NCBI GenBank assembly: GCA_024690825.1 | Contig: JAILOK010000081.1 | Span: 1-39,653, forward strand | From: Lachnospiraceae bacterium | GTDB taxonomy: Bacteria; Bacillota; Clostridia; Lachnospirales; Lachnospiraceae | Direction: 5' to 3' | DNA: 39,653 nt | Part shown: positions 1 through 39,653 of the stretch, piece after piece | Position numbering within the stretch: position 1 is the first letter of the stretch | Layout of the letters: each line of letters begins with the position of its first letter | The notes under the pieces: generated by a model | Told to the model about the DNA's origin: nothing | The model's database searches: none | Seen by the model: the letters and a program-made list of their open reading frames with translations, nothing else | Program-made: the position numbers and the translations under genes

Positions 1-762
1 GTTTTGGAAAGTTTGGCTCATATTTTGGATTTGAAGATACAGGACATTGTGGTGGGGGAGGTACAAGTCACAGAAACGGGCAATAACTCAGGAGAGATAA
101 CCGCTACCGAAATTGTTCGTATGGCAACTGTTCAGATCCAAATAAGAAAAAAATGTGTTTTAAGCCTTGTGTTTGCTACTGTTGTAGTGATCTGTAGTAT
201 TGTTGCCGGTATAGCCGGGACATCGGGGTCGAATTTATTATTTGATAAAGCATCAGGGATTGCATATTACCTGTTGATGATATCTTCGCTTGCGGCTGTG
301 GTTTATGGTGGTTTTGCTCCCAAATATGAATCAAAAAGCAGAAGTGGGTTAGATCGTCTCATGATTATTCTATCTATCATATCCTATGGCTGGATGGTAA
401 TTATGACATGGTGCGTTTCGATACTCGTTGTAAATGATCATATTCCATTTGGCATGAGGTTGGAAAATGTAGGACCATTTATAAATACCCAGCTTAGCGC
501 GATCATTGTGCTTAATCTCCTGTTTTTGATAGTCGAAATCGCACGTATGGGGAATGAGTTTAAGAGGCTACATTTTGGTTATGTATTTCAGATAGCAGCC
601 ATATATATGGCCGCATTATATGGAGATTTACTTCAAAGACTATCATCGTTTGATGGGTATATTCATAATTTGGCATTGAGAACGATTATCGTGTTGATCT
701 GCACGGGTGTTGCGTTGGTGGCAATGAGACTTCTAAAGAAATACGATGATGTAACAGATTAG
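1..762 (+). CDS. hypothetical multi-spanning membrane protein, probably 5'-partial
   Basis: The frame is open from the first base of the window. A TTG codon at position 4 and an ATG at 121 are possible starts, but neither has a convincing ribosome site, so the gene probably begins upstream. The product has a short hydrophilic N-terminus, then about six hydrophobic stretches (roughly residues 48-70, 83-102, 118-142, 160-180, 190-212 and 222-243 counted from the TTG), and ends in a charged tail. I do not recognise the family. It is one of the few plus-strand genes here and converges on the toxin gene at 849-1169, with a hairpin between them. Codon use is more A/T-rich than in the metal cluster. 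Confidence 0.55.
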   Translation, partial: VLESLAHILDLKIQDIVVGEVQVTETGNNSGEITATEIVRMATVQIQIRKKCVLSLVFATVVVICSIVAGIAGTSGSNLLFDKASGIAYYLLMISSLAAVVYGGFAPKYESKSRSGLDRLMIILSIISYGWMVIMTWCVSILVVNDHIPFGMRLENVGPFINTQLSAIIVLNLLFLIVEIARMGNEFKRLHFGYVFQIAAIYMAALYGDLLQRLSSFDGYIHNLALRTIIVLICTGVALVAMRLLKKYDDVTD

Positions 763-807
763 GGAAAGATTCATAGATTTGGAATGATACTAAGATTCTA
801 TAAAGTA

Positions 808-835
808 ATCCAGGCTGCCGATTGACAGCCTGGAT
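808..835. terminator. bidirectional hairpin between convergent genes
   Basis: A perfect 10-bp stem (ATCCAGGCTG pairing with CAGCCTGGAT) closes an 8-nt loop, between the end of the plus-strand membrane gene at 762 and the end of the minus-strand toxin at 849. There is no long U-tract on either side, so termination strength is uncertain. Its position makes a shared terminator the simplest reading. Confidence 0.6.
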
Positions 836-848
836 GTATCAAATATAA

Positions 849-1169
849 TTATCTTAATTTGTATTCAAAGTTTTCAAGACCATGAAAAACATTTGTGATA
901 TATACTACGTCGCTTGAATCAATGTAGTAAAGCATAAAATAATTATGCCTTTTAAGGTTTATCCGTCTCAGGCTTCTTGTAACCAATTTTTCGCTTCCAG
1001 GTTCAGCCAGACTTCCGGCAACATCTCTTAACAGTTTAATTGTATCTCTAAAATCATTTAAGACGTTTTTAACCGCCTGGGGATTCTTCTTTATATCACG
1101 CAGATACTTCAAATATGCTTTGAGGTCATGCTCGGCATCCGGAGTAACTATAACCTTGTACTTTTTCAT
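849..1169 (-). CDS. RelE/ParE-family type II toxin
   Basis: A 106-residue basic protein with the RelE/ParE layout: an N-terminal strand (KYKVIVTPDAEHDLKAYLKYL), two helices, then strands ending in LRRINLKRHNYFMLYYI and VVYITNVFHG. The R-x-x-L-x-x-Y-x-x-x-Y-x-I-type core and the final V-x-x-V-x-H-x-x-x pattern fit this superfamily of ribosome-dependent mRNA endonucleases or gyrase poisons. Sequence alone does not say which target applies. Its ATG overlaps the stop of the upstream antitoxin by 4 bp (ATGA), so translation is probably coupled. It would be neutralised by the 84-residue partner. Confidence 0.85.
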   Translation of the reverse strand: MKKYKVIVTPDAEHDLKAYLKYLRDIKKNPQAVKNVLNDFRDTIKLLRDVAGSLAEPGSEKLVTRSLRRINLKRHNYFMLYYIDSSDVVYITNVFHGLENFEYKLR

Positions 1170-1420
1170 GTTGTGAACTCCAACATGAGGTCGTCAATCA
1201 CCTCATCAGCATCACGGCCGAGGGCGGCTCTGGCCTGGGCTAACGATGAATCTATGTGTCCCCAAAGTTGTTCGTCCGTTGATATCCCCAGCGGACTTAT
1301 CCATTTTTCATTTTTGTCGGCAAGCTCAGATATTATTAAGTGAATCGCATTAAGCTGTTCCTCATCTAGCGTCTTGAGCAAACTTACCGTATCTTCATAT
1401 ATCGATGTAGCTGCTATCAT
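1166..1420 (-). CDS. putative antitoxin partner of the RelE/ParE toxin
   Basis: An 84-residue acidic protein beginning MIAATSIYED. The longer open frame extends to 1543, but the ATG at 1420 is preceded by GGAGG with 7-nt spacing, so I start there. I cannot assign the family with confidence. The size, acidic C-terminus (DADEVIDDLMLEF) and 4-bp overlap with the toxin gene fit an antitoxin. The N-terminal half (LLKTLDEEQLNAIHLIISEL) looks helical and may form the dimer or DNA-binding part. A palindrome covering its promoter suggests autoregulation. Confidence 0.75.
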   Translation of the reverse strand: MIAATSIYEDTVSLLKTLDEEQLNAIHLIISELADKNEKWISPLGISTDEQLWGHIDSSLAQARAALGRDADEVIDDLMLEFTT

Positions 1421-1450
1421 TCTTAATCCTCCATGATTACAACTATACAT

Positions 1451-1490
1451 ACTTATAATTCTATTATAAGTAAACGGGCGAGAAATGCAA
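1451..1490 (-). promoter_or_regulatory. toxin-antitoxin promoter with overlapping palindrome
   Basis: On the minus strand, TTGCAT (1490-1485), a 16-bp spacer and TATAAT (1468-1463) form a good sigma-70-type promoter about 40 bp before the antitoxin start. The -10 lies inside a perfect palindrome with 9-bp arms (ACTTATAAT / ATTATAAGT, 1451-1471, 3-nt centre). This is the usual place for an antitoxin autorepression operator. The rest of the 220-bp gap up to 1640 shows no gene. Confidence 0.6.
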
Positions 1491-1640
1491 TATAGGTTTA
1501 TACAGACATTTTCTGCCGTCTGTATTACATGCGTATTACTCAATCTTCAATATTAACCCAGTGCCCTATTTCCTTCGCTTTGATTCATTCCTGATCCTTC
1601 CGGAATTGAAAACATATGGACATATGTCAGCTTTGTCTGT

Positions 1641-2624
1641 TTAATCCGGGAAAGCAGTATTTCTCCAATCCGTCGGAGTTATTCCAAAATTCTTTTTAAA
1701 TACTGCAGAGAATTTACTGGCGTTCGTATAACCACATAACCCTGCTATTTCCGTAACAGTCAGATTGTTGTCAACGAGAAGATTTTTTGATTCCTGCATC
1801 CTGGCCTGGGTCCTGTATTCAAAAACAGTTACGCCGTACATCTGCTTAAACACTCTCTGAAGAGTTGTCCGGTTCAGCTTTACCTTTTCAGCCAGTTCTT
1901 CAATGGAAATATCCGAGGCCAGATCTTCTCCCAGCAGTTTCCTTGCAGCATGAACCTTATTTGCCGAGTCGCCGCTGAAATATCGACAGCCGGCACTTTT
2001 TTTACCGGCTTTTATATCAAGAAGTGCAAGTATCGCACGTATGGTAAGGAGTTTTCTGTGGAATTCCCCGTATTCTACGGGAAGCAGTACAAGTTCGGTG
2101 AAGATTGTTCTCAACATCTCATTTGCCGCAAAACTGATGCAGGAATCCGCATTGACCGCATATTCAAATACAGGTTTATTATCAAATTCATTTGTACCGA
2201 AAAAGCGATTGAGCTCATCTTGCAGGGTATCGACCAGCAGAACTATGCTGATACACCGTATCCCGCCTTTTCCAAAGCTGATCTTCTTGGCCCCTATCCG
2301 GCTGTTGAAAATACATATATCCCCCTTATCGGCTGAAGAGACACGCCTGTTCTCCATTTCGAAGTCGGCGTGTCCCTCCACCATATACATTATCTCGATA
2401 TAGTCTACCGATTCGGGAACTTCTTTCACTAAAGGATAATAAGATTCCAGTTCCGAGTAGACCAGTTCTATACCCGAAGCGATCTCATAGTTATGCATTA
2501 TACCCTCGCCGGCGTCGCTTTTGAGACGATAGGTTTTTTCAGACTCTTTGTTGCACATTACATACATGTACTTTCTGAAGAGTTCTTCTGCATTTACATC
2601 CGTCTGCTTCGAAATATTTTTCAT
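1641..2624 (-). CDS. AraC-family transcriptional regulator
   Basis: A 327-residue protein with an AraC/XylS C-terminal double helix-turn-helix at about residues 222-323. The first helix pair is in ASDISIEELAEKVKLNRTTL and the second in NLTVTEIAGLCGYTNASKF; the hallmark FKKNFGITPTDWR closes the domain. The N-terminal 200 residues have a cupin-like pattern (VDYIEIMYMVEGHADFEM), expected to sense a ligand. An AAGGG ribosome site precedes the ATG. The gene follows the MATE gene by 21 bp and probably shares its transcript. AraC regulators of this architecture often accompany metallophore and drug-efflux genes; its target here is unknown. Confidence 0.9.
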   Translation of the reverse strand: MKNISKQTDVNAEELFRKYMYVMCNKESEKTYRLKSDAGEGIMHNYEIASGIELVYSELESYYPLVKEVPESVDYIEIMYMVEGHADFEMENRRVSSADKGDICIFNSRIGAKKISFGKGGIRCISIVLLVDTLQDELNRFFGTNEFDNKPVFEYAVNADSCISFAANEMLRTIFTELVLLPVEYGEFHRKLLTIRAILALLDIKAGKKSAGCRYFSGDSANKVHAARKLLGEDLASDISIEELAEKVKLNRTTLQRVFKQMYGVTVFEYRTQARMQESKNLLVDNNLTVTEIAGLCGYTNASKFSAVFKKNFGITPTDWRNTAFPD

Positions 2625-2645
2625 GTTTTACCCTTATTGTTTATA

Positions 2646-4016
2646 TCAGGCTGCAGCAAGCCGTTCCTCTCTTCTGATGCCCTTGAACGCTCCGCCCATA
2701 AGGATCACGCCTATTACAAGCACGATCAGATCAGTGAACAGCTGCGCATAGAACACTCCTTCCACACTGTTGGTAAACACAAGGGGAAGTATCAGGACGA
2801 GCGGCAGGAAAAGCAATATCTGCCTTAAAATAGTAAGCACAGCTGCGTTGCCGCCCTTCCCTATCGCCTGGAAGAAGGTTATCGCAAGTATCAGTACTCC
2901 ATATGTTATATACGATGTGAACAGGACTCTTAACATCGGAGCCCCCATCCGGACAATCGCAGGATCCGTGATGAACATCGAAAGCATTGCCTCCGGCGCA
3001 ATCATTATCGGTATATAGAATACCGCCGCAAGAATCGTGGCCGCTATCATAAACACCTTATTGAACGCACGAACCCGGTCGTAGGATTTTGCTCCGTAGT
3101 TGGTTCCTATTGCCGGCTGGTATCCCTGACTGATGCCCCAGAGGGGAATAAATGAAAACGCCTGAAGGCTCAACGCAGCTCCGAGGATCGTTTGCCACTC
3201 GCCCCCTCCGCATCTTTCAACCGTATTGTACATAACAGTCTGTTGAAGCATTGTCATAACCTGCATGAGCATTGCAGATACACCGACACTGAGGACAGGT
3301 TTTGTTATGGAGCCGATAATCCCGATCCGGTTGATCTTAACGGTTTCGCTCTGCTTTTTAAAGTATACGAGTGCCCATATCGCCTGGAACAGCTGTGCGG
3401 TGATCGTAGCTACTGCAGCTCCCAGTATCCCGTTCTGTTTTCCAAACGCCAGGATGAGGATCGGATCCAGAATAATGTTCATTATCGCTCCGCTTCCCAT
3501 GATGATCATTGCTTTCTTAAGCTTGCCTTCGCCACGCATCACCATGTTTGAAGCCTGCGCAAAGTTCACAAAAAGCGAACCGCAAAATACCACCTTGAGA
3601 TATCTGTTTGCCTCAACAAGGATATCTCCCTTCGCTCCCGAAAGTGCCAGAAGCGGTTTGGTGAAGATCAGTCCGACTGCCATAACTATCACAGAGAACA
3701 GCAAAACCAGAGCGATAAGGTTACCCATGATCTTATCGACCGTTTCCTTGTCTCTTTTTCCTATGGCCCTGGAAAGCACAGATGCAGATCCGGTACCTAT
3801 CAGCGTGGAGATTCCGCTGTTAAGAAGCGTAAACGGATAGGATACTTTGACGGCCGTCATAGCTTCAGGTCCTACCATTCTTCCGACAAAGACAGCGTCC
3901 ATAAAGTTGTACAAACCTATTACGACCATTCCAAGGATTGCCGGAACGCTCAGTGAAAGCATCGTTTTAACTACATTTCCACTGACAAGAGTTTCTCTTG
4001 CATTATCATTGCTCAT
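2646..4016 (-). CDS. MATE-family multidrug/metabolite efflux protein
   Basis: A 456-residue, roughly 12-helix membrane protein with two MatE repeats. The N-terminal repeat starts MLSLSVPAILGMVVIGLYNF and is followed by DAVFVGRMVGPEAM, a signature of NorM/DinF/MepA-like Na+- or H+-driven antiporters. The frame could start 12 bp earlier (4028), but there the AAAGGA ribosome site abuts the ATG, so I prefer 4016. A GTTAG-N6-CTAAC box lies 29 bp upstream, overlapping the expected transcription start, and an AraC-type regulator follows. Placing a MATE exporter in the same putative metal regulon as two ABC heterodimers suggests it exports a metallophore or related small molecule. That is inference, and a drug substrate is equally possible. 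Confidence 0.9.
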   Translation of the reverse strand: MSNDNARETLVSGNVVKTMLSLSVPAILGMVVIGLYNFMDAVFVGRMVGPEAMTAVKVSYPFTLLNSGISTLIGTGSASVLSRAIGKRDKETVDKIMGNLIALVLLFSVIVMAVGLIFTKPLLALSGAKGDILVEANRYLKVVFCGSLFVNFAQASNMVMRGEGKLKKAMIIMGSGAIMNIILDPILILAFGKQNGILGAAVATITAQLFQAIWALVYFKKQSETVKINRIGIIGSITKPVLSVGVSAMLMQVMTMLQQTVMYNTVERCGGGEWQTILGAALSLQAFSFIPLWGISQGYQPAIGTNYGAKSYDRVRAFNKVFMIAATILAAVFYIPIMIAPEAMLSMFITDPAIVRMGAPMLRVLFTSYITYGVLILAITFFQAIGKGGNAAVLTILRQILLFLPLVLILPLVFTNSVEGVFYAQLFTDLIVLVIGVILMGGAFKGIRREERLAAA

Positions 4017-4044
4017 TTTATTAACCATCCTTTCGTTGCATATT

Positions 4045-4074
4045 GTTAGTTACCGCTAACCACAGACGAGTATA
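4045..4074 (-). promoter_or_regulatory. metal-box operator 1 and -10 element of the MATE gene
   Basis: An exact GTTAG-N6-CTAAC inverted repeat (4045-4060, centre TTACCG) lies 8 bp downstream of a TATACT -10 (4074-4069) on the minus strand. The -35 is weak. A repressor bound here would cover the transcription start. Confidence 0.7.
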
Positions 4075-4132
4075 TATCATGTGTTTTTGACGGACCACTC
4101 CAAAATGCAATCACTGCTCCGATCTGCAATTA

Positions 4133-5863
4133 TTATGCCTGCAGCGAAACCATATGCGCGTAGGTCCCGCCTTTGTCCATGAGTGATGCATGATCCCCGC
4201 TTTCGATGATCTTTCCATCTGAAACGACGAGGATCTGATCTGCATCCTTTATTGTCTTAAGTCTGTGCGCTATGACAAGAAGAGTCTTGTCTTTGCAAAG
4301 TTCCGATATCGCCTCCTGTATGGCCCGCTCATTATCGGCATCCACGCTTGCAGTAGCTTCATCAAGTATCACTATGGGAGAATCTTTCAGGATACATCTT
4401 GCGATGGATATTCTCTGCTTTTCGCCGCCGGACAAAGATGCGCCGCCCTCTCCGATCACTGTGTCAAAGCCTTCCGGAAGCTGCATGATAAAATCATAGC
4501 ATCTTGCCTTTTTTGCAGCCTCTTCAACCTCTTCGCGTGTCGCGTCAGGGCGGCCTATCGCGATATTGTTATATACAGTGTCCTGGAAAAGATAGACCCT
4601 CTGGAATACCATACTGATATGATCCATAAGACTTCCTAAAGATACATTTCGTATATCTTCTCCCCTTACAAGTATCCGTCCATTCTTAACATCCCAGAAG
4701 CGGGCCAGAAGCGATGCTATGGTTGACTTTCCTCCGCCGGAAGGTCCGACAAGCGCTGTCATCTGTCCCTGTTTTACTTCAAAGGAAACATCTTTAAGCA
4801 CATCTTTATCGGTGTAAGCGAAGCTGACATTATCGTATGCGATCTCGACAGGACCGGATCCCGCGTCCACTGCGTTTGAAAGTTCAGTCCTTCCTTCATC
4901 CTTTAATTCCTCTGCTGCAAACACTTCTTCTATCCTGTCAAGACTTGCTTCTGTCACGGTAAGCCTTGCCATCTGGCCATAGTAACTCTTGATGGAAACA
5001 AACATATCAAAAAGGAACAGCGCCATACCGACCATATATACATCTGATATCTGACCTGCGTTAAAGAGATATGCACACAGTGCAAGCACCAGTGCGGTAC
5101 CTATTCCAAAAGTAAGGTACAATGCCCTTGCCCAGGGGCCGTATGCAACCTCAAAATCAATACTTTCCCTGCAGCTCTTTTCGAATTCATCCGTAAGTCT
5201 CTTCGACTTTTCTCCCAGCATGTTATATGACTTGATGATCCCGATCCCTTCCGCAAAATCAAGCACTTCTTCTGTCAATGACTCGCTGTCCTCCTGCTTT
5301 ATGACGGAATGCTTCATTGTGGTCTTTAACATGAGATTTCCGACTATGATAAATGCTGCGACGATCAGCAGGGATAACAGTCCAAGCCTTATATCCATCA
5401 CAAACATCATGACCGTCATTATTCCCTGGGAAATAATAAAGGTCACAAGTTCCGACAATACTCCCATACAGTTTTCTTCAATAAAAACCATATCCGTCGC
5501 AAGAACGGAACTTATCTTTCCCATGTTCCCTTCGGTAAAATAACCCATAGGAAGCTTCCTTAAGTGATCGCCGAGCCTTAAGCGCATATCGGCAAATACC
5601 ATATATCCGGTTGCAGATTGGAGCACATTGGAAGCATGTTCAAATACAGCCTGCAGGATAACGCTTGCCAGAACCGCGATACCAAGCAAAATGCATTTAT
5701 TCTTATCCATCTGTCCCTGCATAAACCAGCTTATACATAAAAAACAGAGTATCAAAGGTGCTTTCATCATGATCCCTTTTAGGAAGGCTGTCAGATAAGA
5801 GGCTCGTATCCTTCCCTTATACCTTCCTGTATTTTTTATAAGTCTGTGCATTATCTTTATCAT
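4133..5863 (-). CDS. ABC transporter, fused permease-ATPase, second subunit of heterodimer 1
   Basis: A 576-residue half transporter with six N-terminal helices (about residues 18-310) and a C-terminal ATPase domain. Walker A GPSGGGKST is at 373-381, the LSGGE signature at 477-481, and Walker B VILDEA at 497-502. The start is set at 5863 because GGAGG lies 7 nt upstream; the longer frame reaches into the preceding gene. Only 2 bp separate it from the stop of the partner subunit, so the two form a heterodimer operon. Type IV (exporter-fold) pairs include drug exporters and the siderophore importers IrtAB and YbtPQ. The metal box upstream of the pair favours a metallophore role, but direction of transport cannot be read from sequence. 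Confidence 0.9.
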   Translation of the reverse strand: MIKIMHRLIKNTGRYKGRIRASYLTAFLKGIMMKAPLILCFLCISWFMQGQMDKNKCILLGIAVLASVILQAVFEHASNVLQSATGYMVFADMRLRLGDHLRKLPMGYFTEGNMGKISSVLATDMVFIEENCMGVLSELVTFIISQGIMTVMMFVMDIRLGLLSLLIVAAFIIVGNLMLKTTMKHSVIKQEDSESLTEEVLDFAEGIGIIKSYNMLGEKSKRLTDEFEKSCRESIDFEVAYGPWARALYLTFGIGTALVLALCAYLFNAGQISDVYMVGMALFLFDMFVSIKSYYGQMARLTVTEASLDRIEEVFAAEELKDEGRTELSNAVDAGSGPVEIAYDNVSFAYTDKDVLKDVSFEVKQGQMTALVGPSGGGKSTIASLLARFWDVKNGRILVRGEDIRNVSLGSLMDHISMVFQRVYLFQDTVYNNIAIGRPDATREEVEEAAKKARCYDFIMQLPEGFDTVIGEGGASLSGGEKQRISIARCILKDSPIVILDEATASVDADNERAIQEAISELCKDKTLLVIAHRLKTIKDADQILVVSDGKIIESGDHASLMDKGGTYAHMVSLQA

Positions 5864-5865
5864 GA

Positions 5866-7599
5866 TCAGGCCTCCCTTACTTTCCATGTGCTTGCCGAAA
5901 CCGAAGCAACCCACAGTTTTTTATACTCCGGACAATCATTTACCAGTTTATCGTGAGTATCCGCCGCGATACATTTTCCTTCCTTCATCACGCAGATCTT
6001 ATCGGCATTTTTTATGGTCGAAAGCCTGTGGGCTATGACCAGCACCGTCTTGTCCTTTACTATCTCATCAAGTGCCGCATTCATCTTCTCTTCATTCTCG
6101 GGATCCATAAATGCCGTTGCTTCATCAAGGACTATGATCGGAGCATTCTTAAGGATCGCCCTTGCAAGCGAAATCCTCTGGCGCTCGCCTCCCGACAGCT
6201 GTTTTCCACCGTCACCCGCCTTTGTTTCTATACCGTCAGGAAGTCTTTCAAGGAACTCGTTACACTGAGCTCTTTGGGCAGCCTTAAGCACTTCCTCTTT
6301 TGTGGCATCCGGCCTGCCTATGAGGATGTTTTCATACAGGCTTGTATTAAACAAAAACTGTTCCTGCGAAACAAATGCCACCTGATCGTTAAGCGCTTCA
6401 AGAGACATGTCGGTAATATCCTGTCCTCCTATCCTTATGCTTCCTGAATCAAGATCGTAATAATGTACCAGAAGCTTTGCCAGTGTTGACTTTCCGCTTC
6501 CCGATTCACCAACAAGTGCGGTCGTAGTCCCCTGCTTAAGTGAAAAGTCTACACCGTGAAGTACCTCTGTATCCTCATAGCCGAAGTGAACATCCTTAAA
6601 TTCGACATTAAGATTTTCTCCCTTGAATCCGGATGTGCCTTCCTTAAGCGGAGGATGCTCCATCATCTTTTCAAGTTCCGCGATCTTGTAGTCAAGTGCC
6701 GGGAATTTTCCCGCAAAATTAAGCGCCTTCAGAACCGACGGTCCGACCGCAAAGGACATGCAGAATACCAGCACCATCCTGTCAAGCGTGACCGTCCCGC
6801 CGAGCACCATCATGGATCCAAAGGGCAGCATCAAAAGCACGAGACAGGGCAGGACGCTTGAATATATCGCCATCCAGGGCCAGCAGACCCTGTACCAGTC
6901 TATCGTGAAATCACGGTAGCTTTTTACCATGTCGCCGAAACGCTTATAAGAATCCCCGTCTTTATTAAATACCTTTACGACCTCCATTCCGTTCACATAC
7001 TCGATGATAGTATTATTCATCTTTGCAGCGGATTCATAATAGGCGTTCATCTTTTCAAATCCTGATTTCATCATCATGCCCATAGCGAACATCCCGACCA
7101 CGAGGGGAACCAGCGACAAAAGACCAAGTCTTAAGTCAAACACAAACATGAGGATTATGATGATGACGGGTATCGCTATATTTGCTATCCCCTCGGGAAT
7201 GGCATGAGCAAGAAGAAGTTCAACCTGGTCTATGTCATCCGTAAATACCTTCTTGATCCGTCCCGTGCCGAGTTCGGTTATATTTCCCAGCGGCTGTTTC
7301 TCAAGCTTTCCCTGCAGCGAAACCCTTAAGTTTTTCAGCGTGTTGTATGCACTGATATGTGAAAACGTAAGTCCCTGCACATAGGAAACCGAAAAGACGA
7401 TCTCACATACTGCAATGATCACGACCCTGACAAGAATAAAAGAAGCATCGATATGCTCACCGCGTGTGAGTGGAGATATGATCTGGTAAAGAAAGAAATA
7501 CGGTACGATATTTGCAATGATGCCTATAGACATCATGATCGTAGCCCACACGGTGTACTTTTTGTACTCTCCGATATAAGGAGATACTCGCTTGAACAT
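5866..7599 (-). CDS. ABC transporter, fused permease-ATPase, first subunit of heterodimer 1
   Basis: A 577-residue half transporter. The membrane domain covers about residues 15-300 and contains VELLLAHAIPEGIANI on the third helix region; its counterpart in pair 2 reads ETFIAHQLPDKTVAAV. The ATPase domain has Walker A GESGSGKST (364-372), LSGGE (468-472) and LDEATAFMDPENE (from 490). The catalytic Glu after Walker B is present, so this subunit should hydrolyse ATP. A GGAGG site fixes the start. The metal box at 7624-7639 lies 24 bp upstream, and a TetR gene precedes it on the same strand. Export of a drug or transport of a metallophore are both possible. Confidence 0.9.
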   Translation of the reverse strand: MFKRVSPYIGEYKKYTVWATIMMSIGIIANIVPYFFLYQIISPLTRGEHIDASFILVRVVIIAVCEIVFSVSYVQGLTFSHISAYNTLKNLRVSLQGKLEKQPLGNITELGTGRIKKVFTDDIDQVELLLAHAIPEGIANIAIPVIIIILMFVFDLRLGLLSLVPLVVGMFAMGMMMKSGFEKMNAYYESAAKMNNTIIEYVNGMEVVKVFNKDGDSYKRFGDMVKSYRDFTIDWYRVCWPWMAIYSSVLPCLVLLMLPFGSMMVLGGTVTLDRMVLVFCMSFAVGPSVLKALNFAGKFPALDYKIAELEKMMEHPPLKEGTSGFKGENLNVEFKDVHFGYEDTEVLHGVDFSLKQGTTTALVGESGSGKSTLAKLLVHYYDLDSGSIRIGGQDITDMSLEALNDQVAFVSQEQFLFNTSLYENILIGRPDATKEEVLKAAQRAQCNEFLERLPDGIETKAGDGGKQLSGGERQRISLARAILKNAPIIVLDEATAFMDPENEEKMNAALDEIVKDKTVLVIAHRLSTIKNADKICVMKEGKCIAADTHDKLVNDCPEYKKLWVASVSASTWKVREA

Positions 7600-7623
7600 T
7601 TTGTTTCCTCCGTTTATTTTTTG

Positions 7624-7654
7624 GTTAGATATGACTAACTCTATGTTTTTTATA
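7624..7654 (-). promoter_or_regulatory. metal-box operator 2 and -10 element of ABC pair 1
   Basis: GTTAG-N6-CTAAC (7624-7639, centre ATATGA) lies 9 bp downstream of TATAAA (7654-7649). The -35 is not convincing. A short GC stem (AGCCG/CGGCT, about 7654-7672) just upstream could terminate the tetR transcript. Confidence 0.65.
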
Positions 7655-7682
7655 TAGCCGCCCTTCGACGGCTTATAAATCT

Positions 7683-8297
7683 TTATTTCATCTGAAGCGC
7701 CTTAGTCCAGTCATAGAATCTGCACATTACCCTGCAATGCTCTTCTATCTCCTTCCAGGTCATCTTGTGAACGAACGGTTCATAGATCGCTGTCCAAAAC
7801 GAAGTGCACAGCACATGCATTTCATCTCCTGAAATATCTGCTTTCGCCAGCCCGCGCTTTTTTGCTTCCAAATAGTACTGCATATACGCATCAGTCATTC
7901 GCAGGGCAAATTCATGCCCGTATTTTTCATAGACTGTTCCTGCCGATTTTTCAAGAAGCAGAACAAAATCACCTCTTATCTTCCACAACGTTCTGAAAAG
8001 ATCCAGAATAAATTTTTCATCCATTTTCCATGTACTGCGAACCTCTTCATCTGTCATGCCGGAGAAATCCATATCTGTCCGGACAGTCACAAAGCCGTCC
8101 AGAATATCAGCAGATTTTTTTACAACTGCACAGAAGAGCTCTTCCTTACCCTTATACCGTTTATATACCGCTCCCGTTGTCACGCCGGCATTGTCGCAGA
8201 TGGTCTTCAGGTCAGCCTTTATGAAGCCGTTCCTGCTAAACTCATCCCGTGCGCTTTGGATCAGCCTTGGGTCTATGCTGGTATCTCTTACAGACAT
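7683..8297 (-). CDS. TetR/AcrR-family transcriptional regulator
   Basis: A 204-residue protein starting MSVRDTSIDPRLIQSARDEF. The N-terminal DNA-binding domain is typical of TetR: a helix with FSRNGFIKADLKTIC, then the recognition region AGVTTGAVYKRYKGKEELF (about residues 30-50). The remaining 150 residues are the variable ligand-binding/dimer part. The open frame extends to 8390, but GGAG six bases before the ATG at 8297 sets the start; the longer version would read through the promoter. Two copies of a TATCGATAAT palindrome lie between promoter and start, implying autoregulation. Being adjacent, it may also control ABC pair 1, although no second palindrome was found there. Confidence 0.9.
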   Translation of the reverse strand: MSVRDTSIDPRLIQSARDEFSRNGFIKADLKTICDNAGVTTGAVYKRYKGKEELFCAVVKKSADILDGFVTVRTDMDFSGMTDEEVRSTWKMDEKFILDLFRTLWKIRGDFVLLLEKSAGTVYEKYGHEFALRMTDAYMQYYLEAKKRGLAKADISGDEMHVLCTSFWTAIYEPFVHKMTWKEIEEHCRVMCRFYDWTKALQMK

Positions 8298-8318
8298 CTT
8301 CTTCTCCAAATAAAAAAC

Positions 8319-8390
8319 ACTATCGATAATCCTATTTCTGATAATTAGATTATCGATAATGTTTTTATCACGTTTCTGTATGTTTGTCAA
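8319..8390 (-). promoter_or_regulatory. tetR promoter with paired palindromic operators
   Basis: A perfect TTGACA -35 (8390-8385), a 17-bp spacer and TAAAAA -10 (8367-8362) lie upstream of tetR. Immediately downstream is a perfect 12-bp palindrome, ATTATCGATAAT (8349-8360). A second copy with one mismatch (8319-8330) lies exactly 30 bp away centre to centre, about three helical turns. This arrangement is expected for cooperative autorepression by the TetR protein. Confidence 0.8.
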
Positions 8391-8413
8391 TGCCTCCGGC
8401 TTATTTATTGCTA

Positions 8414-8572
8414 TTACGTTTCTCTCACAAGATCATACATACAGCTCCTGTCTCCAAGCGTTCTTGTATTTATATGCTTCATCCCGATCTCCTCATCTCC
8501 ATAATCATAATAAGCAAATACCTCTGCAAACTCTCTCATCTCTGCTTCTGTCAGTTTTACTTTATTAAGCAT
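8414..8572 (-). pseudogene. truncated copy of the GNAT-fusion N-terminus
   Basis: A 52-residue frame beginning MLNKVKLTEAEMREFAEV. GGAGG with 5-nt spacing precedes the ATG at 8572, so it may still be translated. It aligns with the start of the neighbouring GNAT-methyltransferase: LTEAEMREFAEVFAYYDYG against LREDEIRDIGDAFADFEYG, followed by a shared G-M and a similar Y-x-x-V-R. The acetyl-CoA binding motif and everything after it are missing. The simplest reading is a tandem duplicate that decayed to its first 50 residues. A standalone small protein is less likely. It ends 24 bp before the tetR -35. Confidence 0.6.
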
Positions 8573-8648
8573 AACACCCTCCTTGAAATGATCGACTCTG
8601 ATAGCTCGGATCGTAGACACGCTGTTTTATAATACCCAATAAATCAGA

Positions 8649-9938
8649 TCATTCATCAACGATGCACTCCGTATACATAAGCGGTATGGTGGACGCAAGC
8701 TGCTTTGAATGATCTACTCTGAATCCGTTTTTCTCCAAAAAATCCCTGTAACCCTCTGCATCCCATTTAGCCTCGAATTTCACTCCGGCGAATGAAAGCG
8801 CCTTGCTGAAGACTGCGCTCATCTTCCGCGAATTATCATGTATGAAGTTCGGTGCGATAAGCAGTCCGCCCTTTTTCAAAACCCTTCTTATCTCAGACAA
8901 CACCTTTTCCGGTTCAGGGATGATGTGCAGCGCATTGGCTATAATTACCACATCAAAGCTTTCATCATCATATTGCAGAGTAGATGCATCAGCCCGTTCA
9001 AAATCCAAGTTGGAAGGGACTATTCCCCTTCTTGCCATAGTAAGCATCTTCTCAGAGAAATCCGTTGCAACCGTTCTTTTGGTTTCGCTCGCAACCTGTT
9101 TGGCAATTATCCCGGGACCGGTAGCCAGTTCAAGAACTTCCTTATCCTTCACCATTGTTCGTATTCGCTTATACATAGCTTCATATGCATGCTTATTCCC
9201 GGGGGTTCCTGTAACAAACCCGGTGTATACAGGAGCGAATCGGTCCCAGATATTCTCGTTTTTTGTATTCAGGATCCTCATATCTTCAAGAACGATCCCG
9301 CTCTTCCATTCCTTTGGAATATTTTCAGGCTCATAGACCATTCCATACAGTTCCACGCCATCCTCAAAGTGTTGCGTGACTACGCACTTCATCCCAAGAT
9401 GTTCGTATTTATCCTTTTTAATATGCGCATCAGTGTCCAGAACAACCGGAACCGCCTGTCTTCGTCCTTCCTCAAATGCAATCTCCACAGCCTTTCGCAT
9501 AAAGCCTTTGCCCTGGTACTCTTTTCTGACAGCAACCAAACCGACATAGATATACGGTATCTCCAATTTTGAAAGAACAGCCCCGTAACTCTTTCCCGCA
9601 TGACCACAACCCTTCGCCATCTTGATCAGATGACCGGCATTAACACACCTGGGCATCGTTTTCAGCAAATCTGCCGCCGACCTCGGACTCATACTTACCC
9701 GGGGGTTTTTAAACGCAATGAACGCCTCATGCTCATCGCTTGTTGAGTAAAGCACACGTTCATTGATCGCCATCCGTACATAAGAGCAGATATAGTCGCT
9801 TATCGCCTGCCTGCTTTTCCCGAGATAAGCCATGCCGAATTCTGACTCCCCATATTCAAAGTCTGCAAAAGCGTCACCTATATCCCGTATCTCGTCCTCT
9901 CTTAAAGAATTGATCTTAACCGGCTTATATGTCGTCAT
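8649..9938 (-). CDS. GNAT acetyltransferase - SAM methyltransferase fusion protein
   Basis: A 429-residue two-domain protein. Residues 1 to about 210 form a GNAT N-acetyltransferase with the acetyl-CoA loop VRKEYQGKGFMRKAVEIAFE. Residues 230-429 form a class I methyltransferase with VLELATGPGIIAKQVA (SAM motif I), VATDFSEKMLTMA and the late motif ALHIIPEPEKVLSEIRRVLKKGGLL. GGAGG 7-9 bases before the ATG at 9938 decides the start; an upstream in-frame ATG overlaps the ribosome site. It lies 42 bp after the alpha/beta hydrolase gene and probably ends that operon. The substrate is unknown; a small amine or peptide-like compound that is acetylated and methylated would fit. Confidence 0.85.
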   Translation of the reverse strand: MTTYKPVKINSLREDEIRDIGDAFADFEYGESEFGMAYLGKSRQAISDYICSYVRMAINERVLYSTSDEHEAFIAFKNPRVSMSPRSAADLLKTMPRCVNAGHLIKMAKGCGHAGKSYGAVLSKLEIPYIYVGLVAVRKEYQGKGFMRKAVEIAFEEGRRQAVPVVLDTDAHIKKDKYEHLGMKCVVTQHFEDGVELYGMVYEPENIPKEWKSGIVLEDMRILNTKNENIWDRFAPVYTGFVTGTPGNKHAYEAMYKRIRTMVKDKEVLELATGPGIIAKQVASETKRTVATDFSEKMLTMARRGIVPSNLDFERADASTLQYDDESFDVVIIANALHIIPEPEKVLSEIRRVLKKGGLLIAPNFIHDNSRKMSAVFSKALSFAGVKFEAKWDAEGYRDFLEKNGFRVDHSKQLASTIPLMYTECIVDE

Positions 9939-9980
9939 GTATTCTCCTCCCATGATCTAATAAGAACAATATGGATAACT

Positions 9981-10775
9981 CTACTTCTCTCTGCACACTT
10001 TTTTTATACCTCTGACAAACTTCTCGGGATTAAACGGTGCCAGTCCGCCATGACCGACATCATATATCTTCCTGAATCTCGTGTGGGGAAATGCCTTTTT
10101 TATATATGCCACATCCGCCCGACGTTCCTTTACTTCTTTTTCCGCAACCCAATACTCGATATGCCTGCATTCCGTATGTATCTCATCCGGCATCGAGTAG
10201 TTGTTACAGGATTCAAAAGTTTTCCAGATTGTCTTTGCACTTATCATCCTGAGAACCTTTGCCGCATACCAAACATCTTCCTCTGACAGATCATCCGTGG
10301 CAAAAGCCTTTTCCAAAAGCTTTGCACCACCAATCTTGCCGGCGCTTATAAGGAGAAAATCTTTTATTGCAATAAATCTCGTAATGATCCACGGGAGCTG
10401 ATATGGGGTTATCCCACCATCAATGATCGCGTTTTGTATATGTACATTGTTATCTGCCAGCATTCTTGTAACAATGCTTCCTCCCATGGAACATCCGTAC
10501 AGGCAGGTAACATCATCAATGCCATTTCCGATAAGCCATTTTTCCAACTCGTCTGCTATTTCTTCAATACCGGTAAAATCATCCTTGCTGTCCGGATCAT
10601 ATCCCGGTAGTGCCGGTATGATCAGATGGTATTCTTTCTCCAACTGTGGGATTACATACTCGAAATAATCCCACATTACAATTGAGGGATGTATCAGGAC
10701 AACTGTCTGTTCATTTTCCTTCCCGAATTCGTGTATCGTCATTTTATTCACATCAGTGCTTTGAAGTGATATCAT
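9981..10775 (-). CDS. alpha/beta-hydrolase fold protein
   Basis: A 264-residue alpha/beta hydrolase. An early strand VVLIHPSIVMWDYF supplies the oxyanion region. The nucleophile elbow is GCSMGG with Ser96, and the catalytic His is in DVGHGG (about residue 242). The acid is probably in the region before the last strand. Its ATG overlaps the stop of the ATC-hydrolase-like gene by 4 bp (ATGA), so I start at 10775 rather than at the longer frame's 10808. Coupled translation with the ATC-hydrolase-like protein suggests successive steps on one substrate, perhaps an ester or thioester. The exact activity cannot be assigned. Confidence 0.85.
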   Translation of the reverse strand: MISLQSTDVNKMTIHEFGKENEQTVVLIHPSIVMWDYFEYVIPQLEKEYHLIIPALPGYDPDSKDDFTGIEEIADELEKWLIGNGIDDVTCLYGCSMGGSIVTRMLADNNVHIQNAIIDGGITPYQLPWIITRFIAIKDFLLISAGKIGGAKLLEKAFATDDLSEEDVWYAAKVLRMISAKTIWKTFESCNNYSMPDEIHTECRHIEYWVAEKEVKERRADVAYIKKAFPHTRFRKIYDVGHGGLAPFNPEKFVRGIKKVCREK

Positions 10776-11389
10776 CCCTTCTTCACCAGTTCCATCCTGA
10801 AATCGCACAGTTCATTACCTGCTCCGATCGTCTTGGTCCTTGTGAACTTAAGGCCCGGGATGTTTCCGTATGAATAAACATCATTATCACAGAAAAGGAT
10901 GTTGAGTTCCGGGCATCCCAGCTCCGTAAGATATCTGTGATACGGACATTGTGTTATATCCATTCTGAAGCATCCTTTTTCCGCGGGGTAGAAAACATTC
11001 TTAAAGCCTGCTGCTTCTCCGAACATCTTACGACTCACGGGCGGCCACAGACTGAGGAAAAATCGGGTGAATCCCGGGATCTTTGCCATCTTTGCCAATG
11101 ACCTTCCTGATCGCTCCGACTTTTTCTTCATGGTTGTCTTCATGATTTCGTAGGCCTTGTCCGGAGCATATTCCTTAAGTGCCAGATATATGGCCGCTGC
11201 AGGAAAAATAAAACCGTCTGTATGCATAGCCACTTTTTTGGGGACATCCTTATATAAACCGTAAAATTGCCCAAGTCTGGTATGCGCATTATCCCAAACC
11301 TCTTGTGCGGTCTCCGGATCCAGACATTTTTCTATCTCCTGTTTTATGAACTTCTTACCCTTTAGTGTTTTTTCAACATTTCTGTTCAT
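10772..11389 (-). CDS. L-2-amino-thiazoline-4-carboxylate hydrolase-like protein
   Basis: A 205-residue cytosolic protein that I recognise as the ATC_hydrolase family (PF14196). Features are GFIFPAAAIYLALKEY near the N-terminus, the C-terminal FRMDITQCPYHRYLTELGCPEL segment and the following LFCDNDVYSYGNIPGLKFTRTKTI. The C-P-Y-H and C-x-x-D-x pattern is typical of this family and is likely the active site. The founding enzyme opens a thiazoline ring to release cysteine; most clostridial homologues are uncharacterised and often sit beside methyltransferases and TetR regulators. An AAAGGA site precedes the ATG. It is the second gene of a metal-box operon. Thiazoline-containing metallophores are a tempting but unproven substrate class. 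Confidence 0.8.
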   Translation of the reverse strand: MNRNVEKTLKGKKFIKQEIEKCLDPETAQEVWDNAHTRLGQFYGLYKDVPKKVAMHTDGFIFPAAAIYLALKEYAPDKAYEIMKTTMKKKSERSGRSLAKMAKIPGFTRFFLSLWPPVSRKMFGEAAGFKNVFYPAEKGCFRMDITQCPYHRYLTELGCPELNILFCDNDVYSYGNIPGLKFTRTKTIGAGNELCDFRMELVKKG

Positions 11390-11416
11390 GTTTTCCTTTC
11401 TTCCTTACTTCATCTG

Positions 11417-12061
11417 CTATTGCGGTTTTCGGGCAACGCAGTGCATCCTGCAGAAGCCCCTGCATTCAAACAGTTCCATGCGAAGTCCTGCTTTATCACA
11501 AAATCCCTTAACCTCATCTCTTCCGTATATGCGCACATCGCCGTGACCTAAAAGATTGAAGATCGGCGTCTCGATGTTATTACAGAACCATCTGACCGCT
11601 GCCGTTTTCATTGTCATGTCTCTGAGGATCAGTCTTCCTCCCGGACGCAAAACCCTGTACACACTGTTGAAGAAATCCTGAACGTTCGGATAGTGGTGAA
11701 AGCTCTGGCTGCAGATCACGGCATCAAACGAAGCATCCTCGAACGGCAGATTTTCGCAGTCTCCGACTACAAGTTTTACATCGCTCATATTTTTTGCTTT
11801 TGCAACCTCGATCATCTCGGGTGTCAGATCGATCCCGGTATAATGCTTTTCGGGATATTTTTCATGGAGAAGCGTCAGCATCGGAGCCGGCCCGCATCCG
11901 CAGTCAAGAAGATCTGTGAAATCCTCTTTTTCAAGTTCTTCCAGAATATCGGGATAATCCTTTTTACACATCTTGTATATCCCGCCCTTGTCCGTTTCAT
12001 AAACCCTTGCCGCCTTGGAAAACTCCTTAATAGACAACTCCTTGTATTCCTTTTCAGTCAT
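11417..12061 (-). CDS. class I SAM-dependent methyltransferase (Methyltransf_11 type)
   Basis: A 214-residue methyltransferase. The SAM motifs are clear: LLDCGCGPAPMLTLL (motif I, residues about 50-64), YTGIDLTPEMIEVA (acidic ribose-binding end of strand 2), LVVGDCENLPFEDASFDAVICSQSFHHY, and VYRVLRPGGRLIL. The N-terminal KEFSKAARVYETDKGGIY helix caps the active site. It is the first gene of the operon and is driven by the consensus promoter with two metal boxes at 12096-12148. The ATC-hydrolase-like gene follows after 27 bp. The substrate is unknown; UbiE-like quinone methylation is possible by family, but the context favours a small secreted or imported metabolite. Confidence 0.9.
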   Translation of the reverse strand: MTEKEYKELSIKEFSKAARVYETDKGGIYKMCKKDYPDILEELEKEDFTDLLDCGCGPAPMLTLLHEKYPEKHYTGIDLTPEMIEVAKAKNMSDVKLVVGDCENLPFEDASFDAVICSQSFHHYPNVQDFFNSVYRVLRPGGRLILRDMTMKTAAVRWFCNNIETPIFNLLGHGDVRIYGRDEVKGFCDKAGLRMELFECRGFCRMHCVARKPQ

Positions 12062-12095
12062 GGTTCATTCTCCTTTTATTAACCTGACACATATA

Positions 12096-12148
12096 GTTAG
12101 TAGCGACTAACCTTTGCTCATTATAGTTAGAGGGAAGTAACATGTCAA
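12096..12148 (-). promoter_or_regulatory. consensus promoter with two metal boxes (operator 3)
   Basis: A perfect TTGACA (12148-12143) and TATAAT (12125-12120) are separated by exactly 17 bp. A one-mismatch box fills the spacer (GTTAG-N6-GTAAC, 12126-12141). An exact GTTAG-N6-CTAAC (12096-12111, centre TAGCGA) lies 8 bp downstream of the -10. The boxes are 30 bp apart centre to centre. The layout is the same as at the feo promoter (30230-30282). It should be strong when free and tightly shut when bound. Confidence 0.85.
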
Positions 12149-12164
12149 GCATGGCTCTGAAAAG

Positions 12165-13904
12165 TTACATCTTCCAGTTTTGAGTTTTTAATTGTTGTGC
12201 TGTCATGCGGCTGTATATGCTTTCATAACTGTTTAAGAATTCCGGACTGCCTTGTTCCGCAACAACTCCGTCTTTGAGCACGACGATATGATCTGCATTG
12301 GCGATCGTTCTCATCCTGTGAGCAATGATCATCACTGTCTTGTTCTTTATCAGTCTGGACAGAGCTTCCTGTATAGCCGTTTCATTTTCCGCATCAAGGG
12401 AAGCCGTAGCCTCGTCAAGCAGGATGATCGGTGCATCCTTAAGAAAAGCTCTTGCAATCGATATCCTCTGTCTCTCGCCGCCGGAAAGCTCACTTCCGTT
12501 TTCTCCGATATATGTGTCATATTTATCAGGAAGCAGATTTACGAACTCTTCACAGTTGGCAAGCCTTGCGGCTTCCATAACCTCTTCATCAGTCGTCCCG
12601 CTCTTTCCGATACGGATATTTTCTTTGACTGAATTATTGAAAAGCGTCACATCCTGAAATACGATCGAATAATTCTTAAGCAACGTCTCGGGATCGATAT
12701 CTGAGATATCTTCCCCGCCGAGAGTGATCCTTCCTTCTTTCACATCCCAGAATCTTGCGGCAAGTCTTGATATGGTTGTCTTGCCGCCGCCGGAAGGACC
12801 GATGAGAGCCGTTACCTGACCCTGTTTTGCCGTGAAGCTTACATCTTTAAGGACATCCGCAGCGTCATCATATTTAAAGCCGACATGATCAAAGACAATA
12901 TCATATCCGTTATTTTTAAGTTCTTCCGATCCTGTCTGCGTCTTAGCGGAAAGCACTTCATCAAGTCTTTCGCACTGCACCGCGCAGGAAATGATTGCCG
13001 CAAAGTTCTGAAGTGTGATCTGCATGGGATCATAGAGCCTTGCCACCAGCATAAGGAACATAAAGAAGGTGAGAATGCTGATCTCGCCTTTCGCAAAAAG
13101 CGCTCCACCCACAACTGCGGTCGTACCGATACCGATCTTTAAGATAATGGCTGCAGAATTGACATATACAGCCATTTTAAGCTCAGTAAGCAGTGCTTCT
13201 TTTTCCACATTTCTGATCTTTACTTCGAGTTCATCCATATACCTGTCTTCAGCATTGTTTGCGCGAAGATCCCTTACAGATTCCAGGCATTCCTGGATCC
13301 CGTCGGTCATTGTAAGCTTGACTGCAGAATTCCTGCGGACGGCATTCTTTTCCGCGCCGGAACAGGTGATTATGATGATAAATGCTACGGGAATGACCCA
13401 GAAACTTGCAAGTACCATTCTCCAGTCAAAAGCAAAGAACAAGCTGATCCCCACAAGCGTAACCGAGATCACTGCGCCTATAAGTTCCGGTATCCAGTGA
13501 CTGGAGGCCGTCTCAATCTGAGCACAGTCTCCCATGATATTAGTCGTCAGATCGGCGATATTCTTCTTGCCAAAATAGGACAGTGGAAGCTTCCTGAGCT
13601 TTTCGGCTATCGTTGTCCTCCTGACACCGCTTTCCCTGTATGTCGTGAGAAAAGTCGCATTATACTGTATAAAGTTTGTTATCGCTATAAGAATGATCAC
13701 AACGGCAGAACTTACGACATAGAAAGGAACCTTGTTCCCTGTAAGCGTACCTTCCAGAAGATCTTTGATCAGACAAAACAGGATACCGGCAGGCATCATA
13801 AGTACGATGTTCGTTATCGTCACGCTGGTACATGCGCGTATCATGTCTTTTGCTCCCTGTTTCGACAGGGCATATTTATGCTGCAATCTCTCTACCATGC
13901 TCAT
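12165..13904 (-). CDS. ABC transporter, fused permease-ATPase, second subunit of heterodimer 2
   Basis: A 579-residue half transporter with six membrane helices (about 25-310) and an ATPase domain. Walker A GPSGGGKTT is at 369-377, LSGGE at 473-477, and ILLDEATASLDAENE follows. The membrane domain includes IETASSHWIPELIGAV, similar in place to the S/A-H-x-x-P-E/D motifs of the other first subunits. The start at 13904 overlaps the stop of the partner by 4 bp (ATGA), giving coupled synthesis in fixed ratio. It resembles the second subunit of pair 1 in the ATASxDAxNExAIQEA segment, so the pairs probably arose by duplication. Exporter or metallophore importer function remains open. Confidence 0.9.
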   Translation of the reverse strand: MSMVERLQHKYALSKQGAKDMIRACTSVTITNIVLMMPAGILFCLIKDLLEGTLTGNKVPFYVVSSAVVIILIAITNFIQYNATFLTTYRESGVRRTTIAEKLRKLPLSYFGKKNIADLTTNIMGDCAQIETASSHWIPELIGAVISVTLVGISLFFAFDWRMVLASFWVIPVAFIIIITCSGAEKNAVRRNSAVKLTMTDGIQECLESVRDLRANNAEDRYMDELEVKIRNVEKEALLTELKMAVYVNSAAIILKIGIGTTAVVGGALFAKGEISILTFFMFLMLVARLYDPMQITLQNFAAIISCAVQCERLDEVLSAKTQTGSEELKNNGYDIVFDHVGFKYDDAADVLKDVSFTAKQGQVTALIGPSGGGKTTISRLAARFWDVKEGRITLGGEDISDIDPETLLKNYSIVFQDVTLFNNSVKENIRIGKSGTTDEEVMEAARLANCEEFVNLLPDKYDTYIGENGSELSGGERQRISIARAFLKDAPIILLDEATASLDAENETAIQEALSRLIKNKTVMIIAHRMRTIANADHIVVLKDGVVAEQGSPEFLNSYESIYSRMTAQQLKTQNWKM

Positions 13905-15664
13905 GCACCTACCTTCCACTCGATGGATCTTGTATACTCGTCAAACATCCGCCTGTACAGACCGTTTAACCTCATCAGTTCTTCATGACTGCCGCTTTCC
14001 GTGCACTGTCCGTCATCCATAACAAATATTCTGTCTGCATTCATGACCGTGCTTAATCTGTGCGCGATCATGATAAGCGTCCTGCCTTTGGACAATTCTT
14101 CAAAGGCTGCCTGCACCCTGGACTCGTTATCAGGATCAGCAAATGCGGTTGCTTCATCGAGTATCAGTATCGGCGCGTCCTTAAGATATGCTCTTGCTAT
14201 CGTTATCCTCTGCTGTTCGCCGCCCGAAAGGTACGTACCTTTTTCACCTATGACTGTATTTATTCCGTTCGGAAGCTTTTCTATGATATCCATACATTGT
14301 GCTTTCTTAAGCGCATCAAGCACTTCCGTTTCCGATGCGTCAGGCTTGGACATCCTCACATTTTCAAGGATAGATTTCCTGATAAGCCTGCTGTCCTGGA
14401 ACACGAACGAAACCAGTTTCATAAGCTCCGCAGATGGTATATCCTTTACATTAACGCCGCCGATCAGTATCTCACCCTCCGTGACATCAAAGAACCTGAC
14501 CAGCAGCTCTGCCAGCGTAGTTTTGCCGGATCCTGACGGACCGACCAGAGCCACATGTTCACCGGGCGCTATCTTAACGGATACATTTTTTACCGCATCT
14601 CTTGTCGCATCCTTATATCTATATGTGACATTCCTGAGCTCAATTGAATGATCTGCCGGTGATTTTCCGTTTTTATTATCCGCAAGCGGTTCGATCTCCA
14701 TGACTGATTCAACACGCTTAAGGGCATCAACTAATGTCATCTCCGCCTCACCGGAATATGCCACTTTGGTAAGTGCCACAGTGATGAGAGGCGTAACGAT
14801 GATGTAGTACATGATGTTAAGAATGAGTCCTGCCGTGATGCCATCCTTTGTAAAAGCAAAAGCCGCTATCACGATAAATGCAAAGATCGCATTTATGCAT
14901 GTCATAAATCCGGTCATGGGCCATCTGAGTATAAGAGTATAGTCGGTTGCCCATTTCCCGAATCCGTCAATGCACGCCTTGAATCTTTTGAATGAATGAA
15001 CGGTCTGTCCAAAAGTCTTAACCACAGGTACGCCCCTGACATATTCGGTAGCCTCACTGCTCATGGTTTCAAGAGCATTCTGGTATTCCGCCATCTTTTC
15101 CTGCATTCCCTTACCCATCATGGACATCATGACCATAAACCCAAGAACCGCAGGTATCATGCAGATAAGTCCTATCTTCCAGTTGAACGCGAATATCAGC
15201 ACCAAAAGCCCTATCGGGGTTACCGCGGCAACCGTTTTATCCGGAAGCTGATGTGCGATAAATGTTTCCGTTGCGGCTGTCGAATCATTTACGATACGCC
15301 TGATCTTTCCTGTTCCGTCTTCATCAAATACGCCGAGCGGAAGTGTCAGGATCCTCCTCATGAGTGAACTTCTCATATTCGCCTGTACCCTGAACGCCGC
15401 AATATGTGTACATAATAGCGCCGCAATATAGATAAGCAGAGATGTCACAGTAAGAATAACCGCCTGCCACGCATAATGATTTATCCGTGACAGATTTTCT
15501 CCATCTACCGCGATCTGTATGATCTTCCATAGATCATAGTAGGGAATAAGTACGATCACCGCGCTCACCCCGGCTATGAACCTGCCCAGCGTGATGAGGT
15601 GTCTGTGCCCTCCGGCGTACTGTCCGATCAGTTTCATATGATCGAATTTTTGTGTTTTACCCAA
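13901..15664 (-). CDS. ABC transporter, fused permease-ATPase, first subunit of heterodimer 2
   Basis: A 587-residue half transporter with membrane helices in about residues 25-305. The region TETFIAHQLPDKTVAAV corresponds to the A-H-x-x-P motif of pair 1. The ATPase has Walker A GPSGSGKTT (375-383), LSGGE (479-483) and LILDEATAFADPDNE (from 499). I use the TTG at 15664 as start because GGAGG lies 8 bases before it; the next ATG, nine codons in, has no ribosome site. The ATAFxDPxNE ending is shared only with the first subunit of pair 1, which marks the two as equivalent partners. A metal box lies 40 bp upstream. Confidence 0.9.
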   Translation of the reverse strand: MGKTQKFDHMKLIGQYAGGHRHLITLGRFIAGVSAVIVLIPYYDLWKIIQIAVDGENLSRINHYAWQAVILTVTSLLIYIAALLCTHIAAFRVQANMRSSLMRRILTLPLGVFDEDGTGKIRRIVNDSTAATETFIAHQLPDKTVAAVTPIGLLVLIFAFNWKIGLICMIPAVLGFMVMMSMMGKGMQEKMAEYQNALETMSSEATEYVRGVPVVKTFGQTVHSFKRFKACIDGFGKWATDYTLILRWPMTGFMTCINAIFAFIVIAAFAFTKDGITAGLILNIMYYIIVTPLITVALTKVAYSGEAEMTLVDALKRVESVMEIEPLADNKNGKSPADHSIELRNVTYRYKDATRDAVKNVSVKIAPGEHVALVGPSGSGKTTLAELLVRFFDVTEGEILIGGVNVKDIPSAELMKLVSFVFQDSRLIRKSILENVRMSKPDASETEVLDALKKAQCMDIIEKLPNGINTVIGEKGTYLSGGEQQRITIARAYLKDAPILILDEATAFADPDNESRVQAAFEELSKGRTLIMIAHRLSTVMNADRIFVMDDGQCTESGSHEELMRLNGLYRRMFDEYTRSIEWKVGA

Positions 15665-15704
15665 CTCTTTTTCCTCCTGTTCCTCTTTATTGCTGTCAAT
15701 AATA

Positions 15705-15760
15705 GTTAGTTATTGCTAACCATTCGTTAAAAAAATAGTCTCTATATCTGAAAATGTAAA
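15705..15760 (-). promoter_or_regulatory. metal-box operator 4 and promoter of ABC pair 2
   Basis: An exact GTTAG-N6-CTAAC (15705-15720, centre TTATTG) lies 11 bp downstream of a possible TATTTT -10 (15737-15732), with TTTACA as -35 (15760-15755) and 17-bp spacing. The -10 is weaker than at the other sites. Confidence 0.65.
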
Positions 15761-15772
15761 ACCTGTCATCTC

Positions 15773-16120
15773 TTATTCACCCCAATAGTCTATTGATTCC
15801 TGAGTTCTTCCTGACATTCCTAAGAGGCTCATCATAAAGTCTTCTTTTTCATTGAACATCTGAACGATTATGACTTTCCCGGATTCGATTCTGTAAATCA
15901 AATAATGCTGGTGTGTAAAGAAATACCGGTATTCCGTTTCCACATCGTAAGTTTCGGAAATATTTGTTCCAAGTTCCGGATCATCAGAAAGCAGGTCTGC
16001 GTCAGATACTATTCCGGCAAGGACACTCAGGGCAGTCTCTTCATCAAAGTGTTCGATCAGCCATTCTTTCAGAGCTTTCAGTTTATTCCTGACAAGAGGC
16101 GAGTATTCAAGCTTTTTCAT
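15773..16120 (-). CDS. RelE/ParE-family toxin of the second toxin-antitoxin module
   Basis: A 115-residue protein with the ParE/RelE pattern: an N-terminal strand KLEYSPLVRNKLKALKEWLI, a helical middle, then YRYFFTHQHYLIYRIESGKVIIVQMFNEKEDFM. The strand order and the Y-R-I...V-x-I-V-x-x-F-N ending fit the superfamily. It starts 3 bp after the stop of the Phd/YefM-type antitoxin, so the two are cotranscribed. Relative to the first module (849-1420) the toxin and antitoxin are different in sequence, so cross-neutralisation is unlikely. It sits between two metal-box transcription units but its promoter has no metal box. Confidence 0.85.
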   Translation of the reverse strand: MKKLEYSPLVRNKLKALKEWLIEHFDEETALSVLAGIVSDADLLSDDPELGTNISETYDVETEYRYFFTHQHYLIYRIESGKVIIVQMFNEKEDFMMSLLGMSGRTQESIDYWGE

Positions 16121-16123
16121 CGA

Positions 16124-16378
16124 TCAGATACCAAGCTCCTTTTTAATATCCTTAGATGAGATCGTACCCTCTTCAAGGATCGAATGTTCGCCTTTTGCCA
16201 TTTCAAGTTTGAACTTGTACAGAGCAAGCTGCTTCTCCAATTCATCAAGTTCTTTGGAATTGATCATGGTTATCTGGTCATATCCGTTTTTTGTCAGATA
16301 AACCCGGCTTCCATATTTAACGTTTTTTACAACTTTAGTGTAATTTCTAAGCTCCGAAACAGGCATGATAGTAGGCAT
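16124..16378 (-). CDS. Phd/YefM-family antitoxin
   Basis: An 84-residue protein with the classical N-terminus of this family, MPVSELRNYTKVVKNVKYGSR followed by VYLTKNGYDQITMI, which forms the DNA-binding and dimer region. The C-terminal part (LEKQLALYKFKLEMAKGEH...) is a helix expected to wrap the toxin. GGAGG with 7-nt spacing fixes the ATG at 16378. It is first in the operon, the usual order for Phd/YefM modules, and should repress its own promoter at 16427-16455. Confidence 0.9.
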   Translation of the reverse strand: MPTIMPVSELRNYTKVVKNVKYGSRVYLTKNGYDQITMINSKELDELEKQLALYKFKLEMAKGEHSILEEGTISSKDIKKELGI

Positions 16379-16426
16379 CTTAAAACCTCCTTGTATTTAC
16401 CGGACCACTATGTACAGTTCAGGAAA

Positions 16427-16455
16427 ATAGTACTATACCCTCCGGGCTTTTGCAA
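16427..16455 (-). promoter_or_regulatory. promoter of the second toxin-antitoxin module
   Basis: TTGCAA (16455-16450), a 17-bp spacer and TACTAT (16432-16427) on the minus strand lie about 50 bp before the antitoxin start. No metal box is present. Confidence 0.6.
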
Positions 16456-16481
16456 CATAATTTGCAGATAAATTTTACAGC

Positions 16482-16509
16482 AAAAAAACAAGGGATGCGC
16501 CGTGCATCC
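16482..16509 (-). terminator. rho-independent terminator of the LCM/ICMT operon
   Basis: On the minus strand a 6-bp stem (GGATGC/GCATCC, 16493-16509) with a 5-nt loop is followed by CTTG and seven Ts (16488-16482), just after the stop of the membrane protein at 16516. Confidence 0.75.
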
Positions 16510-16515
16510 AGGCGA

Positions 16516-17016
16516 TCACGTAAACCTTGAACATATCCACGCAGCCAGAGCTGAGACCGCAGGAAATATGAGAAATAACTTCAGCAGCTGACTCCTGATG
16601 TTGTATCCGTATTTTCTGTCCGCATATACTTTTTCAACCTCGGGGAAGTAAAACTGAAAGAAATGAAACTTCATGAGCAGAAAATAATCAAAGCAGATCA
16701 TGTCGTAGAGCTTGTATACTGTAAATATCAGCACAAATCTTGTGAAGAACTGTGCAAATGTGAATCCATTTCTTATGCCGTCCCAGATTGAGATCACGCC
16801 CACACCCAGTATCATCACCATGCTGAATATCATTAGCGTCCATCCTATTATCCTGGCACCGTAGAAAAGTTCTTTGTCCCTTGGAATAAGGGCTTCCTGC
16901 GCTTCCTTCGGAGCTGACGAAAAAAACTTCCTATCCTGAATAAAGGCTACAGCCGATAACATCATCAGCGTTATCGCCGCACTGAATACAATTGCAAGAA
17001 AAACCGTTAATATCAT
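16516..17016 (-). CDS. hypothetical four-helix membrane protein
   Basis: A 166-residue protein I do not recognise. Hydrophobic stretches lie at about residues 4-26, 55-78, 86-112 and 145-163. A soluble loop FIQDRKFFSSAPKEAQEALI follows the first helix, and an aromatic segment (DYFLLMKFHFFQFYFPEVEK) precedes the last. It starts 3 bp after the stop of the isoprenylcysteine-methyltransferase-like gene, with AAAGGA as ribosome site, and is followed by a strong terminator. It is therefore the last gene of the operon and may be a partner of the membrane methyltransferase. Confidence 0.8.
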   Translation of the reverse strand: MILTVFLAIVFSAAITLMMLSAVAFIQDRKFFSSAPKEAQEALIPRDKELFYGARIIGWTLMIFSMVMILGVGVISIWDGIRNGFTFAQFFTRFVLIFTVYKLYDMICFDYFLLMKFHFFQFYFPEVEKVYADRKYGYNIRSQLLKLFLIFPAVSALAAWICSRFT

Positions 17017-17019
17017 TTT

Positions 17020-17526
17020 TCATCCTTTTCCCGGAAACCAGGGGATGCATCTGTTGACACGCTTTTTGTAATCCTCATATTCTTTTCCGTAAAGATCTGT
17101 CAGCCATTTTTCTTCTGTGTTTATCAATACTATGGTCATGACCGCCCAGTCAATGACCGGAAGGATCAGCATCCATGCATTATGCCACATTAAAGTTATG
17201 CCCGATAATGCGATCCACCATCCGCTGTACATAGGGTTTCTTACCCAGGCGTAAATACCTTTGGTCTGCAGCCTGTTTTCTGTTATGGATTCATCCATAT
17301 CCGACCGCAGCGCTCCGATAAACCAGACTGCGATCCCAAACACGATCAGCACAGCTCCGGCTATACGGAATATCATGATCCAGGGATCACCCAGGATCCC
17401 GATCTTCAAAACATATCCGAACAGAACGATCCCGACGGCGTTTAACATTGCAATACCGTAGATAATGTAAGGACCGACTCCGAACAACGGCAGTTTCTGT
17501 CCTTCCTTTGTATAGTTTTTCAGCAT
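17020..17526 (-). CDS. isoprenylcysteine carboxyl methyltransferase-like membrane protein
   Basis: A 168-residue membrane protein with about five helices. The C-terminal half carries the ICMT/PEMT signature: GIYAWVRNPMYSGWW (about residues 109-123), then EEKWLTDLYGKEYEDYKKRVNRCIPW. The R-N-P-x-Y and E-E motifs bind SAM in this family, which methylates carboxyl groups or lipid amines. Bacterial members rarely have known substrates. It follows the LCM methyltransferase by 13 bp with GGAGAG as ribosome site. Two different methyltransferases in one metal-box operon suggest tailoring of a small molecule. Confidence 0.85.
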   Translation of the reverse strand: MLKNYTKEGQKLPLFGVGPYIIYGIAMLNAVGIVLFGYVLKIGILGDPWIMIFRIAGAVLIVFGIAVWFIGALRSDMDESITENRLQTKGIYAWVRNPMYSGWWIALSGITLMWHNAWMLILPVIDWAVMTIVLINTEEKWLTDLYGKEYEDYKKRVNRCIPWFPGKG

Positions 17527-17539
17527 TTACCTGTCTCTC

Positions 17540-18319
17540 CTACCACTTAAATACGGCAAGCCTGTTGTTGATATTTTTGCCGACTACGGCAAACAGCTTA
17601 CCGCGTATTGAATATTTCTTCATTTCCTTATTATAGCTTTTTTCGGAAACGAAGGTAAGACGAGGCTCCAGCTCAAGGTATTCCCTCCCTGTCTTTGTTC
17701 CCCAGCCGAAGGCAGCATTGGTATTTTTAACCGCATCGTGATGATTGCCGTGTTTTTCCAGGAACGGGGAGTGCTGCTCAGCCAGCAGGTATCCGTGAGG
17801 GAAGCTGTCGCAGAGCATTTTTAAGCAGATCTCAACCTGCTCCTTTGAAAAGTATTGAAGCACACCCTCCATGACAACTATGGTGATATCATTTTTCGGA
17901 AGATTTTTTGTCCATTCTCTTTCAAGAGCACTGCCGTCAAGCATGGTACAGCGTTCCCTGTCTTCGTAGACCTTGCGTCTGACGGCGATCTGGTCTGGCA
18001 GATCCACATCAAACCATGTGATCTTTCCGTTATCGACCTGTGAAAACTTGTCATCAAAGCCGCATCCGAGATTTATACAAAGAGCCTCCGGATATATTCC
18101 GATAAGTCGTTTCAGTTCTTCACGGAACATTATCGTTCTGGCAACAACTCCTTCATGCGACAGGAACGGATCAAACTTGCTGACATCAACCCCCAGGGTA
18201 TCTATGATCTCCTTTGCCTTGAGATCTTTGATCCTTGCATTTGGTCTTGAAGTCTCGCTTGCTTTGATGGCAAGCGGAATAAGCGCCGTTTCCTGAACAT
18301 CTCCGAATTTCAGATCCAT
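17540..18319 (-). CDS. leucine carboxyl methyltransferase (LCM/TcmP)-type methyltransferase
   Basis: A 259-residue class I methyltransferase of the LCM family (PF04072), the group that includes PPM1 and the polyketide O-methyltransferase TcmP. Visible motifs are R-x-x-x-x-D at the N-terminus (ASETSRPNARIKDLKA), CINLGCGFDDKFSQV (SAM motif I, about residues 84-98), ITWFDVDLPDQIAVRRK and ITIVVMEGVLQYF. The last is typical of family members with a lid helix. GGGAGG precedes the ATG at 18319. It is the first gene of a three-gene operon with two metal boxes upstream. Small carboxyl or hydroxyl groups are the expected methyl acceptors; the real substrate is unknown. Confidence 0.88.
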   Translation of the reverse strand: MDLKFGDVQETALIPLAIKASETSRPNARIKDLKAKEIIDTLGVDVSKFDPFLSHEGVVARTIMFREELKRLIGIYPEALCINLGCGFDDKFSQVDNGKITWFDVDLPDQIAVRRKVYEDRERCTMLDGSALEREWTKNLPKNDITIVVMEGVLQYFSKEQVEICLKMLCDSFPHGYLLAEQHSPFLEKHGNHHDAVKNTNAAFGWGTKTGREYLELEPRLTFVSEKSYNKEMKKYSIRGKLFAVVGKNINNRLAVFKW

Positions 18320-18348
18320 TTTTGCCTCCCATCCGTTATTGCTTACAA

Positions 18349-18379
18349 GTTAGTTATTTCTAACTATGTACCGATTATA
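18349..18379 (-). promoter_or_regulatory. metal-box operator 5 and -10 of the LCM/ICMT operon
   Basis: GTTAG-N6-CTAAC (18349-18364, centre TTATTT) lies 9 bp downstream of a perfect TATAAT (18379-18374) and 30 bp before the start codon. The -35 region falls in a hairpin and is weak. Confidence 0.75.
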
Positions 18380-18380
18380 T

Positions 18381-18400
18381 GCTCCGCTTTTCAGCGGAGC
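18381..18400. terminator. perfect 8-bp hairpin in the LCM/ICMT leader
   Basis: GCTCCGCT and AGCGGAGC enclose a 4-nt loop. It lies between the two metal-box promoters upstream of the LCM gene. No U-tract follows on the minus strand, so it may be the end of the OhrR transcript, an attenuator for a transcript from the upper promoter, or simply a processing site. Confidence 0.4.
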
Positions 18401-18432
18401 TGATATATTCTATAATATTATTTTTCTGTGGG

Positions 18433-18483
18433 GTTAGTTGCTTCTAACTTGTTCATAATAACACCTGCCTACTGTAAAATCAA
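18433..18483 (-). promoter_or_regulatory. metal-box operator 6 with second promoter
   Basis: A second exact GTTAG-N6-CTAAC (18433-18448, centre TTGCTT) lies 84 bp upstream of operator 5 centre to centre. A possible promoter, TTGATT (18483-18478) with 17-bp spacing to TATTAT (18460-18455), places the box just after the -10. It would give a longer transcript of the LCM operon. Confidence 0.6.
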
Positions 18484-18514
18484 TACATTTTAAGAAAAAA
18501 TGGTCCGCTTTTTC

Positions 18515-18946
18515 TCATCCCTCCAAAAACTTATACAGCAGTTTATACAGCTGTCCGGCTTCCTTTTCACTTAACGGAGATCCTTTTTTTGCAAGTTCAA
18601 GCGGGATGTTTTTGCACTTTTCCTTCAGCGCGTTACCCTTCTTTGTGATGCTTATAAGTGTAATACGCTCGTCTTCCTTAGATCTCTGCCTTGTAACATA
18701 TCCCTCTTTTTCAAGATTCTTTAATAAAGGCGTGAGGGTACCCGCATCCAGATGAAGGATGCTGCCAAGCTGCCCTACGTTCACGCTTTCTTTCTCCCAC
18801 AGGACCATGAATACCACATACTGTGTATATGTCAGTCCCATGGGTTTAAGGCATGGTGTATATGCCGCAACGATCTTTCTTGAGCATGCATACATCGGAA
18901 AGCATAGTTGATTTTTCAGTAAAAGCTGTTCATATTCCTGTGCCAT
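18515..18946 (-). CDS. MarR-family regulator, OhrR-like redox sensor
   Basis: A 143-residue winged-helix regulator beginning MAQEYEQLLLKNQLCFPMY. The lone N-terminal Cys in NQLCFPMYACSRKIV, about residue 15, matches the peroxide-sensing Cys of OhrR. A second Cys lies five residues later. The recognition helix region is LGSILHLDAGTLTPLLKNLEK and the wing is RQRSKEDERITLISIT. Of two ATGs, the one at 18946 has the better ribosome spacing. It lies directly downstream of the peroxidase gene in the same operon, so oxidation would relieve repression of both. It does not have a metal box. Confidence 0.85.
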   Translation of the reverse strand: MAQEYEQLLLKNQLCFPMYACSRKIVAAYTPCLKPMGLTYTQYVVFMVLWEKESVNVGQLGSILHLDAGTLTPLLKNLEKEGYVTRQRSKEDERITLISITKKGNALKEKCKNIPLELAKKGSPLSEKEAGQLYKLLYKFLEG

Positions 18947-18958
18947 GGTCATTGTCCT

Positions 18959-19501
18959 CTACAAAAGTCCTTCCACAAATTCAGCCACTTCATCCATTTT
19001 TGCGGTAGGTTCAAATCTTGCTGCCACATTGCCGTTTCTGTCGATCACAAATTTGGTGAAGTTCCACTTGATCTCGGGATTATTCTTATAATCCTTATCG
19101 ATCTTTTTAAGCATAGCACTCATTGCAAGAGCTTTGGGTCCCTTTCCGAAACCTTCAAACCCCTTCTGCCCCTTCAGATACTTAAAAAGCGGGATCGCTG
19201 TCTCACCGTTGACATCTGACTTCTTCATCTGGGGAAACTGTGTATTGTACTTAAGCTGGCAGAATTCATGTATCTCATCGTCCGTTCCCGGAGTCTGTCC
19301 CGCAAACTGATTGCAGGGAACATCTACGATCTCAAATCCTCTGTCGTGCCACTTTTCATACATAGCCTCAAGATCCTTGTAGTGAGGTGTGAAGCCGCAT
19401 CCTGTCGCGGTATTAACTACAAGAACGACCTTGCCTTCATATTCCTTCATCGATATCTCTTTTCCGTCTGCTGCGGTTACGCTCTGATCATAAAAACCCA
19501 T
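18959..19501 (-). CDS. glutathione peroxidase-family thiol peroxidase
   Basis: A 180-residue GPx-fold peroxidase. The peroxidatic Cys35 is in NTATGCGFTPHY, where selenoproteins would have Sec. VPCNQFAGQ (residues 61-69) gives the catalytic Gln, and IKWNFTKFVID the Trp/Asn. Bacterial Cys-type members usually use thioredoxin rather than glutathione. GGAGG eight bases before the ATG at 19501 decides the start over the longer frame to 19528. The regulator follows after a short gap. Likely role: removal of organic or lipid hydroperoxides in an anaerobe that carries a large iron uptake cluster. Confidence 0.92.
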   Translation of the reverse strand: MGFYDQSVTAADGKEISMKEYEGKVVLVVNTATGCGFTPHYKDLEAMYEKWHDRGFEIVDVPCNQFAGQTPGTDDEIHEFCQLKYNTQFPQMKKSDVNGETAIPLFKYLKGQKGFEGFGKGPKALAMSAMLKKIDKDYKNNPEIKWNFTKFVIDRNGNVAARFEPTAKMDEVAEFVEGLL

Positions 19502-19567
19502 GTTCTTTACCTCCTTTATCACTTGCAAACTGCTATGGCAGCCTGTCTTTTGTTTTTATCTTTGGTC

Positions 19568-19599
19568 ATATTATATTTGGTCAAATATAATATTGTCAA
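19568..19599 (-). promoter_or_regulatory. peroxidase-ohrR promoter with large palindrome
   Basis: TTGACA (19599-19594), an 18-bp spacer and TATAAT (19575-19570) lie on the minus strand. They are covered by a 26-bp perfect palindrome (19568-19593), 12-bp arms around GT, the left arm being ATATTATATTTG. An OhrR/MarR dimer bound here would block polymerase. The 218-bp gap from 19502 to 19719 holds no gene. Confidence 0.75.
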
Positions 19600-19719
19600 G
19601 TTCTTTTTTCAGTGTGTAACAAAACCTGTCTTTACAATACCGGTCTTATCAGATCATCATCCGGTCATTCCGATCGATTTTAAGAAGTTTTCAAGGGCTG
19701 TTATTCCGGCAAGAGCTAT

Positions 19720-21795
19720 CTATGGCAAAAGGTCTCTCATGCTGTTAAGACCAAGTGCAACCGTTGAGCCGTTGTGAAGCATGGCGCTTGCTGCAGGCGG
19801 CATGATGCCGGCTATTCCAAGAGCTATGAGGGCTGTATTAAAGCCTACTATGGTCCTGTAATTGAACCTGATCCGCTTCATCAGAAGTGTGCTGATCTTT
19901 CTTAAAACGATGATACTTTCAAGATCGTCGGAGCCTATCGTGATGTCCGCTATCTGCCTTGCGATCTCGGCTCCGTCACTTATGGCGATCCCTGCATCCG
20001 AAGCAGAGAGAGCAGGAGAATCGTTGATGCCGTCACCTACCATGATCACGCGATGGCCCTCACTCTTTGCCTTCTCAACATATTTTGCCTTATCCTCCGG
20101 AAGTACTTCGGCATAATACTCGGTGATCCCTGCTTCGGCAGCGATCCTTGAAGCCGTTCTTTCACTGTCACCGGTCATCATAACGATATGTTCAAATCCC
20201 TGTTTCTTAAGCTGTCTTACAACTTCACGGGTTTCCTTTCGCATGGGATCTTCAATCAGGATACAGGCCGACAGCCTTCCGTTCTTTGCAAAATAGAGAT
20301 GTGAATACTCATCCGGCAGAGAATCAAACAATTCTTTTTTATCATCCGGGATGATCACTTTCTCATCCTCAAACACAAAATGATAACTTCCTATGACAGC
20401 TTTTTCTCCGGCTATCTCGGAAGCGACTCCGTGAGCGACAATGTATTCGACATTTGTATGGAGTTCATCGTGCAGCAGTCCTTTTTCAAAAGCACAGTCT
20501 ACCACGGCTCTCGCCACAGAGTGGGGGAAATGCTCTTCAAGGCAGGCTGCCTGTCTTAGAAGTTCATCCTCTGATTCATCACAGAACGATACAACCCTTA
20601 CCACTGAAGGTTTTGCCTCTGTGATCGTTCCGGTCTTATCAAAAACGATCGTATCGGCATCAGCCACGGCTTCCAGGAATCTTCCTCCTTTTACCGTTAT
20701 ATTATATTCTCCCGCTTCCTTTATTGCCGACAGAACAGATATCGGCATCGCCATCTTGAGCGCGCAGGAATAATCAACCATGAGCACGGACACCGCCTTG
20801 GTCGTATTCCGGCTGACCGCCCAGGTTAATCCGGCGGCAATAAGCGTATAGGGAACAAGTTTATCCGCGATCCTCTCGGCCCTGCTTTCCAGTGAGGATT
20901 TCAGCTTTTCGGATTCCTCGATCATCTTTACGATCTTGTCAAACCGTCCGCATCCCTCTGTCTGCGTAACCCTTATGGTCAGATCACCCTCTTCCACTAC
21001 CGTACCGGCAAACACGCTCATACCGGCGCCCTTTCGCACCGCCGTGGATTCTCCGGTCATGGATGCCTGATTTACCATTGCCTCACCGGAATACACCTCT
21101 CCGTCAAAGGGGATCATATTTCCCATTCTGACAACGACTCTGTCTCCGCAGGCAATATCCGACGAATCAGTCTGCACTTCTCCGTTTTCGGTCAGGAGCC
21201 ATACCTTATCTATGTTGAGAGACATCCTTCTTGCCAGGTCATCCACGGAACGCTTGTGCGTCCACTCCTCAAGAGTATCTCCTATCTTAAGAAGGAACAT
21301 CACATTCGATGCCGTATTATGATCACCGGTAAGCATTGCTGAAGTTATGGCCAGCGCATCCAGCACCTCAACCTGCAGATGCCTGTTTTTCAAGGTCTTC
21401 AGACCGCGCCATATATATTTCACCGTTCTGACCGTATCTATGATCCTGCGTACCGGGAAAGGAAGAAAAAAACGCTTTCCATAGTGCAGGATCACCGCCG
21501 TTACTATCCTGTCATAATACTTTGCGGAGGTTTCTCTTCCGGAGCATTCAAACACCCTTTCGGGAACAAGGACCTCTTCAAACGAAAAGTTCTTTATTAT
21601 ATCTGAGATCTTTGACCTGTCACAGTCATATACAACAGCTGCATCAGCAGTCCTTTCGTATACCCTCACTTCCCTGATCTCATCAAAACTCTTCAGATAG
21701 TACTCAAAGGTGTCCGCCTCACGAAAGGTCATACGCTTCATCGTAAGATGAATGCGGATCCTGTTTTTTATCTCGTGTTTTACCGTAAACTCCAT
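19720..21795 (-). CDS. P1B-type heavy-metal ATPase with SCA motif and degenerate HMA domain
   Basis: A 691-residue P-type ATPase. TGES (247-250), DKTGT (386-390), the H-P-like EHFPHS and GDGINDSPAL (588-597) are intact, so it should be active. The N-terminal about 80 residues look like an HMA_2-type domain without CxxC. In the helix that normally carries CPC or SPC, the motif is YSCALKMAMP (around 343-348). The last helix ends HNGSTVALGLNS, typical of this subgroup. Metal specificity is therefore not predictable; copper is unlikely. TAATG overlap couples it to DUF6110. A metal box lies upstream of the pair. An efflux pump in an uptake regulon is unexpected. Confidence 0.9.
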   Translation of the reverse strand: MEFTVKHEIKNRIRIHLTMKRMTFREADTFEYYLKSFDEIREVRVYERTADAAVVYDCDRSKISDIIKNFSFEEVLVPERVFECSGRETSAKYYDRIVTAVILHYGKRFFLPFPVRRIIDTVRTVKYIWRGLKTLKNRHLQVEVLDALAITSAMLTGDHNTASNVMFLLKIGDTLEEWTHKRSVDDLARRMSLNIDKVWLLTENGEVQTDSSDIACGDRVVVRMGNMIPFDGEVYSGEAMVNQASMTGESTAVRKGAGMSVFAGTVVEEGDLTIRVTQTEGCGRFDKIVKMIEESEKLKSSLESRAERIADKLVPYTLIAAGLTWAVSRNTTKAVSVLMVDYSCALKMAMPISVLSAIKEAGEYNITVKGGRFLEAVADADTIVFDKTGTITEAKPSVVRVVSFCDESEDELLRQAACLEEHFPHSVARAVVDCAFEKGLLHDELHTNVEYIVAHGVASEIAGEKAVIGSYHFVFEDEKVIIPDDKKELFDSLPDEYSHLYFAKNGRLSACILIEDPMRKETREVVRQLKKQGFEHIVMMTGDSERTASRIAAEAGITEYYAEVLPEDKAKYVEKAKSEGHRVIMVGDGINDSPALSASDAGIAISDGAEIARQIADITIGSDDLESIIVLRKISTLLMKRIRFNYRTIVGFNTALIALGIAGIMPPAASAMLHNGSTVALGLNSMRDLLP

Positions 21796-22034
21796 TATTC
21801 CGTATCTTCTTCCTTTTTTGCTCTTTCTTCGTTGATGACCTTTGCTTCTTCATAGATGTCAGTACAGTTTTCCTGAAGGGTTGTGACCTGATCAAGCACG
21901 GAATCTTTTGCTCTCAGGACTCCCGCCGTGCAATGCGCATATACCTTCTTTGCGTCCTTTGACGACAGCAGCTTGATCCCCTCCAGTCCGAACAGTGTAC
22001 CCAGTGCAAACAATCCGACTCCTTTTAACTTCAT
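21795..22034 (-). CDS. DUF6110-like small membrane-anchored protein
   Basis: A 79-residue protein starting MKLKGVGLFALGTLFGLEGIKLLSSKDAKKV (split here for reading: one hydrophobic segment at residues 5-20, then a helical charged region). Conserved-looking pieces are KKVYAHCTAGVLRAKD and TLQENCTDIYEEAK, with two Cys that could bind metal. I recognise this as the DUF6110 type, commonly next to P-type ATPases of the HMA_2 group. Of two ATGs, 22034 has the better distance from GAGGAG (22040 is possible). Its stop overlaps the ATPase start by one base (TAATG). A metallochaperone or regulatory subunit role is an inference. Confidence 0.75.
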   Translation of the reverse strand: MKLKGVGLFALGTLFGLEGIKLLSSKDAKKVYAHCTAGVLRAKDSVLDQVTTLQENCTDIYEEAKVINEERAKKEEDTE

Positions 22035-22066
22035 AACCATGATCTCCTCTCGTTTTTATTTTGATG

Positions 22067-22092
22067 CAATAGTTAGATATGTCTAACTATTG
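22067..22092. promoter_or_regulatory. metal-box operator 7 upstream of DUF6110/P-ATPase
   Basis: GTTAG-N6-CTAAC (22072-22087, centre ATATGT) is part of a longer perfect palindrome with 11-bp arms CAATAGTTAGA/TCTAACTATTG. It lies 32 bp before the first DUF6110 ATG. No clear -10/-35 pair was found. Confidence 0.7.
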
Positions 22093-22141
22093 TGCAAAAA
22101 CATCTGCAAAACATGCTCTGCTGCAGCCCGTTATCCGTGCT

Positions 22142-23659
22142 TTATTTCACACACCTGAAATAAACTATCGATCCGTCTGTATTATACTCAACCTCGCGGT
22201 AGAGCCTGTGAAGTATCTTTAAAAGCTGCGTTTCCGTGGGGAAAGGCGGGGTGAACCACCCCTTCTTTGAAAGTACCCTGTGCACCAGCCAGTCAGTTCT
22301 CCTGTTTTTGCCCTTGATATAAAAGCATGCTATGAACATTCCGCCGGGTTTGAGAACACGCCAGGTTTCGCGGAACGCTTTTTTCTTTTCGGGGAAGGCG
22401 TGAAATCCGTTCATGCTTAAGACTATATCGCAATCTGCATCCGAAAGCGGAAGCTTTCCCACATCACCCTGAACAAATGAAATGTGACCGCAGTCACCAA
22501 GCCTTGCTTTTGCCTGTTCAAGCATGTCGGTGCTGTAATCAAGGCATGTGATCTTTGAAGCGGAAAGTGATCTCCACTTCTTTTCGGTAAATACCGCTGT
22601 TCCCACAGGAACATCAAGAAGATTGCCGTTAAAATCATCAGGGATGTATTCCAGTACCCTTTTTGCCACATCGTTATCATCAGTTCCGTCCCAGAAGATC
22701 TTCATATAAAGCTTACTCCAGATATTTCCCTGGGTAAGTACTTCATCATAGATATTCTTCGATGATTTATAAGCGCTTCTGATCTTATCCGTTACCGGTT
22801 CCGCTTTTGCCAGTTTCTCATGTCTTGCCCGGTACTGTGTATCTTCTCTTTCGTCATACCCGTCGAAAGGTGCATTCGGATCGTGGGGTTTCTGCTTCTT
22901 CAGGCTGTTGCAGACCTGATCTTTATGGGCAAACACGAAATCAAGGTCATCCGACCAGCCCGTGTGTCCGGTGATCACTTTGGGACTGATACCTCTGTCG
23001 CGCAGGATTTTTTCAAGCTTTACCAGTGACCGTTTTGACAGTTCATTGTCCTCGGCCAGAGCATTGATAAAGCTGTATCCTCCGTCTGCACCGAACCAGA
23101 TCGAATCGCCTGTAAAGAGATATGCATCATCTATGAGATACACCATGTGTCCCCAGGTATGTCCGGGCACAAGTATTGCCTCCACTTTGATATCGTCTAT
23201 ATAAAATACATCACCGTCATTTAAGAGTTTTCTTTCATTGTCACTCTTTACCAGGGGAAGCTTATACATTCCGAAGATAACCCTTCGTCTCTTTTCACCC
23301 GTCATGTATTTATTCTCGATCCCGCTGATATAGAGCTTTGCATCCTTAAAAAGGCCGTCGCTGTCACGCTCAACGGCACCCACGTGATCCGTGTCCTGAT
23401 GTGTGATAAGAATGTGCTTTATTGCAGACGGGCTGATATCCAGCCAGCTCATCTTCTCCGCAAGCCTTTCATAATTGTAGCCTGCATCGATCATGATGGT
23501 CGTCCCGTTTTTCGTATAAAAAAAGATATTCGCGATCCACTCACGGACACAGGCGGTATTGTCGTCTATCCATCCGGTGTTTAACGGCTTGAATATCTCC
23601 TTGCCGCGGTATCCCCACGACATGACCACTCTTTGAAAATTTGACGCTTTCCTGCTCAT
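22142..23659 (-). CDS. metallo-beta-lactamase-fold hydrolase fused to SAM methyltransferase
   Basis: A 505-residue two-domain protein. Residues 30-255 are an MBL-fold hydrolase: THQDTDHVGA (87-92; Asp replaces the second His of HxHxDH), PGHTWGH (167-171), FTGDSIWF (184-185) and GHTGW. Residues 300-505 are a class I methyltransferase with LLDVPVGTAVFTEK (motif I, unusual D-V-P-V-G), CLDYSTDMLEQAKARL and VLKPGGMFIACFY. GGGAGG eight bases before the ATG fixes the start. It lies only 18 bp after feoC, so it is cotranscribed with the feo genes. I know of no established function for this fusion; a thioester or lactone hydrolysis linked to methylation is possible. Confidence 0.85.
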   Translation of the reverse strand: MSRKASNFQRVVMSWGYRGKEIFKPLNTGWIDDNTACVREWIANIFFYTKNGTTIMIDAGYNYERLAEKMSWLDISPSAIKHILITHQDTDHVGAVERDSDGLFKDAKLYISGIENKYMTGEKRRRVIFGMYKLPLVKSDNERKLLNDGDVFYIDDIKVEAILVPGHTWGHMVYLIDDAYLFTGDSIWFGADGGYSFINALAEDNELSKRSLVKLEKILRDRGISPKVITGHTGWSDDLDFVFAHKDQVCNSLKKQKPHDPNAPFDGYDEREDTQYRARHEKLAKAEPVTDKIRSAYKSSKNIYDEVLTQGNIWSKLYMKIFWDGTDDNDVAKRVLEYIPDDFNGNLLDVPVGTAVFTEKKWRSLSASKITCLDYSTDMLEQAKARLGDCGHISFVQGDVGKLPLSDADCDIVLSMNGFHAFPEKKKAFRETWRVLKPGGMFIACFYIKGKNRRTDWLVHRVLSKKGWFTPPFPTETQLLKILHRLYREVEYNTDGSIVYFRCVK

Positions 23660-23677
23660 ATTATCGGCCTCCCGTAC

Positions 23678-23953
23678 TTACTTCACTACTTCCCACATCA
23701 CTCCCATGTTCTGAAATCCGCCCTCGGGCATACAGCCTGCACAGGTCTTGCCCCCTGTTGCACAGCCCGGACAGCTGCTGCAGGATTGACCCCCGCAGCC
23801 GCTGCCGGAAAAAACTATTCTCTTTATCACTCCGGTGCGTTCCAGAAATTCAATATACCGCTTTATCTTTTCCACCGGCATATCAAGTTCCGAAGAAAGC
23901 ATCTCCATTGTACGTGATCTTCCGTCTTTTAACAAATCTATCAGTTCGTTCAT
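23678..23953 (-). CDS. feoC: FeoC-like winged-helix protein with six-cysteine tail
   Basis: A 91-residue protein. The N-terminal 55 residues (MNELIDLLKDGRSRTMEMLS and on through KIKRYIEFLERTGVI) form a winged helix typical of FeoC. The tail carries six Cys in S-G-C-G-G, S-C-S-S-C-P-G-C and K-T-C-A-G-C, suited to bind an Fe-S cluster. The longer frame reading into the FeoB gene is not used; the ATG at 23953 lies 5 bp after the FeoB stop. Its ribosome site is weak, so it probably depends on coupling. FeoC is thought to control FeoB stability or expression in response to iron or oxygen. Confidence 0.85.
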   Translation of the reverse strand: MNELIDLLKDGRSRTMEMLSSELDMPVEKIKRYIEFLERTGVIKRIVFSGSGCGGQSCSSCPGCATGGKTCAGCMPEGGFQNMGVMWEVVK

Positions 23954-23958
23954 TTTTA

Positions 23959-25983
23959 TTACCAGATAAGAAGTCCTATGTAATAAGCGATACCTGCGAG
24001 AATCAGCGCCACTCCGGTGTAGTAAAGCGCGATCCTTGCGGTCCACTTGACTGAATGGGTTTCCTGATAGGTAGCGGCTAACGCCACGATACAGGGCATG
24101 TTGAAGGTCATGGCAAAGATGAGAGCCAGTGCCTCGGGTTTGGGTATATTCGCAACGAGCAGTTCGTTTATGTTTTCCGCAGCTGCACCGCTCACAACCG
24201 AGCCCACAGATATTGTGCCGGCTCCTGTATAGATCGTGCTCAGGACTCCAAGCGCCCCCTCTTTTCCAAGGCTTGATGCGATAAATGCCATAAAGGTCTG
24301 CCAGCCCATGCCGAAGAGCTTTGTGACCGGTTCAATAAAATGGCCGACCCTGTAGAGAATGCTGGCCGTGATATCTCCGGATGAAGTATAGGAAAGCAGC
24401 CAGAATACCAAAGCCACGATAACAACAACCTTCAGGGCCCTGACAAAGGTTTCCTTTGTCCGTCCGAATACATATCTGAATAGGGCGCCCCACTTCGGTT
24501 TATGATAAGGCGGCAGCTCCATGATCATACCGCACCTGTCCTCCGCTTTTACAAGCGATCCCCCGAAGATCTTCGCAGTGATCCACATGTGGAGGATCAT
24601 GACTAAAAGGATCACCACGATGATCACCGGCGTCCACGCGCCAAAGAAAATGGTTGAAAGCATCGGTATGACTGCCCATGCCGCGCCACAGGGAACCGCC
24701 CATGCCAGAGCGATGGTCAGGACCTTCTGCCCCCAGTTATCTATCACTCTGGTTCCGGCAGCGCCTCCCATCGTACAGCCGAAACTGATAAGAAAGGGCA
24801 TCACCGACTTACCCTGAAGCCCGAACTTTGCCATCGTATTATCAAACACATAGGAAATACGCGCCATGACGCCGATCTCCTCAAGCAGTCCGAATACTAA
24901 AGTCACTCCGAATACAAATCCGAGCATCTGCACTATGAATGCCACGGAACGTATTAGGACATCGCAGAGGACCGATGCAATAAATGCCGGACATCCGATA
25001 TTTAAGAGTGCTTCATTTAACGGATCCGGGATGCCTCCTATGAGCTGTCCTATGCCCATGAGAGGGAGGGCCGGAATAAATGAGGCGATCAGTCCCAGGA
25101 CTATGGTCAGTATCACGACCGGCTTTCCCCAGATATGGTGGGTTATGAGCCTGTCAAATTTCCCGAGTGATATTTTTGTTTCCGTGCGCTTTGTCACTCC
25201 CGAAAGAAGCTCGTCTATCCATGCAAATTTTCTTTCACCGGTAAGGACAACTCCCTTGTCTACTGCAGAGAGTGCTGTGTCAAAAGCATTTTTGTCGCTG
25301 ACGGAAAGGGCTGCTTTGATCTTTGCGATCACGGGAGCGTCCCCCTCGACAGCCTTCGCGGCAAGCCACACATTTGAATAACCCGGTATCACATCAGCAG
25401 GTATCATGGCTTTAACTCTTGTGTATGTCTCAATCTCTTCATAACGCTTTTCAAGGGATCCCGGATCCAGGGACGTCTTTTCCCGCACCGCGCGTTCAAG
25501 GGCCCTGTAAAATCCATCGTAAGCCTTTGTGTCCGGAGCCGAGAAGGATTCAACCGGTATGCCAAGCTTCTTCTCAAGTTCTTTGGCGTTTACGCTTTTT
25601 CCCTGCTCATCCGCAACATCACTCATGTTTAACAAAAGAAAACAGGGAACGGTTATCCCTGCAAAATCAGCGAGCATATAAAGGCTTCTTTCAAGCTGCG
25701 AGCTGTCTGCGAGAATACAGATAACATCCGCTTTCCCGGATGCGATATAGTCGCGTGTTATCATCTCTTCATCGGAATTTGCCGACAGACTGTAGGTTCC
25801 GGGAAGATCCGCGACAAGGTAATGCACCCCGTTATGTTCAAAATTACCTTCTTTCTTTTCTACTGTTTTTCCGGGCCAGTTTCCCACATGCTGTCTTAAA
25901 CCTGTAAGTGCGTTAAAAAGCGTGGACTTACCGGAATTGGGCTGACCCAGAAGAGCTATCACTGTTTCATTTTTCTCTGTCAT
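23959..25983 (-). CDS. feoB: divergent FeoB-like GTPase transporter
   Basis: A 674-residue FeoB homologue with an N-terminal G domain: GQPNSGKST (13-21), DLPG (59-62), NMSD (119-122). The membrane part has about 10 helices. Its gate regions differ from the usual FeoB: FGCTMGGAAGTRVIDNW (about 401-417) replaces G-x-G-C-G-V-P-G...R-T-I-E, and WAVPCGAAWAV (428-438) replaces IPCGAKVP. The two Cys are retained. The ATG overlaps the FeoA stop by 4 bp. It is clearly a paralogue rather than a recent copy of the 804-residue FeoB. Different metal choice (for example Mn2+) is plausible, since some FeoB paralogues move manganese. Confidence 0.9.
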   Translation of the reverse strand: MTEKNETVIALLGQPNSGKSTLFNALTGLRQHVGNWPGKTVEKKEGNFEHNGVHYLVADLPGTYSLSANSDEEMITRDYIASGKADVICILADSSQLERSLYMLADFAGITVPCFLLLNMSDVADEQGKSVNAKELEKKLGIPVESFSAPDTKAYDGFYRALERAVREKTSLDPGSLEKRYEEIETYTRVKAMIPADVIPGYSNVWLAAKAVEGDAPVIAKIKAALSVSDKNAFDTALSAVDKGVVLTGERKFAWIDELLSGVTKRTETKISLGKFDRLITHHIWGKPVVILTIVLGLIASFIPALPLMGIGQLIGGIPDPLNEALLNIGCPAFIASVLCDVLIRSVAFIVQMLGFVFGVTLVFGLLEEIGVMARISYVFDNTMAKFGLQGKSVMPFLISFGCTMGGAAGTRVIDNWGQKVLTIALAWAVPCGAAWAVIPMLSTIFFGAWTPVIIVVILLVMILHMWITAKIFGGSLVKAEDRCGMIMELPPYHKPKWGALFRYVFGRTKETFVRALKVVVIVALVFWLLSYTSSGDITASILYRVGHFIEPVTKLFGMGWQTFMAFIASSLGKEGALGVLSTIYTGAGTISVGSVVSGAAAENINELLVANIPKPEALALIFAMTFNMPCIVALAATYQETHSVKWTARIALYYTGVALILAGIAYYIGLLIW

Positions 25984-26213
25984 GCTCCCTTGCCCTCCTC
26001 AACCTCAATGAGGCTGCATTCCGATCTGTTCAGGGCGATCATGGTGTCTCGTGAATAGACAAGAAGCGGTCTGTTCTTTTCGTTTTTGATGACCGTAACC
26101 GGACATCCGGGGGTGAGCCCGATCGATGTGATCCTGCTTATAAATCTCGGATCACCGTTTACGGAAGTTATCACTCCCTTTGATTCCTTTTTCATTTCCG
26201 ACAGTTTTTTCAT
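25980..26213 (-). CDS. feoA: FeoA-domain protein (third copy)
   Basis: A 77-residue SH3-like FeoA protein. The family pattern is visible in VNGDPRFISRITSIGLTPGCPVTV, with the G-L-T-P-G turn, and in LLVYSRDTMIALNRSECSLIEV. Its start is preceded by AGGA at about seven bases. The stop overlaps the divergent FeoB start (ATGA), so this FeoA is likely the dedicated partner of that FeoB, while the copies at 29711-30164 serve the other. Confidence 0.88.
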   Translation of the reverse strand: MKKLSEMKKESKGVITSVNGDPRFISRITSIGLTPGCPVTVIKNEKNRPLLVYSRDTMIALNRSECSLIEVEEGKGA

Positions 26214-26234
26214 CGTTTCCTAACGTTCCTCCTG

Positions 26235-26606
26235 TTATTCTTTTTCGTATGAAAGCATCGTATATCCGGCATCTGCCGTTATTTTTGCAAGCTCTCCTTC
26301 GGTTTCTTCATGTTTTGAACGAAGTATGACCTCATTTTTTCCCACATCAGCCTCCGCCCATCTTCCATCCGATGCATTGAAAGCATTTTCGATCCTGCGG
26401 GCGCAGTTTGCGCAGTGCATTCCGTCCACGCACAGCACATATGTATACGGATAATTGTTTTTATTTTTGTCTTTAACCCTTACCCTTTTGTCTGCAGGAT
26501 CGTGTCCCCCGCAGCAGGACGACCCGTATCTGATCGTTCTCACAGTGCCGTACAGGGCCGCTGTTATTATGATGATAAGAGCAATGACAACTATTGCGTT
26601 TCCCAT
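26235..26606 (-). CDS. membrane-anchored HMA-domain protein
   Basis: A 123-residue protein with an N-terminal membrane helix (about residues 4-22), a short cytoplasmic Cys segment (YGSSCCGGHD), and a C-terminal HMA ferredoxin-like domain. The metal-binding motif is GMHCANC. Such domains normally bind soft or divalent metal ions and pass them to P-type ATPases. It is inserted between the DtxR-type regulator and the third FeoA, an unusual place. AGAGGA precedes the ATG. It may feed or buffer metal near the FeoB pore or the downstream P-ATPase, which has lost its own CxxC domain. Confidence 0.85.
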   Translation of the reverse strand: MGNAIVVIALIIIITAALYGTVRTIRYGSSCCGGHDPADKRVRVKDKNKNNYPYTYVLCVDGMHCANCARRIENAFNASDGRWAEADVGKNEVILRSKHEETEGELAKITADAGYTMLSYEKE

Positions 26607-26630
26607 TTTTTGTCCTCTTTTATTGGCTGC

Positions 26631-26651
26631 AGGGGTGCGCGAAGCACCCCT
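26631..26651. other. strong intercistronic hairpin between dtxR-type gene and HMA gene
   Basis: AGGGGTGC and GCACCCCT (8-bp stem) enclose GCGAA. Flanking GGCTGC/GCAGCC sequences could add an outer stem. No U-tract follows, so it may be an RNA-processing or stability element that sets different expression for the two halves of the feo operon. Confidence 0.5.
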
Positions 26652-26697
26652 TTCATCAGCTGTGGCTTTTGCAGCCTTTTATGGGTATAGGAGAGAG

Positions 26698-27078
26698 TTA
26701 AGCGAAATGTTTTTTCAGGCATCTGTAGGTTTCATCGCTGATCACATGCTCTATGAGGCAGGCATCTTTATCTGCAGTATCCTCATCCACGCCTATCCCT
26801 ATCAGCGTATTTTTTAAGAATAAGTGTTTTCTGTATACCTTTTGGGCGACGGCCATTCCTGTATCGGTGAGCAGTATGTGCCCTTTTTCGCCCAGGCTTA
26901 TCAGATCTCGGTCGCGCAGTTTTTTCACGGTATCACTGACAGTAGGCTTCGTCACTCCAAGTTCCCGTGCCAGATCCACCGACTTCGCGTATCCTTTCCT
27001 TTCATGCAGGATCAGGATCCTTTCCAGATAATCGTTTGTTGAGTTTTTCCTAAGCATATCCCCCGTCTGTCTTCCCAT
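26698..27078 (-). CDS. DtxR/MntR-family metal-dependent repressor
   Basis: A 126-residue regulator with an N-terminal winged helix (about 14-70; recognition helix in TKPTVSDTVKKL) and a helical dimer/metal domain. Residues D16, E19, H85, E110 and H111 fall at exactly the spacing of MntR ligands D8, E11, H77, E102 and H103. The position of MntR E99 is Cys107, as in iron-type DtxR (C102). It is shorter than MntR and lacks any SH3-like domain. The start at 27078 overlaps the stop of the Cys-rich peptide by one base (TGATG). Encoded inside the feo operon, it is my best candidate for the protein that binds the GTTAG-N6-CTAAC boxes. Confidence 0.88.
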   Translation of the reverse strand: MGRQTGDMLRKNSTNDYLERILILHERKGYAKSVDLARELGVTKPTVSDTVKKLRDRDLISLGEKGHILLTDTGMAVAQKVYRKHLFLKNTLIGIGVDEDTADKDACLIEHVISDETYRCLKKHFA

Positions 27079-27251
27079 CACGATCTTCCCCGGCAGGATG
27101 AACACGCTTTACAGTGTGCACAGTTTCCTCCGCAGGAGGATATGCCTCTTTTTTTATCCCGGATCATGGTACGGATAATGAGTACCACAACCGCTATGAG
27201 TATGAGAGATATGATCATCGTTCCGAGATTAGCGATAAACCATGCAGTCAT
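27078..27251 (-). CDS. FeoB-associated Cys-rich membrane protein
   Basis: A 57-residue peptide, MTAWFIANLGTMIISLILIA onward, with a single membrane helix (about 5-27). A basic stretch (RTMIRDKKRG) and a five-Cys tail (S-S-C-G-G-N-C-A-H-C-K-A-C-S-S-C) follow. This is the PF12669 type that regularly accompanies FeoB in Firmicutes. AAGGAG lies six bases before the ATG. It begins 19 bp after the 804-residue FeoB and overlaps the DtxR-type start by one base. The thiolates probably handle Fe2+ at the membrane's inner side. Confidence 0.9.
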   Translation of the reverse strand: MTAWFIANLGTMIISLILIAVVVLIIRTMIRDKKRGISSCGGNCAHCKACSSCRGRS

Positions 27252-27270
27252 CTTCTGTCTCCTTAAAATT

Positions 27271-29685
27271 TCAGGCGGTCTTTACCTTTGATTCCTTGAT
27301 GGTCAGCTTGTCTGCCTCTTTATATTTCTTGAATAAGAGCATATATATGATCACCACCAGTGCAGCAACCGCAAACACCAGACCCGGTACGCTTATATTA
27401 CCCGTAAACAGACCTCCGAACTGGTTGATCATGAGAGCTATGACATAGGCAAATCCGCACTGGTAAGCAATAGCAAACCATGTCCATTTCGGATTGTTCA
27501 TTTCGCGCTTGATAGCTCCAATAGCTGCAAAGCAGGGCGCGCACAGCAGGTTGAAAACAAGGAAGGAAAATCCGGTAACACCGGTAAACGCTGCTGCAAG
27601 CGCCTGCCATGCTGTCATTTCTCCGCTGCCGTAAAGGATACCCATTGTTCCCACGATGTTTTCCTTTGCGACAAGTCCTGTGATGGATGCAACGGCAGCC
27701 TGCCAGTTGCCCCATCCCAAGGGTATGAATATCCACGCGATCAGATTGCCTATCCTTGCAAGGATTGACAGTTCAAGCTCATCCTCGGCAAGCATCCTGA
27801 AGCCCTCTGCCGTAAATCCGAAGAAGGATGTGAACCATACAACAATGGTGGATAAAAGGATGATCGTTCCGGCCTTTTTTATGAAGGACCATCCGCGCTC
27901 CCACATTGAACGAAGAACATTTCCAAGTGTGGGCATGTGGTAGGCGGGAAGCTCCATTACGAAGGGCGCCGGATCTCCCGCAAACATCTTCGTCTTTTTA
28001 AGCATGATGCCGGAAACAACGATCGCGGCCATGCCGATGAAATAAGCTGATGTTGAAACCCATGCGGATCCGCCGAATATGGCGCCCGCGATCATTGCGA
28101 TGAAGGGCACCTTGGCTCCGCAGGGGATAAAGGTTGTTGTCATGATCGTCATTCGTCTGTCGCGTTCATTTTCGATCGTACGGCTTGCCATGACTCCGGG
28201 CACTCCGCATCCCACTCCGATCAGCATGGGAATAAATGATTTTCCCGAAAGACCAAATCTCCTGAAGATACGGTCAAGGACAAAAGCGATACGGGCCATA
28301 TAGCCGCAGGCTTCAAGAAAGGCAAGCATCAGGAACAGCACGAGCATCTGGGGGACAAATCCAAGTACTGCTCCTACACCTGCCACTATTCCGTCAAGTA
28401 TGAGACCTTTGAGCCAGTCGGCTGCGCCGGCCGCATCAAGACCTGATTCCACGATCGCGGGAATACCGGGTATCCATGTGCCGTATTCGGCAGGATCGGG
28501 CTCATCTCCTATTGCCTCCACAGTCTTCAGAGCCTCGTTGTAATCCTCGATCGATGCTGTCTCTTCCGAGATCTCAAGCGTTTCTTCATCCTCTGCTTCA
28601 TAAGTGAAGTCTCCTTCGGGGGCTGCGCCGTTTTCTTCGACATAGGCATCGTATCCGTCAACTATGGCGGAAGCTGCAGCATATTCTTCAGCTATTTCTT
28701 CGTATCCTCCGTCCATTCCGAAAAGATGGAAACCGTCGCCGAAGATGCAGTCATTCGTAAAATCTGTTGCAGGTGCTCCTACGCCAACCATTGCAACCCA
28801 GTAAACCGCAAACATGACTGCCACAAAGATGAACAGACCCAGGATACGGTTGGTCACCACCTTGTCGATCTTATCGGATGTGGTGAGCTTTCCGGCATTT
28901 TTCTTCTTATAACAGGACTTTATGACCTCTGCGATATATACATACCTTTCATTGGTGATGATGGATTCTGCGTCATCATCAAGTTCCTTTTCCGCTGCCT
29001 TTATATCATTTTCAATGTGAGACAGCGTCCCTTCCGGGATCTTCATCTGCTCGAGCACCTTGTCATCACGTTCAAAAATCTTTATCGCATACCATCTCTG
29101 CTTCTCTTCGGGCATATCATGTACTACCGCTTCCTCGATGTGAGCTATGGCGTGCTCGACAGGACCCGAAAATCTGTGCTGCGGAACAGTCTTTGTTCCT
29201 TTTGCAGCCTTCATGGCTTCTTCTGCAGCCTCGGTTACGCCGTCACCCTTAAGCGCCGAGACCTCAACGACCTTGCATCCAAGCTGCCTCGACAGCTCAT
29301 CCTTGTCTATTTTGTCACCGTTCTTTTTTACGACATCCATCATGTTGACGGCAGCCACAACCGGTATTCCAAGTTCCGTAAGCTGCGTGGTCAGATACAG
29401 ATTTCTCTCAAGGTTGGTTCCGTCTATGATATTGAGTATCGCATCCGGCCTTTCGTTTATGAGGTAATTTCTCGCGACCACTTCCTCCAGTGTATAGGGA
29501 GAAAGCGAATAGATACCGGGAAGGTCGGTTATTATGACATCATCATGTTTCTTAAGTTTTCCTTCCTTTTTTTCAACCGTTACACCGGGCCAGTTTCCGA
29601 CAAACTGGTTGGATCCGGTAAGTGCATTGAACAGTGTTGTCTTTCCGCTGTTCGGATTACCTGCAAGCGCGATCCTTAAACTCAT
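27271..29685 (-). CDS. feoB: FeoB ferrous iron transporter with acidic loop insertion
   Basis: An 804-residue canonical FeoB. G domain motifs are GNPNSGKTT (9-17), DLPG (54-57) and NMMD (114-117), followed by the helical GDI domain. Gate motifs are standard: GVGCGVPGVMASRTIENERD (from 490) and FIPCGAKVP (519-527). Between the first and second membrane helices lies an extra extracytoplasmic segment, residues about 325-405, very rich in Glu and Asp (for example AEDEETLEISEETASIED). It may capture cations outside the membrane. AAAGGA precedes the ATG. It follows two FeoA genes and is followed by the Cys-rich peptide, as expected for a main Fe2+ uptake operon. Confidence 0.95.
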   Translation of the reverse strand: MSLRIALAGNPNSGKTTLFNALTGSNQFVGNWPGVTVEKKEGKLKKHDDVIITDLPGIYSLSPYTLEEVVARNYLINERPDAILNIIDGTNLERNLYLTTQLTELGIPVVAAVNMMDVVKKNGDKIDKDELSRQLGCKVVEVSALKGDGVTEAAEEAMKAAKGTKTVPQHRFSGPVEHAIAHIEEAVVHDMPEEKQRWYAIKIFERDDKVLEQMKIPEGTLSHIENDIKAAEKELDDDAESIITNERYVYIAEVIKSCYKKKNAGKLTTSDKIDKVVTNRILGLFIFVAVMFAVYWVAMVGVGAPATDFTNDCIFGDGFHLFGMDGGYEEIAEEYAAASAIVDGYDAYVEENGAAPEGDFTYEAEDEETLEISEETASIEDYNEALKTVEAIGDEPDPAEYGTWIPGIPAIVESGLDAAGAADWLKGLILDGIVAGVGAVLGFVPQMLVLFLMLAFLEACGYMARIAFVLDRIFRRFGLSGKSFIPMLIGVGCGVPGVMASRTIENERDRRMTIMTTTFIPCGAKVPFIAMIAGAIFGGSAWVSTSAYFIGMAAIVVSGIMLKKTKMFAGDPAPFVMELPAYHMPTLGNVLRSMWERGWSFIKKAGTIILLSTIVVWFTSFFGFTAEGFRMLAEDELELSILARIGNLIAWIFIPLGWGNWQAAVASITGLVAKENIVGTMGILYGSGEMTAWQALAAAFTGVTGFSFLVFNLLCAPCFAAIGAIKREMNNPKWTWFAIAYQCGFAYVIALMINQFGGLFTGNISVPGLVFAVAALVVIIYMLLFKKYKEADKLTIKESKVKTA

Positions 29686-29710
29686 TTTTTTATCTTCCTT
29701 TCTTTTGCTT

Positions 29711-29932
29711 TTACTGTACTTCGACCATCTCCGCGTCTGCTTTGCGGATAGACAGCTCGTAATTTCTTACATTTATCTCAATAGGATCACCTAAGGGAGC
29801 CACCTTGCGCACGAATACATCCGTGTTTTTCGTGATACCCATATCCATGATCCTGCGCTTTGTTGCGCCCTCTCCATGAAGTTTTACTACAGTGGCCGTT
29901 TCTCCTACCTTTACATCTCTCAGTGTTTTCAC
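29711..29932 (-). CDS. feoA: FeoA protein (second copy)
   Basis: A 73-residue FeoA with GTG start. The SH3-like fold is marked by VGETATVVKLHGEGATKRRI, MDMGITKNTDVFVRKVAPLG and EINVRNYELSIRKADAEMVEV. A GGGAGA ribosome site lies about 10 bases upstream. It is 26 bp ahead of the 804-residue FeoB and is the likely cytoplasmic partner of that transporter. Confidence 0.92.
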   Translation of the reverse strand: MKTLRDVKVGETATVVKLHGEGATKRRIMDMGITKNTDVFVRKVAPLGDPIEINVRNYELSIRKADAEMVEVQ

Positions 29933-29951
29933 TTTTTCGTTTCTCCCTTCT

Positions 29952-30164
29952 TTACACCATTATCTTTTTTGCCAGTTCTTCGCTGACAGCCACCCGGCTT
30001 TCCTTGACCTTTATGATCAGATTTTTACCGACCGAATTAATGACGCTTACCTGTCCTCCGACATTAAAGCCAAGATCCTCCAGATGTTTTTTTGTTTCAG
30101 GATTTCCTCCGATCTTTTTGATGATCTGTGTCTGTCCTGCTTCCGCATAGATCAGTGGCAGCAT
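29952..30164 (-). CDS. feoA: FeoA protein (first copy)
   Basis: A 70-residue FeoA starting MLPLIYAEAGQTQIIKKIGG. The family core is KKHLEDLGFNVGGQVSVINSVG and LIIKVKESRVAVSEELAKKI. GGGAGG with 5-nt spacing selects the ATG at 30164; the longer frame to 30191 is not needed. It is the first gene after the double-box promoter and so heads the longest operon in the window, which may run through two FeoB genes to the MBL-methyltransferase. Confidence 0.9.
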   Translation of the reverse strand: MLPLIYAEAGQTQIIKKIGGNPETKKHLEDLGFNVGGQVSVINSVGKNLIIKVKESRVAVSEELAKKIMV

Positions 30165-30194
30165 TTTTTCCTCCCTGATAAGTATTAACATTCG

Positions 30195-30282
30195 GTTAGT
30201 CTAAACTAATCCGCAGTCATAAATAAGCGGTTAGAATTAACTAACCGTCGTTTATTATAGTTAGCATTAACTAACATGTCAA
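30195..30282 (-). promoter_or_regulatory. feo promoter with three metal boxes (operators 8-10)
   Basis: TTGACA (30282-30277) and TATAAT (30259-30254) are separated by 17 bp on the minus strand. Box 10 (30260-30275, centre CATTAA) fills the spacer. Box 9 (30230-30245, centre AATTAA, flanked by C-G/C-G) lies 8 bp after the -10. A one-mismatch box 8 (GTTAG-N6-CTAAT, 30195-30210) lies 35 bp further down. Boxes 9 and 10 are 30 bp apart centre to centre. No other gene lies in the 158 bp between 30165 and 30322. Confidence 0.88.
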
Positions 30283-30322
30283 TACTTTTTTCTTTTATTT
30301 CAAAAACCACTCTGCACCTTGG

Positions 30323-31882
30323 TCAGTCAAAGATCTCTTTCATGAGTTTTTCATATTCCTGCATTGTAATCTTCTGTCCCCGGTATGTGAAATCACTGTT
30401 TTCATCATACATATCCTTGTCAGAGTCCCAGTATTCGGCATTTATATCAAAAGAATCAACGATTCTGTCATATCCCTCATAACGGTCCAGATGGTGCATG
30501 GATCTTCCCATATGAGTGACATCGCTGTGCACTATCCACACCGCTCCCTCATACTCCGTATATCCAAGCATATCTGCCGTCCCGTCACCTCTTGCAAGCA
30601 CGCGGAGTTTGCCGTCCGTCACGTCAAGATATATTCCGCCGTAAACTCCTCCCGCAAGCATCAGCTCATCCTCGCCGTCATTGTCCAGATCAAGGCGTTC
30701 CTCTGTATTGTCCTTCTCCCATAATTCATTATATTCCACCAGCTCCGAAAAAGTGACCGGCGTTCCGTTATCATCGGCAGCGATCTCTCCCTTAAGGAAA
30801 CTGTCGAACAGCTCGTCTGCATCAGCCTGCCCTGAATTCTCTTTTTCCGGCTCCTGTGTCTCTTCAGACGCCTCAGTTTCGGAATCCTTCCTTTCAGGAG
30901 CTGCAAGCGCTTCTTTAAGAACTGCCAGATCATTCTCCATCACAGACAGATAGGAAGTGCCGTCATTCACATCTTTTGCCGTGACAGACTGCATGGAATC
31001 CAGCGTGAGGATCTGCTGGTTCTTATCTTTGGTATTCTGTACGATCGTCTCTGCGATCCTTTGGTCACTCCCATCGATCGCCATAACGGCAGGCAGTGAC
31101 AGCTCGTCAACCTTCCCGGCAAGAAAAGTAACGGTTTCAAAGCTTGCCTCCGTCTCGGCCGAGCAGCCGGCAAAAGCCGCATAATAAGAAAGTCCGTAGT
31201 CATCCGTAAGATAACGGAACGGGAAACGGTCGCCAAAGAGAAGGGTCTTTAAGGAAGCTTCCGATACCGCATCACTATACTCTTTATCAAGCTTGTCCAG
31301 CTTTTCAATATATGCGGCGCAGTTATTATCATAAACCTGCGCATTTGCGGCATCGATTTCCTGAAGTTCCTTTGATATGCATTCGGTCAGCGTTTCGGCA
31401 TTGCGAAGAGAAAGCCATACATGCTCGTCATACTCTTTTTCGCCTGTCTCCGCTTCTTCATCTTCACTTTCCTGCATGCCCTCAACTGTTTCTTCTTCCC
31501 TGACGGAATCCCCCAGAACTTCAAGAAGGTTGATCACGGCCATGTCCTTGTTTGCCGCTCCGTTAAGAGCATCATCCACCCATTTATCAGACTCTCCGCC
31601 GACATAAATGAACATGTCGCAGGTTGATATCTTCAGGATGTCATCGGCCGAAGGCTGATAACTGTGAAAGTCAACACCGTTATCGACAAGCAGTGTAACA
31701 TCAGCGTTTCCGGGATTGTCTCCAAGTATGTTCATGACCCAGTCGTATTCAGGAAAGATGGTTGCCACGATCTTTAAGTTTCCGTCATCTGCCACCCCTG
31801 CCGGATCCTTTGCCGGTCCGCATGCCTGAAGACAAAACAACGACATAACAACCGCCATCAGGACAGAAATCATTTTTTTCAT
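30323..31882 (-). CDS. ZnuA/AdcA-like metal-binding lipoprotein with C-terminal extension
   Basis: A 519-residue secreted lipoprotein: signal peptide with lipobox LQAC (Cys21). Residues 35-335 are a cluster A-I metal-binding protein with ATIFPEYDWV, GVDFHSYQPSADDI (His73), YDEHVWLSLRN (His154) and FGDRFPFRYLTDDYGLSYY. The loop usually rich in His is here rich in Glu/Asp (about 125-152). After a Glu/Ser linker (330-355) comes a separate domain of about 160 residues with a calcium-loop-like DLDNDGEDEL (398-407). No permease or ATPase gene accompanies it, so it needs partners elsewhere. Its own start is preceded by AAGGAGG and no metal box was found. Confidence 0.88.
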   Translation of the reverse strand: MKKMISVLMAVVMSLFCLQACGPAKDPAGVADDGNLKIVATIFPEYDWVMNILGDNPGNADVTLLVDNGVDFHSYQPSADDILKISTCDMFIYVGGESDKWVDDALNGAANKDMAVINLLEVLGDSVREEETVEGMQESEDEEAETGEKEYDEHVWLSLRNAETLTECISKELQEIDAANAQVYDNNCAAYIEKLDKLDKEYSDAVSEASLKTLLFGDRFPFRYLTDDYGLSYYAAFAGCSAETEASFETVTFLAGKVDELSLPAVMAIDGSDQRIAETIVQNTKDKNQQILTLDSMQSVTAKDVNDGTSYLSVMENDLAVLKEALAAPERKDSETEASEETQEPEKENSGQADADELFDSFLKGEIAADDNGTPVTFSELVEYNELWEKDNTEERLDLDNDGEDELMLAGGVYGGIYLDVTDGKLRVLARGDGTADMLGYTEYEGAVWIVHSDVTHMGRSMHHLDRYEGYDRIVDSFDINAEYWDSDKDMYDENSDFTYRGQKITMQEYEKLMKEIFD

Positions 31883-31962
31883 AATAAAAACCTCCTTACT
31901 CTCCGGTCATGTGCTTATTCTCCGGAATTTTATCCCCTGAGCTTAACGGCAGAACCTCCGCT

Positions 31963-32436
31963 TTATCTGATAATATCCACCACTTCCCCAATATACATGT
32001 CATGCAGATCATTGTCGGCATACAGGGTTTCCACAACATCCTTTGGCATATTCTCAGGGAGCAGACGCTGCCTGAAGAGTTTCCTGCAGACCAGCGTCAC
32101 TTCTGCCTCTTTGAATGTAACGGACTCTCCGGCCTTAACTGCAGTTAAGCCTGATCCCTTCATCTTGTCCATATCCCTGCCGGATCTGGAACCGAGAACA
32201 CCGAGTTCCTTTTTGTACCTGTCCGGATAAAAGCTGACGGTGAAGTGATCGTTGCTGTCCATGAAGTCATGTGTGTATCTGGACTCTCTGACATATACTG
32301 TTGCAACGGGTTTGTTCCAGATAGTGCCCAGCCCGCCCCAGCTGATCGTCATAGTATTAAAATGATCTTCTGTTCCGGCTGTGAGCAGCGCCCATTTCCT
32401 GTCAAACTGCGCAAAAATGTCTGTTGTAAGTTCCAT
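31963..32436 (-). CDS. flavin reductase-like / flavoredoxin-type FMN-binding protein
   Basis: A 157-residue split-barrel flavin protein. Family marks are KWALLTAGTEDHFNTMTISW, a GLGTIWNKPVATVYVRESRY strand-turn, and FTVSFYPDRYKKELGVLGS. Such proteins bind FMN and move electrons or reduce flavins. GGAGG seven bases before the ATG at 32436 decides the start. It lies 80 bp ahead of the metal-binding lipoprotein on the same strand and may share its transcript. In this context ferric reduction is imaginable, but nothing in the sequence proves it. Confidence 0.85.
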   Translation of the reverse strand: MELTTDIFAQFDRKWALLTAGTEDHFNTMTISWGGLGTIWNKPVATVYVRESRYTHDFMDSNDHFTVSFYPDRYKKELGVLGSRSGRDMDKMKGSGLTAVKAGESVTFKEAEVTLVCRKLFRQRLLPENMPKDVVETLYADNDLHDMYIGEVVDIIR

Positions 32437-32497
32437 GATCAAACCTCCTTTTTAAGATACTGTCCGCCATATTGCGTTCACGCTTACGGTTACCTCA

Positions 32498-35400
32498 CTA
32501 CCAACCGAGCACCAGACTATTTGAGGGCTGGGGATTGATCTTGAATTTGAATTTCCTTAAACCGCCGAAATCGTATTTGCCCTTGCCGTCTTTTTTAAGC
32601 CGGACAGTCACGTACGCAGCAGATCCGACATTTATGTTATTTTCATATCCCACTTCATAGCTTGCGCCGGCGTTTTCAACCGGCTTGCCGTTTACTATCA
32701 GATCCACGCCTTCAACCGTAAGGCTTTTTATCTGAGGCTCAAGTGCTTTTCCGTTAAATACGACAATTCCGGTACTGCCATTATTATTTAATGTAAACGG
32801 ACGGTAGGCTGTTTCTCCGTTTTCACTCACATAGGCTGCCTTATCGTCAAACACCAGTTTCCAATTTGAGGCTTTTTTTGAATAGATATCAAATTCAGCC
32901 TCCGGAACACGGATCGGAGCATTCTCAAAGCTGAAATTCTTATTTTTCCCATCATACAGCTCAATAAAGTTTTTGCCGCCTGAGCTTACTTCTCCGAATC
33001 CGAAATCGCTTGTTCCCAGCTTTTCTCCCAGTTTCCCTTCTTCCGTTGCCTGATAGATCCGTACTGTCGTTTTTCCGATCTTTACATATCTGTCGTCTGC
33101 CACTACAAAGAGATCTCCGGCATATTTCCCGGGATTTCCTCCGTTTGCCGCTACAAGGGCGTCATAGTCATAGAGGGAATGGATCATCTCCCCTTTTACC
33201 TTCCTTGTATCTATCCGGAATTTTGCCGTAGGCGCACTGCTTCCCGTAAAGTAATAACCTGTCCGGGATGAAGGCGATATTTTGACCTTTCCATCTCCGG
33301 TTTTTTTATTTCCGTTATTATAAGTAAGTGTGAAGAATCTCTCATTTTCGGGATGATCCGGTCCTTTGTACACAGCATAGTCATACTGTGTTACCGCATG
33401 TACGGTTTTTCCGGTCCTTGAGGGATCCTCGTCGTTATATGCGACCTTTACTTCATGTCCATCCGGCAGAGAAAGATAAAACTTTGTCTCTGATCCGTTT
33501 ACGTTCACATAGCATGCGTCATAGGAAATGGCCTTTTGTAATACGCTTTTAGTGAGCTTAATTCCCTTCACTTCGTAGGACAGAAGGAGTATGCTTCCCG
33601 CATAATTTCCCCTTCCGATAACCGGCACTTCATAGGTTCCCGGCCTGCTGTTTCCGTAGTTTTTGTTATTGTCCATTCTTTCTGCGGCGCTTGAAGCGTT
33701 AAACGCATATTCCCATTTGTGTTCATTGATCTGCCGTCCCTTTTCGGGATAGGCCATGGCAGTCGTCGTTCCGTATTTAAGCCAGCCGTTTTCATCAATA
33801 TACTCCGCGCGTTCTCCGAGCAGAGCTTTTGCCTTGACAAAATTAAACAAAGGCTCATCAAGATATATGGTCCCGGGAAGAGCGATGTAGTCCTCTCCCT
33901 CTTTATATTTGCCCGACCCCTTCTTCTCTATCCTGATATTGTTTATTTCCTTTCCTGAAAATTCGGGTTTTGACGGTTCGGTCTTTATCTGTAAATAGCT
34001 TTTACTTAATTTAGCGCCCTTAACAGTTCCATCGATCGTGAAATCATCAATGAATATCTTACCTTCTGCTTCAGCTGTTTTGATCGAAGGGCCGGGAACT
34101 ATCCTGATGTTATAGGTTCCGGGAGTTGCAGCAAGATCCTTCCTCACTTTCACCCCGTCACCCATAGCAGCGGAATCGCTTTTCGTCGAAATGACAGCTG
34201 TAAAATCCGTGCCGTATGTCAGTTTCTTTTTATCAAGCTTTGTACCGGCCCGAACATTAAAATTACCGGTAACAGCATCAGAAGAGACCCCTTCCGGTCT
34301 GAATTTTACATTTTTGGCTTTCCATTTTAATTCGGATAAAAGCTTTACATTATAATCAACGAGCGTTAACGGATATACCACGGATCCGAAGTAATTTCCC
34401 TTTCCTTTTATCATAATGGCATATCCTTCTCCGGGTTCGGGAACGGTTTTTTTGATGTCCTTGCCCGAGGCCAGAACCTTGTACGTACTTATATCAGCGG
34501 TGGGATACACATTGTTGGTCCTTATCAGAAGCTCTTCATATTGACTCGATTTCAAAGTAAGCTTCTTTTCCTTGGTAAGACCCCAGACACCGCCGTTTTT
34601 CTGCATAAGGATCTGGTGGTCCACTATCTTGAACTTGTATGAATTCATCTTTTGACCTTTTTTAAGCTTCAGAAAATTATATCTGTTATCGCTTAAAGCC
34701 TTGAGATTCGACGCATCCGTTTCTATATATCCGTCGACAGTTTCATCGAGGGATCTTGGAAGGATGTCAAAGTACACCGTGGTTGCCAGTCCCTTGTAAT
34801 CATTCTTACCCTTGATCGATATTAACGGACGGTTTTTACCTTTGAAGAGCTGGGTTATGGCACCCGTATCGGAAAGATTGCTGCTTGCCGAGCTGCTCTT
34901 ATCATAGGCAACGGAGGCATTTACGTTATTTTTTACTGTCAGGGTATAATCCGTGCCGTACACAAGCTCACGGTCTCTTACTTCATCAAAAATCTTCAGC
35001 TCGATATCCTTTTTCTGCGATGACGCATCCTTGTAGCCGTCAACATTCGGGGCATGTTTGTTTCCGTCGTATTTTACGGCAGGAATGCTTTCAATGTATA
35101 CATTTTCAGTCGTATAGGCCTTTACGATGGCTTGGAAGTAAAGATCCCCGGGTGCGAAATCAACGCCTTTGGACAGCTCGGCTACACTGAACTCCACATC
35201 GTCCTTTTCGTTCTTCCTGCCGCCGAATCTTGGTACCTTTTCCGTATCGTTTGCTCTGTACGCGATATAGTGATCCACCATGTCCCTGCCTTCACCTATT
35301 GCGCCGTTAAAGTCAGTGCTGTTTTGGAGTTCTTTCGGAAGTCTCCAGGTGATCTTTTCGGCATCGCCTGCAGGATAGATTACATCAGCCATATATACCG

Positions 35401-38398
35401 TTTTGTTTCCGGCTTTGACATTTTGTCCACCGTATTCAAGGGTGAAATAGGCGTAGTAGGCAGGCTCCACTATGAACCATCCGCAAGCCTTCTGTACTTC
35501 AAAGTTTTTGGGATCATTGAGTACAACATCGTTTAAGGGCACCAGATTTGCCGATGCTACAGTGATATCTACATATCCCATGTCATAAACGGCGTCTTTG
35601 TTCAAAGACTGGGCGATCGCGGGAGCCTGGCTGCTGTAGGGATGATCTTCAACGGGAATAACCGTGGCCTTTGCCTTTCCTCCGGCAGGTGTATTTTCGG
35701 GAAGGATATTCCTCTTTGTGCCGAAGGGCTTTGCCGTGCTTTCATATCCGCTTTCATTACCGTTCACATATATCCTGACGGGTCTCTTTTTCAGGGTCAC
35801 AAGCTTTGAGACCACTTCGTATGAGGTTGTCCCGGTTTCGGCGGTATCTATCTTACTCTTGTCCACAAGTACCTGTACATAAAATTCGGTCCCGGCATCC
35901 TGCTTCTGGATATCGTCTATACGTAAGGCTTCCGGGTTTTCGGATATCTTTTTTCCGTCGGGGGAGATGGCGTCCTTTTTATACAGAGTGACTTTATAAT
36001 CATTGTTCTTAACGCCTCTTAACACGCCCGTTCCGTTGTTGTAGCTTACGGTGAAGTTCTTTTTGATCGAGTTAAGATCTTCCCCGTAGTATACATTTGC
36101 GGTATTCATCACAAAATCGTCGGGGGTTACTTCACCAAATACTGAAAGCTTTCCTTTTTCAAGGCTGTCAACGACATATATCGCATCGCCTCTCTCCCTT
36201 CCTGCGGGAAAGACCGTATTGGGGGAGATTGAAAATTCCTTTATCCCTGCGCTGTTGAAGGACACCCTGCTTTCAGGAATAAATACCGGATCGTTTCCTA
36301 TCCTGAATAACAGCTCGTGAACATTAAAGTACTCCTCTGCGCATTCGATGTCCTCACCGGTTATCTTATTTGTAAATCTAAGGGGAGTACCTGTCCCGTC
36401 AAGCTCGACATTGTAGTTAAGAATCCTGTTTATGGGTGCCTTCCTGGGCTGAGGCGTGACTTTAACCGGCGCCGGAGAAACATTGATCGTTATCGTGTTT
36501 GCCGAAAGCTGAGGATAAGGTGAACCGGCCTCAGGGATAAATACGGCTTTTACGGTATAACCGTTATCCGAGACCATATCTGTGAGCCTTTGTCCATCCT
36601 CTTCCCATCCATTTGAGAAGAAGGCGGGTGCTTTATCCCCCACAAGGCTTTCGATATATCCTTGAAAATCTCCGTTTATGGCATTTGCAAAATTCGTATC
36701 CATACCGGTGCTCCACACGCCCGGCTTAAATACATATACATTGATACAGCCGACCCTGTGGTTGCTGTCGTTTGGATCAAAGACCGTGATCCTGTCCCGG
36801 CCATTGTTCCTTTCCTCTTTTACGGTATAGCCCGTATCGCCCATGGCAAAGGATATGATGCCCGCTGCCACGGCATCGTGCTTTAAACTGTCCTGTCCGC
36901 CGTAATAGATCGTTCCGTTATTTGAAGCCGCGGCAAGCTTCTGCTCCTTCTTCGTCTTAAAGCTCCCCACCCTCTTTGCGGAGGAGAAGTACTTTTCTCC
37001 CATGTCATCGCCGCTTACGCAAAATACATAATACAAGGTCTCGCCCTTTACCGGAGAGCCGCCTATCATATGGTCGGAATTAAGGACGAAGCGTGGATCA
37101 TCATCCGGCACCTTACTTGCATTCCTGAAATCTACAAATTTATCCGGACCGGGTTCCGTTGCGTCCGTTGAAATGGCATAAAGGGTTTTTCCCTCATCAA
37201 AACCTTTCGGAGCCTTAAAGACCGCGCGGTCCGGTCCGATATTTGAATCAAAGAAGGTAAGGTTTCCTGCGTTATTTACATAGCGTTCCTTTATCCTGGT
37301 GTACTTTACAGCACCCGAAAAATCGGGATCGGAGGCGCAGAACACGGTGGCTCCGTAATGAACGGGGTCGCTTTCCGTTGTCTTTGTCAGATCTATGGCT
37401 TTTCCCACTTCAAGCTTTTCGGGTCCCGACATGCCGTCATTTACGACATAATAATCCATCAGATCACCCATCGGGATAAAGGTATTATTACCGGTATCCT
37501 GGACTAGGGTATCATTATTTTCAGCTGCCACATAAACCTTTATGCCTGTGCCAAGGGAAAGTCCCGTCACGGCTTCGTCGCTGCCGTATACGGATGAGTG
37601 ATACCTTCCGGCATTTTCACTTATGAGCAGACCGGAGTTTTTTTCACCGTCTTGGGGTTCATTCGCACTGAGGCTTAAGGTATTTTCTTTAAGAGTAAAT
37701 TCCGAGCCGGCAACGCCCTGTTTGAACAGCACGGTACCGGATCCTTCGAGAGCCATGCTGTGCTTTCCGGTGTTATCAAAGACAACGGTACTGTTTTCGG
37801 GAACACAAAAATCAACCTCCCGTATATCATCTTCAACATCATATCCGACAAGGACTGTTCCCTCAGACACAGTGACCTTATAAATCCCGTCATAGGAAAT
37901 GATGCTTCCGCTTGCAGTTTTTCCTTCATGCGGGGATATCTTCATTCCGCTTACCGTAATATAATTGCTAAAGTCCTCAGGCCATTCAAAATAAATGTTT
38001 TTTCCGTCAACAGATCCGCTGTCCTGCGGAGTAAGTCCTTCTTCAGGAGTCTCTCCGGCTGCTTCTTCCGGAATAACGGCGTCGGATACAGCATCTGCAT
38101 CCGGAACGCTTTCTTCAGACACGCCCGAAGCGGGCTCTGTGTTTTCCGTATTTTCGGCATTTTGCGAAGGTTCTTCAGGATCCTGCTTGACCGCATCCTG
38201 CGAAGCCTCTGCGGGATCCTGCTCTTGTATATCTGCATCCTGAACAGGAGCGGGCTCTTGTTCAACTTCGGCTTCTACGGGAGCGGATCCTCCGCTTATG
38301 GTATCCGCAAAGGCGCCGGTATTCATCGTAAATACCATAGCCAGTGCAAGAACCAGGGACAAAACCTTTTTCCACTGTCTCTTTCTCATTTTTTTCAT
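32498..38398 (-). CDS. very large secreted repeat protein (1966 residues)
   Basis: A Sec signal peptide (KKVLSLVLALAMVFTMNTG, cut near ADT) is followed by a Glu/Asp/Pro/Gln/Ala-rich linker to about residue 127. The rest is a long series of beta-rich modules. Recurring pieces are Y-G-T-D-[YF]-T (about residues 1148 and 1393) and G-[KR]-[GN]-[ND]-Y-x-G followed by a strand (about 1199, 1333, 1596), like Ig-like modules of clostridial surface proteins. No LPxTG motif, SLH domain or terminal membrane anchor is seen; it ends PSNSLVLGW. It may be released, or bound by an unrecognised module. GGAAGGGGAA precedes the ATG. Function is unknown; adhesion or a surface-layer role is inference. Confidence 0.85.
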   Translation of the reverse strand: MKKMRKRQWKKVLSLVLALAMVFTMNTGAFADTISGGSAPVEAEVEQEPAPVQDADIQEQDPAEASQDAVKQDPEEPSQNAENTENTEPASGVSEESVPDADAVSDAVIPEEAAGETPEEGLTPQDSGSVDGKNIYFEWPEDFSNYITVSGMKISPHEGKTASGSIISYDGIYKVTVSEGTVLVGYDVEDDIREVDFCVPENSTVVFDNTGKHSMALEGSGTVLFKQGVAGSEFTLKENTLSLSANEPQDGEKNSGLLISENAGRYHSSVYGSDEAVTGLSLGTGIKVYVAAENNDTLVQDTGNNTFIPMGDLMDYYVVNDGMSGPEKLEVGKAIDLTKTTESDPVHYGATVFCASDPDFSGAVKYTRIKERYVNNAGNLTFFDSNIGPDRAVFKAPKGFDEGKTLYAISTDATEPGPDKFVDFRNASKVPDDDPRFVLNSDHMIGGSPVKGETLYYVFCVSGDDMGEKYFSSAKRVGSFKTKKEQKLAAASNNGTIYYGGQDSLKHDAVAAGIISFAMGDTGYTVKEERNNGRDRITVFDPNDSNHRVGCINVYVFKPGVWSTGMDTNFANAINGDFQGYIESLVGDKAPAFFSNGWEEDGQRLTDMVSDNGYTVKAVFIPEAGSPYPQLSANTITINVSPAPVKVTPQPRKAPINRILNYNVELDGTGTPLRFTNKITGEDIECAEEYFNVHELLFRIGNDPVFIPESRVSFNSAGIKEFSISPNTVFPAGRERGDAIYVVDSLEKGKLSVFGEVTPDDFVMNTANVYYGEDLNSIKKNFTVSYNNGTGVLRGVKNNDYKVTLYKKDAISPDGKKISENPEALRIDDIQKQDAGTEFYVQVLVDKSKIDTAETGTTSYEVVSKLVTLKKRPVRIYVNGNESGYESTAKPFGTKRNILPENTPAGGKAKATVIPVEDHPYSSQAPAIAQSLNKDAVYDMGYVDITVASANLVPLNDVVLNDPKNFEVQKACGWFIVEPAYYAYFTLEYGGQNVKAGNKTVYMADVIYPAGDAEKITWRLPKELQNSTDFNGAIGEGRDMVDHYIAYRANDTEKVPRFGGRKNEKDDVEFSVAELSKGVDFAPGDLYFQAIVKAYTTENVYIESIPAVKYDGNKHAPNVDGYKDASSQKKDIELKIFDEVRDRELVYGTDYTLTVKNNVNASVAYDKSSSASSNLSDTGAITQLFKGKNRPLISIKGKNDYKGLATTVYFDILPRSLDETVDGYIETDASNLKALSDNRYNFLKLKKGQKMNSYKFKIVDHQILMQKNGGVWGLTKEKKLTLKSSQYEELLIRTNNVYPTADISTYKVLASGKDIKKTVPEPGEGYAIMIKGKGNYFGSVVYPLTLVDYNVKLLSELKWKAKNVKFRPEGVSSDAVTGNFNVRAGTKLDKKKLTYGTDFTAVISTKSDSAAMGDGVKVRKDLAATPGTYNIRIVPGPSIKTAEAEGKIFIDDFTIDGTVKGAKLSKSYLQIKTEPSKPEFSGKEINNIRIEKKGSGKYKEGEDYIALPGTIYLDEPLFNFVKAKALLGERAEYIDENGWLKYGTTTAMAYPEKGRQINEHKWEYAFNASSAAERMDNNKNYGNSRPGTYEVPVIGRGNYAGSILLLSYEVKGIKLTKSVLQKAISYDACYVNVNGSETKFYLSLPDGHEVKVAYNDEDPSRTGKTVHAVTQYDYAVYKGPDHPENERFFTLTYNNGNKKTGDGKVKISPSSRTGYYFTGSSAPTAKFRIDTRKVKGEMIHSLYDYDALVAANGGNPGKYAGDLFVVADDRYVKIGKTTVRIYQATEEGKLGEKLGTSDFGFGEVSSGGKNFIELYDGKNKNFSFENAPIRVPEAEFDIYSKKASNWKLVFDDKAAYVSENGETAYRPFTLNNNGSTGIVVFNGKALEPQIKSLTVEGVDLIVNGKPVENAGASYEVGYENNINVGSAAYVTVRLKKDGKGKYDFGGLRKFKFKINPQPSNSLVLGW

Positions 38399-38536
38399 AA
38401 CTTCCCCTTCCTTTCTGATCCATGGGACTGTATCATCGTAAATCCCTGTTTTAACATATATTTTTTTCCTTATTCTCCCGTCAGCAGGCAGGCCGCCTCG
38501 ACATTGTTTCCTGTGGGTAAAAATTTCGTTATTGAA

Positions 38537-39653
38537 TCAATCAAACATTTTTTGATCAAGAATAAAATCTATGATATCCACGTGTTTTATTCCATTTCTT
38601 TTTTGTAACAGATCTCTTCGTGTAACCAGATATTTCGGATAACCGTCTGCTATACTTTCGAGAGGCCTGTATTCTCTGTCTTCTGTATTTTTGCTATCCA
38701 TGATCGTTAATGCCACTTGTACATAAGCATATTCATTCTGTATACTACGCAGTACAAAATCACATTCCAGATTACCGATTCTTCCGACGCTCACCTTGTA
38801 TCCCATTGACCTTGCATATTGATAAACCACGTTTTCAAGCACTGGCCCATAATTTATCCTGTTGTCCGTGTTGGTTGAAAAGTAAATACCCAGGTCGGCC
38901 AGATAATACTTCTTTTCATTCTTCATAGAACTTCTGGATTTCATGTCAAAACGCGTGCATTCACTGATGATCCTGGCATCAGACAGAGCCTGTATATATC
39001 TGGTGATCGTAGGACGAGTAATCACTATCCCTGTTTTCTTGAGATCATCGCATATATTACTGATGCTGACAGTTGAACCAAAATTATTTATCACATAATT
39101 TCTTACAATGTTGAAAGCCTCAACATTCTTGATCTTAACCCGCCCTTTTATGTCCTTATTGAATATGTCGTCAAGAACTGTTTTTACATATAACTGCTTT
39201 TCATACAGTTCATCATAGAATAGCGCTTTAGGAAAACCACCGCCAATCAGATATGAGTCAAATTCCCTCAGCATATCTGTGTCGATCATCTTTCCATAAA
39301 ATGCTTTCATTTCTTCATACTCATCAAACCCAAGCGTCTGAATCTCAAATTCCAGATATCGACCCGTAAGCTTGGTCGCTAATTCACCGCTTAACAGGTA
39401 AGAGTTAGATCCTGTGATGAAAATAGAATAATCCTCTTCCAGCCTAAGCGCTTCCAATACCGGCTCAAAACCTTCAACATTCTGTATTTCATCAACAAAT
39501 ACATACTTGATTCCATCGGGACGTTCACCATCAAACAGTAATTCTTCCAATACTTCAGGAGTTTTAATGTTTTTATAGCCATATTTGTCAAGGTTATAAA
39601 ACAGTATATTCTTTTCACTCACACCGCTTTCCATCAGTTCTTCTGCAACAGTT
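38537..39653 (-). CDS. AAA-type ATPase with DUF4143 domain, 5'-partial at window edge
   Basis: The frame is open to the last base, so the N-terminus with Walker A lies outside. The visible part has Walker B YVFVDEIQNVEGFEPVLE, a sensor-1-like FITGSNSYLLSGELATKLTG, then EFEIQTLGFDEYEE. A winged helix follows (SISNICDDLKKTGIVITRPT) and a DUF4143 end with a nuclease-like G-x-L-E-C-D-F-V-L. This family (about 400 residues when complete) is common in anaerobes. Its role is poorly known, with suggested links to mobile or defence-like functions. It is separated from the large secreted protein by 138 bp with no clear promoter. Confidence 0.88.
   Translation of the reverse strand, partial: TVAEELMESGVSEKNILFYNLDKYGYKNIKTPEVLEELLFDGERPDGIKYVFVDEIQNVEGFEPVLEALRLEEDYSIFITGSNSYLLSGELATKLTGRYLEFEIQTLGFDEYEEMKAFYGKMIDTDMLREFDSYLIGGGFPKALFYDELYEKQLYVKTVLDDIFNKDIKGRVKIKNVEAFNIVRNYVINNFGSTVSISNICDDLKKTGIVITRPTITRYIQALSDARIISECTRFDMKSRSSMKNEKKYYLADLGIYFSTNTDNRINYGPVLENVVYQYARSMGYKVSVGRIGNLECDFVLRSIQNEYAYVQVALTIMDSKNTEDREYRPLESIADGYPKYLVTRRDLLQKRNGIKHVDIIDFILDQKMFD

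Follow-up and report, generated by a model that had tools for sequence, protein, structure and literature searches.

Which protein reads the inverted repeat GTTAG-N6-CTAAC (hereafter the box), which recurs before iron uptake genes, transporters and enzymes in the 39,653-nucleotide stretch of DNA analysed here (the window), and with what effect? A scan of the window revealed nine exact boxes, against a mean of 0.03 in shuffled sequence; none of 100 shuffles reached nine. With up to one mismatch, 11 sites were found (0.59 expected), the additional two being those at 12126 and 30195, and a two-mismatch scan was uninformative (13 sites vs. 10.84 expected). All 11 sites lie between genes as called here. 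The original prediction had placed the copies only between genes and named 12126 and 30195 as the mismatched ones, and both statements hold. It contradicted itself in its tally: "nine exact" agrees with our scan, and "eight exact and two one-mismatch" does not. The features of the window are as follows.

4045 to 4060: exact box before MATE (2646-4028) and AraC (1641-2624)
7624 to 7639: exact box before ABC pair 1 (5866-7599 and 4133-5914)
7656 to 7673, minus strand: AGCCGTC-type hairpin, seen by eye, with one G-T pair; the ABC pair 1 box lies 16 bp downstream of it
12096 to 12111: exact box of the MTase/ATC hydrolase operon (8649-12061), 8 bp downstream of its -10
12120 to 12148, minus strand: MTase/ATC hydrolase promoter, TTGACA (12148-12143), 17 bp, TATAAT (12125-12120)
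12126 to 12141: one-mismatch box filling the -35/-10 spacer of the MTase/ATC hydrolase promoter
15705 to 15720: exact box before ABC pair 2 (13901-15664 and 12165-13919)
18349 to 18364: exact box, gene-side member of the LCM pair, before LCM (17540-18319)
18382 to 18399, minus strand: CTCCGC-N6-GCGGAG hairpin between the two LCM boxes
18433 to 18448: exact box, the upstream one of the two LCM boxes, 6 bp downstream of TATTAT (TTGATT-17-TATTAT, 18483-18455)
22072 to 22087: exact box before DUF6110 (21795-22040) and P1B-ATPase (19720-21795)
22142 to 30191, minus strand: feo unit, read as a single, presumably co-transcribed operon
26698 to 27105, minus strand: DtxR-family regulator of 135 aa, candidate box-binding protein
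30195 to 30210: one-mismatch box, third of the feo group
30230 to 30245: exact box, 8 bp downstream of the feo -10
30254 to 30282, minus strand: feo promoter TTGACA-17-TATAAT, with 12 of 12 consensus bases
30260 to 30275: exact box filling the feo -35/-10 spacer

The MTase operon encodes an MTase, an ATC hydrolase, an alpha/beta hydrolase and an MTase, and the LCM unit also contains PEMT/ICMT (17020-17526) and a membrane ORF (16516-17016). The gene order of the feo unit is FeoA, FeoA, FeoB, DtxR, HMA, FeoA, FeoB, a small Cys-rich ORF and an MBL-methyltransferase fusion; the Cys-rich ORF had no Pfam match and appeared FeoC-like by eye. No further box with up to one mismatch was found in the interior of the unit (to 22142). 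FeoA probably starts elsewhere than at the first ATG (30191). By eye, a GGAGG has an ATG 27 bases after it, so that the box at 30195 need not touch the coding part.

We then scanned the draft genome from which the window comes (2,947,628 bases, 138 contigs), as the original prediction had proposed. It contained 20 exact boxes, and a reversed-pattern control gave none. The 11 exact boxes outside the window were also intergenic on ORF maps, which makes 20 of 20. On this point, one of the two conditions named for refutation, the scan favoured the original prediction. At one mismatch the genome gave 7 more sites and the control 15. An isolated one-mismatch site is thus not evidence, and because a one-mismatch excess is absent, the ten fixed bases hold almost all of the signal. 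One such isolated site, at position 67189 of contig C127, lies 31 bp upstream of a FeoA domain that is part of an 828-codon frame. When the gap between the arms was scanned from 0 to 16 bp across the genome, 20 of 21 GTTAG...CTAAC pairs had a gap of six and one a gap of seven; the control gave 6 pairs summed over all spacings. Among the 20 exact boxes the outer G and C are fixed, and the inner G and inner C occur in one and none, respectively.

The 20 exact boxes precede 17 units, seven in the window and ten outside it. The seven-unit regulon of the original prediction is thus correct for the window and too small as a total, which is at least 17 units genome-wide. Boxed units on other contigs are listed below; the names LCM, ATC hydrolase and MBL-methyltransferase denote sequence families, and the functions are putative.

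C9: ATC hydrolase, exact box before the unit
C11: feoB, two boxes
C15: second DtxR gene, cut by the contig end, one exact and one one-mismatch box
C42: alpha/beta hydrolase and third ABC pair, boxed
C80: second DUF6110/P1B-ATPase and second metallo-beta-lactamase/methyltransferase fusion, boxed
C108: ECF transporter, boxed
C111: fourth ABC pair, boxed
C128: HlyD/ABC/FtsX, boxed

The positions of the boxes relative to promoters were analysed. The feo and MTase promoters both read TTGACA-T-box-TATAAT, followed after 8 bp by a second box. At the MTase promoter the key place, the spacer, is taken by the one-mismatch copy 12126. Across the genus, 11 distinct promoters, two of which belong to the window, have a box that fills the spacer (TTGACA-N-box-TATAAT), and eight of the 11 have a second box with up to one mismatch (six at 8 bp, one at 9 bp and one at 12 bp). 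The reversed box was found in this arrangement 0 times in 669 kb of partly overlapping stretches. Around 79 distinct exact boxes, both strands pooled, TATAAT-like hexamers occurred 9, 9 and 7 times at 8, 9 and 10 bp upstream (2.4, 2.1 and 2.1 expected) and 8 times directly after the box (2.0 expected). By eye, the distance from -10 to box is 8 bp for MATE, MTase and feo and 9 bp for ABC pair 1 and LCM (18349), in agreement with the 8-9 bp previously given for five units; no clear -10 was seen by eye at that distance for ABC pair 2 or DUF6110. A protein bound over these promoter sites should block RNA polymerase, and the placing of the boxes accordingly favours repression, the effect that the original prediction had taken it to imply.

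We consider it highly probable that the box is the operator of Fe(II)-responsive repression by a DtxR-family protein. The regulator would be a short DtxR-family repressor without an SH3 domain, near EqbA in its site and in its metal ligands as judged by eye. When Fe(II) is plentiful, metal-loaded dimers would bind, one per box, and cover the -35/-10 spacer, the transcription start or both, thereby shutting off the units. When iron is short, the dimers would be released and the 17 units switched on. The induced transport genes would be feo, the siderophore-importer-like ABC pairs, P1B-ATPase/DUF6110, ECF and HlyD/ABC/FtsX; the rest of the set would be the regulator gene and the methyltransferases and hydrolases without an assigned role. 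The box, its excess, its fixed spacing, its placing over promoters, its conservation and the regulator genes are read directly from the sequence; the binding paralogue, the Fe(II) signal, repression and the direction of the response are inferred.

Conservation was assessed in relatives, where counts depend on incomplete assemblies, our own genome also being a draft. The 24 other genomes of the genus contained 90 exact boxes versus 12 reversed ones; 16 further genomes of the order, one from each of 16 other families, showed a weak excess (39 vs. 27). The box count of our own genome was the highest among the 41. The surroundings of boxes were read in 40 stretches, 37 of the genus and 3 of the order, which cover a subset of all boxes in relatives. 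In the 37 same-genus stretches, a regulon-family gene start lay within 350 bp of 28 of 48 exact boxes, as compared with 508 of 7400 random positions (6.9%) in the same stretches. The 20 boxes without such a start count against Fe(II)-responsive DtxR-family repression; several of them lie at contig ends, and others adjoin genes such as those for flavodoxin, a pyruvate-formate-lyase-like protein, ion channels or DUF3793. With our own genome included, 9 of 15 LCM, 7 of 18 DUF6110 and 10 of 27 FeoA matches had an exact box no more than 400 bp upstream; the eight-base core gave 10, 9 and 12 in the same search, and its reverse 0, 1 and 0. All 10 FeoA genes with an exact box were among the 17 matches of at least 64% identity, versus 0 of 10 among matches below 50%. 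The box recurs in relatives before orthologues of feo, the LCM methyltransferase, DUF6110/P1B-ATPase and the ABC pairs. In L054, from another family, it lies between divergent FeoA and DtxR genes. Among seven named distant DtxR relatives (Erysipelotrichaceae, Thomasclavelia, Clostridia), an exact box was found in one, L035, 37 bp before the DtxR match, and in none of the other six. Together with the gene content, these relatives suggest that the host belongs to Bacillota. G019 has a strong DtxR match yet no exact box, which also counts against the main reading. The genome-wide counts, the fixed gap and the conservation in relatives all support the shared operator that had been predicted.

Three DtxR-type genes were found in the genome, in the window and on C5 and C15, together with two weaker PF01325 matches in longer frames. 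The window gene sits inside the boxed feo operon, and the C15 gene lies behind its own boxes. The 135-aa window protein matched PF01325 and PF02742, the two N-terminal domains; a third, SH3-like C-terminal domain was not matched. Its recognition helix is GVTKPTVSDTV, in which we take Pro-Thr to correspond to Pro39-Thr40 of IdeR. Pro39 and Thr40 are residues named in a paper on IdeR (PMC8464063). By eye, the metal ligands combine a first-helix Asp and Glu, as in MntR, with Cys-x-x-Glu-His, as in IdeR. The Asp stands at the position of the IdeR Met and, like the nearness of the whole sequence to MntR, counts against the main reading; a review ties Met10 and Cys102 to the choice of Fe2+ (PMC10317159). 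The motif [DE]AC-x-x-EH was present in 28 of 32 DtxR rows (28 of 31 readable ones, L018 being cut off), and L062, L160 and L161, which lack it, may be insensitive to metal. A box with up to one mismatch was found within 300 bp upstream of 5 of 32 DtxR genes, a further point against the main reading.

Co-occurrence did not single out one DtxR paralogue as the binder: in the tree of the genus the DtxR clades are intermixed, with uneven support and long branches. G015, with 11 boxes and one PF01325 match, was rejected as a clean one-DtxR case. Its contig C26 carries a cassette (paired boxes around a hairpin, see below) resembling the one at the second DtxR gene, along with a remnant of 26 codons from that gene, indicating that a second DtxR copy existed in its past. 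Of 25 genomes of the genus, 9 were found to have FUR-family genes, our own among them (one 64.9-bit match); no such gene was found in the other 16, which include 7 of the 11 best assemblies. The DtxR-type regulator of the original prediction is supported by the site geometry and by a published gel-shift precedent with the same core.

The same operator and a DtxR-family repressor could respond to Mn(II), in the manner of MntR, or to several metals. The best PDB match of the window DtxR was E. coli MntR (58.7 bits), followed by Bacillus MntR; its best NCBIfam model was also MntR, at 90 bits, although below the cut-off of 153, and the first-helix Asp is that of MntR. EqbA is reported to have bound with Fe2+, Zn2+ and Mn2+ (PMC3672683). 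However, the named boxed genes are iron genes (feo three times), the ZnuA next to feo, of the Zn/Mn type, is itself unboxed, and the Cys of the DtxR protein is of the iron type. We regard a Mn(II) or multi-metal signal as unlikely.

For some units, chiefly DUF6110/P1B-ATPase, the box could mediate activation in high iron, for efflux or storage, rather than repression. DUF6110 lies directly before a P1B-ATPase with an HN motif (LHN) at both loci of our genome and occurs in 17 of 25 genomes of the genus; the pairing of DUF6110 with a P1B6-type ATPase behind it has been described (PMC9374683; PMC13043812). PacL proteins, which are related to DUF6110, serve metal efflux in mycobacteria (PMC9374683), and box 22072 has no clear sigma-70 promoter under it. 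However, this box lies 47 bp before the DUF6110 coding start, within repressor reach, and C. difficile FezA/FezB, needed for iron-storing ferrosomes, are described as Fur-repressed in high iron (PMC12574912). FezA/FezB are a precedent for iron-repressed pump genes, under Fur control there and behind a DtxR-type box here, and activation at these units seems improbable.

Binding of another regulator to the box, for example a TetR or MarR protein encoded beside boxed units, is very improbable: five boxed units (ABC pair 1, C42, C80, C108 and C111) have a TetR gene immediately upstream, but the identical box is present where such a neighbour is lacking (feo, LCM, C15), and its geometry and sequence fit DtxR-type sites.

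Fe(II)-responsive repression by a DtxR-family protein is the reading we prefer. When the first subunits of the four boxed pairs were searched against PDB with phmmer, IrtA and YbtP/YbtQ were the top single-chain half-transporters. The best importer and exporter scored 285 vs. 245 bits (MsbA) for pair 1, 323 vs. 261 for pair 2, 290 vs. 228 for the C42 pair and 286 vs. 248 (Sav1866) for the C111 pair, so that IrtA/Ybt led MsbA or Sav1866 by 38-62 bits. Two-repeat eukaryotic transporters scored above IrtA/Ybt for these subunits because both of their halves match. The second subunit of ABC pair 1 matched Sav1866 first (313 bits; YbtQ 272). For two other ABC proteins, the best 60 PDB matches included neither IrtA nor a Ybt protein. 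The first lies in a 12-kb stretch with no box (up to one mismatch) except that of the next unit; the promoter of the second is off its contig, and this protein may therefore be boxed. YbtPQ and IrtAB are described as importing with an exporter fold (PMC10967856). On this ranking, which disfavours ordinary multidrug exporters, the boxed pairs are best read as siderophore-importer-like; they lack the reductase domain of IrtA. The original prediction had joined iron uptake to exporter-fold transporters. The link through the box stands, and since the first subunits rank nearest to siderophore importers, it is less odd than it looked.

Our genome contains four copies of a hairpin, CTCCGC-N3-8-GCGGAG, three of them between two boxes (LCM, feoB on C11 and DtxR on C15). 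In 25 genomes there were 58 copies versus 9 reversed ones, and all 58 were examined. A box (up to one mismatch) lay no more than 100 bp from eight of them, and each of the eight was flanked on both sides. In these eight cassettes the hairpin lies 17-18 bp from the gene-side box and 21-49 bp from the other, and the box-to-box pitch is 84, 84, 84, 83, 82, 78, 71 and 99. By eye, most cassettes have a TATAAT-like hexamer after the hairpin and a TTGATT-like -35 before the first box. The genes behind them are LCM (twice), feoB, DtxR, DUF6110, DUF3793, an HMA protein 60% identical to that of the window, and the G015 DtxR remnant. After this remnant come one more box and a DUF3793 frame that shares 70% identity with its G010 counterpart. 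A different stem, AGCCGTC..., occupies the same place before ABC pairs 1 and 3. A broad hairpin scan was positive at 9 of 151 box sides (1.25 expected), of which at least one is merely a neighbouring box and two are one cassette seen from both boxes. A plain terminator was rejected as a general explanation, a T-tract (by a simple rule) lying beside just 4 of the 58 hairpins. The hairpin may be the site of a second protein or a leader RNA structure.

A joint proposal, that the boxed enzymes form a new iron-starvation pathway and that the paired boxes with the CTCCGC hairpin act as a two-promoter switch, is speculative and on balance doubtful. As a guess, foreign thiazoline-type siderophores would enter through the IrtAB/YbtPQ-like pairs, and LCM, ATC hydrolase, the alpha/beta hydrolases and the MBL/methyltransferase fusion would open or alter them, freeing the iron. 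The paired boxes around the hairpin would add a layer of control by a second regulator or by leader RNA.

No description of a genome-wide GTTAG-N6-CTAAC regulon was found in the open-licence literature. The breadth of the regulon, the box pairs around a conserved hairpin, and the tie of methyltransferases and ATC hydrolases to iron are new. According to a review, most low-GC Gram-positive bacteria use Fur for iron and DtxR proteins for manganese (PMC10317159). In this genus, presumably itself low-GC Gram-positive, the iron genes appear to be run by short, MntR-sized DtxR proteins. The box tags LCM, ATC hydrolase, MBL-methyltransferase, DUF3793 and DUF6110/P1B-ATPase as candidate iron genes, a first hypothesis for each, and the single operator described for EqbA would be extended to a genome-wide regulon.

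The operator of EqbA from Streptococcus equi is reported as a 36-bp palindrome with the core GTTAGATGTATCTAAC (PMC3672683); this core, GTTAG-N6-CTAAC, is the box of the window. As described there, EqbA is a DtxR-like protein without SH3 domain in which the DtxR Cys is present and the Met absent. The window DtxR, its ligands judged by eye against that description, likewise lacks SH3, has the DtxR-type Cys and has the Met replaced. In the reported gel shifts, fragments lacking the palindrome were not shifted by EqbA. On deletion of eqbA, iron accumulation nearly doubled and the eqbE transcript rose 13-fold; by the authors' account, the site does not resemble other iron boxes (PMC3672683). The equibactin locus encodes a YbtPQ-like ABC pair and a putative alpha/beta hydrolase (PMC3672683), and both kinds of gene are found here. 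In contrast, the flanks of the 36-bp palindrome are not conserved around our boxes, which counts against the main reading. The EqbA report describes one operator, which drives a siderophore synthetase; here there are 17 units, with boxes in spacers and paired around a hairpin, and no siderophore synthetase was seen in the window.

With IdeR and DtxR, the system shares the TTAG-N6-CTAA geometry, a wHTH regulator and iron uptake genes. The IdeR half-site is given as TTAGG-N4-CCTAA (PMC8464063); its inner G/C are nearly absent here, which rules out a strict IdeR site, and the outer G/C are fixed here. IdeR and DtxR have an SH3-like domain, whereas the regulator here is short and lacks one. MntR is similar in size, closest in sequence and alike in its first-helix Asp and Glu, but has Glu in the ligand motif where the window protein has Cys, and the boxed genes here are iron genes. 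In the broad terms of a DtxR regulon, the genome encodes DtxR domains and carries TTAG-N6-CTAA palindromes over the promoters of metal genes.

At eight promoters in six genomes, two copies of the GTTAG-N6-CTAAC box, the candidate operator of a DtxR-family repressor, flanked a CTCCGC hairpin with near-constant spacing.

18382-18399 of the window, CTCCGC hairpin between boxes
L017:1489, L018:272, L187, L193, L206, L209 and L211 (stretches read around boxes or genes), CTCCGC hairpin between boxes

In genome G015 (contig C26, stretch L238, ~1063-1879), the CTCCGC hairpin and three boxes were found upstream of what is left of the second DtxR gene, a remnant of 26 codons, and a DUF3793 frame comes next. 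The target gene of this cassette of boxes and hairpin may have been switched.

A promoter carrying no box precedes the glutathione peroxidase and MarR genes near the boxed DUF6110/P1B-ATPase unit.

19570-19599 (-), full-consensus promoter TTGACA-18-TATAAT

These genes, having their own box-free promoter, may therefore lie outside that unit.

Two further genes were noted within and beside the feo unit.

23678-23953 (-), Cys-rich ORF, 91 codons, between FeoB and the MBL-methyltransferase fusion
30323-31882 (-), ZnuA-type binding protein, 519 aa, adjoining feo

The Cys-rich ORF appeared FeoC-like by eye and had no match in Pfam; the ZnuA-type gene has no box of its own. L112, L114, L116 and L117 contained an extra one-mismatch box ~60-106 bp upstream of FeoA2, within the 3′ end of the first FeoA gene or shortly before, alike in four species.

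Other window genes were as follows.

849-1543, first ParE-type toxin gene
15773-16378, second ParE-type toxin gene
32498-38398 (-), 1966-aa protein

The 125-aa neighbour of the first toxin gene gave no match, and that of the second was Phd/YefM-like, below Pfam's cut-off. The sole match of the 1966-aa protein, DUF7482, was sub-threshold.

DtxR-type genes adjoining boxes and feoB in L062 (5311-5691), L160 and L161 encode proteins in which Trp-x-x-Gly-Tyr replaces the metal motif Cys-x-x-Glu-His; they are perhaps metal-blind.
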